The notes beneath the pieces were generated by a model, which saw nothing but the letters and a program-made list of their open reading frames with translations, was not told where the DNA came from and searched no databases. Of a stretch of 64,000 nucleotides of DNA, positions 1 through 64,000 are shown piece by piece; the stretch's first letter is position 1, and the number at the start of each line of letters is the position of its first letter. This DNA is from Morinoia aosen. Taxonomy: Eukaryota; Arthropoda; Malacostraca; Amphipoda; Talitridae. The position numbers and the translations under genes are program-made. Where the stretch lies: assembly GCA_030386875.1 (NCBI GenBank), contig CM059579.1, forward strand, positions 89,718,253 to 89,782,252, given 5' to 3'.

Positions 1-1
1 C

Positions 2-166
2 TCCATCCTGAGAAATGCTCTCTATAGAACGATTTTTGGGCTTCCATTCGAAGGCGTATCAACCTTATTACATGATGTTCGAGCTAGCAGGATGAAGGAA
101 AGAGGCCAAACCACCTTGAAGTCAAAAACTCTGCAGGGAAACTGGAGGAGTGTAATAAAATTATAA
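2..166 (+). pseudogene. C-terminal tail of a reverse-transcriptase-like ORF, cut by the window edge
   Basis: Frame 2 is open from the window start to a TAA at 164-166, 54 codons with no Met start, so the ORF enters from outside. The peptide begins SILRNALYRTIFGLP and continues with a charged tail. The pattern N/A-x-R-x-I/L-F-G-LP resembles, from memory, the segment after the catalytic palm in many non-LTR retrotransposon reverse transcriptases (CR1/L2/RTE style). No catalytic motif is inside the window, so this cannot be confirmed. It could also be the last exon of an unrelated gene. Confidence 0.33.
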
Positions 167-924
167 AAACCACACGACGAAGTAAATGAAATCATATGGG
201 ACGAGTTGGTGTGTTAATGAAAGTTTATTACTAAGAACACTCGAGTTTATGACTTTTTTCAGAAAACCAAGATAAAGTTGAAAGGATGCTTATCGAAGTC
301 TAAGGTTACTACTAACTATTGCCAAATATAATGAAAAGGCATTAACTTTTAAAATGCTTATAGCAGTTGAACAATTCTAAATTCGCTAGAGCTCTCACTG
401 ACATCACAAAACAGGACGGTTGTGACCATGGTTGAACCTACTATTTTTCATGATAATCTAATTATTTTCGTCAGGGCAAGTCTTGAGGTTTCACTCAAAT
501 GCCAAGCTGTTTCGAACAATCGGGAGCGTCTCACCGCATTTCGACCTGCACCTAAGTCCGTCCAAACAAGGCACAATGTTCCCTTACTCGTCGACATAAA
601 CGTAAATGAGAATTCAAATGCCGGAGAAAAGGAGAATATTTATAAGCGCAACCCTTTGTTTACGCTAGGGCAGCCCTAGCTCGCCGGGCCCGTCCAGCGA
701 TGTTTACTTCGCTGTGGACATCGGAACGACTCAAGGCTTCCGTCCGTGACCGCAAATCGTGGAGCATCTTCCTACTTTGGGCCTCCCTATTTCTGTACAG
801 GGGCTTGCCTGCTGCCTAATTTAGGCAATTTTCAGCCCTCACAAATGCCAACACTGCGGCTGCTGCTCTGAGTGTCTGTGCTGGTCAACGCGTGCCAAGG
901 TTGTAGTTTTTTTGGGAGTGGAAT
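167..924. other. No recognised feature
   Basis: Single-copy-looking sequence following the RT-like tail. A short ORF on the plus strand (422-679) has no recognisable features and no splice context. It could include the 3' untranslated part of the retroelement at the left edge. Confidence 0.5.
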
Positions 925-1161
925 GGCTCTTTGACTGCGGCAGGTAAAACTGAAGTTCAATATTCAACTCAAATTTGAAGTCAACTGTAGTGAGCAATTT
1001 TACACACGGCAAGCATAATTAACTACATATATATATCATGTCTTTAATTAGCTTTAATTTATGTATCTATGAAAATAGAGTTTACGAGTACTGGTCGGTC
1101 AGCAGCATTACGAATATCCCCTCCGTGGCCTCCGGTGGCTCATGTTTGCGGTCGAAGTGGA
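925..1161 (+). mobile_element. TTAA-type MITE, degenerate copy (family 1)
   Basis: The left end reads CTCTTTGACTGCGGCAGGTA and the right end is a decayed complement (GCGGTCGAAGTGG). The interior shares the family core GAAGTTCAATATTCAACTCA and a near-terminal CCGGTGGCTCA. Neither flank keeps a clean TTAA. It belongs to the ~230-bp family seen best at 28995-29221. Confidence 0.7.
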
Positions 1162-1902
1162 GAACAATTCCTCTGTTGGAATTTCTCATAAAAGATTAGA
1201 ATTACATGCATACTAAAAGTGACTTTTTTCATTAGCAGTGAAATAAAATATAATAAATTTGATAAGAATTCCCAAAATTTGCGTCGGTGCAGCGATGTTC
1301 TCAAGGAGCGTTTTCACTAGCTGCACAAGCCTGATGACCAGACCTTCGTATGTGTCAAATTGCAGGATAATGCTTATTTCAACTTCTGAAAAATGCAGAA
1401 TAGTGCTTAATTCGGTTAAAATTAAGGCGTTTAACGGGTTCAAAAGCGTATATAAATTTTGAGTGTTTGGAAATAAGAGAAAGCTTTGCGGTCGAACAAG
1501 CTGAAATTTCCAGTGCTGAAGCGCGGTGCTCATTTGCATCGCGTCATTTAATTGCACTTCAAGGTCATTTTTGACGAAATCCTCAGTGTACTACATACAT
1601 TTAAGCGGTGTTTTCACCACTTCTGCCTAGCAATGTACGAGTTTCTACTTACCATTAATAATTACCAGCACGAACTTTACACAGAGCGCACCCCGTACGC
1701 GGCAACCACCGACAAGGGCACACTGTACGGCCACAGAACGAGAAGCGCTGGTCGAGGGTAAATAATATTTATAAAGAGGGAAATCAGAGGATGACGTGTT
1801 TTAGTGAGAGTCCGTGCCTGGTTACTGCATCTCGTGGTACTTATCTAAAGTGTTCCATATATCTCCTCTCGACACTGACGTGACTCTAGCTCCAAAACTC
1901 GG
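1162..1902. other. No recognised feature
   Basis: AT-rich, with short ORFs on both strands (1213-1557 minus, 1259-1462 plus, 1552-1761 plus) that overlap each other and show no domain or splice context. I see no gene. Confidence 0.5.
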
Positions 1903-2048
1903 CCTCGACACACACTCGCCCTCGACACACACTCGCCCTCGACACACACTCGCCCTCGACACACACTCGCCCTCGACACACACTCGCCCTCGACACACAC
2001 TCGCCCTCGACACACACTCGCCCTCGACACACACTCGCCCTCGACACT
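1903..2048. repeat. Minisatellite, 17-bp unit
   Basis: About 8.5 near-identical copies of CCTCGACACACACTCGC. The 17-bp period is not a multiple of three, so all frames cycle through the unit without stops and produce ORFs on both strands that are artefacts. Confidence 0.95.
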
Positions 2049-2562
2049 CACCCTCGCACTAGCAACACTCGAGACACTCGAAGCAGCGGACGAGACGCGT
2101 GCGACCGTCAGCTGTGCGGCCGAGCACAAAACGTTTGGACAAATTTTTTACTAGGCCAAACTTTGTTCATTATAATTACCCACATTAACCACTGTATGAT
2201 GCGTCTTAAACATAAGACAGAGAATTTTCCATAAATGGAAAAGGAACGCTTTTACAGGAACTCAGTGATTTTTCAGGTGACCTCCTCGGTGGTTATGAGC
2301 AGAACTGTTTTATATTTAGGCTGCATTATTCATTTAAATCACAGTTATCCGTTTTTATTTACTGATCATCATCATATTGGAAAAATGCTGATGTTTACTA
2401 CAATTATAATGACGAAAAAATAAATACAAGATAAATATTCTACGAGTATATTGATATAGACTGCAGGGCGTAAAATCAAGCCACGTGATGAAGGTGCCGG
2501 AGTGTTGACACGCGCATCGCCTGGACGTGACAGTGATGACTGAAATGCTTCTGTCAACACGA

Positions 2563-3110
2563 CACGACCCTCACACAACACGACCCTCCCACAACACACG
2601 ACTATCACCCAACACACGACCCTCACCCAACACACGACCCTCACCCAACACACGACCCTCACACAACACACGACCCTCACACAACACACGACCCTCACAC
2701 AACACACGACCCTCACACAACACACGACCCTCACACAACACACGACCCTCACACAACACACGACCCTCACCCAACACACGACCCTCACCCAACACACGAC
2801 CTTCACACAACACACGACCCTCACACAACACACGACCCTCACACAACACACGACCCTCTCACAACACACGACCCTCACACAACACACGACCCTCACACAA
2901 CACACGACCCTCACACAACACACGACCACACACGACCCTCATACAACACACGACCCTCACACAACACACGACCCTCACACAACACACGACCCTCACACAA
3001 CACACGACCCTCACACAACACACGACCCTCACACAACACACGACCCTCACACAACACACAACCCTCACACAACACACGACCCTCACGCAACACGACCCTC
3101 ACAATAAAAC
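2563..3110. repeat. Minisatellite, 18-bp unit
   Basis: About 30 copies of CACGACCCTCACACAACA with single-base variants (CACCC, CATAC, CACGC). A phase slip around 2925 inserts ACACACGACC. It encodes apparent proteins in several frames (a Thr-Arg-Pro-Ser-His-Asn ORF on plus, Val-Cys-Cys-Val-Arg on minus) that I regard as non-coding. 2049-2562, between this and the 17-bp array, is unremarkable AT-rich sequence. Confidence 0.95.
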
Positions 3111-3149
3111 ACCCTCACAACACGGCAGCGTGCTGTCTGCAGCTGTGTC

Positions 3150-3372
3150 GCGTTGCAGATGTAAGTTATACAGCTGTAAGTGGGCAGAGCAGCTGGAGCA
3201 GGGGTGCACCATAAGTGTAGATTGTGCAATGTGCAGATGTAAGTGCAGAATATGCAGGCTTTAGCAGCTGTGAACCACCGTACTGGGTTGTGCAGCTGTA
3301 CGGAAGCAGTGCAGTAATGGGCAGACGCCGCAGGTTATACAGCTGCACCCTGCAGGTTATACAGCTGTAGGT
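3150..3372. repeat. Degenerate repeat rich in CAGCTGTA
   Basis: Irregularly spaced copies of GCAGCTGTA/ACAGCTGTAAG and TGCAGATGTAAG over about 220 bp, directly next to the 18-bp array. Several copies carry the E-box CAGCTG. The unit is too decayed to give a firm period. Confidence 0.6.
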
Positions 3373-4327
3373 ACGCCCCTTCGCATGTGTGTTTGCGCTT
3401 GTGTGTAGATTCACAAACAGCTTCATTGCTCCATTAACGCGCTAAATGCATTTACTCAACAAATGCGAACTGGGAGCTAATTGCTGTTTAACGCGAGGTA
3501 CCTTCACAAACTGTTCTACAACTCGACGGAAATTTTTTCAGTTCAATGTCTCAAACTTCATAATAACTTGATGTCACAGTCCACTCTTCTTCCCTTTTTG
3601 CCTAAATTTTTTGTGATAATAGAGGAATATTTCACTGCAGGTTTCACAGAGTTGGCTAGCTAACGTTACTTACAGAACTACATTTTCGTACAGTGAATTT
3701 CTCATGCTGCGACTCAGAAGTTATTGACGACTATATAGCGTGCTGGAGCACAAACTGACGAAAATATTGAAATAGAATATACGTTTCAAATTTTTTTTTC
3801 GATTGACTTCTCCACCAAGCTACACCAGTGCATAACGTGGAGGGCAACATTGAGCTATCCTGACGTTATTGACGTTACTCATTCTGAGGCCTTCTTCAAC
3901 ATTAGCCAATGACCCAAAGGCTAGAACTAATGCAAAAAAATTACATTGGCATTGTAAAACATAGTAACAATAAAAATAATAGTAATAGTATATATAATAA
4001 AGGAAGCGGCGACTTCAAAATACCGAGCGCAACAACAGATACGTACGGAAGAATTCGATCCTACGGTTCCGAACATGCGGCACGTCTGCGACCATTTAAA
4101 AGTTCATGAGAACAAGAGAGGAAGGAAGATATTGAAGGGAATTGTATCACATTCTAGGTACGGAACTCAACAAGAGCTTTTAGTGAGGCTCTGTAAATCG
4201 TCTGAGCCAATAGCGCTGACAGGCGCACGCAGCCGTGAGAATTTGAAGCCACTTTCCTTTTTTTTGAGAGCTGAACACTGAACAAACCACAACAGTTCGC
4301 GGGCGTACACTTGAACTTGTGAAATTA
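3373..4327. other. No recognised feature
   Basis: AT-rich single-copy-looking sequence with short homopolymer runs. Small ORFs at 3481-3663, 3909-4109 and 4075-4281 have no recognisable content. Confidence 0.5.
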
Positions 4328-4545
4328 GATAAGATTAGATGTGGGTTTAAGCCTCCCTAACCGCTAAAATGAGAAGAGTTCTAAAAAAAGGAATGAGGAA
4401 AGCACCATTTGGTATAGAGGTAAGGGAACGTAGAATCTATGCAGATGGGGCATAGAAACAGTAAGTCGAGAAAGAAGTTTATGAAACAAGATTAAAGTTG
4501 AAGATGAAAGTACGTAGGTATCTTGAAATTGTTACTTTTGGCCTC
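4328..4545 (-). mobile_element. 361-bp retroposed element, truncated copy (family 2)
   Basis: Starts with the GATTAGAT tail, then TTTAAGCCTCCCTAACC and CACCATTTGGTATAG, and is lost after the GAAACAAGATTAAAGTTGAAG core. The missing part is the end opposite the repeat tail, as expected of 5' truncation in target-primed retroposition. The strand given is the one whose 3' end would carry the simple-repeat tail. Confidence 0.75.
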
Positions 4546-4949
4546 TGGAGTCGGTGTTTAACAAAGAAAATTAGAATCTGATGGTTCTATTGAACAGATT
4601 GAAGCGGTACTCGCTGGGTATGCGAATCTGATCTCTGTACCTACGAGACCTATATCGACGATATGACAATGGTCATAAGGTCCTGTATTTCTACAAAAAT
4701 TGTCGACGCTCTCTGTGATTTATTTAATATCTTATACAGCAGTTTTTTTAAAGTATGAAATAGATTCAATTTCCAGAAAATAGGTTACTTCAAAAATAAA
4801 TAATTCGATTAGAACTTCCCACCGAATATCTTCAATGTTAAATATCCTAAGGCGAGTAAAAGTGATTGTGTGTTTAGATTTCAAATTCTAGGTTCAAAAT
4901 TGCTTGTAAAAGTGAAGCTCAACGAGGCAATAAATTTCAACAGACGATA

Positions 4950-5180
4950 GTAAACGAGGAATCTGTGCACAAGGTGTGTTCCCACACTTTGTGCCGGATG
5001 CCTTGCACACAAAAACCGTCAGGGGAAAAGGAAGAAGAATAAAAACAAAGAAAAGATAAGGAAGTAGGAATTAAAACTGAAGGAAGCAAAATTGGTACGA
5101 GAGATAGAAGTTCCGAAAGCCTTTCTGTAGCTGAAGACGCCTAACAGCATCCGCCAGAGGGGAACCAGAATCGAGATTCT
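4950..5180 (-). mobile_element. Diverged copy related to family 2 (subfamily with CACAAGGTGTGTTCCCAC)
   Basis: Shares ACGAGGAATCTGTGCACAAGG, the purine-rich middle, GAAGTTCCGAAAGCC and a CGCCAGAGGGGAACC end with the copies at 17076-17360 and 45590-45865. It matches the main 361-bp element only in outline. Confidence 0.5.
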
Positions 5181-6273
5181 TATTTATTCTAATTATTTTA
5201 ATTTAAGAAGACAAACAAAATTTCTGAGCTGTGAGTAGCATAAAAAATTTCGCCAGATCTCAATTTTCGTTTTCCCTGAAATGCAACTTCGAAAAAAAAA
5301 TAAAATAAACACGTAATTGAATAAAAATTCGATATATATCGAAGGAATCGCACTGACGAAATGTCTGATCGAACATCGTGGATGCTGAGGACAATCTGGT
5401 CCAGCGCAGGAAAGTGAAGAAGGATGATAGGGCCACCGGAGAAGGACAAGCAATTAGTCTTGCAGAGTATCCTTGTCATTGCTCTCGAGGGAGAGTTCTC
5501 GAGACGCTCTCAATCTTTTAGAGGATTGCTCTCCTCTCGTTCGTATACACTGGAAGTGATGATCTGCCTTGGTGAGTGGGAGGGGAGAGAGCAACTAATG
5601 TATATGTGCACCAGTGGACCTGACAATCATGATTGGGGGACTTGGAATGATTGCTTTCTTGCTTGTTGTGCCGGACCATTCCTTGCCAGATTCCTACAGC
5701 GGCGCTGTGGACTAACTGCAACGTTGCGACGCTGTTTCATGGACTGTGGTGTTGGGTTGAGAAAGGGTTGAGTAATTTTATTTTCATATTAACTCGTGAA
5801 GAACTTTAAATAAGTGGTGTTAGGGTTGAAAATTTTGATGCATTTTTATCACAGAATAAGCCCGAGATTCATGGTGGGATGAATTAGTTAAATTTGAAGG
5901 CTGAAGTGACGCTGAAGCGCTCAAAAGACTGCAAGTTATAAAGGAGTTTACCGCCCGTACGTGCGTACGGATGAAGAAAGGTTTGACTTTCACTCTTCAA
6001 ACATCAAATTTTTCACAGAAGCCGTACACAATGTATGTGAGAATGTATCAGTGTTTGAGTTTTGTTCTGAAAGCTCATAAATATTTCAAAATGTCACTTA
6101 TCCTCAGTAAACACGGCAAAGCCTTGCAAGGTAATTTTATGCATCAAATACAACACGGCGGATTGATATCATCAAAAAAAGAAAAAATAAACGACCCTTT
6201 TCCCATTCAACCTCGAGCGAATCCTCGCACAAATCCCGAACTCAATCAACGCGCATGGCAATTAGGTGACTAT
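5181..6273. other. No recognised feature
   Basis: Plus-strand ORFs 5424-5771 (115 codons) and 5971-6339 (122 codons) and minus-strand ORFs 5193-5479 are the longest here. None shows a domain, signal peptide or good splice context, and the second ORF runs into a MITE. I leave them unannotated. Confidence 0.45.
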
Positions 6274-6490
6274 TTAAACACGTTCACTGCGGCGGGTAAA
6301 AGTGAAGTTCAATGTTTAACTCAAATTAAAGGTCGATAGCAGCATGACATTATGAAAATAGCAAACATGAACTGGGTCGTGCCTTCATTTAACTTCAATT
6401 GTTTATTAAAACAAAGTTTGTGACAGATAAGCGTTGGGAAAACTCCCTCCGTGTACCACCGGTGGCCCACGTCGCAGCCAAAGTGTTGAC
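6274..6490 (+). mobile_element. TTAA-type MITE (family 1)
   Basis: Begins TTAAACACGTTCACTGCGGC and ends GTCGCAGCCAAAGTGTTGA, a near-complementary pair. The left TTAA is intact; the right has become TTGA. The CACCGGTGGCCCACGTCG subterminal block matches the other copies. Confidence 0.8.
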
Positions 6491-6617
6491 ACACACACAA
6501 TCGAGCCCTGGCGCACACAAACGAGGGTCGCACGAGGGCTGCAATGTGAGGGCAGCAGCCGTGGGGGCTGGGGGCTGATCAAGTGAATTGCTTCTGGCTC
6601 TGTCCTCCCACGCTGCT

Positions 6618-7590
6618 GCGCTGGCTGGCGTGTAGTGTGGCTGGCGTGTTGTGTGGCTGGCGTGTTGTGTGGCTGACGTGATGTGTGGCTGACGTGTTGT
6701 GTGGCTGACGTGTTGTGTGGCTGACGTGTTGTGCATGGCTGACGTGTTGTGTGGCTGACGTGTTGTGCATGGCTGACGTGTTGTGTGGCTGACGTGTTGT
6801 GTGGCTGACGTGTTGTGTGGCTGACGTGTTGTGTGGCTGACGTGTTGTGTGGCTGACGTGTTGTGCATGGCTGACGTGTTGTGTGGCTGACGTGTTGTGT
6901 GGCTGACGTGTTGTGTGGCTGACGTGTTGTGTGGCTGACGTGTTGTGTGGCTGACGTGTTGTGTGGCTGACGTGTTGTGTGGCTGACGTGTTGTGCATGG
7001 CTGACGTGTTGTGTGGCTGACGTGTTGTGTGGCTGACGTGTTGTGTGGCTGACGTGTTGTGCGGCTGACGTGTTGTGTGGCTGACGTGTTGTGTGGCTGA
7101 CGTGTTGTGTGGCTGACGTGTTGTGTGGCTGACGTGTTGTGTGGCTGACGTGTTGTGTGGCTGACGTGTTGTGTGGCTGACGTGTTGTGCATGGCTGACG
7201 TGTTGTGTGGCTGACGTGTTGTGTGGCTGACGTGTTGTGTGGCTGACGTGTTGTGTGGCTGACGTGTTGTGTGGCTGACGTGTTGTGTGGCTGACGTGTT
7301 GTGTGGCTGACGTGTTGTGTGGCTGACGTGTTGTGTGGCTGACGTGTTGTGTGGCTGACGTGTTGTGGGGCTGACGTGTTGTGTGGCTGACGTGTTGTGT
7401 GGCTGACGTGTTGTGTGGCTGACGTGTAGTGTGGCTGACTTGTTGTGTGGCTGACGTGTAGTGTGGCTGACGTGTTGTGCGGCTGACGTGTTGTTTGGCT
7501 GACGTGTTGTGTGGCTGACGTGTTGTGTGGCTGGCGTGTAGTGTGGCTGACGTGTTGTGTGGCTGACGTGTTGTGTGGCTGACGTAATGT
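6618..7590. repeat. Minisatellite, 16-bp unit
   Basis: About 60 copies of GTGTTGTGTGGCTGAC, interrupted by seven 18-bp variants carrying GTGCATGGC. Every unit carries TGACGTG. ORFs of 265 and 346 codons on the minus strand are repeat artefacts with a 16-residue period. Confidence 0.96.
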
Positions 7591-9142
7591 ATGACTAAGA
7601 ACTGGGTGGCGTGTCTCAATAACAGGCTACCGAGTGATGGTTAGAATGTCAAGTGATCGTTTATTGGTGGTCGGAATGGATGAGATTGGATGGGATGATG
7701 CCAGTCAACTGATTGTTGATTGATAGTTATGCTGTATAGGGAGATCGCCCAATTGTTGCATTGGATGACTTGGAAATATTGGATAAACGAAGCCTAAATT
7801 AGAAGAGTAGGAATCATGTTGAATGAGGTTTAATAATTTGTGAAATGAGTGACGAATTAAATTGAGTACTAGTGACAATTGAGCGCGGTTTGTACTGGAT
7901 GGTCTACATGACTGATACACAAATTTATATTGAGAGTTTCTTCGCAGGTCGACTGATTTTTTCTCATTATCCACATCACACCTGCTTCTGATTAGCTGAT
8001 CTGCTGTCGTGCAAATGTTGCTATGACAGAGCTTGTGCTGAACTAAATAACATGGAAATTTCCTGGCTTAGCTGTACCTTGTCGCAACGGCTCACTCAAG
8101 GGTTTTCAGACAATGTCAATTTAATTTATCATGGTGTGATTTTTAAGCTGAAAATTAATCACTTATTTAGAGATTTCTATCAGGGTAGTCATCGGTGACA
8201 GGCATCCTGAAATCGAGCACTCAATAAAAATATTTTTTAAAGTCTACACAACAAAAATTCGTGACATTTATTCCTCCCCAACACCAACTCCGCAAAAACT
8301 ATTTATCTATGGCGCTTTTTTTTTTTGTTATGCTTTTCACAGCAGAAAAATTTGCGACTTACGGCTTACTACGAGGTTGGACTTGATCACTTCCATGTGT
8401 TCTGATCGGACCAGGAATTAATGGAGCAGCGCGCATAATAAATGTCTGGCTGCCAATGAGACAAAGGCATAAATACGGAGGGTCGATCGCAAGTATCGCG
8501 TTACAGAGACGCAGAGATGCGCCTCGTTCGTCAGCAGCGTCGTATAAATAAGAATTATATACTCAATATTGATGACATAAAACATGATGACTTAATTCCT
8601 TAACGACGCGTAGAAAAATCATTGGACTGCTGAAACTTTAACTCTGTGCCTCATGATCAATAATGCAATATTTGATTTTATATACTTTCTGCTTAGTTTC
8701 TGCAGCCAAAATATGACTTTATTTAATTTGGGTTATTATCAATTCATTTTCGAAATTATCAGAATTAGCTCTAAATTTACATGATAAAATATGTTATAAA
8801 CAAGAAACCAACTCGGTAGGAATCTGGAAGGGCTAGATGTGGTGAGTATTCAGGTGGGGATGAGTGACTGGTCCTCGTTTGCGCATTTTTAGAAGGTGGG
8901 CTAAATAAATCAACTGGCACGAGAGCGACCGGCACCTATATATATCGTCCACTTGTGTTCAACGCTGCTTATAGCTGCAGCATTCAGCTTGTCTACACAC
9001 ATGTATGAGCCAGACGTAAGTTTCTTAACTCTTCATTCGATAATCAGTAAGGAATAAAAAAAGAAGTATAGAAGGAAAGAAAATCCGTTCATTTCCAAAA
9101 AAGTTAGTTGAAGCTACAGTCGTAATTATTTCATTTCGTTTA
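7591..9142. other. No recognised feature
   Basis: Mostly AT-rich. A GGATGGGATG-type purine-rich stretch follows the array at about 7670-7700. A TATATATA run is at 8937-8944. No ORF beyond 89 codons and no recognisable element. Confidence 0.5.
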
Positions 9143-9460
9143 AGCCTCTCTACACGCGACAAGAGAAGTAGGGAGGGCCCATTTTGTATGGAATTAAGGG
9201 AATGGGGGTTTTATACTCAATGCGTATGCCTACCCCCATGACAAAGAGACATCACGATTAAAAAAATTACGAAATAAGTTAAAATTAAAAAATTATTTTC
9301 TAGCTCCCAATAGGACGAGGAAAAGACGGTTTGTGAACTGGAAAAGGCGATACATAGAAAAACAAAAATCCAGTTCTATTCCACGGAAGAATGACCCACC
9401 TACCTTCCGAATCGGGACCTCATTTGTTCCCCTGGGAACACTAATTCCAACTGATAAAAG
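9143..9460 (-). mobile_element. 361-bp retroposed element, old diverged copy (family 2)
   Basis: Retains TTTAAGCCTCTC at one end, CCCATTTTGTATGGAATTAAG, then CTACCTTCCGAATCGGGACC and CCCTGGGAACACTAATTCC at the other. The middle has an unrelated or heavily changed segment. Confidence 0.6.
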
Positions 9461-9685
9461 TTTTTTTTCTTTCTTTCCCAGGGGCTTTTCAGCTAACGCA
9501 TGTTCACAAACAGGACTGTAATGATCGTTTCTGTTTAAAATTGGAATCTATTTTTCTGGAAAACTAGTTCATAAGCACACTGAGAAACCAAGACTAAATA
9601 AAATTTAACTACAACGAACATTTTGATCAGAAGTGAAATTACTGCAGCTTCAATGAGGCGCGCTACCTCCTCACAGGTGAGGTCT

Positions 9686-10029
9686 ACACCAGCCATCCTT
9701 AACCTTTCCTCCATCAATGACCCCCTCGGCTTTATGTATTAAATACATTATGTCGAAATTTACCTCAACCAGGGCTAAATTTACCCCTTGTTGGTACCCC
9801 TACACCAGGGCTTCTCAACTGGGGTACGTGTACCCCTAGGGGTACATTTAACACACTTCACATGCTAAAATGTGCTATATATATTGATGTACAACCGAAA
9901 AAGTATAATAATTTTATATCATTAAGTGTATTTTTGTAGTTACTTAAACCTTTAACTGTGCTGGGGGTACATGAAGATACACCATTAAGCTAAAAGGTTA
10001 CACGACAGTAGAAAGGTTAAGAAGCCCTG
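9686..10029. mobile_element. hAT-type MITE (9806-10029) inserted in or beside a second hAT-like MITE (9686-9805)
   Basis: The inner element begins CAGGGCTTCTCAACTGGGGT and ends GGTTAAGAAGCCCTG, complementary ends of the CAGGG-TTCTCAAC type known for hAT elements. The flanks CCCTACAC and CCCTAGAT agree at 6 of 8 bases, fitting a decayed 8-bp target duplication. The outer sequence (CAGCCATCCTTAACCTTTCC then CTCAACCAGGGCTAAATTTA) matches the complete element at 24645-24879. Confidence 0.72.
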
Positions 10030-10554
10030 CCCTAGATGTTCCTTGCAACGCAGACTCATAAATATCCGAATGATCGGCCGTGATTTTGAGCTGACAAAGT
10101 GAAGGCACTGGCGGCTCCTGAGCTTAAACCATGGCAAATGAAAGCGAAATGGTCAGGTCACTTATTACGTTTAAGAAGAGATTAATAGCCACGTTCGTTG
10201 CATGGCTGGATACGATGTTCATTTGTTTCGAAAGCCGCTCGATACTGCTGATCATTTTAGTGCCGTCGTGTGGACAGCAAAGTGCCGACTGCATCGCTAG
10301 GTGTTGGCTTGGTTTAACCGCACGTCAATGTTCATGGTTTAAAAAGCCTGGTATTTAGGTCGACTCTATAGACTTTCGTTGGAGACGCAACACGCCTGCA
10401 AAAATTAAGCCGCGTGGTCTGCGCTCGGGTTGATCAGAGAGCGTACGCTCCGTCGTAGTAAATCAGGGGGTGTAATGCCAGACTCTATCGCACAGACACG
10501 TGTTGCAGCCAATCGAGAGCGAGCCTCTGCGTTGCGCTGATATCGGTGTTGCCA
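10030..10554. other. No recognised feature
   Basis: Mixed composition, with a short plus-strand ORF (10131-10358) that has a hydrophobic stretch (LLIILVPSCG) but no start context or homology I recognise. Confidence 0.45.
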
Positions 10555-10818
10555 CGGTAGAGGAAACAAGGTAGAGTAATATCTAGTGGGGAAAGAACAC
10601 CTCTTATTCGGCTAGAGAATAGAACGGCTTTATATCAAGCAAACTTTATGACGTCAACATTGCGACATGTTGTTAGGACAATAGCGGGGCCAGATTTTGA
10701 GCTAGCAGTGTTGCCAGACGTAACATAAGAGCTGCTATTGGTTCGTTGCCGTGACGTCAGCATTGCGTAATTGGTCGACGAAAAAATATGGTTTGGCCCT
10801 ACTTTGTTTCTTCTACCG
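10555..10818 (+). mobile_element. 267-bp MITE with inverted ends (family 3), copy 1
   Basis: Ends CGGTAGAGGAAACAAGGTAG and CTTTGTTTCTTCTACCG are inverted complements. The interior holds AATAGAACGGCTTTAT, two TGACGTCA-like sites and GCTGCTATTGGTTCGTTGC, all shared with the copies at 11396 and 58381. No transposase is present. I could not define a target-site duplication, so the superfamily is open. Confidence 0.8.
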
Positions 10819-11114
10819 TAGCATTACTTTTAACTAGAAGTACGGGCAATCACACGGAAATGCGTCACTTGATGCCCTGGAACTGAAGCGTACAAATGAC
10901 TTACGAACAGAGTTGTTTGTTGATCATCCGCGGTCTTATCTTGGCATTCTCTAGGACAATGAAACCATGATCGTTTTTCCTTTGTTGTGTGTTGTGAACA
11001 TTTTACTCTTTCAATATATTTTTCTGGAAAGAATTCTAGGACTGTGTTGTTAAAACTGTAATGGTTCACACAAATGAAAATGAGCTGGAAATAGTTCCAA
11101 GTAGTTTAAAAATG

Positions 11115-11294
11115 TACAGTATGTCCCACAACAAGCAGAACCGATGATTTATTTTCTCGTATCAGTAATACCATCATAAGAATACCCGTATTAGTAATAC
11201 CATTATAATTTTGCTTGAAATTAAATGCTTATGGTATTCTTATGATGGTATTACTAATATGGAAACAGTTAGGGTTTTTGTGGGACATACTGTA
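11115..11294. mobile_element. Tc1/mariner-type MITE with nested inverted repeat
   Basis: TA, then CAGTATGTCCCACAA; at the other end TTGTGGGACATACTG, then TA. The 15-bp ends are perfect complements and are flanked by TA, the mariner target. A second inverted repeat lies inside (AGTAATACCATCATAAGA at 11164 and its complement near 11235), so the element could fold into a long hairpin. Confidence 0.85.
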
Positions 11295-11395
11295 TATCAT
11301 TTGAATGGAGATTATTCAAGAATACGAGTACTGTCCTTAGAGGATCGAATCCTGGATACAAGTGCTTGATTTCATAATACACTGACGGGGAGTCA

Positions 11396-11662
11396 CGGTA
11401 GAGGAAACAAGGTAGGTTCAAAATATTTTTTTTTCGTGGACTGTGTAGTTTTGCTGAGGTCACGGCAACGAACTAATTGCAGCGCTCATATTGCATCGTG
11501 TAGCACTGCTACCCCCAAATTTGGCTCCACTATTGGCCTAACGACATGGCGTTTTGGTGACGTCATAAAGTTTGTTTGAAATAAAGCCTTTCTATTGGCT
11601 AGCCGAACAAGAGAAGGTGTATTTTCTCCCATAGAAATGATCCTACCTTGTTTACTCTATCG
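11396..11662 (-). mobile_element. 267-bp MITE (family 3), copy 2, inverted
   Basis: Begins CGGTAGAGGAAACAAGGTAG and ends CTTGTTTACTCTATCG. Its interior is the reverse complement of copies 1 and 3 (CATTGGCCTAACGACATG-like region and TATTGGCTAGCCGAACAAG), so it is oriented opposite to copy 1 only 0.6 kb away. Confidence 0.8.
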
Positions 11663-12374
11663 TGCGGAAAGTTTTGCAAAGCAGAAGTCCGGGAAATTTT
11701 AGTTTTAAAATTTCTGGGAAATTTTAGCCCTTTTGTAGGACACTCGGACTACAAGGTCTGTGATCCGAACATCCTCCGGTAACGAAAGGGTTAAATGATC
11801 ATGCGTACCTAACTGCAAAACGTCATTTAACGGGAGATTCTAGATAAATATACCGTTATAACGATCAGCTAGGACTGGGACGAACACAGTCTCCTGAATA
11901 TTAGGAAGAATAGATGCTTTCTGCAGTGCGTTCCAGTGAAGCTCTTGTTAGCGCATGCTTGTTTTTACCTGACAATCTAAATGGCTTGCAAGAATAATGC
12001 CATTCAGTTATATTATTTATCGAACAGTGGAAGAATTAAAGGAAGAAGGGGGAATATCAAAACATGGCACTAAGGAAGCCTGATAAATGACCCTGTGGAA
12101 GAAACTACGGAAGACATTATGGAAGTCAGACATCATGGAATAACGACGATCTGGACAGATACTCCGAAGTAAGATCGCAATATTTTGACCAATACTGATG
12201 ACAGTCGAAATGCCAAGGCATTCAGCGATGACTGAGCCGAGCACTTGCTCGATCGAGCAGCGCTGACGCTGGGCACCAGCGAGTGGCGAGTGCGAGGGCA
12301 ACACCGCGCGAGTCACGAGTTTCAAGGCTCCTTCCTTTGCGGTTTGGCGCTCAGCCAAAACACTCTATTGTAAT
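11663..12374. other. No recognised feature; one unassigned minus-strand ORF
   Basis: The minus-strand ORF 12017-12358 (113 codons, Met start) contains a hydrophobic middle and ends SSFNSSTVR. It is not recognisable, and the GC-rich part at 12230-12330 is open in more than one frame. I do not call it a gene. Confidence 0.4.
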
Positions 12375-12500
12375 GGCTAGCTAAGTAGTAGTAGTAGTTA
12401 TAGTGGTAGTTGAAGTAGTAATATTAGTAGTTGTGGTAGTAGGGGTGGTATTAGTAGTACTAGTAGTGGTGGTGGTTGGGGGTAGTGGTACTAGTAGAGG
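12375..12500. repeat. AGT/GGT trinucleotide-rich simple sequence
   Basis: Imperfect runs of AGTAGTAGT, GTGGTAGT and GGTGGTGGT over about 125 bp. Confidence 0.85.
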
Positions 12501-13310
12501 CTATCTAACTGAGGCAACTATCTAAAATGAGGTAGATTTGATCACAGCCTATTCTCGATATCAATAAAAGTCTTAGCTTTTTTGAGGGATGTTCTGAATG
12601 CAGCGTACAGTATTTCATGAGCGAGCTTACATTCATAGTCTGAATGTTGAGGTAACATCGAATTCCTCATTCGGGGCTGAACGATTCTTTAGCACACATT
12701 GAATAAAGCTCTCGACACAAACAAGATGATATATTCAACACAAACAAAATGAAATATTAAACACATGCAAGACCAACACAGATCACGAATCATCAGCACA
12801 GTAGATGCAAACGAGCCGCCAATAGACTGGTCAGCTCAAGAGACCGGCACGCGGTCCAGCGCTCGGACGGCAGAGAACAATGGAGCGTTGGCTGCCCCTC
12901 TGCGGGGTGCCGCGTAAATCACGCGCTGAACAGCGTAATGAGAGACGTGAGCTGACACGCGTAAACAAAAACACGTAGCTCTGCAAAATACGCGCGTGAG
13001 CAAACGACTTACTAATGCGCGCGTGAGCAAATGACTTACTAATGTGCGTGCTCGTGCGAACTTGAAGGTCCATTTTGAAGCGATCCAGGATGCGTGCATT
13101 CGATCTGACCTGCTAATGCGTCGTCAAACTCGTCATTCATTCGTTATTGCTTTGTAAAACTCCTCATTTAAAATAATATAGGAAATGTAAAGATGTTATT
13201 CTGTTCAAGGCTGTCTAACATCAAAGGGCAAAAAGGGTGTTTTCAAGTGTCTTTTTCCACTGAGATTAAACACGAGGAAACTTAGCCTACGTCCAGAAGT
13301 TGAAGTTGAA
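12501..13310. other. No recognised gene; GC-rich patch with short duplication
   Basis: A roughly 27-bp segment containing GCGCGCGTGAGCAAA and GACTTACTAATG occurs twice at 12990-13045. The CpG-rich 12830-13080 gives overlapping minus-strand ORFs (80 and 87 codons) with possible AG acceptors, but nothing recognisable. Confidence 0.4.
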
Positions 13311-13493
13311 CATGTTGACTGCGGTGTGTTCAACTGAAGTTTAATATTCCACTCAAATTTAAAGTCAAAAGTTGTTAGCAATTTTATGAATAGCAAACAT
13401 TATCTGGGTCCATTAAATACTGTTAATTTCAAAAGATTTTATACATATTTTCGAACGACCCACCGGCGGCTCGTATCGCCAGCAAGGTGTCAA
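13311..13493 (+). mobile_element. TTAA-type MITE, worn copy (family 1)
   Basis: Starts CATGTTGACTGCGGTGTG, with the core AACTGAAGTTTAATATTCCA and the subterminal CCACCGGCGGCTCG, and ends CGCCAGCAAGGTGTCAA. The TTAA flanks are lost. Confidence 0.65.
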
Positions 13494-14365
13494 GGGACAT
13501 CATCAAGGCACAAAATTTCAAAATCTCGGTTGGCACAGATCGCTACGCTAGTAAAAGCATCCGCAAGGAATAAAGTTGTGACTGGTCAAAAGTAGTGCAC
13601 AAGTTGCATCATAGGAGACCTTAATAGTGATGGGTGAGCTGTGTATAAAATCATCTCAGCAGAGAATCTACGTGAAGTAAATATAAGGTATTTTTGAGCA
13701 CCGCTGACACGGACATACACGCTATAGCACGAGAAGCAAATTTGGGAATGAGCATTAATGGTCGTCTTTAAGAAAAGCGTTAAAGGACGGAAAAATATTC
13801 GAGAGCTGATCGTCGCACTTAGCATACAAATGAAGATGGGTCATGTTTGCGCTGTACTCTACGGGGGCGATCGTAAATTGAGTCCCATCCTCCCAACATA
13901 ACTACGCTGGACAGGAGGCGAGCAGTCGAGTCTAAAGAATGTAGAGCGGGGAAAATTTAGCACCCACTTACACCATGACCGTATTGATCTCTGGAAGCGA
14001 ACCGTGGCATCGCTTCGGTTATGATTTTAATGAAACATTAAGACTGGAAGCTTCTCTACGCATGCGTGGGGTCGACTCGGGCCTATCGCTTCTTTGTGTT
14101 TGCTGGAGCGACTCGAGTTGTTTGGGTAGAGGTCAAAATGCGGCCGACCTCGCAAGGTAAACTGGTGATGTGCTTGCCAAGCACACGGAACACAATAAGG
14201 AACATCAAATTAATGTAGAATGAAGGCTATATTGATAGCATATACATCCGATCTTGAGGTAGAATATGAAGATGAAATTTCTTTTGGTATTTCACGTGAG
14301 CAGTGGTACAAGAAGCTGAAATTAGCCAGCCCAGAGCGTTTCAAAATTCGATCGAAAGCAGAATA
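13494..14365. other. No recognised feature
   Basis: Plus-strand ORF 13975-14160 (61 codons) is CpG-containing but has no recognisable content. A minus-strand GGT/GTAAGT donor-like site at 13969 has no plausible exon upstream of it. Confidence 0.45.
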
Positions 14366-14690
14366 GTCTTTAGTTTATTTTAGTCGTTAGTTTTAGCCTC
14401 CCGACCCGCAGCAACAAATGCGATCCAAAGAGAGGAAGGAGGAAGGCACCATTTAGTATGGAGTTAAGGAAAGGGCATAGAAACAGTAAATTGTGAAAGA
14501 AGATTAAGAAACAAGACCAAAGTTGAAGAAGGAAGTAGTAGGTGCTGAAAAACAGGACAGCAGAGAACCGAAAAAAGATGGTCCTTAACATAACAAAAAC
14601 ATTTTATTTCAACAAAAAGAAAGCCTACCAAATTCTCAGCTCGGGACCTCACTTTGTCCCCCTGGGAGCGCGCAGAATAGTCTTTTGGAA
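14366..14690 (-). mobile_element. 361-bp retroposed element (family 2)
   Basis: Good copy: TTAGTTTTAGCCTCCCGACC, CACCATTTAGTATGGAGTTA, AAAAACAGGACAGCAG, ATTTCAACAAAAAGAAAGCC and CCCCCTGGGAGCGC. It ends just inside the expected 5' end. Confidence 0.85.
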
Positions 14691-16016
14691 ATAAAAGGCT
14701 CATTGGCAAATAATATTTAAAAATAGGCAAAAGGCGGCGAAGAATCTAACGAGCAATTAAGATTTTAATGTCGCTTGAAAAGTTGCGGTTTGATTCCCTT
14801 GGGAGGAAATTCGGTAACTTACAACTGAGATGTATATTGTTCACTATATGACCTCACGGTAGCTCATGAAATCGTACGAAAATGAGAGCTTTCATGATCC
14901 TACAAAGAACGTTTCTCCACATATTAAGCACGCACTTCAACAAAATCAAAATAAATTCATGTCTTGACATTTAATGATGCTTTTACACGCAAGGTGAACA
15001 CACTCAGAGTACATGGTATCGAACAGCTACCTCATTATGATGGCTGCAACCGACGTACTCCGCACAGCGGTTAAAAGAACATAACTGCTGAAGCTTCGGC
15101 AGCGCTCGGCGTAATAGCAGCGTGTCGATACCGCGCCGCTAAAACACAAGATATTTTAGCCCTGCCATTGATTTCCCTTAAAATGAACTGAACTAAAGGG
15201 CTACCAATATCACTACTTAAATAAGCGTGCAATAATAACGGTGCGATCGAGTTCGTATTTCGTATCGAAGCCTCGACGTCTTGAAATCACAGTTGCGTTG
15301 TCCATCGCCTGTAACTGCTGTGATAAGACGGCCGAGTATGCTACGATTTATGCGGTCATCATAGCTTCGATGCACGCTTTCTTGTAGATATATGTCTGTC
15401 TTCGTTGGAAGAAATCTCAGCTCAAATGTAAGACGTGAATTACAGCAGCGGAGTGCGGGTTCGCTGTTTGACAATGCCTGGAAAATGGGGCAATTTTGAG
15501 AAATGTTGCACCGAAATCATCGCAGTTCCGTGTGCTGTGTTTGAAGATCACTTACGCTCCACATCGACGGGTGACTAAATAATTAGCTCGAGCCCCTCAT
15601 GAGTACACCAGCAGAGTGCCGGGTAAACTGAGGGACCTCTTAGCACAGCTCGCAAAATTATGGCTTACGGTTTCTTCTTTCAGAAAAAGCTTGAGTTTGG
15701 AAGTGCGGGCGATCGAAGAATTCGTGAACAAGAGCGACCTCATTTTAATATAATTTCGTTCCCTCTGTAATGATTGGAGGCGATACAGAAATGTTCCTGG
15801 ACGTGCAGCACGTTATTAAGGTGAGAGCTTGGCAAGAATTAGGCACTTTGTTTCAATGCCTTATATTTTTTAATACGTTTTCACTTAAAAATTCATTACT
15901 GAAGTTACTTTTTATTCGAACCGAGCACCTCATTTTCTTTTTCTGTAGAAATCGTAAATGCAGAATTTTTGTACCCTGAATTAAAACTACATAACTAAGC
16001 ACACAGAAATTGCAAC
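14691..16016. other. No confirmed gene; one plus-strand first-exon-like segment
   Basis: At 15770-15820 an ATG is followed by 17 codons (MIGGDTEMFLDVQHVIK) and then AAG/GTGAGA, a consensus donor. Too short to identify. The rest (AT-rich, ORFs 15217-15474 minus and 15770-15979 plus) shows nothing recognisable. Confidence 0.3.
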
Positions 16017-16236
16017 TTAACGCGTTGCCACCCACCGGTGAGTCATGCTCAAATTTTTCCTGCTGTGAAATGACCCATCGGTGGGTCGTTTGGAAAAGTT
16101 GCTAACGATCTTTTTAAAATTAATGGTATTTAATAGACCCACTTAACACGTTTAGTGTTTATTAAATTTCAAACAACTTTTGAATTTAAATTTGAGTTGA
16201 ACGTTTAACTTCAGTTTAACCCATCGCAGTGTTGAG
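16017..16236 (-). mobile_element. TTAA-type MITE (family 1)
   Basis: Begins TTAACGCGTTGCCACCCACC and ends GTTTAACCCATCGCAGTG. The A-T rich middle ends TTGAATTTAAATTTGAGTTG, as in the copies at 28995 and 40192. Contains two GGTG/CACC blocks (CCACCGGTGAGTC and CCATCGGTGGGTC). Confidence 0.7.
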
Positions 16237-17075
16237 GCGCGTCCTGAAGCCAGTTTTATAAACTGCGAATAAATCAGAGCAGCCATTTCCTATAAAATGT
16301 TGGTTGCAGGTCATTCAGTTGTGGTGCCACATGTTCAGTCAAAAGGTCAAGTTAAACATTTTCAGAAATTAAGGTCTCGTTGAAGAAACATGGGCCAAAT
16401 GATGAGGCTATGCTGCAGCGAACAACCCAAGAAATCGAGTACCGGCTTGAATTCACTAGAACAAATCTGAATAAAATATCCTATCAGAATTGCATATGAA
16501 ATAAATTTTTAAAGGGTAAAGAGACTTTATGGATTCCCTTAATTTATCCTATCTATGTGTGATTAATTGGCAGTTAAAAACAAGTTTTGCAATCAATACA
16601 ACTGTTCATTTTGCTAATTTATCCAAAAATGGCGTCAACCAAAATTCACAAGACGATGAGGTACAGATACATAAACATAGGCAGAAGCATCCATCTGAAA
16701 ATGCAACTTGTTTAAATACGCTGTGACATCAACAATTTGCCTCATATTTGTAGCGGTTATTCCATTTCCCTATTCATTTGAGCTTTCTTGCGTTTATAGA
16801 GCGCGTAGGAGAGGGAGAGGCCAAGCAAGAATAGGACAATGGAGGCGCAAATGGGAGAGTCGTGTTCCGACCGCTGAGGGCAGGGAGGGGAGTGAGGGCT
16901 GGGAGGGGAGTGAGAAGAGTGAGGGAAGAAGAAGAGTGAGGGGAGTGATGTAGAGGAGGAGCAAGGGGTGCTAGAGAGAAAGGAAATAAAGAAGTAAGAA
17001 AAAAGAAAGAGGTGAGAGTAGATAAAGAGAGAGAGTGAGAAGGAGGTAACTCTCGAAGATTATTGTTACATTGGT
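16237..17075. other. No confirmed gene; purine-rich tract at 16800-17050
   Basis: At 16390-16470 a 26-codon ORF begins MGQMMRLCCSEQPKK after a good AAACATGG context. It has an N-myristoylation-like Met-Gly and a Cys pair, but no supporting exon. 16800-17050 is almost pure GGGAGTGAGGG-type purine sequence. Confidence 0.35.
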
Positions 17076-17360
17076 TAGTTTTAGCCTAACACAAAGGGTA
17101 TCTCATACGAGCAAAGAGGAGGGACCACTTGGTCCTTGACTGTCGAAAACGAGGAATCTTTTCACAAGGTCTGTTCCCATACACGGTACTCTACTCGATA
17201 CTCTAAGTGGTTCTAAGGGAGAAGTGAAGCAAGTGCAGGAAAAGAGTAAAGACTGAAGAAGACGGTGTACGAGAGGTTGGTAGCGAAACCAATAACTAAT
17301 ATAAGTGAAAAGCGGTGGAAATAAAGAAAAAAGAGAAGTGCAAGACAAAAAACTACCTTG
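17076..17360 (-). mobile_element. Diverged copy related to family 2
   Basis: TTAGTTTTAGCCTAACAC, then ACGAGGAATCTTTTCACAAGG and TGTTCCCATACACGG, with a purine-rich remainder. Same subfamily as 4950-5180 and 45590-45865. Confidence 0.55.
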
Positions 17361-17534
17361 CTAAGTGGAGAACAAGGCCAAAAAAAGAGGTAAAATAGAA
17401 AGTAATTGCTTGTTGGATGCCAATTTATCAACAAGGGGAGTGATAAAACAGACGAATGAGGTGAACAGAAAGCGATACGACATGCGTGCCGTACATGGCA
17501 GCAGCGCGCACATAGAGCCCTGTGACCGATACTG

Positions 17535-18815
17535 AAAGGAGTGAGTGAGGGGTGCGTATAGTGAGGGGTGCGTATAGTGAGGGGTGCGTATAGTGAGGGG
17601 TGCGTAGAGTGAGGGGTGCGTAGAGTGAGGGGTGCGTAGAGTGAGGGGTGCGTAGAGTGAGGGGTGCGTAGAGTGAGGGGTGCGTATAGTGAGGGGTGCG
17701 TATAGTGAGGGGTGCGTATAGTGAGGGGTGCGTATAGTGAGGGGTGCGTATAGTGAGGGGTGCGTATAGTGAGGGGTGCGTAGAGTGAGGGGTGCGTAGA
17801 GTGAGGGGTGCGTAGAGTGAGGGGTGCGTAGAGTGAGGGGTGAGTATAGTGAGGGGTGCGTATAGTGAGGGGTGCGTATAGTGAGGGGTGCGTATAGTGA
17901 GGGGTGCGTATAGTGAGGGGTGCGTAGAGTGAGGGGTGCGTATAGTGAGGGGTGCGTATAGTGAGGGGTGCGTAGAGTGAGGGGTGCGTAGAGTGAGGGG
18001 TGTGTAGAGTGAGGGGTGCGTATAGTGAGGGGTGCGTATAGTGAGGGGTGCGTATAGTGAGGGGTGCGTATAGTGAGGGGTGCGTATAGTGAGGGGTGCG
18101 TAGAGTGAAGGGTGCGTAGAGTGAGGGGTGCGAAGAGTGAGGGGTGCGTAGAGTGAGGGGCGCGTAGAGTGAGGGGCGCGTAGAGCGAGGGGCGCGTAGA
18201 GTGAGGGGCGCGTAGAGTGAGGGGCGCGTAGAGTGAGGGGCGCGTAGAGTGAGGGGCGCGTAGAGTGAGGGGCGCGTAGAGTGAGGGGCGCGTAGAGTGA
18301 GGGGCGCGTAGAGTGAGGGGCGCGTAGAGTGAGGGGCGCGTAGAGTGAGGGGCGCGTAGAGTGAGGGGCGCGTAGAGTGAGGGGTGCGTAGAGTGAGGGG
18401 CGCGAAGAGTGAGGGGCGCGTAGAGTGAGGGGCGCGTAGAGTGAGGGGCGCGTAGAGTGAGGGGTGCGTAGAGTGAGGGGCGCGTAGAGTGAGGGGCGCG
18501 TAGAGTGAGGGGCGCGTAGAGTGAGGGACGCGTAGAGTGAGGGGCGCATAGAGTGAGGGGCGCGTAGAGTGAGGGGTGCGTAGAGTGAGGGGTGCGTAGA
18601 GTGAGGGGTGCGTAGAGTGAGGGGTGCGTAGAGTGAGGGGTGCGTGGAGTGAGGGGTGCGTGGAGTGAGGGGTGCGTGGAGTGAGGGGTGTGTGGAGTGA
18701 GGGGTGCGTAGAGTGAGGGGTGCGTAGAGTGAGGAGTGCGTAGAGTGAGGGGTGCGTAGAGTGAGGGGCGTGTAGAGTGAGGGGCGTGTAGAGTGAGGGG
18801 TGTGTAGAGTGAGGG
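17535..18815. repeat. Minisatellite, 16-bp G-rich unit
   Basis: About 80 copies of GTGAGGGGTGCGTAGA. Variants are grouped in blocks: GTGCGTATA types mainly 17550-18100, GCGCGTAGA 18150-18570, GTGCGTGGA 18640-18700. Every unit has GGGG on the plus strand. Minus-strand ORFs of 514 and 373 codons are artefacts. Confidence 0.96.
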
Positions 18816-18819
18816 GTAT

Positions 18820-19524
18820 GCAGTCTGTATTGATGAATGGAAAAAGCAGCTGAGGAATTGAAGAATAAATGTTGGAGTTACGAGAGAAAATGCTAAAAAG
18901 AACAATTACTTATATTCATTGAATTTGAATCGCTGCCTTTAAGTTCGCCCATCGAGACTTATCAAGAAGCAAAATTTTCCACCAACTCTCTCCAAGAAAA
19001 ATACAGCCACGGGGAATATTTTTACTGGATGTATTCTTAGGAAAGAGAGCAATTGGTATTTCGAGTCAACTTAAAGTGAAGGCCGAGGGATTTCACCACT
19101 GTATGATAACCGATAAAACAGAGCACAGCACGTTGGTTAGGTGAATAATGGAACTAAAACTTAAAATTTAGTTCTTTAGAGACGACGCAACAGAGCGAAA
19201 GGTGCGCTAGTTAAAAAGACAAGCGGTGACGCACGAACTTAGAGAGTCTCCTTTTAATTCTGTCTTCAATATGTGGACACATTCTGGCACGGTTTTGGCG
19301 TCATAACTGTTGTGGAAATGACAGGTCCTACTATATTTAATGCTGCGTTAAGTGTACGTATTTCATGAACTATACACATAAAACAAGTATACTATACTAA
19401 AAACTATACACTATACACCTTGCGTAAAGTGTTCGTATCTCATGAACTATGTATACACCCATAAGAACCTCAGAGAGAAAAAAATATTTTCTCATCCACT
19501 GAGAACCAAGATTAATTGATTATA
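18820..19524. other. No recognised feature
   Basis: AT-rich, without long ORFs. A local duplication of CATGAACTAT and ACTATACAC motifs lies at 19360-19450. Confidence 0.5.
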
Positions 19525-19860
19525 ACTTAGTTTTAGCTTTCCATAACACAACAAAAATGTTCAAAGAGTGGAAGGATGAAGGCACTATTTAGAATGGAGT
19601 TACGGGAACGTGGGATCTATGCACAAGGAGTGTTCCCGCACAGGATCCCGTGCGAATAGAAAGAGCAAGTTGAGAAGGATCGTTAGGAAACGAGATAAAA
19701 TCTGAAGACAAAGTCAGACTTACTGAAAAACAAGACAGCAGTACACCGAAAAAGGATGGGCCTTAACACAACAACAACAAAAAAAACATTTCAGTTCAAG
19801 AAAAAGAAGGCCTACCCAATTCTCAGCTCGGGACCTCACATTTCCCTCCTATGAGAGCTA
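19525..19860 (-). mobile_element. 361-bp retroposed element (family 2), diverged
   Basis: TTAGTTTTAGCTTTCC, GGCACTATTTAGAATGGAGT, GAAAAACAAGACAGCAG, GGATGGGCCTTAACAC and TCAGCTCGGGACCTCAC. Contains an additional GTGTTCCCGCACAGG block that links it to the diverged subfamily. Confidence 0.75.
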
Positions 19861-20370
19861 ATTATCGAGAACCAAGCCACTCGAGAATACTCATATCTAT
19901 GACTCGTCCATAGTACGACCTTACGAGTGAGCTTATTGGAAGAACAAGCGAACTGGAGCACATGCCAGACGGATCCGTTGCTCTCTGTCCGAAAGTAGAC
20001 AGAACAGCAATGACGGACAGGCGGATAGAGAGACAGGAAGAAGCGACAGACAGATGAGCAGCGCTGCGTTAGCGCAGACAGATGACTGGGCAAACATCCA
20101 GACAGACAGACAGGCAGACAGACAGACCGGTCACTCGATACCGTCCTGCCTGCCGGGAACAAATAATACAACCACTGGTGCTTCTGCTTGCTTGCGTCTG
20201 GCTGGCCGCTGCCTCTACTTTTGTGTTAAATTTATCGTCAGAATCGCATCGGTTCTCTTAAATATTTGTGGTGAGGCAAAGATGAGTTTTAGTTAAACGT
20301 TTAGTTAAACGTAAATCTAATTGCTGAAGCGTCCACACAATACGCTGGAACACATACACTTGGCGTGCGC
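19861..20370. other. GACA-rich simple sequence and single-copy DNA
   Basis: A CAGACAGACAGACAGG tract lies at about 20098-20128 within otherwise unremarkable sequence. The overlapping ORFs on both strands are not recognisable. Confidence 0.5.
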
Positions 20371-21180
20371 TGCAACGCCTGCTGCAACGGGTGCTGCAAC
20401 GCGTGCTGCAAGGCGTGCTGCAACACGTGCTGCAACACGTGCTGCAACACGTGCTGCAACACATGCTGCAACGCGTGCTGCAACGCGTGCTGCAACGCGT
20501 GCTGCAACGCGTGCTTCAACGCGTGCTGCAACGCGTGCTGCAACGCGTGCTGCAACGCCTGCTGCAACGCCTGCTGCAACGGGTGCTGTAACGGGTGCTG
20601 CAACGCGTGCTGCAACGCGTGCTGCAACACGTGCTGCAACACGTGCTGCAACACATGCTGCAACGCGTGCTGCAACGCGTGCTGCAACACGTGCTGCAAC
20701 ACGTGCTGCAACACGTGCTGCAACACATGCTGCAACGCGTGCTGCAACGCGTGCTGCAACGCGTGCTGCAACGCGTGCTGCAACACGTGCTGCAACACGT
20801 GCTGCAACGCGTGCTGCAACGCGTGCTGCAACGCGTGCTGCAACACGTGCTGCAACACGTGCTGCAACGCGTGCTGCAACGCGTGCTGCAACACGTGCTG
20901 CAACGCGTGCTGCAACGCGTGCTGCAACGCGTGCTGCAACACGTGCTGCAACACGTGCTACAAAACGTGCTACAACACGTGCTAAAACACGTCCTTAAAC
21001 ACGTGCTGCAACGCGTGCTACAACGCGTGTTACAACGCGTGCTGCAACGCGTGCTGCAACACGTGTTGCAACACGTGCTACAACACGTGCTACAACACGT
21101 GCTACAACACGTGCTGCAACACGTGCTACAACGTGCTGCAACGCGTGCTGCAACGCGCGGTGCAACGCGTGCTGCAGCGC
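20371..21180. repeat. Minisatellite, 12-bp unit
   Basis: About 67 copies of GCTGCAACGCGT, alternating with GCTGCAACACGT. The period is a multiple of three, so all six frames are open, giving ORFs of 200-240 codons that are artefacts. Units decay to GCTACAACACGT between 20955 and 21130. Confidence 0.96.
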
Positions 21181-21895
21181 GTGAGACGCTCCCACGCGCT
21201 ACCCTCACGCCGCGCGAGGGCACGTGCTCACACAATCGGAGATGATGCGGCGAAACTTCGAAACGATCATCAAATGAACTTCATCAATTGCGGAAGTTTT
21301 TGTCTGGGGCGTATAAAGGTGAGAGCCGAACTGCTGCTACTCGCGAAAAATTGTGGCTGGAACTTTTATTTTGTTTTCAGAGTTCAAAGAATTTTTTCAA
21401 TAACGCAGGGATATATTTACTGCGAATGTACATAAGTATTTAAACGGTGAATGAAGAAAAGTGAATGTCGTGCTGTACCTCAGAATTTAGGTGCGTATGA
21501 ATATAGGATAAAAATAGCTTCCTTTTTACTTTGCCTTAAATTGCCAATCAAGGATTTCGTATATTTCTGCAGTGCAAAAGTAATCATTTTTTGCAGAAAG
21601 AACATGGGAGAGCGTTCATTGACCACAGATCTAATGATATCAACAACTGTCATTCTGAACAAATAAATACACGGCTAAATCTCTTTAAAAAAAACGAATT
21701 TTTCTAAATTGAACTTTGGATCTGTACCAGAGATGAGGGAGAGCACAATTATGTTGAAGCTGAAAACTGCGTTGGATTACGTAAGAAAACAATCATGTTT
21801 CGATATGGAGACTCGAGTAGAGCTACGGACTCGTACACCAATGTAATTGTTTTCACCGGTTATAATTTCGCTGGAGTTCTTGCACGTAGCTAGAC
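21181..21895. other. No recognised feature
   Basis: A plus-strand AAAG/GTGAGA donor-like site at about 21319 follows 80 bp of open sequence after the array. Without an acceptor or recognisable peptide I do not call an exon. Confidence 0.4.
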
Positions 21896-22960
21896 TTCCT
21901 AGAAGTGTTCCTAGAAGTAGTGTTCCTAGAAGTAGTGTTCCTAGAAGTAGTGTTCCTAGAAGTAGTGTTCCTAGAAGTAGTGTTCCTAGAAGTAGTGTTC
22001 CTAGAAGTAGTGTTCCTAGAAGTAGTGTTCCTAGAAGTAGTGTTCCTAGAAGTAGTGTTCCTAGAAGTAGTGTTCCTAGAAGTAGTGTTCCTAGAAGTAG
22101 TGTTCCTAGAAGTAGTGTTCCTAGAAGTAGTGTTCCTAGAAGTAGTGTTCCTAGAAGTAGTGTTCCTAGAAGTAGTGTTCCTAGAAGAAGTGTTCCTAGA
22201 AGTAGTGATCCTAGAAGTAGTGATCCTAGAAGTAGTGTTCCTAGAAGTAGTGTTCCTAGAAGTAGTGTTCCTAGAAGTAGTGTTCCTAGAAGTAGTGTTC
22301 CTAGAAGAAGTGTTCCTAGAAGTAGTGTTCCTAGAAGAAGTGTTCCTAGAAGTAGTGATCCTAGAAGTAGTGATCCTAGAAGTAGTGTTCCTAGAAGTAG
22401 TGTTCCTAGAAGTAGTGTTCCTAGAAGAAGTGTTCCTAGAAGTAGTGATCCTAGAAGAAGTGTTCCTAGAAGTAGTGTTCCTAGAAGTAGTGTTCCTAGA
22501 AGTAGTGTTCCTAGAAGAAGTGTTCCTAGAAGTAGTGTTCCTAGAAGTAGTGTTCCTAGAAGTAGTGTTCCTAGAAGTAGTGTTCCTAGAAGTAGTGTTC
22601 CTAGAAGTAGTGTTCCTAGAAGTAGTGTTCCTAGAAGAAGTGTTCCTAGAAGTAGTGATCCTAGAAGAAGTGTTCCTAGAAGTAGTGATCCTAGAAGTAG
22701 TGATCCTAGAAGAAGTGTTCCTAGAAGTAGTGTTCCTAGAAGTAGTGTTCCTAGAAGTAGTGTTCCTAGAAGTAGTGTTCCTAGAAGTAGTGTTCCTAGA
22801 AGTAGTGTTCCTAGAAGAAGTGATCCTAGAAGTAGTGATCCTAGAAGAAGTGTTCCTAGAAGTTGTGTTCCTAGAAGTTGTGTTCCTAGAAGTAGTGTTC
22901 CTAGAAGTAGTGTTCCTAGAAGTAGTGTTCCTAGAAGTAGTGTTCCTAGAAGTGTTCCTT
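21896..22960. repeat. Minisatellite, 15-bp unit
   Basis: About 71 copies of CCTAGAAGTAGTGTT, with two common variants (CCTAGAAGAAGTGTT and CCTAGAAGTAGTGAT) that recur together, suggesting segmental copying of several units at a time. Long ORFs (406, 382 and 371 codons) are artefacts. Confidence 0.96.
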
Positions 22961-23509
22961 CTATTTTTCCAGGACACGCTGCAAGACTTCCTAGAAGTCA
23001 CCCATTTTGCTCCAAGCTGAACTTCTATCTCCTTGTGACTTCTCTCTCTCGTTTAAATCACATGTAACTAGAAGGGACTCCATTCGGATGCCTGGAGAAT
23101 TGCACTACTATATGAACGAATTTCAGAACCCCATTGTAAAGATGGCGATAACTTTTCCCAGGCTGCTGTCTGCAACGTGATAGGGATCATACTAAATACG
23201 TCGAATTGAGGTCCAGTTTGATTTTCTTCATTCAATATTCGGCCCAAATCCAGGACTGAGCAGAGTTCAAAAAGCAACAAAGTTCAGACACACTCAACAG
23301 AGGCCAGGAGTTGTACAAAATAATACTTTAACAACACACACATTTTGCTATTTTGGCAGAAATTCATATTGTCAGCAGCTTTCAATAAGGCAAACTTGAA
23401 AATCGGACATCAGTTGATCATATTTTCAGCTGCATTCACTAAAGCCATTTAAATAATCAGATACCAATTGAGAAGAACTGTGCAGTTTCATGAAAAATTG
23501 AATGCACGA

Positions 23510-23830
23510 TGAAACGGCCGTTTATATAAACATGTGGTTGTCTATGTGTGAATTGGGTGTTGATCAATTACTACGAAAGACTGTTTTCCCGAGGTTGTTC
23601 CTTACGCTCCATGCATGATGAAGTGAAGTTTAGAGGCGCAAGTTAGTGAGATCCCCGCTGTACAAGTTCATGAAAACTTCATTGCGTGTTGCAACCGCTG
23701 TTCGAATTAACGTTTATTGGTCTAGGATAAATAGGGCGTTGATCAGGTATGAAAGCCTGTATTCGATAAGTTGTTCTTTTCGGTTCATGAATGACGGAGT
23801 ATAGAGGCGCCAGTCCCTGAGATGCCCGTT
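23510..23830. repeat. Two-copy degenerate duplication, about 200-bp unit
   Basis: GTTTAT..GGGTGTTGATCA, AGGTTGTTCCTT, CATGCATGATGAAG, TTTAGAGGCGCAAGTTAGTG and GAGATCCCCG in the first copy recur in altered form at 23705-23830 (GTTTATTGG, GGGCGTTGATCA, AGTTGTTCTT, ATAGAGGCGCCAGTCC, GAGATGCCCG). Confidence 0.7.
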
Positions 23831-23901
23831 GATGATATCAAAACCGAGGGCGGGTGAGGGCACATTTGTTATGGCTCTGCGGCGAGGGTCGCGCGTGAGA
23901 G

Positions 23902-23970
23902 TCAATCATTCAATAGAGGTCTCGCGCTCGCGTTTACGAGGGGAACTCGGGAGGGGGCCTTCCACCAGCC
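23902..23970 (-). CDS. Weak candidate for a following (terminal) exon
   Basis: On the minus strand a strong pyrimidine tract and AG (TCTGGACCCCCGCAG) precede 23970. Reading on in phase 0, which fits exon D, gives 22 codons (GWWKAPSRVPLVNASARPL, then LND) and a TGA at 23904-23902. A possible donor CTC/GTAAAC inside would make it a shorter internal exon. There is no polyadenylation signal I can tie to it, and the peptide is not recognisable. Treat as a hint only. Confidence 0.2.
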   Translation of the reverse strand, partial: GWWKAPSRVPLVNASARPLLND

Positions 23971-24644
23971 CTGCGGGGGTCCAGAGGGGAAATATCAAGT
24001 AGCCTCATCTAACATTACCCTCATTGAGGGCAGGGTGAAAGTTGTGGGCGTTGTGCACTTGATATCTGAGGTGTTGATCGGGCTACCTGCAGTGTGTTGG
24101 CTGCGAGATTATGGGTGAATGCTTTCCGATCAAAGAGCGCCATTTCTCAGCTTAATCAGCTGAATAATTATTGTCATTAATTACAATGCTACGGTAATAA
24201 TGCGTGGCTGTCTGGCTTGCGATGCAATGCAGCGAAACAGGAAGGTCGGAGCAAGAGCGTTCCTCCTACGGATTATATTTTTCGGCAGCAAATGTGTTAA
24301 TGAAATGAGCATTTAAAGAAGTTAAGTATTTAAATCAAAATTAGCTCTCATCACAGTCACTACTCCCGACCGTGAAAGTCGAGGAAAACGTGATATTTTC
24401 CGTGCGTGATATTCAACAGGAAAAGAATGCGACTTTTGATACTTGAAACGAGTTGTGCCAATTTCAGCATTTTTGTCGACTACTTTGCTTTTCGCACATG
24501 GCTTTACAACATCCATACTGAAGCAGGAGATACCGTGTAGTTCTCACACGTGACTTCACTCACACAGTATCAGGAGCAACGAATGTGACGAGTGCGACCT
24601 GAAGCGTTGATCTGAAATGCCCGTGAGGAGCAGGCTCTGTAGAA
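23971..24644. other. No recognised gene; ATTA-rich island
   Basis: 24110-24215 is a compositionally balanced segment with GATCAAAGAG, CAGCTTAATCAGCTG and CATTAATTACAATG, motifs of TCF, bHLH and homeodomain type. It might be a regulatory element, but this is inference. Confidence 0.3.
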
Positions 24645-24879
24645 CAGCCATTCTCAACCTTTCCTCCATCACTGACCCCATCGCTTTATGTACCCCTCCA
24701 TTAACCCTCTACTGCCATACAAAACACATACTTTCTTTGCATCCTCTTTCTCATTTTACAAAATTAAATTTATTTGAATTATTTTTTTTTAAATTATCAG
24801 GCACTTCAGTTATTTACCCTGACCATATAATTTTTTTTAGCCCCCACTGTTAAATTTAGCCCTGGTTGAGAACCTCTGC
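24645..24879. mobile_element. hAT-type MITE
   Basis: Starts CAGCCATTCTCAACCTTTCC and ends CCCTGGTTGAGAACCTCTG. The ends are imperfect complements of the TTCTCAACC class. Related to the outer element at 9686-9805. Confidence 0.65.
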
Positions 24880-25267
24880 TCTAGATCTCTCAGCCATTCC
24901 CAATGCTGTCAAAAAATCGCTCATTGTTGAACGCTCGACTTCCTTCAAATCATTTTCCTGGTATGATTAGAATCGATTTCTATGGATCATAATTTCGTGC
25001 GCAGCTCAATTCTTTTCTGTAGTATTGCATCAGAATATAGCGACTCCTGTTAACCCTTTAACGCCAGCGTTTTCCTACTCACATTACCGTCATCATAACC
25101 ACCATCACCAGACTAACTCTGACATCAGGTAGTGACCGACAGGATGAGGAAGGAGCTGCCACTCGACAGAGAACTCCAAAGAACACACTAGGGAACTAAT
25201 TTAACAAGAAACGCAATATACTGAGACTATTTTCAAAAGTGGACCGAAAAGTCAAGTTAAGAGTTAA

Positions 25268-25372
25268 GCCCGGAACTTTCTTCGTATGAAGGCTGAATTC
25301 TTCCTCGCATGAAAGCTGAAATCTTCCTCACATGAAGGCTAAAATCCTCATATGAAGGCTAAAATCATATAA
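25268..25372. repeat. Short tandem repeat, about 20-25 bp, four copies
   Basis: Variants of CTTCCTCACATGAAGGCT repeat four times with changing spacers, ending in the truncated ATATGAAGGCTAAAATC. Confidence 0.75.
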
Positions 25373-25379
25373 AGGCCTT

Positions 25380-25600
25380 ATTCCCTCTCTATACCCGCAC
25401 ACTCGCCAAAATACGGCCTGCCGCGACTGCAGCTCCGTCATTTCGCAGCGTCTCGAGAAGAACATCAAGCGTCTCGCGAAACACTTCGATTTCCGAGCCA
25501 TTCTCTCGGGAGCTGCGGAAGAGGATCCCAGCATCTTGAGAAAGGGTTCGATCATCCTTGGATCCCCCGAGATCTTACAACTAAGACAGGATCGCAGTGA
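25380..25600. other. Possible coding exon, strand undecided
   Basis: A GC-richer island open in one frame on each strand. Plus: RLEKNIKRLAKHFDFRAIL within 94 stop-free codons (25356-25640). Minus: SEIEVFRETLDVLLETLRND within about 61 codons, with an AG just after the upstream stop and CGG/GTATAG at the other end. Both peptides look protein-like, and both have possible splice sites. Neither is recognised. Confidence 0.3.
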
Positions 25601-25639
25601 GAGGCTCCAAGTAGAAGAGCAAATCCGAGGGTGCAGTTG

Positions 25640-26599
25640 AGGACTTGGAAAACACTAAAGGGAATTTCGCATCATTTGAACGTAGATTGAAATGTTATCT
25701 CTTTGTCTTACTTATGATGATAAATTATTGGGTCAGAAATTAGGAGGTAATGGTTCTTTTTTATGGTGCAACTCGCGACAAATGTAGTTCCTTAGTCGAC
25801 AAGGGAAAATTAATCTTGATTAACTCGTGAATAAATAAACTCGGCGCAAACGCTATGGCCTCAGGACTGGAAACGCTTCACAATGCAAGCCTGTTGAACG
25901 CGTCGAATAGAATTACATGGCCAATAATATTGAAGGACAGCATAATATGTGCAGCTGCGCGGGTAAGATGAATAAACAGAAAGAAATTACATTGGGCTTA
26001 AATTGTTAAGTAGAATTTTGTCAAGCAGTTAGGAAAACCTTCGATGCATCGTGACTGCGACATGCAGGCAACAGGATCATAATATACATTAATTTAATAT
26101 TGTATTATATAATACATCATTATATACATTAATATATAATTTTATAATGTAACACATCAATAAGATCAGAATACGCATTATCTCCATTCATTGCTTGCAA
26201 GCCTATTTCCGAGAAAATTTTGCTCTCGTAAAACGCCTTTGCATTTTGTAAGAAAAAAATGGCAGGGGAGAAAGCGAAGAAAGTGCAATAATAAGGCTGG
26301 AAGAGTGAAACAAAATTGAAATAAGTTAGAAGAAACTGAGACAAATAGTGAAACTTATAAAAAAGAGTGCTGAAAAATGAACTAGAGAAATAGAAAAAAC
26401 TTATAGAAACAAATATAGATAAAAAAAACAGGGCGACAGCTGGAGCTACTGAGGGCAGCTGAGGGGAAGGTTAAGAGGGGAAGGGGAGGAGGCTTAGGCT
26501 GTCCGGGGCTGTTGGAGAAACTTGCTGGGGAGCTGGGAATAGCTGGGGAGCTAGCTGGGATGTGGCTGGGACCAGCTGTGTGTCACCCTCTGAATACGC
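25640..26599. other. No recognised feature
   Basis: AT-rich (26080-26160 is an imperfect TATAAT-rich stretch), then purine-rich AGCTGGGGAG sequence at 26440-26580. Confidence 0.5.
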
Positions 26600-26605
26600 A
26601 CACGT

Positions 26606-26698
26606 GTGATGTGCGTGTCGCAAGACGTGTGCGTGTCGCAAGACGTGTGCGTGTCACAAGACGTGTGCATGTCACAAGACGTGTGCGTGTCGCAATAG
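26606..26698. repeat. Short minisatellite, 18-bp unit
   Basis: About five copies of GCGTGTCGCAAGACGTGT with CGC/CAC alternation. Confidence 0.88.
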
Positions 26699-27624
26699 TG
26701 TGGTTTATACATATATTACGCGTGCAAGTTCTCCGCCAGTAAACGATGCGCTCTGTTGCAGTCGTCATTCATTTTTCTATATTAATTTGCACATGAGCGG
26801 CTCCCACACATCACTCATCGCAACATATTAAACATGAAGTAAGATGACTCAAAGATCGACTCGAAATGATCATGATGCTGACGAGCAGCTTCTGGTTAAA
26901 CCATTAATGAAACATTTCGGTGAGCATTGAACCCCTGTTGGATCAATCGCTTCTCAATTTCCATAGATCAATGTTGGAAAATTTGCTTCGCTTGATCGAA
27001 AATTTAAAACGAATGGGAATTGCACTGGCAATTTTCCTTCGAATACATATGCGGTCGCAGTGACCTGTGATTTGTTGTCTTGTATAGAGCAGGAGCTGAG
27101 GGAGCTCGAGTATTTACGGTGATAAATGATGGTATCAGCTACTAATTGGCAATGGTTCTCCTTAATGATGTAATTGGTGTGTATATTCGCATAGATGACG
27201 ATTGAAATCAATTTCCAAGAAATTGATCATACCCGTATTCAAGAAAATATTTCCAGTAAATGAATAAAATATTTTTTCAGCGGCCTACATGCATTTTTTT
27301 TGCGCTGGCTTGTTTGCTGTTCGATAAAGATAGGCGCATTCGAATTAAGGCTTCGTATTGTTCCCCTTAAAAGAGGACCCTCTGAGGGGACCAGTTACAA
27401 CATTAATCGTTTGTCCAGATGAAACAGTTAAAATTCACGTTGATGATCATGCAGTGGTGGTTCAAAGACGCAGCACATGTAAAATAAAAGTTAGCATATA
27501 CAATTACACTCCTTCCTTAAGAGTATCGGCTCTGAAACACACCTGCCTCAGAAGCGAACATGTGCCGAACATCTCATTTTTTCCGAAAGTTGTTGAGGCC
27601 CAAAGCCCATAAGCGAGCACATGC
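26699..27624. other. No recognised feature
   Basis: AT-rich, short ORFs only (26954-27211 minus, 27358-27612 plus), nothing recognisable. Confidence 0.5.
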
Positions 27625-27625
27625 C

Positions 27626-27850
27626 TTCAACACTTTGCCTGCGACGTGAGCTACCGGTGGCCACGGAGGGAATTTACGTAATGCCCCTGACCGACCAGTT
27701 GTCACAAACTCAACTCTCAAAAACACTTAAAACTAAATGAAGGCGCGATCCAGAGAAGATCTGCTATTTTAAACATTGCTCACTACAATTGACTGCAAAT
27801 TTGAGCTGAATATTGAACTTGCGTTGTACCCGACGCAGTCAAAGTGTTAA
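27626..27850 (+). mobile_element. TTAA-type MITE (family 1), next to exon D
   Basis: Left end TCAACACTTTGCCTGCGACG, subterminal CTACCGGTGGCC, right end GACGCAGTCAAAGTGTTAA. One TTAA is intact. Its right end lies about 80 bp from the splice donor of exon D. Confidence 0.85.
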
Positions 27851-27931
27851 TGGCAGCATAAATTCAAGTGTAGTTTTTTCTCTGTCAACACTGACCTGGT
27901 TCAGAAGATGCCCTTACGCGAAGTGGCTTAC

Positions 27932-28111
27932 CTGCGAGGGGAGGTGCTGGGGAGAGGGTGTCTGGAGTTGCTGCGAAGTGACGGCGGGGAAGATGTTGGG
28001 GAATTCGAGGGGATTTAACTGCTGCCTGCAGTGCTGGGCGCTCCCCTGAGGGCGCTGGGTGTCCTCTACAGGGCGCCGGGGAACATGGAGCCCTGCTGCT
28101 GAGGCGGCGTC
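27932..28111 (-). CDS. Probable LIM-homeodomain gene, exon D: Pro/Gln-rich C-terminal segment
   Basis: A 180-nt, phase 0-0 exon of exactly 60 codons. The acceptor is TTTCATCTTTCAAAG before 28111 and the donor is CAG then GTAAGC at 27931. Exon C also ends in phase 0, so the two are splice-compatible. The peptide is rich in Pro, Gln, Ser and Ala (for example LEFPNIFPAVTSQQLQ and TPSPQHLPSQ), as expected of a transcription-factor activation region, and it has no recognisable fold. It lies about 15.4 kb downstream of exon C on the same strand, with no other equally good exon seen in between. The GC content is clearly above the surrounding intron. A MITE ends about 80 bp beyond the donor. It could instead belong to a different minus-strand gene; the assignment to the LIM-homeodomain gene is inference from strand, phase and composition. 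Confidence 0.58.
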
Positions 28112-28437
28112 CTTTGAAAGATGAAAGTTTTAGAATTATTATTCCGTTTTACAAAAGCAGGAAAATTAAAAGAAAGTAGTTTTATAACTAAAATTCCGTG
28201 ATGTTAAAGCGCAAACATCACAATCATCACGGTTTCTTGTTAAAATGGAGACTTCACAAATTGTCTGCCCAAATCTTCTCAGTTACAAACCACTGAAAAC
28301 GGTCGCGAACGCCATAAACCCGTTTGATGAACTCGTGACTTTTGTTTTCGTGATTCTTGAAGTTATTCTCCTCGTGCTTACTATCACATGCATATATTAC
28401 TGCATTAACTTACAACACGTTGCGGTCTACAGAACAA
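28112..28437. other. Intron next to exon D
   Basis: AT-rich sequence upstream (in gene sense) of exon D, with the pyrimidine tract of the acceptor at its left end. No repeat recognised. Confidence 0.5.
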
Positions 28438-28745
28438 AGATTAGATTAGATTATTATTTAGTTTGAGCCTCCCTATCCGCAAAGGCTAGCCAAAGAGGAA
28501 GGAAGAAGGCACCATTTAGTATGGAGTTAAGGAAATGCAGAATCTATGCAGAAAGGGCACTGAAACAGAAAGTTAAGAAAGAAGATCATGAAACAAGAAA
28601 AAGTTGAAGAAGAAAGTAGTAGGTGCTGAAAAACAGGACAGCAGTGAACCGATAAAAGATGGTCCGTAACAAAACAAAAACCTATTCTATTCCAACAAGA
28701 AGAAAGCCTACCTAACCTTTAGCTCAGGCTCTTACATAGTCTACA
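28438..28745 (-). mobile_element. 361-bp retroposed element, 5'-truncated (family 2)
   Basis: Tail GATTAGATTAGATTATT, then TTAGTTTGAGCCTCCC, CACCATTTAGTATGGAG and CTACCTAACCTTTAGCTCAG. Lacks the final 40-50 bp found in full copies. Confidence 0.85.
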
Positions 28746-28994
28746 GAACAAAGACAACGCTATGTCCAAGAACTTAATTCGCTCATTGTCTGTCACGATT
28801 AGCTCAAATGAGTCGAATGTTGCACTTCTCCTTCGCGTCTACTATCAATAATTAATAAGCAGCATTTATAAATACCCGTATAAATACCACACTTATTACC
28901 TCGTACATCTCAGTGTTGGCTGCGCTACGAGTTGAGCAGCACAAGACACTAAGTGCGTCAGAGCACATATCACAACAGCTACGAAAGAACGGCG

Positions 28995-29221
28995 TTAACA
29001 CTTTGAGCGCGACGTGACCCACCGGTGGTCACTGAGGGGTTTTCATAATGCTGCTGACCGACCAGCAGTCACAAGCTCAATTTTAATGATTACTCAATGG
29101 AAACTAACTAAAAACACGTTCCAGTTAATGTTTAACATTTTCAACATTACTCACTATAATTGACTTAAAATTTGAATTGAATATTGAAACTCAGTTTTAC
29201 CCGCCGCACTCAAGGTATTAA
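28995..29221 (+). mobile_element. TTAA-type MITE, best-preserved copy (family 1)
   Basis: TTAACACTTTGAGCGCGACG at the left and CGCCGCACTCAAGGTATTAA at the right are near-perfect inverted complements, both including TTAA, the target site of piggyBac-type transposons. The interior is AT-rich without coding capacity. 227 bp. Confidence 0.88.
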
Positions 29222-30300
29222 ATGATGAAGATTTTTTGTGTGGATGGTAGGAACGAGAATTTATTGAGCAAGGCCGGCTGGCTCGAGCCTTATCGTGGGC
29301 TGTAGCCCTACAGCGGCGGGAGGCATTTCCGCTTCAACGCAATACAGGTTCCGCGCTCGTCTGGCTACGTTAGGGACACTAGCTAAAGTTAAAAAGATGA
29401 AACAAAGAAAATGGAAAAATGAGAAAAAAATGAAAAATAATGTAAACGCGTTATTTATGAACACTGCCTTAAAATACTGGTAAATGGATTATTGACATAT
29501 AAAAGACGTTTTATCTATTCAGCATGAGCATGATATGAAGAATGCAAGAGTTTTATTTATAAACACTGTCTTCTAATGATGATAAATGTATTATTGGCTT
29601 GCATTAAGACGTTTTAACTATAGAACACGAGCACAATGTGAAGCTAACAGTGAAGCTAAATTGTGTTTACATAGATGTCGTTTTGGATTGTCGCCTGAGA
29701 GTGTAACTTGCAATTTCGCCATTTTTGGAAATTGTACGTCATCCATTTTTTTCTTTACTTGAAAAATTCAACAGTTTCTGCTTCGGTACAGGAGCTGCGT
29801 ACATGAGAAAACACTACGCTCCAAAATTCACCTCGAACGTAATCTTTTAAAATTATAAATTTATTGCAATACAAACACAACCTTGTAGTAAGCTCAAGTC
29901 CATTTTTAAACGTAGTTACAGTACGCACGAGTATTCCCCTCGAAAGTAAACTTTTACCATGAAAACTTCTGCAGTAAAAACAACTTATAAATTTAGGTAC
30001 ATATCTTACGTAATTACAGCGGAGTGAAAATATGAACGGAAGCGGCATGAGCTTTATAGCTTAAGTACTCCTAAAATTCCTAAAAATACTCCTCGCACTC
30101 CTAACAAAAGGAAATATACATACTGTAGCTATACCCTCTAAAGCGTGACGGCAACACTGAGGCATCACTCTGTCCCAGTGAGGGCCGTGTTCGCTGGCAA
30201 CTGTCTCTCGTGCCCGGCAAGGTTGCCAGGAGTTGAGTGGGCCTTTTGGTAACATTAGAGAAGGAAAGGGTTGAGCTAAACAATTTTGGTTCTGGAAATG
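29222..30300. other. No recognised feature
   Basis: AT-rich. Contains a pair of similar segments at about 29440-29480 and 29550-29590 (TTATTTATGAACACTG and TTATTTATAAACACTG followed by TGGTAAAT/TGATAAAT). No gene recognised. Confidence 0.45.
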
Positions 30301-30655
30301 ACCGATCTGTCAAACCTGGATCGATCTGTTAACCCATGATCGATCTGCTAACCCTGGGTCGATCTGTCAACCCTGGTTCGATCTGTCAACCCTGGTTTGA
30401 TCTGTCAACCCTGGGCTGATCTGTCAACCCTGGGCCGATCTTTCAACCCTGGGCTGATCTGTCAACCCTGGGCCGATCTTTCAACCCTGGGCCAATCTGT
30501 CAACCCTGGGTCGATCTGTCAACCCTGGGTCGATCTGTCAACCCTGGGTCGATCTGTCAACCCTGGGTCGATCTGTCAACCCTGGGCCGATCTGTCAACC
30601 CTGGGTCGATCTGTCAACCCTGAGCCGATCTGTCAATCCTGGACCAGTCAATCGA
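30301..30655. repeat. Minisatellite, 19-bp unit
   Basis: About 19 copies of CGATCTGTCAACCCTGGGT, with TGATC/CGATC and GGGCC/GGGTC variants. Confidence 0.95.
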
Positions 30656-31009
30656 TGCTGTAACAATCCCAACTAAGACACTAGTCACTACAGTAGTTCC
30701 ACGCTGAGCTGATAAGTTTAATAACAATTTTCACGGACATTTCACTGTCAAAATAAGGTCGAATAACTATCAAGGAAGACCAATCTCAGACTGAAAAGTT
30801 CAGAAAAAATATCGTATTATTTTTCGGCTCAGCAGCGGCGCTAATATTGCAATTTGTCCATATATGGAGTTATGGTTTTATTTAGGAGTATGACGAGACG
30901 CTGGCGAGTGTTTTATGGCTTTAGTGCCGCCCTGCAGCAGGCCGTCCTGCCCTGCTGGCCTGCTGCTCTGCTGCCCTTTGCTGCATGCCCCCCACAGGCA
31001 GGGCTGGGG

Positions 31010-31225
31010 AGGGCGGTGGGGAAGTGGGGAAGGTGAGGTAGTGAGGGAAGATGGGGGAGCGAAAGTGGGGAAGGGAAGGGAGGGAAGATGTGGAGAGGGA
31101 AGGTGAGGGAAGTGGTAGAAGTGAAGGAAGATGGGGGAGGGAAAGGTGGGAAGTGGGGAAGGAAGGGAGGGAAGTGGGCAAGAGAGGGAAGGAAGTGGGG
31201 AAGAGAAGGGAGAGGTAGGGTAGGC
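31010..31225. repeat. GGGAAG-rich purine tract
   Basis: Over 200 bp almost free of pyrimidines, built from GGGAAGTGGGGAAGG-like motifs. May form triplex or G-rich structures; no coding content. Confidence 0.8.
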
Positions 31226-31377
31226 CTACTGAATCGAGGTGAAAGCTGCTCATCTAGTTCGCGTTGCGGTCGTCACACGCGGCATATGCCTAATGAACTC
31301 GTCACACAGCCTACCGGCCTAGGCAGCGGAACACAAGCAAGTCGAAAAATGTAATGTTTAAACAATGGAAGGATTCG

Positions 31378-31572
31378 TCGAACACTCTCACTGCAGCAGG
31401 TAAAACTGGCGTTTAAAGTTCAGTTCAAATTTAAAGTGAATCGTATCAAGCAATGTTGAAAATACCAAACATTAACCGGAACATATTTTGGTTTGTGACC
31501 ACTAGTCGGTGAGCAGCACAATGAAATCTCCCTCAGTGACCAAATATGGCTCACGTCGCAGTCAAGGTGTCA
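31378..31572 (+). mobile_element. TTAA-type MITE (family 1), worn
   Basis: ACACTCTCACTGCAGCAGGT at the left and CACGTCGCAGTCAAGGTGTC at the right. The core AAGTTCAGTTCAAATTTAAA and the GGTGAGCAGCACAATG block match the family. Confidence 0.72.
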
Positions 31573-31964
31573 GAAATTCAACTTCGTGAGAGTGCAAGCA
31601 TCAAAATGTCAATGGAAGAACGTGACTATATTTCTTTTTTCATTCTGGTTTACGTGAAACTATAAAGGTGAGTTTCTGAGTGTATAGGTGAGCAGGTAAG
31701 GTAAGGGCGTCTGTAGGTAAGCGTCTGAACGATGTCACCAATATGAGTGATTAACTGGTCATATTCACAGTGCGTAATGTCGACATTAGCATCCCCGTGA
31801 TCATGAGGGATGATGCATCACTAAATTGAAGAACTGAGAACTATAGGAAAACTTTGGAATATTGAAAAACTGTGAGGACTAAGTATAGAGTTCTCGTTCA
31901 TTTGCAAAGATGCTGCAGCGGTGTGGGAGGCCTACCAATGCAACAATTTTCTAAATACGACATA

Positions 31965-32595
31965 ACAGCACATTCAACAGCTGTATTCAATAACAGCACA
32001 TTCAACAGCTGTATTCAATAACAGCACATTCAACAGCTGTGTTCAATAACATCACATTCAACAGCTGCATTCAATAACATCACATTCAACAGCTGTATTC
32101 AATAACATCACATTCAACAGCTGTATTCAATAACAGCACATTCAACAGCTGTATTCAATGACATCACATTCAACAGCTGTATTCAATAACAGCACATTCA
32201 ACAGCTGTATTCAATAACAGCACATTCAACAGCTGTGTTCAATAACATCACATTCAACAGCTGCATTCAATAACATCACATTCAACAGCTGAATTCAATA
32301 ACAGCACATTCAACAGCTGTATTCAATGACATCACATTCAACAGCTGTATTCAATAACAGCACATTCAACAGCTGTATTCAATAACAGCACATTCAACAG
32401 CTGTATTCAATAACAGCACATTCAACAGCTGTATTCAATAACAGCACATTCAACAGCTGTATTCAATAACAGCACATTCAACAGCTGTATTCAATAACAG
32501 CACATTCAACAGCTGTATTCAATAACAGCACATTCAACAGCTGTATTCAATAACAGCACATTCAACAGCTGTATTCAAGAACAGCACATTCAACA
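31965..32595. repeat. Minisatellite, 28-bp unit with an E-box in each copy
   Basis: About 22 copies. Each unit is made of AACAGCACATTC followed by AACAGCTGTATTCAAT. Variants swap CAGCAC for CATCAC, and TGTATTC for TGCATTC or TGTGTTC. A larger pattern of several units (31985-32170) recurs at 32170-32350. Confidence 0.95.
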
Positions 32596-34117
32596 GTCCG
32601 TGTGTCTGTGACGCTCACAAGGATGCTCAATGACCGTATCTGTGGTACGAGTTTCACCACAGCACAAGTACAAGAATATTTTAATGGCGGGTACTGTTGG
32701 TGGGCATCCACGGCTGGAAATTCGTTTGAACGGATCAATCCGGTTGAACTGGTATAAGAGGAGAGCGTTGGTGCGGAGAGCGAAGAAGGTAGCGGTCCGT
32801 TATCAGCCTGGACCACCGTTTTGATGCAACGGTTGCCACTCCAATGTTGACGCACATTATCGGCCAATTAGCGTTCGGCGTCAAGTAAGAAAGGCGGCGA
32901 GTGTTTGGGCAACGCACATGAAAGACACCGAGGTGTCGTTAGCGGTTATAAGCTATCAAAACTTTGCCGATAACAACACCTCGACAGATAACCATCGACA
33001 GCGAACACTTGCGCTATCTTCCGATAGCCTTCAGTGTGGAGCGATAGCCGCGCTGCTGCCCTCACGTATTTCTCATACCAACTCATCTTGGCAACCGTGC
33101 CAAAAACTGTTTCGGAACAACCTTAGTGATCACTGAATTTGGCAGGGTGGAGTGCCATAATCCAGCGACTACAGTTCAAAAACCAAAGTGATGATAATTT
33201 TATTCTGCATCATAGATGTGACGAATGGAACCCTACTTCTGACGTGTAACGTTTGTTAGCCATACTTGAAAGAGTTCTATTCATGATATAAAAATATTGA
33301 AATAAGAAGAAAAATAGGGGCAGGATAAATTTCATCGAAATTTTAAAGTGTTCATGCTAATAATGTGCAGACAGAAAGTAGCCCGAATATGGACGCGTAA
33401 TTATCATGATTATTTCCATGACAAAATCAGTTGAGACTGAAATGAAATATAGAAGGTGAAACGTTAGTGTTTCATTCGACCATTACACCTAGAATTTAAT
33501 ACATTCGAGTATTTTACAGAATAGCATTACAAATTTCCCCGTGAACAATTTTATTGGAGAATCATTGCCTCGAATTTACAACCTCTTTAAGACTATATTT
33601 TTTCCGTTTCATATAATAATCTTAAAAATGAATGAATGTTAATATGTTTTTGACTTTTGTATTTTGCCTCTGATATATACAGTTGCAAGTTATTTTTAAT
33701 AGATAAATTATTTTTAATAAATGCTAAATGATTTGGAACTAAAGTTGTGCGCGTTGAGCATCAAAGCCCGTCGTCTGCACCGACAGTTCGCTGGAGCAAA
33801 CTTTAAGCGGAAGGCAAATGACTTCACAGCGCAGTCCTCTTCTGTCCAGTATCTCCCTACTTTATGTAGAATTTCCCACTGCTCAAATAGACAGTGATGC
33901 TGAAGTTCTGTGAGTATTTGTAAGGAGTCTAGCTTTTTAGAACGAAATTTCTTCGTGAAGTTTATGGAACAAATTGTAATCATGCCCAATTTAGTTATGA
34001 AGGCGACAGTAGGTCAAAATTCGACAATAGACAAAAGGATATCGAATCAAGTGACAGTCCTAACAGTGAGGACAAATAATTAAAGTAGAAACAATAACAG
34101 CGGCGGGTGGCAGCAGC
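32596..34117. other. No recognised gene
   Basis: At 32920-33000 a partly inverted pair, CACCGAGGTGTCGTTAGCG and AACACCTCGACAGATAACC, could form a stem. The rest is AT-rich with short ORFs. Confidence 0.4.
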
Positions 34118-34147
34118 ACAAAAAAAAAAAACAAAAAAAAAAAAATA
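34118..34147. repeat. A-rich homopolymer run
   Basis: A12-C-A13 after CAGCAGCAC. Could be a retroposed A-tail, but I see no element or duplication attached to it. Confidence 0.7.
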
Positions 34148-34759
34148 CAAAAATTAAAAAGCATAAAAAAAGACATCAGCGAAGTATCAAAGTTTAGATA
34201 ATGCAGGATTTTAACATCAATGCTGCGTCTCGACAGCGGGTGCACATTTCAGAAGGATGAACAACATGAAGAAACATAAAAAAGACATAATATCAAGCCC
34301 ACGCACGCTGAAAATAAACAGATTGATCCCGATAGCACGACAAAGAAACGAAAGACGAGGTCAGGCGTCAATATTTTGCATTGCTGTGCCTTGTATGTGG
34401 AGTATATGCCCTAATGGGCATGTTGTATGTGGTGCACATAACATCACATGGATTGGAGCCCTAACAGGCGCGGCTTTCTTGGTGTACAGCAGCTGCGAAC
34501 CTACGTCTTTGGGAATGTTAGCGTTGGACGGACGGAGGAGAGTAGACACACACGACTCCTTGTGAGTGGAACTACTAAAACTGAGTGTCCATTGAGGGGA
34601 GACTACGTGGTTCTCACTGTGCCTCGGGTCAGTCTCTCCCAGAGAGCCTCTGCCTCATTTCACGTCATAATACAAGAAACAAAGGCAATGCAAAGACAGC
34701 GAACGCGCAGTAACGAAAATAACGCATCAAACTCTATGGCTCTTCACTAATATCAAGAA
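34148..34759. other. No recognised feature
   Basis: Overlapping ORFs 34257-34565 and 34448-34750 on plus have no recognisable domain. Confidence 0.4.
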
Positions 34760-35465
34760 CAAATTTAAAACGTAGTAGTAACACCAAAATTAGCATTAAG
34801 ATCAACGTAAGCATTAAGATCAACACTAGCACCAATATCCACACTAGCATTAGCACTAACATCAACACTAGCACCAACACCAACACCAACATCATCATCA
34901 ACACCAACATCAACACCAACAGTAGCACCATCACCAACACCAACGAGGGCGGAGTGCACCCACCAGTCCCGACAGCAACACAAGCAACACTATCAGAGGC
35001 ACCTGTGAAATCTTGTGGAAAATCCCTCAATAACAGCTGAAACTCAGCAACATCAGCGACTTAACAATAACAGCCGTGACGTCAACAAGAGCTACTTGAG
35101 CATGACCTAGAAAAACATCAGCAATAACAGCAATAACAGTATTACCATGTGAACAAATTGAGGAAAATATCAGCACCAACATCAGCAGCTCTTACAGTAG
35201 CTGCAATAATATCAAATTGGAAAATCACCAGGATCAAACCACGTGCAGTAAACAGCTGCTGCGACCACACCAGCACACATTGTCAATAACAACAGCACCA
35301 ACAACAGCAATAGTGTAAATAGAAGCAGCAACAAGCAATAACAGCAGGGTCAACAACAGCAGGGTCAACAACAGCAGGGTCAACAACAACAGCAGCAGCA
35401 GTGTCAATAACAAGAGCAACATCAACAACATCAACATCAATAACAACAGCAGTGTCAGTGGCAGC
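34760..35465. repeat. CAN trinucleotide-rich region
   Basis: Imperfect CAACAC/AGCACC/ATCAAC hexamers at 34785-34985 and CAACAACAGCAGGGT, CAGCAGCAG and CAATAACAG runs at 35280-35465. Followed at 35505-35570 by C-rich sequence (runs of up to ten C). Confidence 0.85.
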
Positions 35466-35644
35466 TCACGCTAATGGACTGCCACCATAAACTGCCCCCC
35501 ACCTCCTCTACCCCCCCAATAAACCCCCTTACTCCCCCCCCCCAGCCCTCTCCTCTGCCCCCCCCCCTCCGTAGAACAAAGCCCCAACTCGTGCTTCCTA
35601 TTCCTGCTCCTGCTAGGAATGCTTATGTCTCTTACTTTATTGTG

Positions 35645-37345
35645 CGTGTTGGAGCGTGTGTTGCTGCGTGTGTGTTGCTGCGTGTGTGTTGCTGCGTGTG
35701 TGTTGCTGCGTGTGTGTTGCTGCGCGTGTGTTGCTGCGCGTGTGTTGCTGCGTGTGTGTTGCCGCGTGTGTGTTGCCGCGTGTGTGTGTTGCCGCGTGTG
35801 TGTGTTGCCGCGTGTGTGTGTTGCCGCGTGTGTGTGTTGCCGCGTGTGTGTGTTGCCGCGTGTGTGTGTTGCCGCGTGTGTGTGTTGCCGCGTGTGTGTG
35901 TTGCCGCGTGTGTGTGTTGCCGCGTGTGTGTGTTGCCGCGTGTGTGTGTTGCTGCGTGTGTGTTTTGCTGCGTGTGTGTGTTGCTGCGTGTGTGTGTTGC
36001 TGCGTGAGTGTGTTGCTGCGTGAGTGTGTTGCTGCGTGTGTGTGTTGCTGCGTGTGTGTGTTGCTGCGTGTGTGTGTTGCTGCGTGTGTGTGTTGCTGCG
36101 TGTGTGTGTTGCTGCGTGTGTGTGTTGCTGCGTGTGTGTGTTGCTGCGTGTGTGTGTTGCTGCGTGTGTGTGTTGCTGCGTGTGTGTGTTGCTGCGTGTG
36201 TGTGTTGCTGCGTGTGTGTGTTGCTGCGTGTGTGTGTTGCTGCGTGTGTGTGTTGCTGCGTGTGTGGGTTGCTGCGTGTGTGGGTTGCTGCGTGTGTGTG
36301 TGTTGCTGCGTGTGTGTGTGTTGCTGCGTGTGTGTGTTGCTGCGTGTGTGTGTTGCTGCGTGTGTGTGTTGCTGCGTGTGTGTGTTGCTGCGTGTGTGTG
36401 TTGCTGCGCGTGTGTGTTGCTGCGCGTGTGTGTTGCTGCGCGTGTGTGTTGCTGCGCGTGTGTGTTGCTGCGCGTGTGTGTTGCTGCGTGTGTGTTGCTG
36501 CGTGTGTGTTGCTGCGTGAGTGTTGCTGCGTGTGTGTTGCTGCGTGAGTGTTGCTGCGTGTGTGTTGCTGCGTGTGTGTTGCTGCGTGTGTGTTGCTGCG
36601 TGTGTGTTGCTGCGTGTGTGTTGCTGCGTGTGTGTTGCTGCGTGTGTGTTGCTGCGTGTGTGTTGCTGCGTGTGTTGCTGCGTGTGTGTTGCTGCGTGTG
36701 TGTTGCTGCGTGTGTGTTGCTGCGTGTGTGTTGCTGCGTGTGTGTTGCTGCGTGTGTGTTGCTGCGTGTGTGTTGCTGCGTGTGTGTTGCTGCGTGTGTG
36801 TTGCTGCGTGTGTGTTGCTGCGTGTGTGCTGCTGCGTGTGTGTTGCTGCGTGTGTGTTGCTGCGTGTGTGTTGCTGCGTGTGTGTTGCTGCGTGTGTGTT
36901 GCTGCGTGTGTGTTGCTGCGTGTGTGTGCTGCTGCGTGTGTGTGCTGCTGCGCGTGTGTGTTGCTGCGTGTGTGTGTTGCTGCGTGTGTGTTGCTGCGTG
37001 TGTGTTGCTGCGTGTGTGTTGCTGCGTGTGTGTTGCTGCGTGAGTGTTGCTGCGTGTGTGTTGCTGCGTGTGTGTTGCTGCGTGTGTGTTGCTGCGTGTG
37101 TGTTGCTGCGTGTGTGTTGCTGCGTGTGTGTTGCTGCGTGTGTGTTGCTGCGTGTGTGTTGCTGCGTGTGTGTTGCTGCGTGTGTTGCTGCGTGTGTGTT
37201 GCTGCGTGTGTGTTGCTGCGTGTGTTGCTGCGTGTGTGTTGCTGCGTGTGTGTTGCTGCGTGTGTGTTGCTGCGTGTGTGTTGCTGCGTGTTTTGCTGCG
37301 TGTGTTGCTGCGTGTGTTGCTGCGTGTGTGTTGCTGCGTGTTGCA
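35645..37345. repeat. Minisatellite, 14-bp and 16-bp units
   Basis: About 1.7 kb of TGTGTGTTGCTGCG (14 bp; 35645-35780 and most of 36480-37345) and TGTGTGTGTTGCTGCG (16 bp; 35780-36480), with sub-variants TTGCCGCG (35760-35945) and TGCGCGTG (36405-36480), and rarer 12-bp units. ORFs of up to 581 codons on both strands are artefacts. Confidence 0.96.
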
Positions 37346-37740
37346 ACGTGCACAAAATAGATCTTAAGACGGATGAGAACATTATCTGTTCAGAAGAATG
37401 AGAAGATTATCTGAAGGTACGCGCTACGACGGGCCGTGTAGAGACCCATACTCAGTTGAACTAACATGCAACATCTCATTATGAATAAATACTATTCTAA
37501 CCTCTCATCCGTTCCCTAAATCGCACAGGACATTCCCCTACCTCGTCTAAAATTAGATAGATCACCTTCTCTCACATAGTTTTAGCGATGACTGGCAATA
37601 ATAATGAACTAAGTTTCCAGAACAGCAAGAAAGTCACCAAGTACCTGGCGAACTTGTTGGATGTTCCAAGTTTATAGGCGTGTGCTTAGAGTAGCCAAAT
37701 CGACTTGAACGACTTGCGCTGCCTATTGTACCGCTGCAGC

Positions 37741-37880
37741 GACCTAAGATTATAAAAGCTACTTTCAGCCTCCCTAACCACAATAAAGGTGGCTCAAAGA
37801 GGGGAAGGAGGAAAGTAACATTCATCATGGAGTTTAGGGAAAGGGGATCTATTGCCAATAAGCAATCCGTTCTCTCGAAA
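37741..37880 (-). mobile_element. 361-bp retroposed element, strongly truncated (family 2)
   Basis: CTTTCAGCCTCCCTAACCAC, GAGGGGAAGGAGGAAAG and CATCATGGAGTTTAGG; only the tail-proximal 130 bp remain. Confidence 0.7.
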
Positions 37881-37914
37881 TGAGAACGCATGGATCGAGC
37901 AGAGCTATTTGCTC

Positions 37915-38190
37915 ACCTGTGTAATATTTTAATATCATGGCAATAATATTCGATTTTTGATGGATTGGTGTTGATCTTCTTAAAGGAATTAATATTTGTA
38001 TTTTTGACTCATGGAATAGTTTAATATCGTGATAATGTTATTTATAGTTCTGATTTACCCATGTTGATTTCCTGAAAAGAATTAATACATGTATTTTTGA
38101 TGAGCGTAATATTTCATTATCATGCTAACAACCTGTTTTTTTTATTGAATTTAAGAAAGAATTTAATATACATATATAAAAAAAAAAAAT
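37915..38190. repeat. Degenerate direct repeat, about 60-115 bp, AT-rich
   Basis: Recurring TTTAATATCATGGCAATAAT, GTTGATCTTCTTAAAGGAAT and TTAATATTTGTATTTTTGA appear two to three times with substitutions. A poly-A/poly-T pair at 38180-38200 could form a hairpin. Confidence 0.65.
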
Positions 38191-38475
38191 TTTTTTTTGA
38201 TAGACGTGTGTTGGTCATCCGAAAGGATTGTATTTTTGCTAAACATGAAAGAACGCAAAAGAAAGACCTTCACGAGATGCCTGCGTGCACGGAGCGCGAG
38301 TGATGTTTGAGCAAGACTGTACGAGGTCATGACGGCAGCCGTCCGTCATTCTTGTGTCAACTGGATACATTTTTGATGCGATGGCCGCCGCCGATCAAGT
38401 TCCCTGGCGCGTAAATGTGGCAGAGAGCGGGAATGTGTCGGTGGTTACACACCCCAGCTTTGTTTACGCACCCAG

Positions 38476-39893
38476 GCCGTCGGGTGCAAGCCGTCGGGTG
38501 CAAGCCGTCGGGTGCAAGCCGTCGGGTGCAAGCCGTCGGGTGCAAGCCGTCGGGTGCAAGCCGTCGGGTGCAAGCCGTCGGGTGCAAGCCGTCGGGTGCA
38601 AGCCGTCGGGTGCAAGCCGTCGGGTGCAAGCCGTCGGGTGCAAGCCGTCGGGTGCAAGCCGTCGGGTGCAAGCCGTCGAGTGCAAGCCGTCGGGTGCAAG
38701 CCGTCGGGTGCAAGCCGTCGGGTGCAAGCCGTCGGGTGCAAGCCATCGGGTGCAAGCCGTCGGGTGCAAGCCGTCGGGTGCAAGCCGTCGGGTGCAAGCC
38801 GTCGGGTGCAAGCCGTCGGGTGCAAGCCGTCGGGTGCAAGCCGTCGGGTGCAAGCCGTCGGGTGCAAGCCGTCGGGTGCAAGCCGTCAGGTGCAAACCGT
38901 CGGGTGCAAACCGTCGGGTGCAAACCGTCGGGTGCAAGCCGTTGGGGGCAAGCCGTTAGGGGCAAACCGTCGGGTTGAGCCGTCGGGTGGAAGCCGTTGG
39001 GGGCAAACCGTCGGGTGCAAGCCGTTGGGAGCAAACCGTCGGGTGCAAACCGTCGGGTGCAAACCGTCGGGTGCAAACCGTCGGGTGCAAACCGTCGGGT
39101 GCAAACCGTCGGGTGCAAACCGTCGGGTGCAAACCGTCGGGTGCAAACCGTCGGGTGCAAACCGTCGGGTGCAAACCGTCGGGTGCAAACCGTCGGGTGC
39201 AAACCGTCGGGTGCAAACCGTCGGGTGCAAACCGTCGGGTGCAAACCGTCGGGTGCAAACCGTCGGGTGCAAACCGTCGGGTGCAAACCGTCGGGTGCAA
39301 ACCGTCGGGTGCAAACCGTCGGGTGCAAACCGTCGGGTGCAAACCGTCGGGTGCAAACCGTCGGGTGCAAACCGTCGGGTGCAAACCGTCGGGTGCAAAC
39401 CGTCGGGTGCAAACCGTCGGGTGCAAACCGTCGGGTGCAAACCGTCGGGTGCAAACCGTCGGGTGCAAACCGTCGGGTGCAAACCGTCGGGTGCAAACCG
39501 TCGGGTGCAAACCGTCGGGTGCAAACCGTCGGGTGCAAACCGCCGGGTGCAAACCGTCGGGTGCAAACCGTCGGGTGCAAACCGTCAGGTGCAAACCGCC
39601 GGGTGCAAACCGCCGGGTGCAAACCGCCGGGTGCAAACCGCCGGGTGCAAACCGCCGGGTGCAAACCGCCGGGTGCAAACCGTCGGGTGCAAACCGCCGG
39701 GTGCAAACCGCCGGGTGCAAACCGTCGGGTGCAAACCGCCGGGTGCAAACCGCCGGGTGCAAACCGCCGGGTGCAAACCGCCGGGTGCAAACCGCCGGGT
39801 GCAAACCGCCGGGTGCAAACCGTCGGGTGCAAACCACCGGGTGCAAACCGCCGGGTGCAAACCGCCGGGTGCAAACCGCCGGGTGCAAACCTA
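38476..39893. repeat. Minisatellite, 14-bp unit in three blocks
   Basis: About 100 copies. Block 1 AAGCCGTCGGGTGC (38476-38885), block 2 AAACCGTCGGGTGC (38885-39585, with a disordered patch at 38930-39035 containing GTTGGGGGC units), block 3 AAACCGCCGGGTGC (39540-39893, mixed). No stops, hence false ORFs up to 505 codons. Confidence 0.97.
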
Positions 39894-40191
39894 GGCCGTC
39901 GGGAACAAATGTCGGGTGTAGAGCGCGTGTGTGGGGGCAGAATGACAGGTTGCTCTGTTTACCCACCGCCCAAATACACCCAAAGCAAAGAACTGAAGTT
40001 TGGCTGAGTGCTGCTGTTTGAGCATCATTGAGGTGATGCATTGCAAGCTTCGCTCACCCCAAAAAACTTGCACCAACATTAACAAAGTTTGCAATATGGA
40101 GCAAGACGTGACATAGTCTCGAGCATGCAATGTGGCACCTATGTAGTGTGGGAATTCACGCTATACTTCGTGCTTCATTTCAGATTTCTCC
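39894..40191. other. No recognised feature
   Basis: Short single-copy-looking stretch between the array and the next MITE. Confidence 0.5.
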
Positions 40192-40427
40192 TTAACACTT
40201 TGACTGCGACGTGAGCCACCGGTGGTACACAGAAGGGACTTTCGTAATGCTGTTGGTCGACCAGCAGTCAAAAACTTATATTTTATTTTGTAAATACTGA
40301 ATGAGAACTAAATGAAGGCATTATCGAGTTAATGTTTCCTATTCCAACATTATTTACAACGAAAACTGGCTTTAAATTTGAGTTGAATATTAAACTTCAG
40401 TTTCACTTGCCACAGTGGAAGTGCTAA
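40192..40427 (+). mobile_element. TTAA-type MITE (family 1)
   Basis: TTAACACTTTGACTGCGACG at the left (the family consensus end) with GAGCCACCGGTGG, and GCCACAGTGGAAGTGCTAA at the right. 236 bp. Confidence 0.86.
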
Positions 40428-40904
40428 AAAATATCAAACCCTCATCTGTACTATTCTGTTCGAGTTTGAAAATCTCAAGGTAGGATAACTTTAAAAAAAT
40501 TACCCGGAAAATTCTTTGCTTCTCCATTGATCACTTTTTTTCGTCGACTACCTTAGAAGAGAATAGCAGCCACGGGTGGCAGCAACCCTCTAGCGGACGC
40601 TTCCAGAAATGTATGAGATCTGCAATCGGTGTTATTGATGGGCGTCTTTACGATGCATGAACGACTCTTTTTGCAATGCTGATGGTGCGAGGGGTCCCTG
40701 AGGGTGGCCTAATTGAGTTATTCATGCACACTTGTCATTCAAACCACACCCGCAGGCCGCCATTGCAGGAATTACGGCGTGAATAAGCGCCGGGTCGGTG
40801 GCGGGCGCAATGAAGATGTTGACCTCACATGCAAACAGTGACGATCACCGGCCATTGTGACTGACGATCACCGGCTATTGTGACCAACGAACTGGGAAAC
40901 TTTG
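40428..40904. other. No gene; balanced-composition island
   Basis: 40735-40830 (CAGGCCGCCATTGCAGGAAT and GGCGTGAATAAGCGCC) stands out from the AT-rich surroundings and might be regulatory. A 20-bp repeat TGACGATCACCGGC occurs twice at 40840-40875. Confidence 0.3.
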
Positions 40905-41072
40905 CACAACTTTGTATCTCAGCGGGAAAACTTTCTGCAATATTGTATCTCAGCGGGAAACTTTCCACGATATTGTAAATCAGTGGCGAAACTTTGTACA
41001 ATGTTGTATCTCAGCGGGAAACTTCGCACAATATTGTATCTCAGCGGGGAAACTTTGCACAATATTGTATTG
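40905..41072. repeat. Short tandem repeat, about 30-bp unit
   Basis: Six copies carrying ATTGTATCTCAGCGGG followed by AAACTTTGCACAAT, with point changes. Confidence 0.88.
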
Positions 41073-41324
41073 AAGCTAGAATTTATCAAGTTGAACAACT
41101 AACGACGTGCAAAGAATCACCATGCAAAGCACATTGAATTTGGTGGACCTGAATCCTATACAAAGAAATATTTTCAATAGCAGAAAACTACATCACCATT
41201 CGGGATCTTACCTGCATTTGATTGTAGTATTGATTTATATTGCAGAATATTTTATACAGGAATATTTAATCCAATCTTCATGAGGGTGAAGCCAAGAAGG
41301 TTTGTGAAAATTTAAGCCCTGGTT

Positions 41325-41505
41325 CTCAACAGAAGTAACAATATTTTCCCGAAAATTATTTCATTTTCGTATCCTAGTAAATTTACTAAAATCTTCATAT
41401 ATCAAATGGCACCTTCGTTCTCAACAGAATTAATAATATTTCCCGGCAAAATTACTTCATTTTCTTATCCTAATCAATTTAGAAAAGCCTTCATATTTCC
41501 AAGTT
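41325..41505. repeat. Two-copy direct repeat, about 100-bp unit
   Basis: GGTTCTCAACAGAAGTAACA, CCCGAAAATTATTTCATTTT and CGTATCCTAGTAAATTTA in copy 1 correspond to CGTTCTCAACAGAATTAATA, CCCGGCAAAATTACTTC and CTTATCCTAATCAATTTA in copy 2. Confidence 0.8.
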
Positions 41506-42664
41506 GACGGGGAAATTTGTATATTCCACGCTGAGCTGCATCGCAACGCGCAGCAGCAAGCGCAAATAAAAATAGAAGCAACGCAAAACGAGCTTCACGT
41601 GTATTAAATTATTCAAATATCTCGTTAAAAATGACTGGTGCTATAATTGCTAAGTGTTCAGCAAAGTAGACGGACCTGAATGCGTCACGGCATTGGTGGC
41701 AGTGGCAGCGGCGGTGGGGAGCGGCCGAGTAAATTCACAAGACCACTCCAGCATCCCCTCAGGGCCCAATCAATCAAACCATTGGCAAAACCCATTAAAA
41801 TAATCACCACTTGAGCCAATAAAAATGAACTCATTAATTTGCTGCGCAGCTCCAAGCCAAAATAAGGACGCATAGCTCCAAGCAATGCACAATTGGCTGA
41901 AACGCGCGCTGTTTTCGTACAAATGATTCCGCGTTCCATGAATAGAAATGCAATGGAAAAACTGCACCCTCAATAGTGAACGGAAGGATTTTAATGTACA
42001 CTAATTTCCGTAGAAATTCAAAATTTATTCTGTTTTTTTTTTATTTTAAATTTACTTTAAAGCCTGTAAAGTGAATGCAAAGATTGGAAATGCGCGCTAG
42101 TTTCAGTAGAAATTAAAAATAAATTTGACAAAGGGAAAAATATGGTACAAGTTTGTAGAAATTTAAATAAAATTTGGACACACATTCGAGGAATTCACGT
42201 AGTACTTCACGCAACACTGGATGGGTTTGGTGGGTCAGCGACCAAGATTATCCACTATATGAAACAAACTGAAGTGCTGAAAATAAATTGAAGCCTCATC
42301 ATCTATCGATTATTTAGGAACATTAAGCACTCCACATACATGTTTGGTAAGAACATTTTCCATCCCCTAAAGTTAGAAAATTTTAGCTCTAAGTGCACTG
42401 TACGAGAGCGTGCCGTCCAGATATAGCGAAAGAGAATATGTTCTCAAAATGTGCCACAAATGTTTTGTACTCAATGAAGAGAAGATTTAGAACTAAATAA
42501 ATATCCTGTTGCCATTGGTGAAACTTGTTGAAAGATAAAGGTCAAGCTCACAACGCAGGCAACTCACTCACCTGTTGACACTGGTGATATAATGGCAAAT
42601 CTTTGTAAATATTTTTGAATTTTAGCGAACACAATTCGTTACGGTTATTATTATATTATTATAC
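41506..42664. other. Intronic, no recognised feature
   Basis: AT-rich. A minus-strand donor-like CAACAG/GTGAGT at 42569 is preceded by only a 29-base candidate exon that would break the frame between exons C and D. Minus-strand ORF 41685-41939 is not recognisable. Confidence 0.45.
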
Positions 42665-43012
42665 GAGAAATTTTTAGCCTCCCTTAACCACGACAAAGAT
42701 GTCCTAAGAGAGGAAGGAGGAAGCCACCATTTAGTATGGAGTTGAGGGAATGCAGAATCTATGCACAAGGTGCACAGAAACAGTAAGCTAAGAAAGAAGT
42801 TCGTGAAACAAGCAAAAGTTGAAGAAAGTAGTAGGTGCTGAAAAACAGGACAGCAGAGAACCGAAAAAGGATGGTCCGTAACAAAACAAAAACCTATTCT
42901 ATTTAAAAAAAATGAAGCCTACCTAACCTTTAGCTCAGGCCCTCACATAGTCCCCCTGGGAGCGCTAATTCCCATAGATACAATAGTTGTATCCCCCTGA
43001 GGGGTGTTGAAT
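42665..43012 (-). mobile_element. 361-bp retroposed element, near full length (family 2)
   Basis: TTTTTAGCCTCCCTTAACC, CACCATTTAGTATGGAGTTG, GAAAAACAGGACAGCAG and the complete far end with CCATAGATACAATAGTTGTA and CCCCCTGAGGGG. It lies in the intron downstream of exon C. Confidence 0.88.
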
Positions 43013-43469
43013 TCTGTAACAATTTCAATTGTTTCAATTGTTCAATTTTAGCCGAAACAGAAATCGCTCTGAATTTGCAAGCCTACGGAGTGCCTTCTCA
43101 GCATGCAATATGCATCCTAAATAAAGTCCCCCAATTGGTTTTGTAAATGTAGACTATCGACTGTGTGTGTGTTCAAAATTCCCCAACGTTAATCGAAGCA
43201 GTTGAATAATTACGTTCTTTTCGTTTGGAATGGGAAGAATCAGAGTAAAAGATAGGTTCGTCATTGCGTCCTAGTGTCAGTTATAAGGCATTTGAAAAAC
43301 CAATACAAAAGATGAGAAGTATCGGACTTGATTGGATTAATACATCCTTTTTCAGACATAAGAGAATGCTAGATATAATTTACCATATGTAAAGTAGCTT
43401 TCCAAACTTTTGACAGTGCAAAGAATTAGCCAAAAAGAGAACATGGAATAAATCAATATCTCCACTGAC

Positions 43470-43632
43470 CTGTCTAAGCTGTAGCTGTAGTTGCTGCTGC
43501 TTTCTCACTCTCAGGTCTTTACAACGTCGGTTCTGGAACCATGTAGTGACTTGTTTCTCGGTTAGCCCCGTCTCTTCCGCGATAGACTTCCTCGTAGTCC
43601 TTCCTGGTTTCGGGTCCATGTTGTAGTAATTC
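43470..43632 (-). CDS. LIM-homeodomain gene, exon C: homeodomain helices 2-3 and Gln-rich tail
   Basis: A 163-nt exon, acceptor TTTGCTCTGCAG before 43632, donor CAG then GTCAGT at 43469. It has one base to complete Leu17, then 54 codons. Together with exon B it makes an exact 60-residue homeodomain. Helix 3 reads KQVTTWFQNRRCKDLR, with the invariant W48, F49, N51 and R53 and with Q50. The loop YNMDPKPGRTTRK and the following ETGL are typical of LIM-class homeodomains (YN-x2-P-K/R-P, TGL). RCKD after the WFQN core is, from memory, an Islet feature. Positions 46-47 are Thr-Thr, which is unusual. After the domain comes a KQQQLQLQLRQ tail. The product should bind TAAT-type sites in the nucleus. 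Family-level identification is firm; the orthology (divergent Islet or Lim3-like) is not. Confidence 0.9.
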
Positions 43633-43890
43633 CTGCAGAGCAAAAAGTACATTAGTTTAGTTCCACAGATCAATATATGTACTTTGTCTCGTTTCAAAGC
43701 CTGCATAAATAATTACCATGTTATGTTCGTTTGAATAAGAAATCAGTGATATAATTACAAACAGCTATCGAAGTAGCTTAAATAACACAATTATCTTTCA
43801 AAATAAATTAACAGAACTGTCTAGATAAAATTGTGTGTGCTTATGTCTCACTGCAAAAATTGAACATTAACATTTCATTTCAACAGCAAC

Positions 43891-44152
43891 CTTACATCTG
43901 GCATCCCTACATCTGGCAACCCAAAATCTGGCAACCCTACATCTGGCAACCCTACATCTGGCAACCCTACATCTGGCAACCCTACATCTGGCAACCCTAC
44001 ATCTGGCAACCCTACATCTGGCAACCCTAAATCTGGCAACCCTACATCTGGCAACCCTAAATCTGTCAACCCTACATCGTCAACCCTACATCTGGCAACC
44101 CTACATCTGGCAACCCTACATCTGGCAACCCTACATCTGGCAACCCTACAAA
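43891..44152. repeat. Minisatellite, 15-bp unit, inside the homeodomain intron
   Basis: About 17 copies of CCCTACATCTGGCAA, with single variants (CCAAAATC, TCTGTCAA and a 13-bp unit CCCTACATCGTCAA-like near 44075). The intron that splits homeodomain codon 17 runs from 43633 to 44524. Confidence 0.95.
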
Positions 44153-44255
44153 ACAACCATTTGCAAAGCGCTAAAATCCTGTACAAAAAACTTGAAAATT
44201 GATTTTAGCAAGAAAATGCACCACTCAGGGTAACCAAGAGGACACTGTAGCTCAT

Positions 44256-44524
44256 ATTTAACCAGTATATTGTAAGTTTGACCATTGTTCAGCCGCAAGA
44301 ATCTCACGAGTATTTTTATCCTAATTTTAACCAGTATATTGTAAGCTCAAGCAAGCGTTTTTATTAGTGAGAGCATTTTCTTACAGGACAATTATTATTA
44401 TTATTTTAACCAGTACATTGCAAGCTAAAGCGTGGATTAGTACCAAGAGTAGTTTCTTTCAGGAGAATTTTAAAGTTTATTTTAAGCTGTAAACTGTAAG
44501 CTTGAGTGCTGTTTAGTTTCTTAC
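44256..44524. repeat. Degenerate 65-80 bp repeat abutting the exon B donor
   Basis: TTAACCAGTATATTGTAAG appears at about 44257 and 44327, then as TTAACCAGTACATTGCAAG at 44406 and TAAGCTGTAAACTGTAAG near 44483. TTTTCTTACAGGA at 44376, TTTCTTTCAGGA at 44453 and TTTCTTACAGTA at 44517 recur in step; the last one contains the real minus-strand donor of exon B. Confidence 0.72.
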
Positions 44525-44747
44525 AGTAGTATCTGTAGTTGGTCTTTTGTTATGGCTGCCCTTCTCCTCGGAGTCTTCCTGGCTTGGGCACCACCGCGCC
44601 CCTGGAGCTCCTCTTCGTCAGCGTCGCCGTCAGGCTGCAGCCCGGGAGACGCTCCGACGTCCTGCGATGACGAAGACGAGCTTGAGGGTCGCGACGATGC
44701 GACGGCGTCTGAGACGATGGAGTACGTCGCGCCTTGGAAACGAAAGA
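44525..44747 (-). CDS. LIM-homeodomain gene, exon B: linker and N-terminal arm/helix 1 of the homeodomain
   Basis: A 223-nt exon. The acceptor is CCTCACGCAG before 44747 and the donor is CT then GTAAGA at 44524. The 73 whole codons hold a short hydrophobic start, a run of seven Ser, an acidic patch (DGDADEEEL), then the basic arm and helix 1 (TPRRRAAITKDQLQIL). By back-counting from the conserved Trp48 in exon C, the arm gives R3, R4, R5 and I8, and the last full codon is L16. Codon 17 (Leu) is split CT/G by the intron. If spliced directly to exon A, about 60 residues separate the LIM domain from the homeodomain, a normal length for LIM-homeodomain proteins. The acceptor is the less certain end; a second AG (TTTCCAAG) lies 13 bases further in. 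Opposite-strand ORFs here are shadows. Confidence 0.8.
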
Positions 44748-45589
44748 CTGCGTGAGGATTACGAAATTGAAATGTTTTTTGCGTGCTTATCATGTTGACG
44801 GGAAATATGTGTATAGCTACGTAAATTGTTCGTTCAACTATTCCACTACTTTTTTCAAAATTTGTTTTAGCGTACAGGGTAAAATATTTTCGTACAATTA
44901 TATTTTTCACTTTTTTTTAGGAAAGATGCGAATGGATTTGAGTAGTACAGGCGGTTTTTCAATTTTGCTTCTCACAACCGAACCGAACCAACCGTCGCAA
45001 CTTTACAAACGTAGTCAAGGTGTTACTGAATACCACAAGATATCGGTGGTCCTTACAATGGAAGAATATAATTATTCTTACAAGAAATTAATAAAAAAAT
45101 ATACTCGAAGGTTTGAGATAGAAATCGAAGTTTTAATGGATGAAACACGATCCATATTATATTTATACGTTGATAAGAAATACAGTAACTGAAATTTTCC
45201 TTTTCAGGCTGGAGCTTGTACGCTCCCATGCTGTGCTCGGAAATTAAAGCTTCCATGTTCTTTTGATCCTTGACGTACGTACGAGTTGTTTTGGGTGTTG
45301 TAAGACAGATGTTGCAAGCTTTCAATAAGTCTTGTAAATATTTGTTTTTCGTGCCCGTAATTAAGACATTTCTGAAGATGATTTTACTCGCATTATCAAG
45401 TCCAAATAAAATGCGCGTAAATATAATGATTAAATTAAAAATTTTAACCGTTTTATGGAAAGGACGAACGAAGCAAAATGAATATAGATCATTAGCAAAC
45501 ACTTCAAAATTCGTCAATTCCATTGTCAAAGCTGTGGCAATATGGAGTACAAAATTATTATCATAGAAGTTAGTTGAAAACTCGTTACC
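44748..45589. other. Upstream intron; unassigned ORFs on both strands
   Basis: Plus ORF 44734-45192 and minus ORF 45053-45529 (158 codons) overlap. The minus ORF has a hydrophobic stretch (IFNLIIIFTRILFGL) and a Cys pair. It could be an old receptor-like fragment or chance; a strong plus-strand acceptor-like TTTTCCTTTTCAG ends near 45208. Not enough for a gene call. Confidence 0.3.
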
Positions 45590-45865
45590 TACAAAAAAGT
45601 GATCTCACGAGAGCGAAGAGAAAGTACCATTTAGCACGAACAAAAGCATCAGTGAATCAATGCACAAGGTATATTCCCACGCAGGAACTCCTGCTCTTAG
45701 AAACATTGAGCTTTAAAGAAAGAACAAGAGAAGACAAAGAATAGATAGCAAAGAAGAAAGGCATGAAAACTAAAAGCTAAATGGACTCGCAAGCTTGAAG
45801 TCCCGAAGGCCTATTTAGAGCTGAAATAACTAACAGTATCTCCCCTGTGGGCGGGCACTTGTCCT
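45590..45865 (-). mobile_element. Diverged copy related to family 2
   Basis: GAGAAAGTACCATTTAGCAC, ATGCACAAGGTATATTCCC, GTCCCGAAGGCCTATTTAG and ATCTCCCCTGTGGGC. Same subfamily as 4950-5180. Confidence 0.6.
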
Positions 45866-45924
45866 TCCCGTGTAAGATTGACAGTCCTTACTAATTTTTG
45901 CCTATTGCCTATCTCATGCCCTTA

Positions 45925-46055
45925 TTTATTCATTTATTTATTCATTTATTCATTTCAGTATTTGAATATTTATTTATTTGTTTATTTATTTATTCATTTA
46001 TTTATTGATTTATGTGAGTAATTGAGTATTTATTTATTTAATTATTTATTTGTCC
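45925..46055. repeat. ATTT-rich low-complexity tract
   Basis: Runs of TTTATTCATTTATTTATT over about 130 bp. Confidence 0.9.
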
Positions 46056-46814
46056 TCTGAGGTACGTGAAGGAGAGCATCGGAGTTTCACGTACGAGTTG
46101 CAGCATTCCGAGCTCGTTGCTGCTCACGCACAGGTCCGAATGACGAGTCTGGGTTCATTTGTGGCCTTTTATTTTAGCTCGTCAATTACACTGCTGAAAG
46201 TTGGGACAAAATAAATGTTGATGTCGCAACATGCTTTGTGTTTGTAATAGAGCCTCTTATAATCTACTAGAAAGTTTACGTTTAGTGGTTGAATCGGTGT
46301 AAAAATTTTCTGTGGATGAATTCTTCATCGACGTTGCGAGAAGAGAATGAAAGTTGCAAGTTAAGTAAAATGAGCAGCTTGATTCGTACAAAGTTGGTTT
46401 CGGCTCAATTTTTACTTCACCAATTTTTGAGCGTATATCTACGGGCGCCTGAAGGTTCAAATTTTGCGTGAAAATCAGTTTCTGAATTCAGAAAGCAAAA
46501 TCGATCAAAAATATTTAAATGTGCCCTAGAATTACTGATTTCACACGCCAGGTAACAAACATGAGATGTTAACCTCTAATTCATTTGCTGAATGTGCAGA
46601 AGCACTGAACTGGGTCATCATTTAACTCCATAAATTCAATCCTTAGAATTAACTTATTTTATAAATCAGCCATAAAATTCCTTCCACCAATTGTTTCCAC
46701 AAATTCATTATTAGCTGATCCTCGAATGTTTCCGACTAGAGGGTACACATGCGTGAATATGCGTGTGTATTCTTTCGTAAGAATTGCCACTGCAACTCCT
46801 GCACATCTGATTGC

Positions 46815-47240
46815 AACGTACAACCACAGCTGGGAGCAACGTACAACCACAGCTGAGAGCACCCCACAACCACAGCTGAGAGCACCCCACAACCACAGCT
46901 GAGAGCACCCCACAACCACAGCTGAGAGCGCCCCACAACCACAGCTGAGAGCACCCCACAACCACATCTGAGAGCAACGTACAACCACATCTGAGAGCAA
47001 CGTACAACCACGCTGAGAGCAACGTACAACCACAGCTGAGAGCAACGTACAACCACAGCTGAGAGCAACGTACAACCACAGCTGAGAGCAACGTCAACCA
47101 CAGCTGAGAGCACCCCACAACCACAGTTGAGAACACCCCACAACCACAGCTGAGAGCACCCCACAACCACAGCTGAGAGCACCCCACAACCACAGCTGAG
47201 AGCACCCCACAACCACAGCTGAGAGCACCCCACAACCACA
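46815..47240. repeat. Minisatellite, 23-bp unit with an E-box in each copy
   Basis: About 18 copies made of CAACCACAGCTGAGAGCA followed by either CCCCA or ACGTA. The two endings are grouped: CCCCA at 46860-46970, ACGTA at 46975-47095, CCCCA again to 47240. Confidence 0.95.
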
Positions 47241-48394
47241 ACCCACAAGGGCCACGATTGCACCACAGAGGCACATTGCCGGGCCCATTACGCGGCCGCC
47301 TAATGACCGGTCCGGCGGCGGTCGATGCTCGCCGATGTTCCCATGATCTCCTGACTTGACTTCGATCGCAGTGCGTGCAACCGGGCGTGATTTGAGCAGT
47401 TAGAGTGGCGCGGGCGTTGCTGTGGGGTACACCTGGGTGCCACGTGTGCAAGTATGAGGTACTTGTGAGGTATGGGGTGGGTACAACTAGACACCTGGGT
47501 ACTACATGAGCTTCTGGACCTAGGTACTCCAAGATACCTCATCACACCAAGATTCATGCGCGAGTATTGGTGTAATGAGGTAAAATAAACCTCGAGCTGA
47601 AAATAAAGAACTCCCTACGGTGAGGTAAAGATTGAAATACCGGACGCTTGAGAGGTAAACATAGAGATACTGCACACTCGCGAGTGTTGAAAAGTTGTTT
47701 TTTTTTTGCGCGTACAGCTACGTACAATCCCTGTGTGTTGATGCCAAATCAGTCATTGATATTCAACTGCAGAACTACCACGGATACTTAAGCTCTTTAA
47801 AATGCACTGAAATGTCATTGCTAAGCCATATTCGAAGTGCCTTTATCTGACTTAGAATAGCAATTCTAAGGCTTGGAATTCACTCGGAAATTACAGAGAA
47901 AGGTTCATTAATGTGGAAGCAATCATTTTATAATAAAGCTCATTGAAGACTGTGCCTGTACCCATACCTTATCATGGTTATTGGACAGAATATCGTTCAA
48001 ATGATTTTCCCTGCAAGGAAATGCGTTTCCTTCGCTCACGGTTCAGCGCAAGTCAGCGATCACGCAACCCTGGCCAGCGAAGCGCAACGCTCGCGATGTG
48101 ATCAGCGCGAGCGCGAGTTATAATCACGCGGCCGGCTCTCATCACGAAAAATCTAATCATGCACTGCAATATTAATCGATAAGCCACTTGGGCGCCACTT
48201 GGAACGGTCACACACGCGCGCTGTGACGGTTTGTGGCCTCTTGATTTGTGCTGTAAATCTGTTATTTTCTGGGGACGCTCCCACGGTAGCGGCACGGCAG
48301 CCACGCCGCCGTTGTGTCAAGGAACAGCTCGACTCGGCGCCAGGTTGAGCAGTCGGGGGAATAAATTTGCGCCTCCGATTCCATCTTTTAAACA
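47241..48394. other. Intronic, no recognised exon
   Basis: 47270-47420 and 48030-48330 are GC-richer and open in several frames, but no frame gives a recognisable peptide with matching splice phases. Confidence 0.4.
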
Positions 48395-48970
48395 TTTTAG
48401 GACTATGACTCCGACTCCACCTTTTTTAGAATTTTGCGACCCCGACTCCACCTTATCAGAATTTTCAAGCTTAATGGTTGTAGATATTGCAACCTTTATA
48501 CACATTTAAGAATGACATTTAAAATTTTTCAAATGTACTGTTGAACTCTACATTTCACTTTTTATTTTGAATACAATTTTTAAGTTTGGTATATGAAAGC
48601 TTCAAGTTTTATGCCACCATACTTTCCGATTTACGATTCTATACCTTTCCCTCACTTACATTCCTTCCCCAGTTTCATGTGGCTATATATATTCCCAAAT
48701 CTCACGACGCTGCTATTCTTTCAGTTTCAAGACACCATTCCTCCTATAGTTTAATGGCGCTTTAATTCCTATAATTCCTAGATTCTATGTCACCCCCAGT
48801 TTCATAGCAACCCTTTAGTAGTGCTATTGAATTCCTTTTCTGGTTTCATGTCAATACCTCCACCAGTTTCATTGCATTCCTCGCTCCAGTTTCATTGCAA
48901 ACCACTAGTTTCACATCGTTCTTTTATAAGTTTCATTGCATTTCTACCCCAGTTTCACGGCCCCACACCC
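48395..48970. repeat. GACTCC-type and AGTTTCA-type degenerate repeats
   Basis: A ~35-bp unit with CCGACTCCACCTT and TAGAATTTTGCGACCC occurs two to three times at 48395-48465. From about 48660 to 48965, CCCAGTTTCATTGCA and variants recur about ten times with irregular 20-50 bp spacing. Confidence 0.65.
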
Positions 48971-49424
48971 CCGTTTCTCGCAGTAAAGATCACAGATTAA
49001 ATGAGTACTTTTATTCAGCGGAGCAGCGCAGATTACACCGCCGGAGGTTATTATGAATCGATCCGCAGTCCCGCAATCAGCGCCACGGACGCGACGCATC
49101 GCGCATCTCTGCTGTTTGCGCACAAAAAATTCCAGCCAATCAACGGTCTCATTTTATGATGGTCTAGCCGAGCACTCCTCTAACTCGCCGAGCACTCCTC
49201 TAACTCATTACATTAGGTCTTCATTAGATATAATTACTTTGATTTTCGGGCTTCGGTTGGGTTTTTATAGTTTTTCCATTTTTCGTTTACGGGTTATATT
49301 GCATCAAGACTTTATTGTCACGAAGCCGAGACTTGCAGTGTACTAGTCATTCATGACTTTCTTTTACGACAGTACAGCATCCTGACACTACAGCTCTTAT
49401 AACTGGTAATAATCAGTAGAAATG

Positions 49425-49700
49425 CGATACTTCATGATGAATCAAAACGCAATATTTAATGATGAATCAATACGCGTTATTTAATTAATGATGAATCAAT
49501 ACGTGATATTTAATTAATGATGAATCAAAACGCGTTATTTAATGATGAATCAATACGTGATATTTAATTAATGATGAATCAATACGTGATATTTAATGAT
49601 GAATCAATACGTGATATTTAATGATGAATCAATACGTGATATTTAATGATGAATCAATACGTGATATTTAATGATGAGTCAAAACGCGATATTTAATGAT
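49425..49700. repeat. Minisatellite, 25-bp unit (29-bp variants)
   Basis: About ten copies of AATGATGAATCAATACGTG plus ATATTT; several carry an extra ATTA (TTTAATTAATGATG). Some units have AAAACGCG instead of AATACGTG. Confidence 0.93.
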
Positions 49701-49864
49701 GAAATACTGCGCGATGTTACCATTAAGTATCGTGCATTGATTTATCCATCGATGGATCAATGCATTATACTTAACACGTTGACTACGCATTGGGACAAAT
49801 GTGTATACCGCTCGGTAACTTGCTCATTTACTCAACAATGTAAGGGAACAACATTTGGACCGTT

Positions 49865-50225
49865 AGATTAGATTATAGGTTAGTTTAAGCCTCCCTAACC
49901 GCTGCAAAAATAGAGCGTATCGAAGAGAGGAAGGAGGAAGGCACCATTTAGTATGGAGATAAGAAAATGAGGAACCTATGCAGAAAAGGCATAGAAACAG
50001 TAAGATGGGAAAGAAGTTCATGAAATAAGATAAAATTTGAAGAAGAAAGTCAGAGGTGCTGAAAAACAGGACAGTAGTGAACCGAAAAAAGGTGGTCCTT
50101 AACATAACAAAAAACATTTTATTTCAACAAAAAGAAGACCTACCTAACTCTCAGCTCGGGCCCTCACATTTTTCCCCTGGGAGTGCTAATTCCCATAGAT
50201 ACAATAGTTGTATCCCCCTGAGGGG
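49865..50225 (-). mobile_element. 361-bp retroposed element, full length with 14-bp target duplication (family 2)
   Basis: Flanked by ACATTTGGACCGTT at 49851-49864 and again at 50226-50239, a perfect 14-bp direct repeat. It begins AGATTAGATTATAGG and ends with ATACAATAGTTGTATCC and CCCTGAGGGG. A variable-length target duplication plus a short simple-repeat tail points to target-primed retroposition (SINE, or a short internally deleted LINE), with the sense strand being minus. No Pol III box that I can recognise with confidence. Confidence 0.93.
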
Positions 50226-50504
50226 ACATTTGGACCGTTTTGCATCTTCTTATTGAAGGAATATTATCGTACGGAATAAGTATTATCGTGGTTATATTTT
50301 GTACATTTCTTATAGAGGCTCGAAACTCATTCGAGCAGTAAAGTCGAATTTACAATTCTGTTTCTTACAACCCAACCCAGTCAAGTTTCCTACTCGCGCA
50401 ATCGTGATCAACGTGATCATGACGGGCCACAGCCCGGTATCGATTGAGCGAAAGAAATTGCGCATGGGCAGGAAGTGATGTGGCAGGCCTAATGAGCTGA
50501 TGTG

Positions 50505-51918
50505 ATATGTCATGTGATGTGCCATGTGATGTGCCATGTGATGTGCCATGTGATGTGCCATGTGATGTGCCATGTGATGTGCCATGTGATGTGCCATGTG
50601 ATGTGCCATGTGATGTGCCATGTGATGTGCCATGTGATGTGCCATGTGATGTGCCATGTGATGTGCCATGTGATGTGCCATGTGATGTGCCATGTGATGT
50701 GCCATGTGATGTGCCATGTGATGTGCAATGTGATGTGCAATGTGATGTGCCATGTGATGTGCAATGTGATGTGCAATGTGATGTGTCATGTGATGTGCAA
50801 TGTGATGTGCAATGTGATTTGCAATGTGATTTGCAATGTGATGTACAATGTGATGTACAATGTGATGCGCAATGTGATGCGCAATGTGATGCGCAATGTG
50901 ATGCGCAATGTGATGCGCAATGTGATGCGCAATGTGATGCGCAATGTGATGCGCAATGTGATGCGCAATGTGATGCGCAATGTGATGCGCAATGTGATGC
51001 GCAATGTGATGCGCAATGTGATGCGCAATGTGATGCGCAATGTGATGCGCAATGTGATGCGCAATGTGATGCGCAATGTGATGCGCAATGTGATGCGCAA
51101 TGTGGTGCGCAATGTGATGCGCAATGAGATGCGCAATGAGATGTGTAATGTGATGTGCAATGTGATGTGCAATGTGATGTGCAATGCGATGTGCAATGCG
51201 ATGTGCAATGCGATGTGCAATGCGATGTGCAATGCGATGTGCAATGCGATGTGCAATGCGATGTGCAATGCGATGTGCAATGCGATGTGTCATGTGATGT
51301 GTCATGTGATGTGTCATGTGATGTGTCATGTGATGTGTCATGTGATGTGTCATGTGATGTGTCATGTGATGTGTCATGTGATGTGTCATGTGATGTGTCA
51401 TGTGATGTGTCATGTAATGTGTCATGTGATGAGTCATGTGATGTGTCATGTGATGTGTCATGTGATGTGTCATGTGATGTGCCATGTGATGTGCCATGTG
51501 ATGTGCCATGTGATGTGCCATGTGATGTGCCATGTGATGTGCCATGTGATGTGTCATGTGATGTGTCATGTGATGTGTCATGTGATGTGTCATGTGATGT
51601 GTCATGTGATGTGTCATGTGATGTGTCATGTGATGTGTCATGTGATGTGTCATGTGATGTGTCATGTGATGTGTCATGTGATGTGTCATGTGATGTGTCA
51701 TGTGATGTGTCATGTGATGTGTCATGTGATATGTCATGTGATGTGTCATGTGATGCGTCATGTGATGTGTCATGTGATGTGTCATGTGATGTGTCATGTG
51801 ATGTGTCATGTGATGTGTCATGTGATATGTCATGTGATGTGTCATGTGATGCGTCATGTGATGTGTCATGTGATGTGTCATGTGATGCGTCATGTGATGT
51901 GACATGTGATGTGCAATT
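50505..51918. repeat. Minisatellite, 12-bp unit, about 118 copies
   Basis: Unit CATGTGATGTGC and relatives. Ordered domains are GCCATGTGATGT (to 50725), mixed GCAATGTGATGT, GCGCAATGTGAT (50870-51110), GTGCAATGCGAT (51180-51290), GTGTCATGTGAT, a GCCATG island (51480-51545), GTGTCATG again. ORFs of 206-605 codons in several frames are artefacts of a stop-free multiple-of-three unit. Confidence 0.97.
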
Positions 51919-52754
51919 CCATAAAATATTATAAGACTGAAAGGTGACCTGAAAGAAATGGATGAAGAGAAAGAGCGAGCTGGAGGTAGACTGTGCGGCC
52001 TGATGCTTGTGAAAATAGCGGAGGTGGAAAATGAAAACAAGCTCGCAATAGTTTCCTACACCTATCGCTGCTGGCTCAGTCTCCTGCAGATTATCGGGAT
52101 ATCCTTCGTAGGAGAGGAACTCATGAACCCTACGAATCCTAAGATGCAACATTTCCAAGCAGAAAGAGTTCCTCTGGTACAACGTCGTGCAGCGTTGGCA
52201 GTGCCATCAAATGAAGCTCAAATTTTCTGCACTGCACAGTTGAGCACAAAGATGAAGTGTCGGCAAATGTCTCGGTGTTCTACCTTCAAATATCAGCGAG
52301 AGACAGTTCTGAGACTGTCTATAGAGACGTTATCTCATTTTTGCTGACCATTACTATTTTTATGGACGTAGCAACCCAGTCTGACTTTTTCGCGGCCTGC
52401 GTGCATATTTTTGGCCACCTAAGCTATTTAATAGCTCAAATCGCTTTGACATTGGTAACAGAACAAACATTATAGAAATTCAGAACACGTAAATGGATTT
52501 AATTTTTTGGACTCGACCTTCACGTGGCGAGTTTTTATAGTAAAATTTCCCACCCTAGAAGATATTGTTTTAAACACGAACAATGAGACAGACTGATGTC
52601 ATAGGGACCCACGACATCCTCCATCAACCTGGAAGCAGAGCGTCAGTTCCCTGAACACATCAGGCACAACACCGTGGGAGCCCTAGCGAGCACGGCGAGC
52701 AGCGCAGCGGTGAAACAGGTCTCACAGAACCCGATTCCTTAAAAAAGATAAAAT
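51919..52754. other. Intronic, no recognised exon
   Basis: Plus ORF 51958-52347 (129 codons) starts in charged sequence and has no recognised domain. A minus-strand 54-base open block at 52660-52715 has splice-like edges, but its phase does not fit between exons A and B. Confidence 0.35.
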
Positions 52755-53125
52755 CAGATGTTAGTTTAAGCCTCCTAATCTAAACCGAAACAAAGGCGTT
52801 CCAAAGAGAGGAAAGAGAAAGGCACCATTTAGTGTAGAGTTCAAAGAACGCGAAATTTGTGCATAAGGTGCATAGAAACAGAAAGTTGAGAAAGAAGTTC
52901 ATGAAACAAGATTAAATTTGAAGGAGAAAGTAGCAACTGATGAAAAAAGGAGCAGCAGTGAACTGAAAAAAGATGGTCCATAAGGAAACGACAGAAAAAT
53001 TATTATATTTCAACAAAAGGAAGGCAACCTAACTCAGGGCTCGGGACCTCACATTTCTCCCCCCCCCCCCCCATAGAAATACCAATTCCCATAGATGCAA
53101 TATTTGTATCCTTCTGAGGGGAATA
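52755..53125 (-). mobile_element. 361-bp retroposed element, full length (family 2)
   Basis: TTAGTTTAAGCCTCCTAATC, CACCATTTAGTGTAGAGTTC, GAGCAGCAGTGAACTG, and a far end with a C14 run at about 53060 in place of the usual CCCCCTGGG, then CATAGATGCAATATTTGTA and TTCTGAGGGG. Confidence 0.85.
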
Positions 53126-53864
53126 ATCTTGAGAACAAAAGAAAAAACAGGAGATCCTTCCTTGCAATTTTGGACCACCCAGGAAGCCGCGATCCGCAAT
53201 TGGGTGACATTTTCTGTCTGTGGCGACTGCGCGGTAGCAAAAGACGTCGGCGCTGAAGCAAAAACATGTTACTGACGATATATTTGTGCGAAAATCTCAT
53301 AGGAATTAAGTAACTCGTGAACGAGAACTTCTTTTCTTGGACCTATTCCTAAGCGTTTGGTTTCATGAGCATGTAAAACAAGCGAATTCATTGCGATAAT
53401 TAAATGCAAGCGACAATTTATTGTCTTCGAATGCGTTGGAGGACTATTGGAAGAGAAAGTAGATACATTTGATGTCGAAATGCATCTCCCCCAAAGATCG
53501 CACACAACTTTATGTAGGCGGGAGAAATTCAGCATCTTAATAATAATCATATGTTATTGGGAGGTATCCCGCTCTATTGCTAGTGTTGTTTAAATCTGAT
53601 ATTTTGTTTGAGTTTCAAGAACTCTGAGCAGCGAGGGAGGCTAAGAGGGGCTGGAAGTACTCAAACGCAGCCTCCAAATTGACTCAATCTCATCAGAAGC
53701 AAAGAAGCGCGGGCGTCTGATGCCTTCACTTGATAAAGCCGCTGCAAGACTCGCGCAATCGAGTTGGGGCCACGCAGCGGAGACCAAACCTAATAACGCC
53801 TCCCTGTCTCAACAGCAGCAGTCTCCGAGACTCAAATCTTGCCTTAAAATCTCGCTCTAATGGA
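53126..53864. other. Intronic, no recognised feature
   Basis: Small minus-strand ORFs (53049-53300, 53269-53550) are not recognisable. Confidence 0.45.
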
Positions 53865-54062
53865 CTGTTTCATGAATTCTGAGGCAAAACAGCGTAGGGT
53901 TGAGAAACAGAATATTATAGCATTCATCCCGAATAGGTTCACCCTAAACACAGTTACAAATCTTCCTTAAAAATCTTTCTTAACGGATGGCTTTATGAAC
54001 TCCGAGGCAAAGCAGCATAGGGTTGGTTAGCCAAAAATTATGGCATTCATTTCGAATGGTTG
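53865..54062. repeat. Two-copy direct repeat, about 115-bp unit
   Basis: GGACTGTTTCATGAATTCTG, GAGGCAAAACAGCGTAGGGT and GCATTCATCCCGAATAGG are matched by GGATGGCTTTATGAACTCCG, GAGGCAAAGCAGCATAGGGT and GCATTCATTTCGAATGG. Confidence 0.85.
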
Positions 54063-55259
54063 TGTTATGCATTCATTCCTGTGCGAGTTCTTATATTTTT
54101 TTTGAGTTCTAATATATGTTTTATATACATTTGAGTGTTTGATTTCTTAAATATATTTGGGTACGATATTTTCTTAGTAGTTCTGTCGTAGCAGGAGAGG
54201 TGCAGTGATGCGTCCGGCATCGCTTCTTTCCCCAACTTTTTGCCTCAACAATTGGTGATATGGCGCCCTTCAGTACAGATTTAAAACATATTTTTAAGGA
54301 AGAAAAACTACTACAACTAACGAATCGTAATGGCAACGGAATATTTTACGTGTAGTAGATAGGTCAGTTGATTATCGTTATGCTTTCACTGTGATTTCAC
54401 TTGGATTTCCTGTAATTTCAGCCGGAGCACGAGGCACTGCGGCCTGCATATTTCAGCGGCAGGAGAATAAAGAGCACGTCCGCGTTTGCTGAGGGTGGGT
54501 TTCAATTTTCCAGAGCTGAGCTTCATGTAATAATCAGAAGGATCAGTAGGCAGAAAATTATCTGTTTGAACCGCTCTGTATCTGTTGACTCGAGGGCGAT
54601 TTCTTCGACCAAAATCGGCAGTGTTTGTCTTCCATCAGCGCGACCGTGATTGAATCAGCCCCGATCTTTGCATGGCTCCCGCCTGTAGTGCGTCGGATCA
54701 TATCAACGAGCGGAATAAAAATAGTCGAAGTACTGCACCAAATGTTGATGAGCGTAGAATGACTGGAGCAGGTCTGAGACTGCGCGGCTGGGTGTGGTAT
54801 GAAGAGTAATATTTACCGAGAAATTATTTCAGTATAGGAAATGATTTTAGCTAAGCACAAGTAAAAACTGGGTGCGATCTGAAGAGCAATGGTTCACGGA
54901 GATCCAATTTTAGTGCATAAATTCTTTTACTCGATCAAAAGCATTAACTGAGAAAGTGTTGAGTTGTGTGTGCCAGCTCCTCTCCATGAGCGGGTACTCA
55001 GTAAAATGAGCTGAGGTCCATCACACCGCATGAGCTAACCTATTGTGAGATATCGGTAACGATGTTACATGTGTGAAGCTAGCTGCTGGAAGAAATTATT
55101 CGAGAAGTTCATTTCATCAAACGTTGCGACTCACAATGCATGTTCACAGTACACATCACGCGACACGGTATGAGGGAAGCTGAAGCGAAAGTAAGTGGCT
55201 TCCTCCCATCTAAAGGCTATTTTGAAACAACGCATTTCCATCGATTCCTCAAAGAATTT
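54063..55259. other. Intronic; one plus-strand exon-like segment
   Basis: 54422-54494 has a strong plus-strand acceptor (TTTCCTGTAATTTCAG), 24 open codons (PEHEALRPAYFSGRRIK...) and GAGG/GTGGGT. It runs against the LIM-homeodomain gene. Low support. Confidence 0.25.
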
Positions 55260-55690
55260 TAGGTGAATACAGTCCGTGTATCGTTCAAAACAGCTCCCAG
55301 AAGTGCATCAGGTAAATAATTATAAATAATTAAAAATCAGGGGCCTTGCATCGCATTTCTTTCGAATTCTCAAATGTTTTTGGGTGAAAGTTACATTCAG
55401 TGTATCTTCCAAAACAGCTCTCAGAAAGCGCGCCAAGCAAATACCTAAATAAATATCAGTTGCCTCACGAGATTCGCGTTCACGAATGAATGGTAGACAG
55501 CAACAGTGGAGTAAAACATGCTTTAGTGAATCTTTCAAAACAGCTCTCACACAGAAAGTGTACCAGGTAAATAACTAAAATAATTAAAAATCAGCTGCCT
55601 CGCCAAAACCATGAAGTGAATAACTAAATGAATATCAATTGCCTCTCCAGATTTGCATACACGAATGATAGGTATAAAGCAACATTGGAT
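55260..55690. repeat. Degenerate direct repeat, three partial copies
   Basis: GTGTATCGTTCAAAACAGCT, GTGTATCTTCCAAAACAGCT and AGTGAATCTTTCAAAACAGC each precede CAGGTAAATAA- or CCAAGCAAATAC-type sequence and AATTAAAAATCAG. The CACGAATGAATGGTAGACAG block recurs as CACGAATGATAGGTATAAAG. Confidence 0.78.
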
Positions 55691-55867
55691 CAAAACTACA
55701 CCCCTGGTCCTGAGCCAGCGCTGGGTCAATACTTGATAATTAACTGAGGTGAGCATCTGCGAATCTTCTTGTTTTTGTGGTCGTGTTGCTGTCGGTCGGG
55801 CGTGGCGGGTTGTGGGCAGTCGGGCAGCCGGCCGCACGACCTAAAAACTGCCATGATTCGGCGCTTT

Positions 55868-56145
55868 TGTAATGTGGGGGTGATTTCTAGATGCGGGGTG
55901 ATTCCCAGATGAGGGGGTGATTCCCAGATGAGGGGGTGATTCCCAGATGAGGGGGTGATTCCCAGATGTGGGGGTGATTCCCAGATGAGGGGGTAATTCC
56001 CAGATGAGGGGGCGATTCCTAGATGAGGGGGTGATTCCCAGATGAGGGGGTGATTCCCAGATGAGGGGGTAATTCCCAGATGAGGGGGTGATTCCCAGAT
56101 GAGGGGGTGATTCCTAGATGAGGGGGTGGTTCCCAGATGAGGAGA
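55868..56145. repeat. Minisatellite, 19-bp unit
   Basis: About 14 copies of TGATTCCCAGATGAGGGGG with few variants (TAATT, CGATTCCTAG). Confidence 0.95.
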
Positions 56146-56371
56146 ATGATTCCAAAATTCAAAAAAATTTAGAATCGCTAAGCGATTCAAGAACGACAGG
56201 AAGATGCCTCGGCATACGTCTGAATGTTGTAGCAAATCCAAGATAAAAATAATATGCAGAAATATTACATAATTTCTATCTTATTAACTGTACATGACGC
56301 TGAGATATCTATATTCTATGGCTTCCGTCCTCAATTCTAACAAAGATACATTAGGAAAGAAGGGCACAAGG

Positions 56372-57160
56372 AGGAACTGTCACTGCAGGAGGGAGCAGTC
56401 ACTGCAGGAGGGAACAGTCACTGCAGGAGGGAAAAGTCACTGCAGGAGGGAAAAGTCACCTCAGGAGGGAACAGTCACTGCAGGAGGGAGCAGTCATTGC
56501 AGGAGGGAGCAGTCACTGCAGGAGGGAGCAGTCACTGCAAGAGGGAGCAGTCACTGCAGGAGGGAGAAGTCATTGCAGGAGGGAACAGTCACTGCGGGAG
56601 GGAGCAGTCACTGCAAGAGGGAACAGTCACTGCAGGAGGAAGTAGTCACTGCAAGAGGGAGCAGTCACTGCAGGAGGGAACAGTCACTGCAGGAGGGAAC
56701 AGTCACTGCAGGAGGGAACAGTCACTGCAGGAGGGAACAGTCACTGCAGGAGGGAACAGTGACTACAGGAGGGAGCAGTCACTGCAGGAGCGAACAGTCA
56801 CTGCAGGAGGGAACAGTCACTGCAGGAGGGAACAGTCACTGCAGGAGGGAGCAGTCACTGCAGGAGGGAGCAGTCACTGCAGGAGGGAGCAGTCACTGCG
56901 GGAGGGAGCAGTAACTGCAGGAGGGAGCAGTCACTGCAGGAGGGAGCAGTCACTGCAGGAGGGAGCAGTCACTGCAGGAGGGAGCAGTCACTGCAGGAGG
57001 GAGCAGTCACTGCAGGAGGGAACAGTCACTGCAGGAGGGAGCAGTCACTGCAGGAGGGAGCAGTCACTGCAGGAGGGAACAGTCACTGCAGGAGGGAGCA
57101 GTCACTGCAGGAGGGAGCAGTCACTGCAGGAGGGAACAGTCACTGCAGGAGGGAGCAGCA
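56372..57160. repeat. Minisatellite, 19-bp unit
   Basis: About 41 copies of CAGTCACTGCAGGAGGGAG/A, mostly differing at a GAGCAG/GAACAG position. Confidence 0.96.
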
Positions 57161-58380
57161 GGAGCTGGTATCTCCCCCGATGCACGAGATAAGAACCGAT
57201 AAGGAGGGGCTAAGGACTGATAAGGAGGGGATCAGAGAGAGGTCTGTAAGCCATCAGGGCAGGGGACGCGAGGGGACGCGAGGGAAAGGCAAGAAGGATT
57301 AGGCGCGTCCCAAAAATTGCATCGAAAGTTTACTCGTATTTCGTTGTGATGATGGCACAGAAAATAATTGATTGGTTGTGGTCTTTTTGTCACACATTTT
57401 GTTTGACCCCTCGGGGAAACGTAACATGCTCTCACACAAGTGCGTGCCACTCTTAAACTTGTGTTGAGAATCTCACGACACTTTAAATGTTCTCATGAGA
57501 CCTGCGTTTGTGAATGTTCCCGCAGCAGAATGTTCTGTCGAGACACTTGCTACTTTCTGGGATTGTAAATAAATTGCTGCCGACTAATACAAGTTACTGC
57601 AGCTGCTATACGGGAATTATTTCATGCCTCATTCCGTCTAGTTCTTTATTGAAATTTAGAGATTTAAATAAAATACTCAGCCTTTGTACTCGTCAAAGAT
57701 CATACCAGTAAATGGTGGGGCCTGCTGTATGAAATGCATCACGGCGAACTTATTGATGTTAAAATTATTTTACATATTGTGTCAACATTTTATCTGAAGA
57801 GAAGGCCAAAAATATATCCAGCCTCGAAAACATATCAAGTTATTCAGTTTTTCAGTAGACTGACATCGCCTGTTCCTTCCATGCAAACTAGAAAGCGAAT
57901 TTTTTATTTCTTTTGCTCAAAATTTGAAGAAGTTTAGAGAAATGCAGGGTCGCGGTGCTGGCCATGTAGAGAATGTGCAGTAATGTTTAGGGAATGTGCA
58001 AAAGCCCTGCAGAAAATGTGCAGTAAACATGCAGAGAATGTACAGAGAATGTACGCGCGCGTCTCAGCAGCAGCACCGGCCTACATGATCAATGTCCTCA
58101 ATAATTCAGGCGAAAAGTGACTAAGTCAGGATCGGTGCATGCATCATGGGATCCGTTCCTTTGACAGAGTTAGCTTGCATTAATCATTGGTCTTGAGTAG
58201 CCGCCGCTGCCATTACTGAAGAAGTCCCTCAGGGCTCCATATGGCGCCCTACGCTGGCTGAGGGGCCACGAGCGAGGGTGTGGCACTTTCTGCCAGCAAA
58301 AAATTACCGTCGCCCTTTCTAAGTTTAGAAAAGATGTCTGTTTTGTTGCGTCTTGCAAGACTTGATGGGAACCACTGCCT
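57161..58380. other. Intronic, no recognised exon
   Basis: Short irregular GAGAATGTGCAG/GAGAATGTAC repeats at 57965-58050. Minus-strand 58170-58370 is GC-richer and open but not recognised. Confidence 0.4.
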
Positions 58381-58647
58381 CGGTAGAGGAAACAAGGTAG
58401 GGTCATTTCTATGGGGAAAATACACTTCTTCTTGTTCGGCTAGCCAATAGAACGGCTTTATTTCGAACGAACTTTATGACGTCACCAAAACACCATGTCG
58501 TTAGGCCAATAGTGAAGCCAGATTTGGGGGTAGCAGTGCTACCAGATGCAATATGAGCGCTGCTATTGGTTCGTTGCGGTGACGTCAGCAAATACACACA
58601 GTCGACGAAAAAAAGACTGGTTTGACCTTACCTTGTTTCCTCTACCG
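58381..58647 (+). mobile_element. 267-bp MITE (family 3), copy 3
   Basis: CGGTAGAGGAAACAAGGTAG at the left and TACCTTGTTTCCTCTACCG at the right are exact complements over about 19 bp, the best ends of the three copies. The interior has AATAGAACGGCTTTAT, TATGACGTCACC and GGTGACGTCAGC. Confidence 0.88.
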
Positions 58648-60094
58648 TGGCCGCTGCTCACATTTGGTGGCCCTGATTCATAAAATGAAGCCTCATCTGA
58701 AGACAAAAGGAGCTCATAAACGTCACCGGCATCGCTGAACATTATAATATAAATTCGAATCACTGCACTCAATTTTCATGCGTAACAAGTCGAAACATGA
58801 GAAAAAATCGAAGTAAAATTTACCCCCGTTCGAACGTTCCCAAATAGTTTTCGGCATTTCGTTTTCAACCCCCCACGATTTTTCCGCGCGAAGTCTATGG
58901 GGTTCCGAAAGGAAGAAATTTTAGGTCGAATAATTTTGTGGGGCGTCTGGACTTCATTTCCTCTCCTGGTGGCTGGAAGGAGAGGCGCCCCCTCGCCGGC
59001 TGTCACTCAAAAGTCACACGGCCGCCTCTAATTGCCCTCTTATTGCAAGAAATTGCGCTCCCTCTCTCGAGAAAGCCAGCGCCGCAGCCGGATATTCAAT
59101 TGATTGCCTTGCTAATGAGCAGCCGTGATATCTTCCTCGCAATGCTGCCAAAAAACTCCTCAGGCACCGGATATTACGTCCCACAGTCGTGTGGCTCCGT
59201 CCCTGCAGCGGATGGAATCAGCGACTTCGGCCAGGGATGAACTACTCCTGTTGCACTCAGAATTCTGCTCTAAGGGAGCTTGGTATTTCAAAGCGTATTT
59301 TGTAGCGAAACAAATGAAATTCTCAATGAGTCTTGAGATACGCTGAGACAAAGAGCAGTAGAATGAGGCGGTTGCAGTTACTCATCCGACCATTTCAGTG
59401 AAGAAGAGGAGAGAAAAATGGATGGTGGCAACATGGATGAGTCCAGAGTGTGAGACCATATTTGCCTTATAGGGCTTTCCAACCAGCAAGACTGGGCGGA
59501 TTGCACGCAAGCAAAAAGTTCGTCAAGGCTAGCGACCACCGATTATATATGCGATCTTTGCAGGTGAGCATCAACTTGACTCAACTTAGGCTGATGATGC
59601 TCGAACATTATCGAGTTTCAAAAATGAAACTTCATCTGAGAGAAATTTTGTGTTAGGACGAATTTCGGGGCTTGAAGAAGAAGAAGAAGCACGGCAATCT
59701 CCGTTACGATGATAGTAACAACCCACCTTGAGAAGAAGTAGTCAACAGAAACTACATTCCAAAGGAGAAGGAAACAGTCAATGAATACTCAGGAAATGAA
59801 TCACGTAACTATATTCAATATCTGTCGGGTCTCGCATCTCTTGGGTAAATAGGTCTGAATTTTTACACGTCCGAGAGCAACAGACGGAAGGAACCGATGA
59901 ACACTAGGGGTTAAAGCGCACATGTCGAAGCGTCCCACATTTTCCCGGACACGTTGAGCGATTGTTAACCAATCGTAAAGACATGATCTCCTTTTTGCGC
60001 GGCTCAAGTTCGAATGAAAATACAAGTCACCCGAATGCAGCTTGAGTGCGGCGGTCAGTGGGGCCAAAGATTCACTCGTCATTCCACTCGACAA
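58648..60094. other. Intronic; conserved-looking island and one weak plus-strand exon-like segment
   Basis: 59020-59150 contains ATTCAATTGATTGCC and TGCTAATGAGCAG, homeodomain-type motifs in balanced sequence. 59473-59563 on plus has CTTATAG before and CAG/GTGAGC after, and is open in all frames; one ends YICDLC. Confidence 0.25.
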
Positions 60095-60240
60095 AAGCGG
60101 AATAACTTCAAGTTCGCCGACCGCCGCTCAATTGCCCGAAACATTTTTGTAATTTTCATTTCACTCGACAAATAAGTGACTAATTTTAATGTCGTTTATT
60201 TCACTCGACAAATAGGTGAAACAATTTTAACGTTGCTGAA
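60095..60240. repeat. Short direct repeat (TTTCACTCGACAAATA)
   Basis: CACTCGACAAAAGCGGAATA, TTTCACTCGACAAATAAGTG and TTTCACTCGACAAATAGGTG, spaced about 35-80 bp, just downstream (gene sense) of the exon A donor. Confidence 0.7.
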
Positions 60241-60268
60241 CTAACAGAAATAATTGGTGTAGTCTCAC

Positions 60269-60396
60269 CTTGTGTGTTGGAGAAGCCAGCAGACGGGATT
60301 TGCTCATTGGGCACGAGGTGGTCGCCGCACACTAGGTCGCTGTCGCACCTGCTCACGGCTGAGTTGGGCATCTGCAGCTTGGGGCAAATGGAACAC
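60269..60396 (-). CDS. LIM-homeodomain gene, exon A: second zinc-binding half of a LIM domain
   Basis: A 128-nt internal exon encoding 42 residues, with a strong pyrimidine-rich acceptor (CACCCGCAG before 60396) and a consensus donor (CAAG then GTGAGA at 60268). The peptide starts CSIC and continues to CDSDLVCGDH, giving C-x2-C-x18-C-x2-H. This is the spacing of the second zinc site of a LIM domain (family rule C-x2-C-x16-21-C-x2-C/H/D). The start of the exon right at the first Cys pair means the first zinc site must lie in an upstream exon, beyond the right edge of the window. From memory, the VCGDHL stretch resembles the second LIM of Islet-type proteins (C-x-x-DH). LIM domains bind partners such as LDB/Chip in the nucleus. 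The donor phase (one base, G) matches exon B, which begins with two bases (TC). The alternative is an unrelated Cys-rich exon. Confidence 0.62.
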
Positions 60397-60736
60397 CTGC
60401 GGGTGTGGAAAAAGGGCGTCAGCGGAAACTTGACGTTGATGAAGTGTTGCAAAATGTTCATGGTGTGTTGATGAAGTTATAAGATTCATTTGAAAGGGAA
60501 TAAATTAACTGAGTTACTGCGAAAAATTTTTCTGTATTACTTTCTACAGAGGCATGTGTTAGTTATCACTTTGCATAGGGGATCACGAAAATTGTTATTC
60601 CTTTTTGTTAATTGTATAATTGATTGAAATTAATGAAATATTCCTATCAATTGTTAATTAATTGTTATCACGTACATATTGAAGGAATTTGAACGAGCTG
60701 TCTCGCACCAGCCCAGCAGCCGCGACGGAGCTGTGC

Positions 60737-61619
60737 TAGAAATTGGAACTCAAGTTAGAAATTGGAACTCAAATGGAACTTGCGCTAGAAATTGGAACTG
60801 AAATTAGAAATGGAACTCAAATGGAACTTGCGCTAGAAATTGGAACTGAAATTAGAAATGGAACTCAAATGGAACTTGCGCTAGAAATTGGAACTGAAAT
60901 TAGAAATGGAACTCAAATGGAACTTGCGCTAGAAATTGGAACTGAAATTAGAAATGGAACTCAAATGGAACTTGCGCTAGAAATTGGAACTGAAATTAGA
61001 AATGGAACTCAAATGGAACTTGCGCTAGAAATTGGAACTGAAATTAGAAATGGAACTCAAATGGAACTTGCGCTAGAAATTGGAACTGAAATTAGAAATG
61101 GAACTCAAATGGAACTTACGCTAGAAATTGGAACTGAAATTAGAAATGGAACTCAAATGGAACTTGCGCTAGAAATTGGAACTGAAATTAGAAATGGAAC
61201 TCAAATGGAACTTGCGCTAGAAATTGGAACTGAAATTAGAAATGGAACTGAAATTAGAAATGGAACTCAAATGGAACTTGCGCTAGAAATTGGAATTCAA
61301 ATTAGAAATGGAACTCAAATGGAACTTGAAATTGGAACTGAAATTAGAAATGGAACTCAAATGGAACTTGAAATTGGAACTGAAATTAGAAATGGAACTC
61401 AAATGGAACTTGAAATTGGAACTGAAATTAGAAATGGAACTCAAATGGAACTTGCGCTAGAAATTGGAACTCAAATTAGAAATGGAACTCAAATGGAACT
61501 TGAAATTGGAACTGAAATTATAAATGGAACTCAAATGGAACTTGCGCTAGAAATTGGAACTGAAATTAGAAATGGAACTCAAATGGAACTTGAAATTGGA
61601 ACTGAAATTAGAAATGGAA
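60737..61619. repeat. 48-bp compound minisatellite, left part
   Basis: The unit joins AACTCAAATGG, AACTTGCGCTAGAAATTGG and AACTGAAATTAGAAATGG (48 bp), itself built from GGAACT-led sub-repeats. Near the right end 39-bp units lacking GCGCTAGAA appear. Plus-strand ORF 60743-61630 follows the 16-codon period and is an artefact. Confidence 0.95.
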
Positions 61620-61980
61620 GATTAGATTAGATTAGTCGTTAGTTTTAGCCTCCCTACCCAGCAACAATTGCGATCCAAAGAGAGGAAGGAGGAAGGCACC
61701 ATTTAGTATGGAGTTAAGGAAACGCGGAATCTACGCAGAAAGGCATAGAAACAGTTAGTTGTGAAAGAAGATTATGAAACAAGACCAAAGTTTAAGAAGA
61801 CAGTAGTAGGTGCTGAAAAACAGGACAGCAGTGAACCGAAAAAAGGTGGTCCTTAACATAACAAAAACATTTTATTTCAACAAAAAGAAGGCCTACCTAA
61901 CTCTCAGCTCAGGCCCTCACATTGTCCCCCTGGGAGCGCTAGCTCCCATAGATACAATAATTGTATCCCCCTGAGGGGGT
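61620..61980 (-). mobile_element. 361-bp retroposed element inserted in the 48-bp array (family 2)
   Basis: Starts GATTAGATTAGATTAGTCG and ends CCCTGAGGGGGT. TTAGAAATGGAA lies directly before (61608-61619) and after (61981-61992), a 12-bp target duplication, although a tandem array makes this less decisive than at 49865. The length equals the 49865 copy exactly. Confidence 0.93.
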
Positions 61981-63240
61981 TTAGAAATGGAACTCAAATG
62001 GAACTTGCGCTAGAAATTGGAACTGAAATTAGAAATGGAACTCAAATGGAACTTGCGCTAGAAATTGGAACTCAAATTAGAAATGGAACTCAAATGGAAC
62101 TTGAAATTGGAACTGAAATTAGAAATTGAACTCAAATGGAACTTGCGCTAGAAATTGGAACTCAAATTAGAAATGGAACTCAAATGGAACTTGCGCTAGA
62201 AATTGGAACTCAAATTAGAAATGGAACTCAAATGGAACTTGGGCTAGAAATTGGAACTCAAATTAGAAATGGAACTCAAATGGAACTTGCGCTAGAAATT
62301 GGAACTGAAATTAGAAATGGAACTCAAATGGAACTTGAAATTGGAACTGAAATTAGAAATGGAACTCAAATGGAACTTGCGCTAGAAATTGGAACTGAAA
62401 TTAGAAATGGAACTCAAATGGAACTTGAAATTGGAACTGAAATTAGAAATGGAACTCAAATGGAACTTGAAATTGGAACTGAAATTAGAAATGGAACTCA
62501 AATGGAACTTGCGCTAGAAATTGGAACTCAAATTAGAAATGGAACTCAAATGGAACTTGCGCTAGAAATTGGAACTGAAATTAGAAATGGAACTCAAATG
62601 GAACTTGAAATTGGAACTGAAATTAGAAATGGAACTCAAATGGAACTTGAAATTGGAACTGAAATTAGAAATGGAACTCAAATGGAACTTGAAATTGGAA
62701 CTCAAATTAGAAATGGAACTCAAATGGAACTTGCGCTAAAAATTGGAACTGAAATTAGAAATGGAACTCAAATGGAACTTGCGCTAAAAATTGGAACTGA
62801 AATTAGAAATGGAACTGAAATTAGAAATGGAACTCAAATGGAACTTGAAATTGGAACTGAAATTAGAAATGGAACTCAAATGGAACTTGAAATTGGAACT
62901 GAAATTAGAAATGGAACTCAAATGGAACTTGCGCTAGAAATTGGAACTCAAATTAGAAATGGAACTCAAATGGAACTTGCGCTAGAAATTGGAACTGAAA
63001 TTAGAAATGGAACTGAAATTAGAAATGGAACTCAAATGGAACTTGAAATTGGAACTGAAATTAGAAATGGAACTCAAATGGAACTTGAAATTGGAACTGA
63101 AATTAGAAATGGAACTCAAATGGAACTTGCGCTAGAAATTGGAACTCAAATTAGAAATGGAACTCAAATGGAACTTGCGCTAGAAATTGGAACTGAAATT
63201 AGAAATGGAAATCAAATGGAACTTGCCCTAGAGATTGGGA
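61981..63240. repeat. 48-bp compound minisatellite, right part
   Basis: Continuation of the array after the insertion, with a more even mix of 48-bp and 39-bp units and two local variants (TTGGGCTAGAA at 62240; GCGCTAAAA near 62735 and 62780). Plus-strand ORF 62136-63341 is an artefact running out of the array. Confidence 0.95.
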
Positions 63241-63393
63241 CTCGAATTACGACAGACTTGTGTCTTAAGAAGACATACTCTGAGTGTAAAATTATTTACG
63301 AGATAATATTTCTTGAATTATGTCAAAAACTACGCGACTGAATTACGTGAAATTTTCACGATGTTTTGGTATTCTTGACATGCATGTGCTGTG

Positions 63394-63575
63394 AAATAAT
63401 TATTAAGCCTACAAATTACCCATTTTATTTAATTGGGTTTTATAAATAATTATTAAGGCTACAAATTACCCATTTTATTTAATTGGGTTTTATAAATAAT
63501 TATTAAGCCTACAAATTACCCATTTTATTTAATTTGGTTTTATAAATAATTATTAAGGCTACAAATTACCCAGAT
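63394..63575. repeat. Tandem repeat, 50-bp unit
   Basis: 3.5 copies at exact 50-bp spacing (starts 63394, 63444, 63494, 63544) of AAATAATTATTAAGCCTAC followed by AAATTACCCATTTTATTTAA and TTGGGTTTTAT. AAGCCT and AAGGCT alternate from copy to copy. Confidence 0.95.
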
Positions 63576-64000
63576 TTGAACACAATTGAAAATCTTCGAA
63601 ACCTTCTGAAACATGGACTTCATTGCAACGGCCGTCGTGAAGCAAAAGGATGAGTCTTGGGAAGTCCTTCTTTACATCAGAGGGAGTTCCGTTCGTGAAA
63701 TTTAAACAATTAAACAATTTATTTGCCACAAGTTATACAGTAACTGATTGTATCTCAAGTCTAGTACAATGGACATGTTTGAATATAGCTACTGCTTACC
63801 CGAATAAGTTCAGCGACTTCTATAGGACAGCCTATCATCAAGCTATCTGCATGCATGCTTTTCGCCGAGTAAGCGATTTAAGCAATTAAATCGCTTAGGC
63901 GGCAAAAAAAATACATGCAGGACGCGAAAAAGTTAGATTGTGTTGTGTCCACCGTGCAATATGAGAATCAACGATTTGAGTGATGTTCTTCAAAGTTTAA
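63576..64000. other. No recognised feature
   Basis: Plus ORF 63650-63889 is not recognised. No LIM-type Cys pattern was seen on the minus strand, so the remaining 5' exons of the LIM-homeodomain gene should lie further right. Confidence 0.45.

Follow-up and report, generated by a model that had tools for sequence, protein, structure and literature searches.

The window, a 64,000-nucleotide stretch of the Morinoia aosen genome, carries minus-strand exons that probably make up most of a single LIM-homeodomain gene, the strongly diverged product of a tandem Islet duplication. A preliminary description had proposed one gene, Islet- or Lim3-related but too divergent to be tailup, and this proposal holds up: a LIM1 exon was located beyond the window on the minus strand, and the conserved Islet is encoded separately, further upstream. 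The intron positions in common point to Islet rather than Lim3 as the relative of the window gene. LIM-homeodomain genes are conserved neuron-identity genes, and a tandem copy of Islet that keeps its exon structure intact at about one third homeodomain identity would indicate how much change such a factor tolerates, perhaps while remaining in use.

Exons and domains of the window gene

The bounds and phases of four minus-strand exons given in the preliminary description were reproduced letter for letter. The 1.99-Gb host genome was used to look beyond the window edges. The features are as follows.

Exon A, 60269..60396, minus strand: putative second zinc module of LIM2, C-x2-C-x18-C-x2-H; phase 2 start, phase 1 end.
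Exon B, 44525..44747, minus strand: acidic/Ser-rich linker and homeodomain residues 1-17; phase 1 start.
Exon C, 43470..43632, minus strand: homeodomain residues 17-60 and Gln-rich tail; phase 2 start, phase 0 end; 163 nt.
Exon D (doubtful), 27932..28111, minus strand: Pro/Gln-rich frame, phase 0 to phase 0.
LIM1 exon, outside the window, C24:89797584-89797375 (window 79332-79123), minus strand: upstream of exon A.
Tandem array, 60735-63249.

Joined, exons A to D encode 231 aa and are open throughout, and frames and splice sites are intact across the exons of the gene. Exon B has a second in-phase acceptor giving an alternative start at 44732, and homeodomain codon 17 is split in phase 2 between exons B and C. 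The predicted gene spans at least 36 kb with the LIM1 exon, or 51 kb if exon D is counted in.

The homeodomain assembled from exons B and C matches Pfam at 65.1 bits (E 5e-18; cut-off 22.9), far above chance, in agreement with the split 60-residue homeodomain described before. The claim that the gene is recoverable only by joining four exons does not stand, because exon C alone already matches the Pfam homeodomain (48.6 bits, E 7e-13). The domain retains W48, F49, Q50, N51 and R53 and the Islet-type C54-K55-D56. Position 47, normally Val or Ile in homeodomains, is Thr, and from this substitution the DNA target site is probably altered.

The preliminary description had placed the first LIM zinc sites further right on the minus strand, and a LIM1 domain is present there. 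The LIM1 exon is separated from exon A by 18.7 kb on this strand, carries both sets of zinc ligands and scores 33.3 bits, above the Pfam cut-off. An HMM from which the animal's own Islet had been left out ranks it first among 1112 minus-strand open frames (E 9.4e-7). In alignment, LIM1 scores highest with an LHX2 sequence supplied for the comparison (97), followed by human ISL1 (85) and the animal's own Islet (72).

Exon A had been described as a LIM zinc half-site. The C-x2-C-x18-C-x2-H pattern is there but lacks any profile support: the exon has no Pfam LIM match and no PDB match at E<=10, and is absent from the four best matches of a small HMM of the LIM2 second finger. Among 200 simulated sequences of matched dinucleotide composition, 2 contain the pattern with a reachable AG and consensus donor, in any phase, and this frequency refers to a pattern picked after the exon had been seen. 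The intron of exon A falls at the codon preceding the first Cys, in phase 2, which is the exact position in LIM2b of the neighbouring Islet, and this identity of place supports exon A as the second finger of LIM2. The first finger of LIM2 was not found between LIM1 and exon A by regular expression or HMM (all 49 regular-expression matches fall in one short repeat, 89794836-89795214), and three minus-strand frames of 52100-64000 have no Pfam LIM match. This finger may have been overlooked by profiles through fast evolution; according to PMC2828406, profiles can miss fast-evolving LIM domains.

A second copy of the locus lies 1.10-1.12 Mb to the left, with 99.56-99.96% identity over long alignments and 97% or less across tandem arrays. 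We dropped it as an independent paralogue because it is too similar; it is either a haplotype that was retained or a duplication of very recent date. The two copies differ in 3 of the 180 bases of exon D, and all three differences change an amino acid. For this Pro/Gln-rich exon, the frame and phases are as described before but the coding status is weak, with no Pfam match in addition to the non-silent differences, and both its coding nature and its membership in the gene are doubtful.

Rfam models at gathering thresholds found no match in the window, and a search of NCBIfam gave none either. Eight other, plus-strand open frames have no Pfam match above cut-off, and one of them, searched against the PDB, gave no match. 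A viral-contig match (L001) was dropped, as it covers 29 residues inside a 2785-aa frame.

Relationship to Islet and Lim3

A conventional Islet gene lies on the same contig and strand and ends 159 kb further upstream; LIM exons, a homeodomain and a C-terminal exon of its own are all present. Its C-terminal exon stands between the window gene and the rest of Islet.

Islet C-terminal exon, 89956725-89956880, same strand as the window gene.

Comparison of the window gene with this Islet shows agreement in phase at all five comparable junctions.

Junction 1, LIM1 end: phase 2, agrees with Islet to the codon.
Junction 2, LIM2 second-finger start: phase 2, agrees with Islet to the codon.
Junction 3, linker: phase 1, agrees with Islet in phase.
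Junction 4, homeodomain codon 17: phase 2, agrees with Islet to the codon.
Junction 5, after the homeodomain: phase 0, agrees with Islet in phase.

Exon B has the phases of the Islet exon for the N-terminal homeodomain half, and exon C those of both Islet exons for the C-terminal half, one of which (exon b) also has its length of 163 nt. Seven further LIM-homeodomain exons of the genome were read across codon 17 and none is cut there; the reading of an eighth (Lmx) covered other parts. Because the five junction phases agree and the codon-17 intron is missing from these seven exons, we interpret the window gene as an Islet-derived tandem paralogue. The C-terminus of human ISL1, as supplied for the comparison, has genome-wide matches at only two places, one in the neighbouring Islet and the other in the second copy of that gene. 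No Islet C-terminal motif was found for the window gene, and we therefore call it Islet-derived rather than an Islet.

The same strand and compatible phases would also be expected if Islet were a single, very long transcription unit with the window exons among its alternative exons, and Islet already has two second-half homeodomain exons. This arrangement is highly improbable, given that the Islet C-terminal exon separates the two sets of exons and that the window gene has a LIM1 of its own.

Homeodomain sequence is compatible, taken alone, with Islet or Lim3. Identity is highest to LHX3 and LHX4 (27/60), compared with 23/60 each for PITX2, DUX4-2 and eve, 21-22/60 for Islet and 21/60 for the animal's own Islet. 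The eight top BLOSUM62 scores among 42 references are all LIM (LHX3 139 to MEC-3 113), followed by DUX4-2 at 110; these homeodomain references were supplied for the comparison rather than retrieved, and the trees rest on 60 columns. Phylogeny with the LIM classes, proposed earlier as a check, gave a divided answer: one tree set groups the homeodomain with the LIM class at 80/94, but in one 42-row set a single clade of LIM plus query is rejected (p 0.020); a LIM clade without the query has p 0.17. In a 35-row set, groupings with PRD, SIX and ANTP are unrejected (p 0.18, 0.12 and 0.09), and a third set does not fix the class of the homeodomain, the AU test rejecting neither an Islet nor an Lhx3/4 grouping. 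A non-LIM origin is disfavoured by the ranking of BLOSUM62 scores, and disfavoured rather than excluded because the PRD, SIX and ANTP placements are unrejected.

Alternatively, the window gene might be a diverged paralogue of Lim3 (Lhx3/4), or some other homeobox gene inside or outside the LIM class, that came to sit near Islet. A Lim3-type origin would fit the identity to LHX3/LHX4, the best PDB single-homeodomain chain (LHX4, 49.3 bits) and the AU result for Lhx3/4 plus query (p 0.41). The animal's own Lim3, however, has two homeodomain exons that are uncut at codon 17 and stop after N51, whereas the window gene has Islet's phase 2 intron at codon 17 and adjoins Islet on the same strand, and we consider such an origin unlikely.

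Strong divergence, an unrecognised LIM2 first finger and an unsupported exon D might instead point to a decaying Islet pseudogene. Against this, identity to Islet has fallen to about one third with no damage to frames, splice sites, zinc ligands or core homeodomain residues, a combination that neutral decay is unlikely to leave, and LIM1 and exons A, B and C show no differences between the two locus copies. Decay is very unlikely.

Predicted function and doubled homeodomain exons

If the window gene is a divergent Islet copy, its product would be a nuclear DNA-binding regulator, and LIM1 probably still recruits a cofactor of the LDB/Chip type. Since neither the first finger of LIM2 nor an Islet C-terminal motif is recognisable, the protein would take part in LIM complexes in another way than Islet does, either in a specialised role within the LIM code or as a competitor.

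In the Islet locus the first half of the homeodomain is encoded by one exon and the second half by two, and the doubling in Islet and its partner Lim3 has the form predicted for mutually exclusive exons. The paired exons match in phase and cannot be used together without a frameshift, so each gene would make two proteins of different DNA preference. An extra first-half match in the Islet locus (89964332) was set aside because it has no consensus donor and the loose regular expression matches at least once in 15 of 200 simulated sequences. In the literature searched, mostly outside subscription journals and including portions of PMC2828406 and PMC12247715, Islet and Lim3 are not reported to have mutually exclusive homeodomain exons. 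Were the doubled exons spliced in this way, the LIM code would partly be a splicing code. The chances are even that the code is enlarged by two homeodomain proteins each from Islet and Lim3, together with the strongly altered homeodomain and reduced LIM region of the window gene.

Comparison with known LIM-homeodomain genes

PMC2828406 describes six LIM-homeodomain subfamilies, each with a single member in fly and in worm and two in mammals, and cnidarian genes with a single LIM domain (Nematostella Lmx and Hydra Arrowhead); as of 2010, it gives incomplete LIM content as unreported in bilaterians. The window gene resembles these cnidarian genes in combining a homeodomain with a LIM complement that seems incomplete; unlike them, it is an Islet-type tandem copy, seemingly without half of LIM2. 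With Lhx3/4 (Lim3) it shares its highest homeodomain identity, Tyr at homeodomain position 20 and the PKP turn, whereas the animal's own Lim3 has its homeodomain intron elsewhere and lies on contig C3. It differs from Islet/tailup (Isl1, Isl2) in its homeodomain (21/60, T47) and in the LIM2 first finger and C-terminal motif, which were not found, but resembles it in LIM1, the putative LIM2 second finger, the homeodomain, five junction phases, the codon-17 intron and C54-K55-D56 after R53.

Exons of the window gene

The preliminary description had joined four minus-strand exons into one LIM-homeodomain gene, and on re-reading all four kept their strand and places (window positions):

60396-60269, minus strand: exon A, C-x2-C-x18-C-x2-H pattern (predicted second zinc module of LIM2)
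44747-44525, minus strand: exon B, predicted, homeodomain
43632-43470, minus strand: exon C, Pfam homeodomain
28111-27932, minus strand: exon D, predicted, Pro/Gln-rich and doubtful

Joined, they encode 231 residues, open throughout. The homeodomain of B and C together is found by profile search at E 5.2e-18 (65.1 bits), and that in exon C by itself by Pfam at E 7.3e-13 (48.6 bits). Exon A was unrecognised by profile searches; its pattern was picked after the exon was seen. Among 200 simulated sequences with matching dinucleotide composition this pattern occurs on average 0.18 times per sequence, and 2 of the 200 have one close enough to both an AG and a consensus donor. An exon-like open frame of 94 residues at 25356-25640 on the plus strand has no Pfam match over the cut-off and no PDB match.

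The search on the minus strand further right, where the preliminary description had advised looking for the first LIM zinc sites, found a LIM domain (LIM1; C24:89797374-89797565, minus, 33.3 bits, above the Pfam cut-off) on the strand of the window gene, 18.7 kb upstream of exon A:

C24:89797584-89797375, minus strand: LIM1 exon, 210 nt, provided that the nearest acceptor is correct

This exon holds the ligands of both zinc sites, and its phase-2 end is compatible with the phase-2 start of exon A. An HMM of reference LIM1 sequences, with the Islet of this genome left out, ranks it top among 1112 minus-strand open frames (E 9.4e-7). From LIM1 the gene extends 35.9 kb to exon C and 51.4 kb to exon D. 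No exon for the first finger of LIM2 was recognised between LIM1 and A. This search has limited power: the HMM for that finger does detect the one of Islet (E 4.6e-17), yet the corresponding second-finger HMM leaves exon A outside its four best. The first-finger exon of Islet is 99 nt and runs from phase 2 to phase 2, so that loss or skipping of such an exon in the window gene would keep the frame.

The neighbouring Islet gene and the duplicated locus

A conventional Islet gene lies upstream on the same strand (C24:89976083-89962909), with exons for LIM1, both fingers of LIM2 and both halves of a homeodomain that is identical to human ISL1 at 56/60 positions. The ISL1 C-terminus matches 89956725-89956880 (57% identity, query residues 2-50, E 6.5e-10) and one other place in the genome, in the second copy of the locus. 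By this match Islet has a C-terminal exon of its own, 159 kb upstream of the LIM1 exon of the window gene.

In this assembly (1.99 Gb, 29 contigs; window C24:89718253-89782252) the locus is present twice on C24, at 88.64-88.87 Mb and 89.74-89.98 Mb, 1.10-1.12 Mb apart and with 99.56-99.96% identity over long alignments. Seven further same-strand homeodomain pairs, each within a single contig, score equally as homeodomains. This suggests that the two copies are retained haplotypes; tandem genes are a possible alternative. The genome also contains homeodomains that we take to be of Scr, Dfd and labial type, a set that fits an arthropod.

The two copies show no difference in LIM1, A, B and C. In exon D they differ at 3 of 180 bases, each change altering the amino acid, within an alignment that has 25 mismatches in 3223 bases; this exon could be non-coding or under loose constraint. 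That reading frames, splice sites, zinc ligands and the core of the homeodomain are intact despite the divergence argues for a gene in long use.

Minisatellite arrays are very numerous in the window (12-50 bp units, 34 rows at a score of at least 100; for example 17543-18817, 35656-37341, 38477-39891, 50500-51914 and 60735-63249), and another lies immediately upstream of the LIM1 exon. A repeat some 200-340 bases long is dispersed over the window (~14471-14671, 28494-28741, 49923-50225 and 61643-61981) and matches L045 88657688-88658023 at 84-89%.

Doubled homeodomain exons in Islet and Lim3

Islet and Lim3 of this genome each carry a pair of homeodomain exons:

C24:89970398-89970305, minus strand: Islet, first half
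C24:89967109-89966947, minus strand: Islet, second half, exon b, 163 nt
C24:89963068-89962909, minus strand: Islet, second half, exon a, 160 nt
C3:57274058-57273890, minus strand: Lim3, 169 nt, more than one acceptor possible
C3:57270977-57270809, minus strand: Lim3, 169 nt

Islet exons a and b both begin in phase 2 and end in phase 0, with lengths that are 1 mod 3, so use of both would shift the frame. Their recognition helices differ (WFQNKRCKD versus WYQNKRFKD). Counted simply over 48 codons, dN is 0.28 and dS about 2.2, the latter close to saturation; this suggests constraint on both exons. In 18 kb, tblastn detected no further first-half exon; one extra match to a loose regular expression in the Islet locus was rejected, as it lacks a consensus donor and like matches occur in 15/200 simulated sequences. 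Both Lim3 exons enter in phase 1 and leave in phase 2; two LIM matches lie upstream (C3 57282532 and 57284097), and a Lim3 reference stretch has its single genome match in one downstream exon (C3:57266771-57266917). Both pairs have the form of candidate mutually exclusive exons, that of Islet swapping the recognition helix. A literature search listed no report of such homeodomain exons in Islet or Lim3.

Affinity and descent of the window gene

The joined homeodomain (the query) shares 27/60 residues with LHX3 and with LHX4, 26/60 with fly Lim3, 23/60 each with LHX1, PITX2, DUX4-2 and eve, and 22/60 with fly and 21/60 with human Islet. The best single-homeodomain PDB chains are LHX4 (49.3 bits), 8ejo (44.3), DUX4 (43.1) and ISL-1 (42.1); DUX4 chains with two homeodomains reach as much as 75.2 bits in sum, to which no single domain contributes more than about 40.

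Trees were built from 60 columns and reference sequences. In the 42-row tree the query groups with Islet (64/77) within a LIM, POU and ZF group (93/93); LIM plus query as a single clade is rejected (p 0.020), and LIM without the query has p 0.17. With 35 rows LIM and the query lie on one side of a branch (80/94), and groupings with PRD (p 0.18), SIX (p 0.12) or ANTP (p 0.09) are not rejected. When the Islet forms of this genome are included, Lhx3/4 are the rows nearest the query, and neither Islet plus query (p 0.44) nor Lhx3/4 plus query (p 0.41) is rejected. The LIM1 of the window gene has its highest alignment score with LHX2 (97), followed by LMX1B and ISL1 (85 each), LHX3 (77) and the genome's own Islet (72); for the second finger of LIM2 Islet (24) precedes LHX2 (21), all scores being low. 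Sequence thus places the gene in the LIM class at best.

Intron positions were compared with those of Islet, and all five comparable junctions agree in phase:

LIM1 end: phase 2 in both, same codon
Start of LIM2 second finger: phase 2 in both, same codon
Linker: phase 1 in both
Homeodomain codon 17: phase 2 in both, same codon
After the homeodomain: phase 0 in both

Eight other LIM-homeodomain exons, a part of the genome's set, were compared (presumably two Lhx1/5, two Apterous-type, one Arrowhead, two Lim3 and one Lmx); codon 17 is uncut in seven of the eight, Lmx being read over the later homeodomain part only. Descent of the window gene from Islet rests chiefly on this shared structure and on its location next to Islet.

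The product is probably a LIM-homeodomain regulator that would bind DNA through its homeodomain, in which Q50, N51 and C54 are kept and T47 is unusual. LIM1 would probably recruit an LDB/Chip-type cofactor, and a protein in which parts of LIM2 and the Islet C-terminus are not recognisable would enter LIM complexes in a way unlike Islet's. Lhx3/4 has the highest homeodomain identity to the window gene (27/60), whereas the genome's own Islet has its intron places and phases in common with it and a homeodomain identity of only 21/60.
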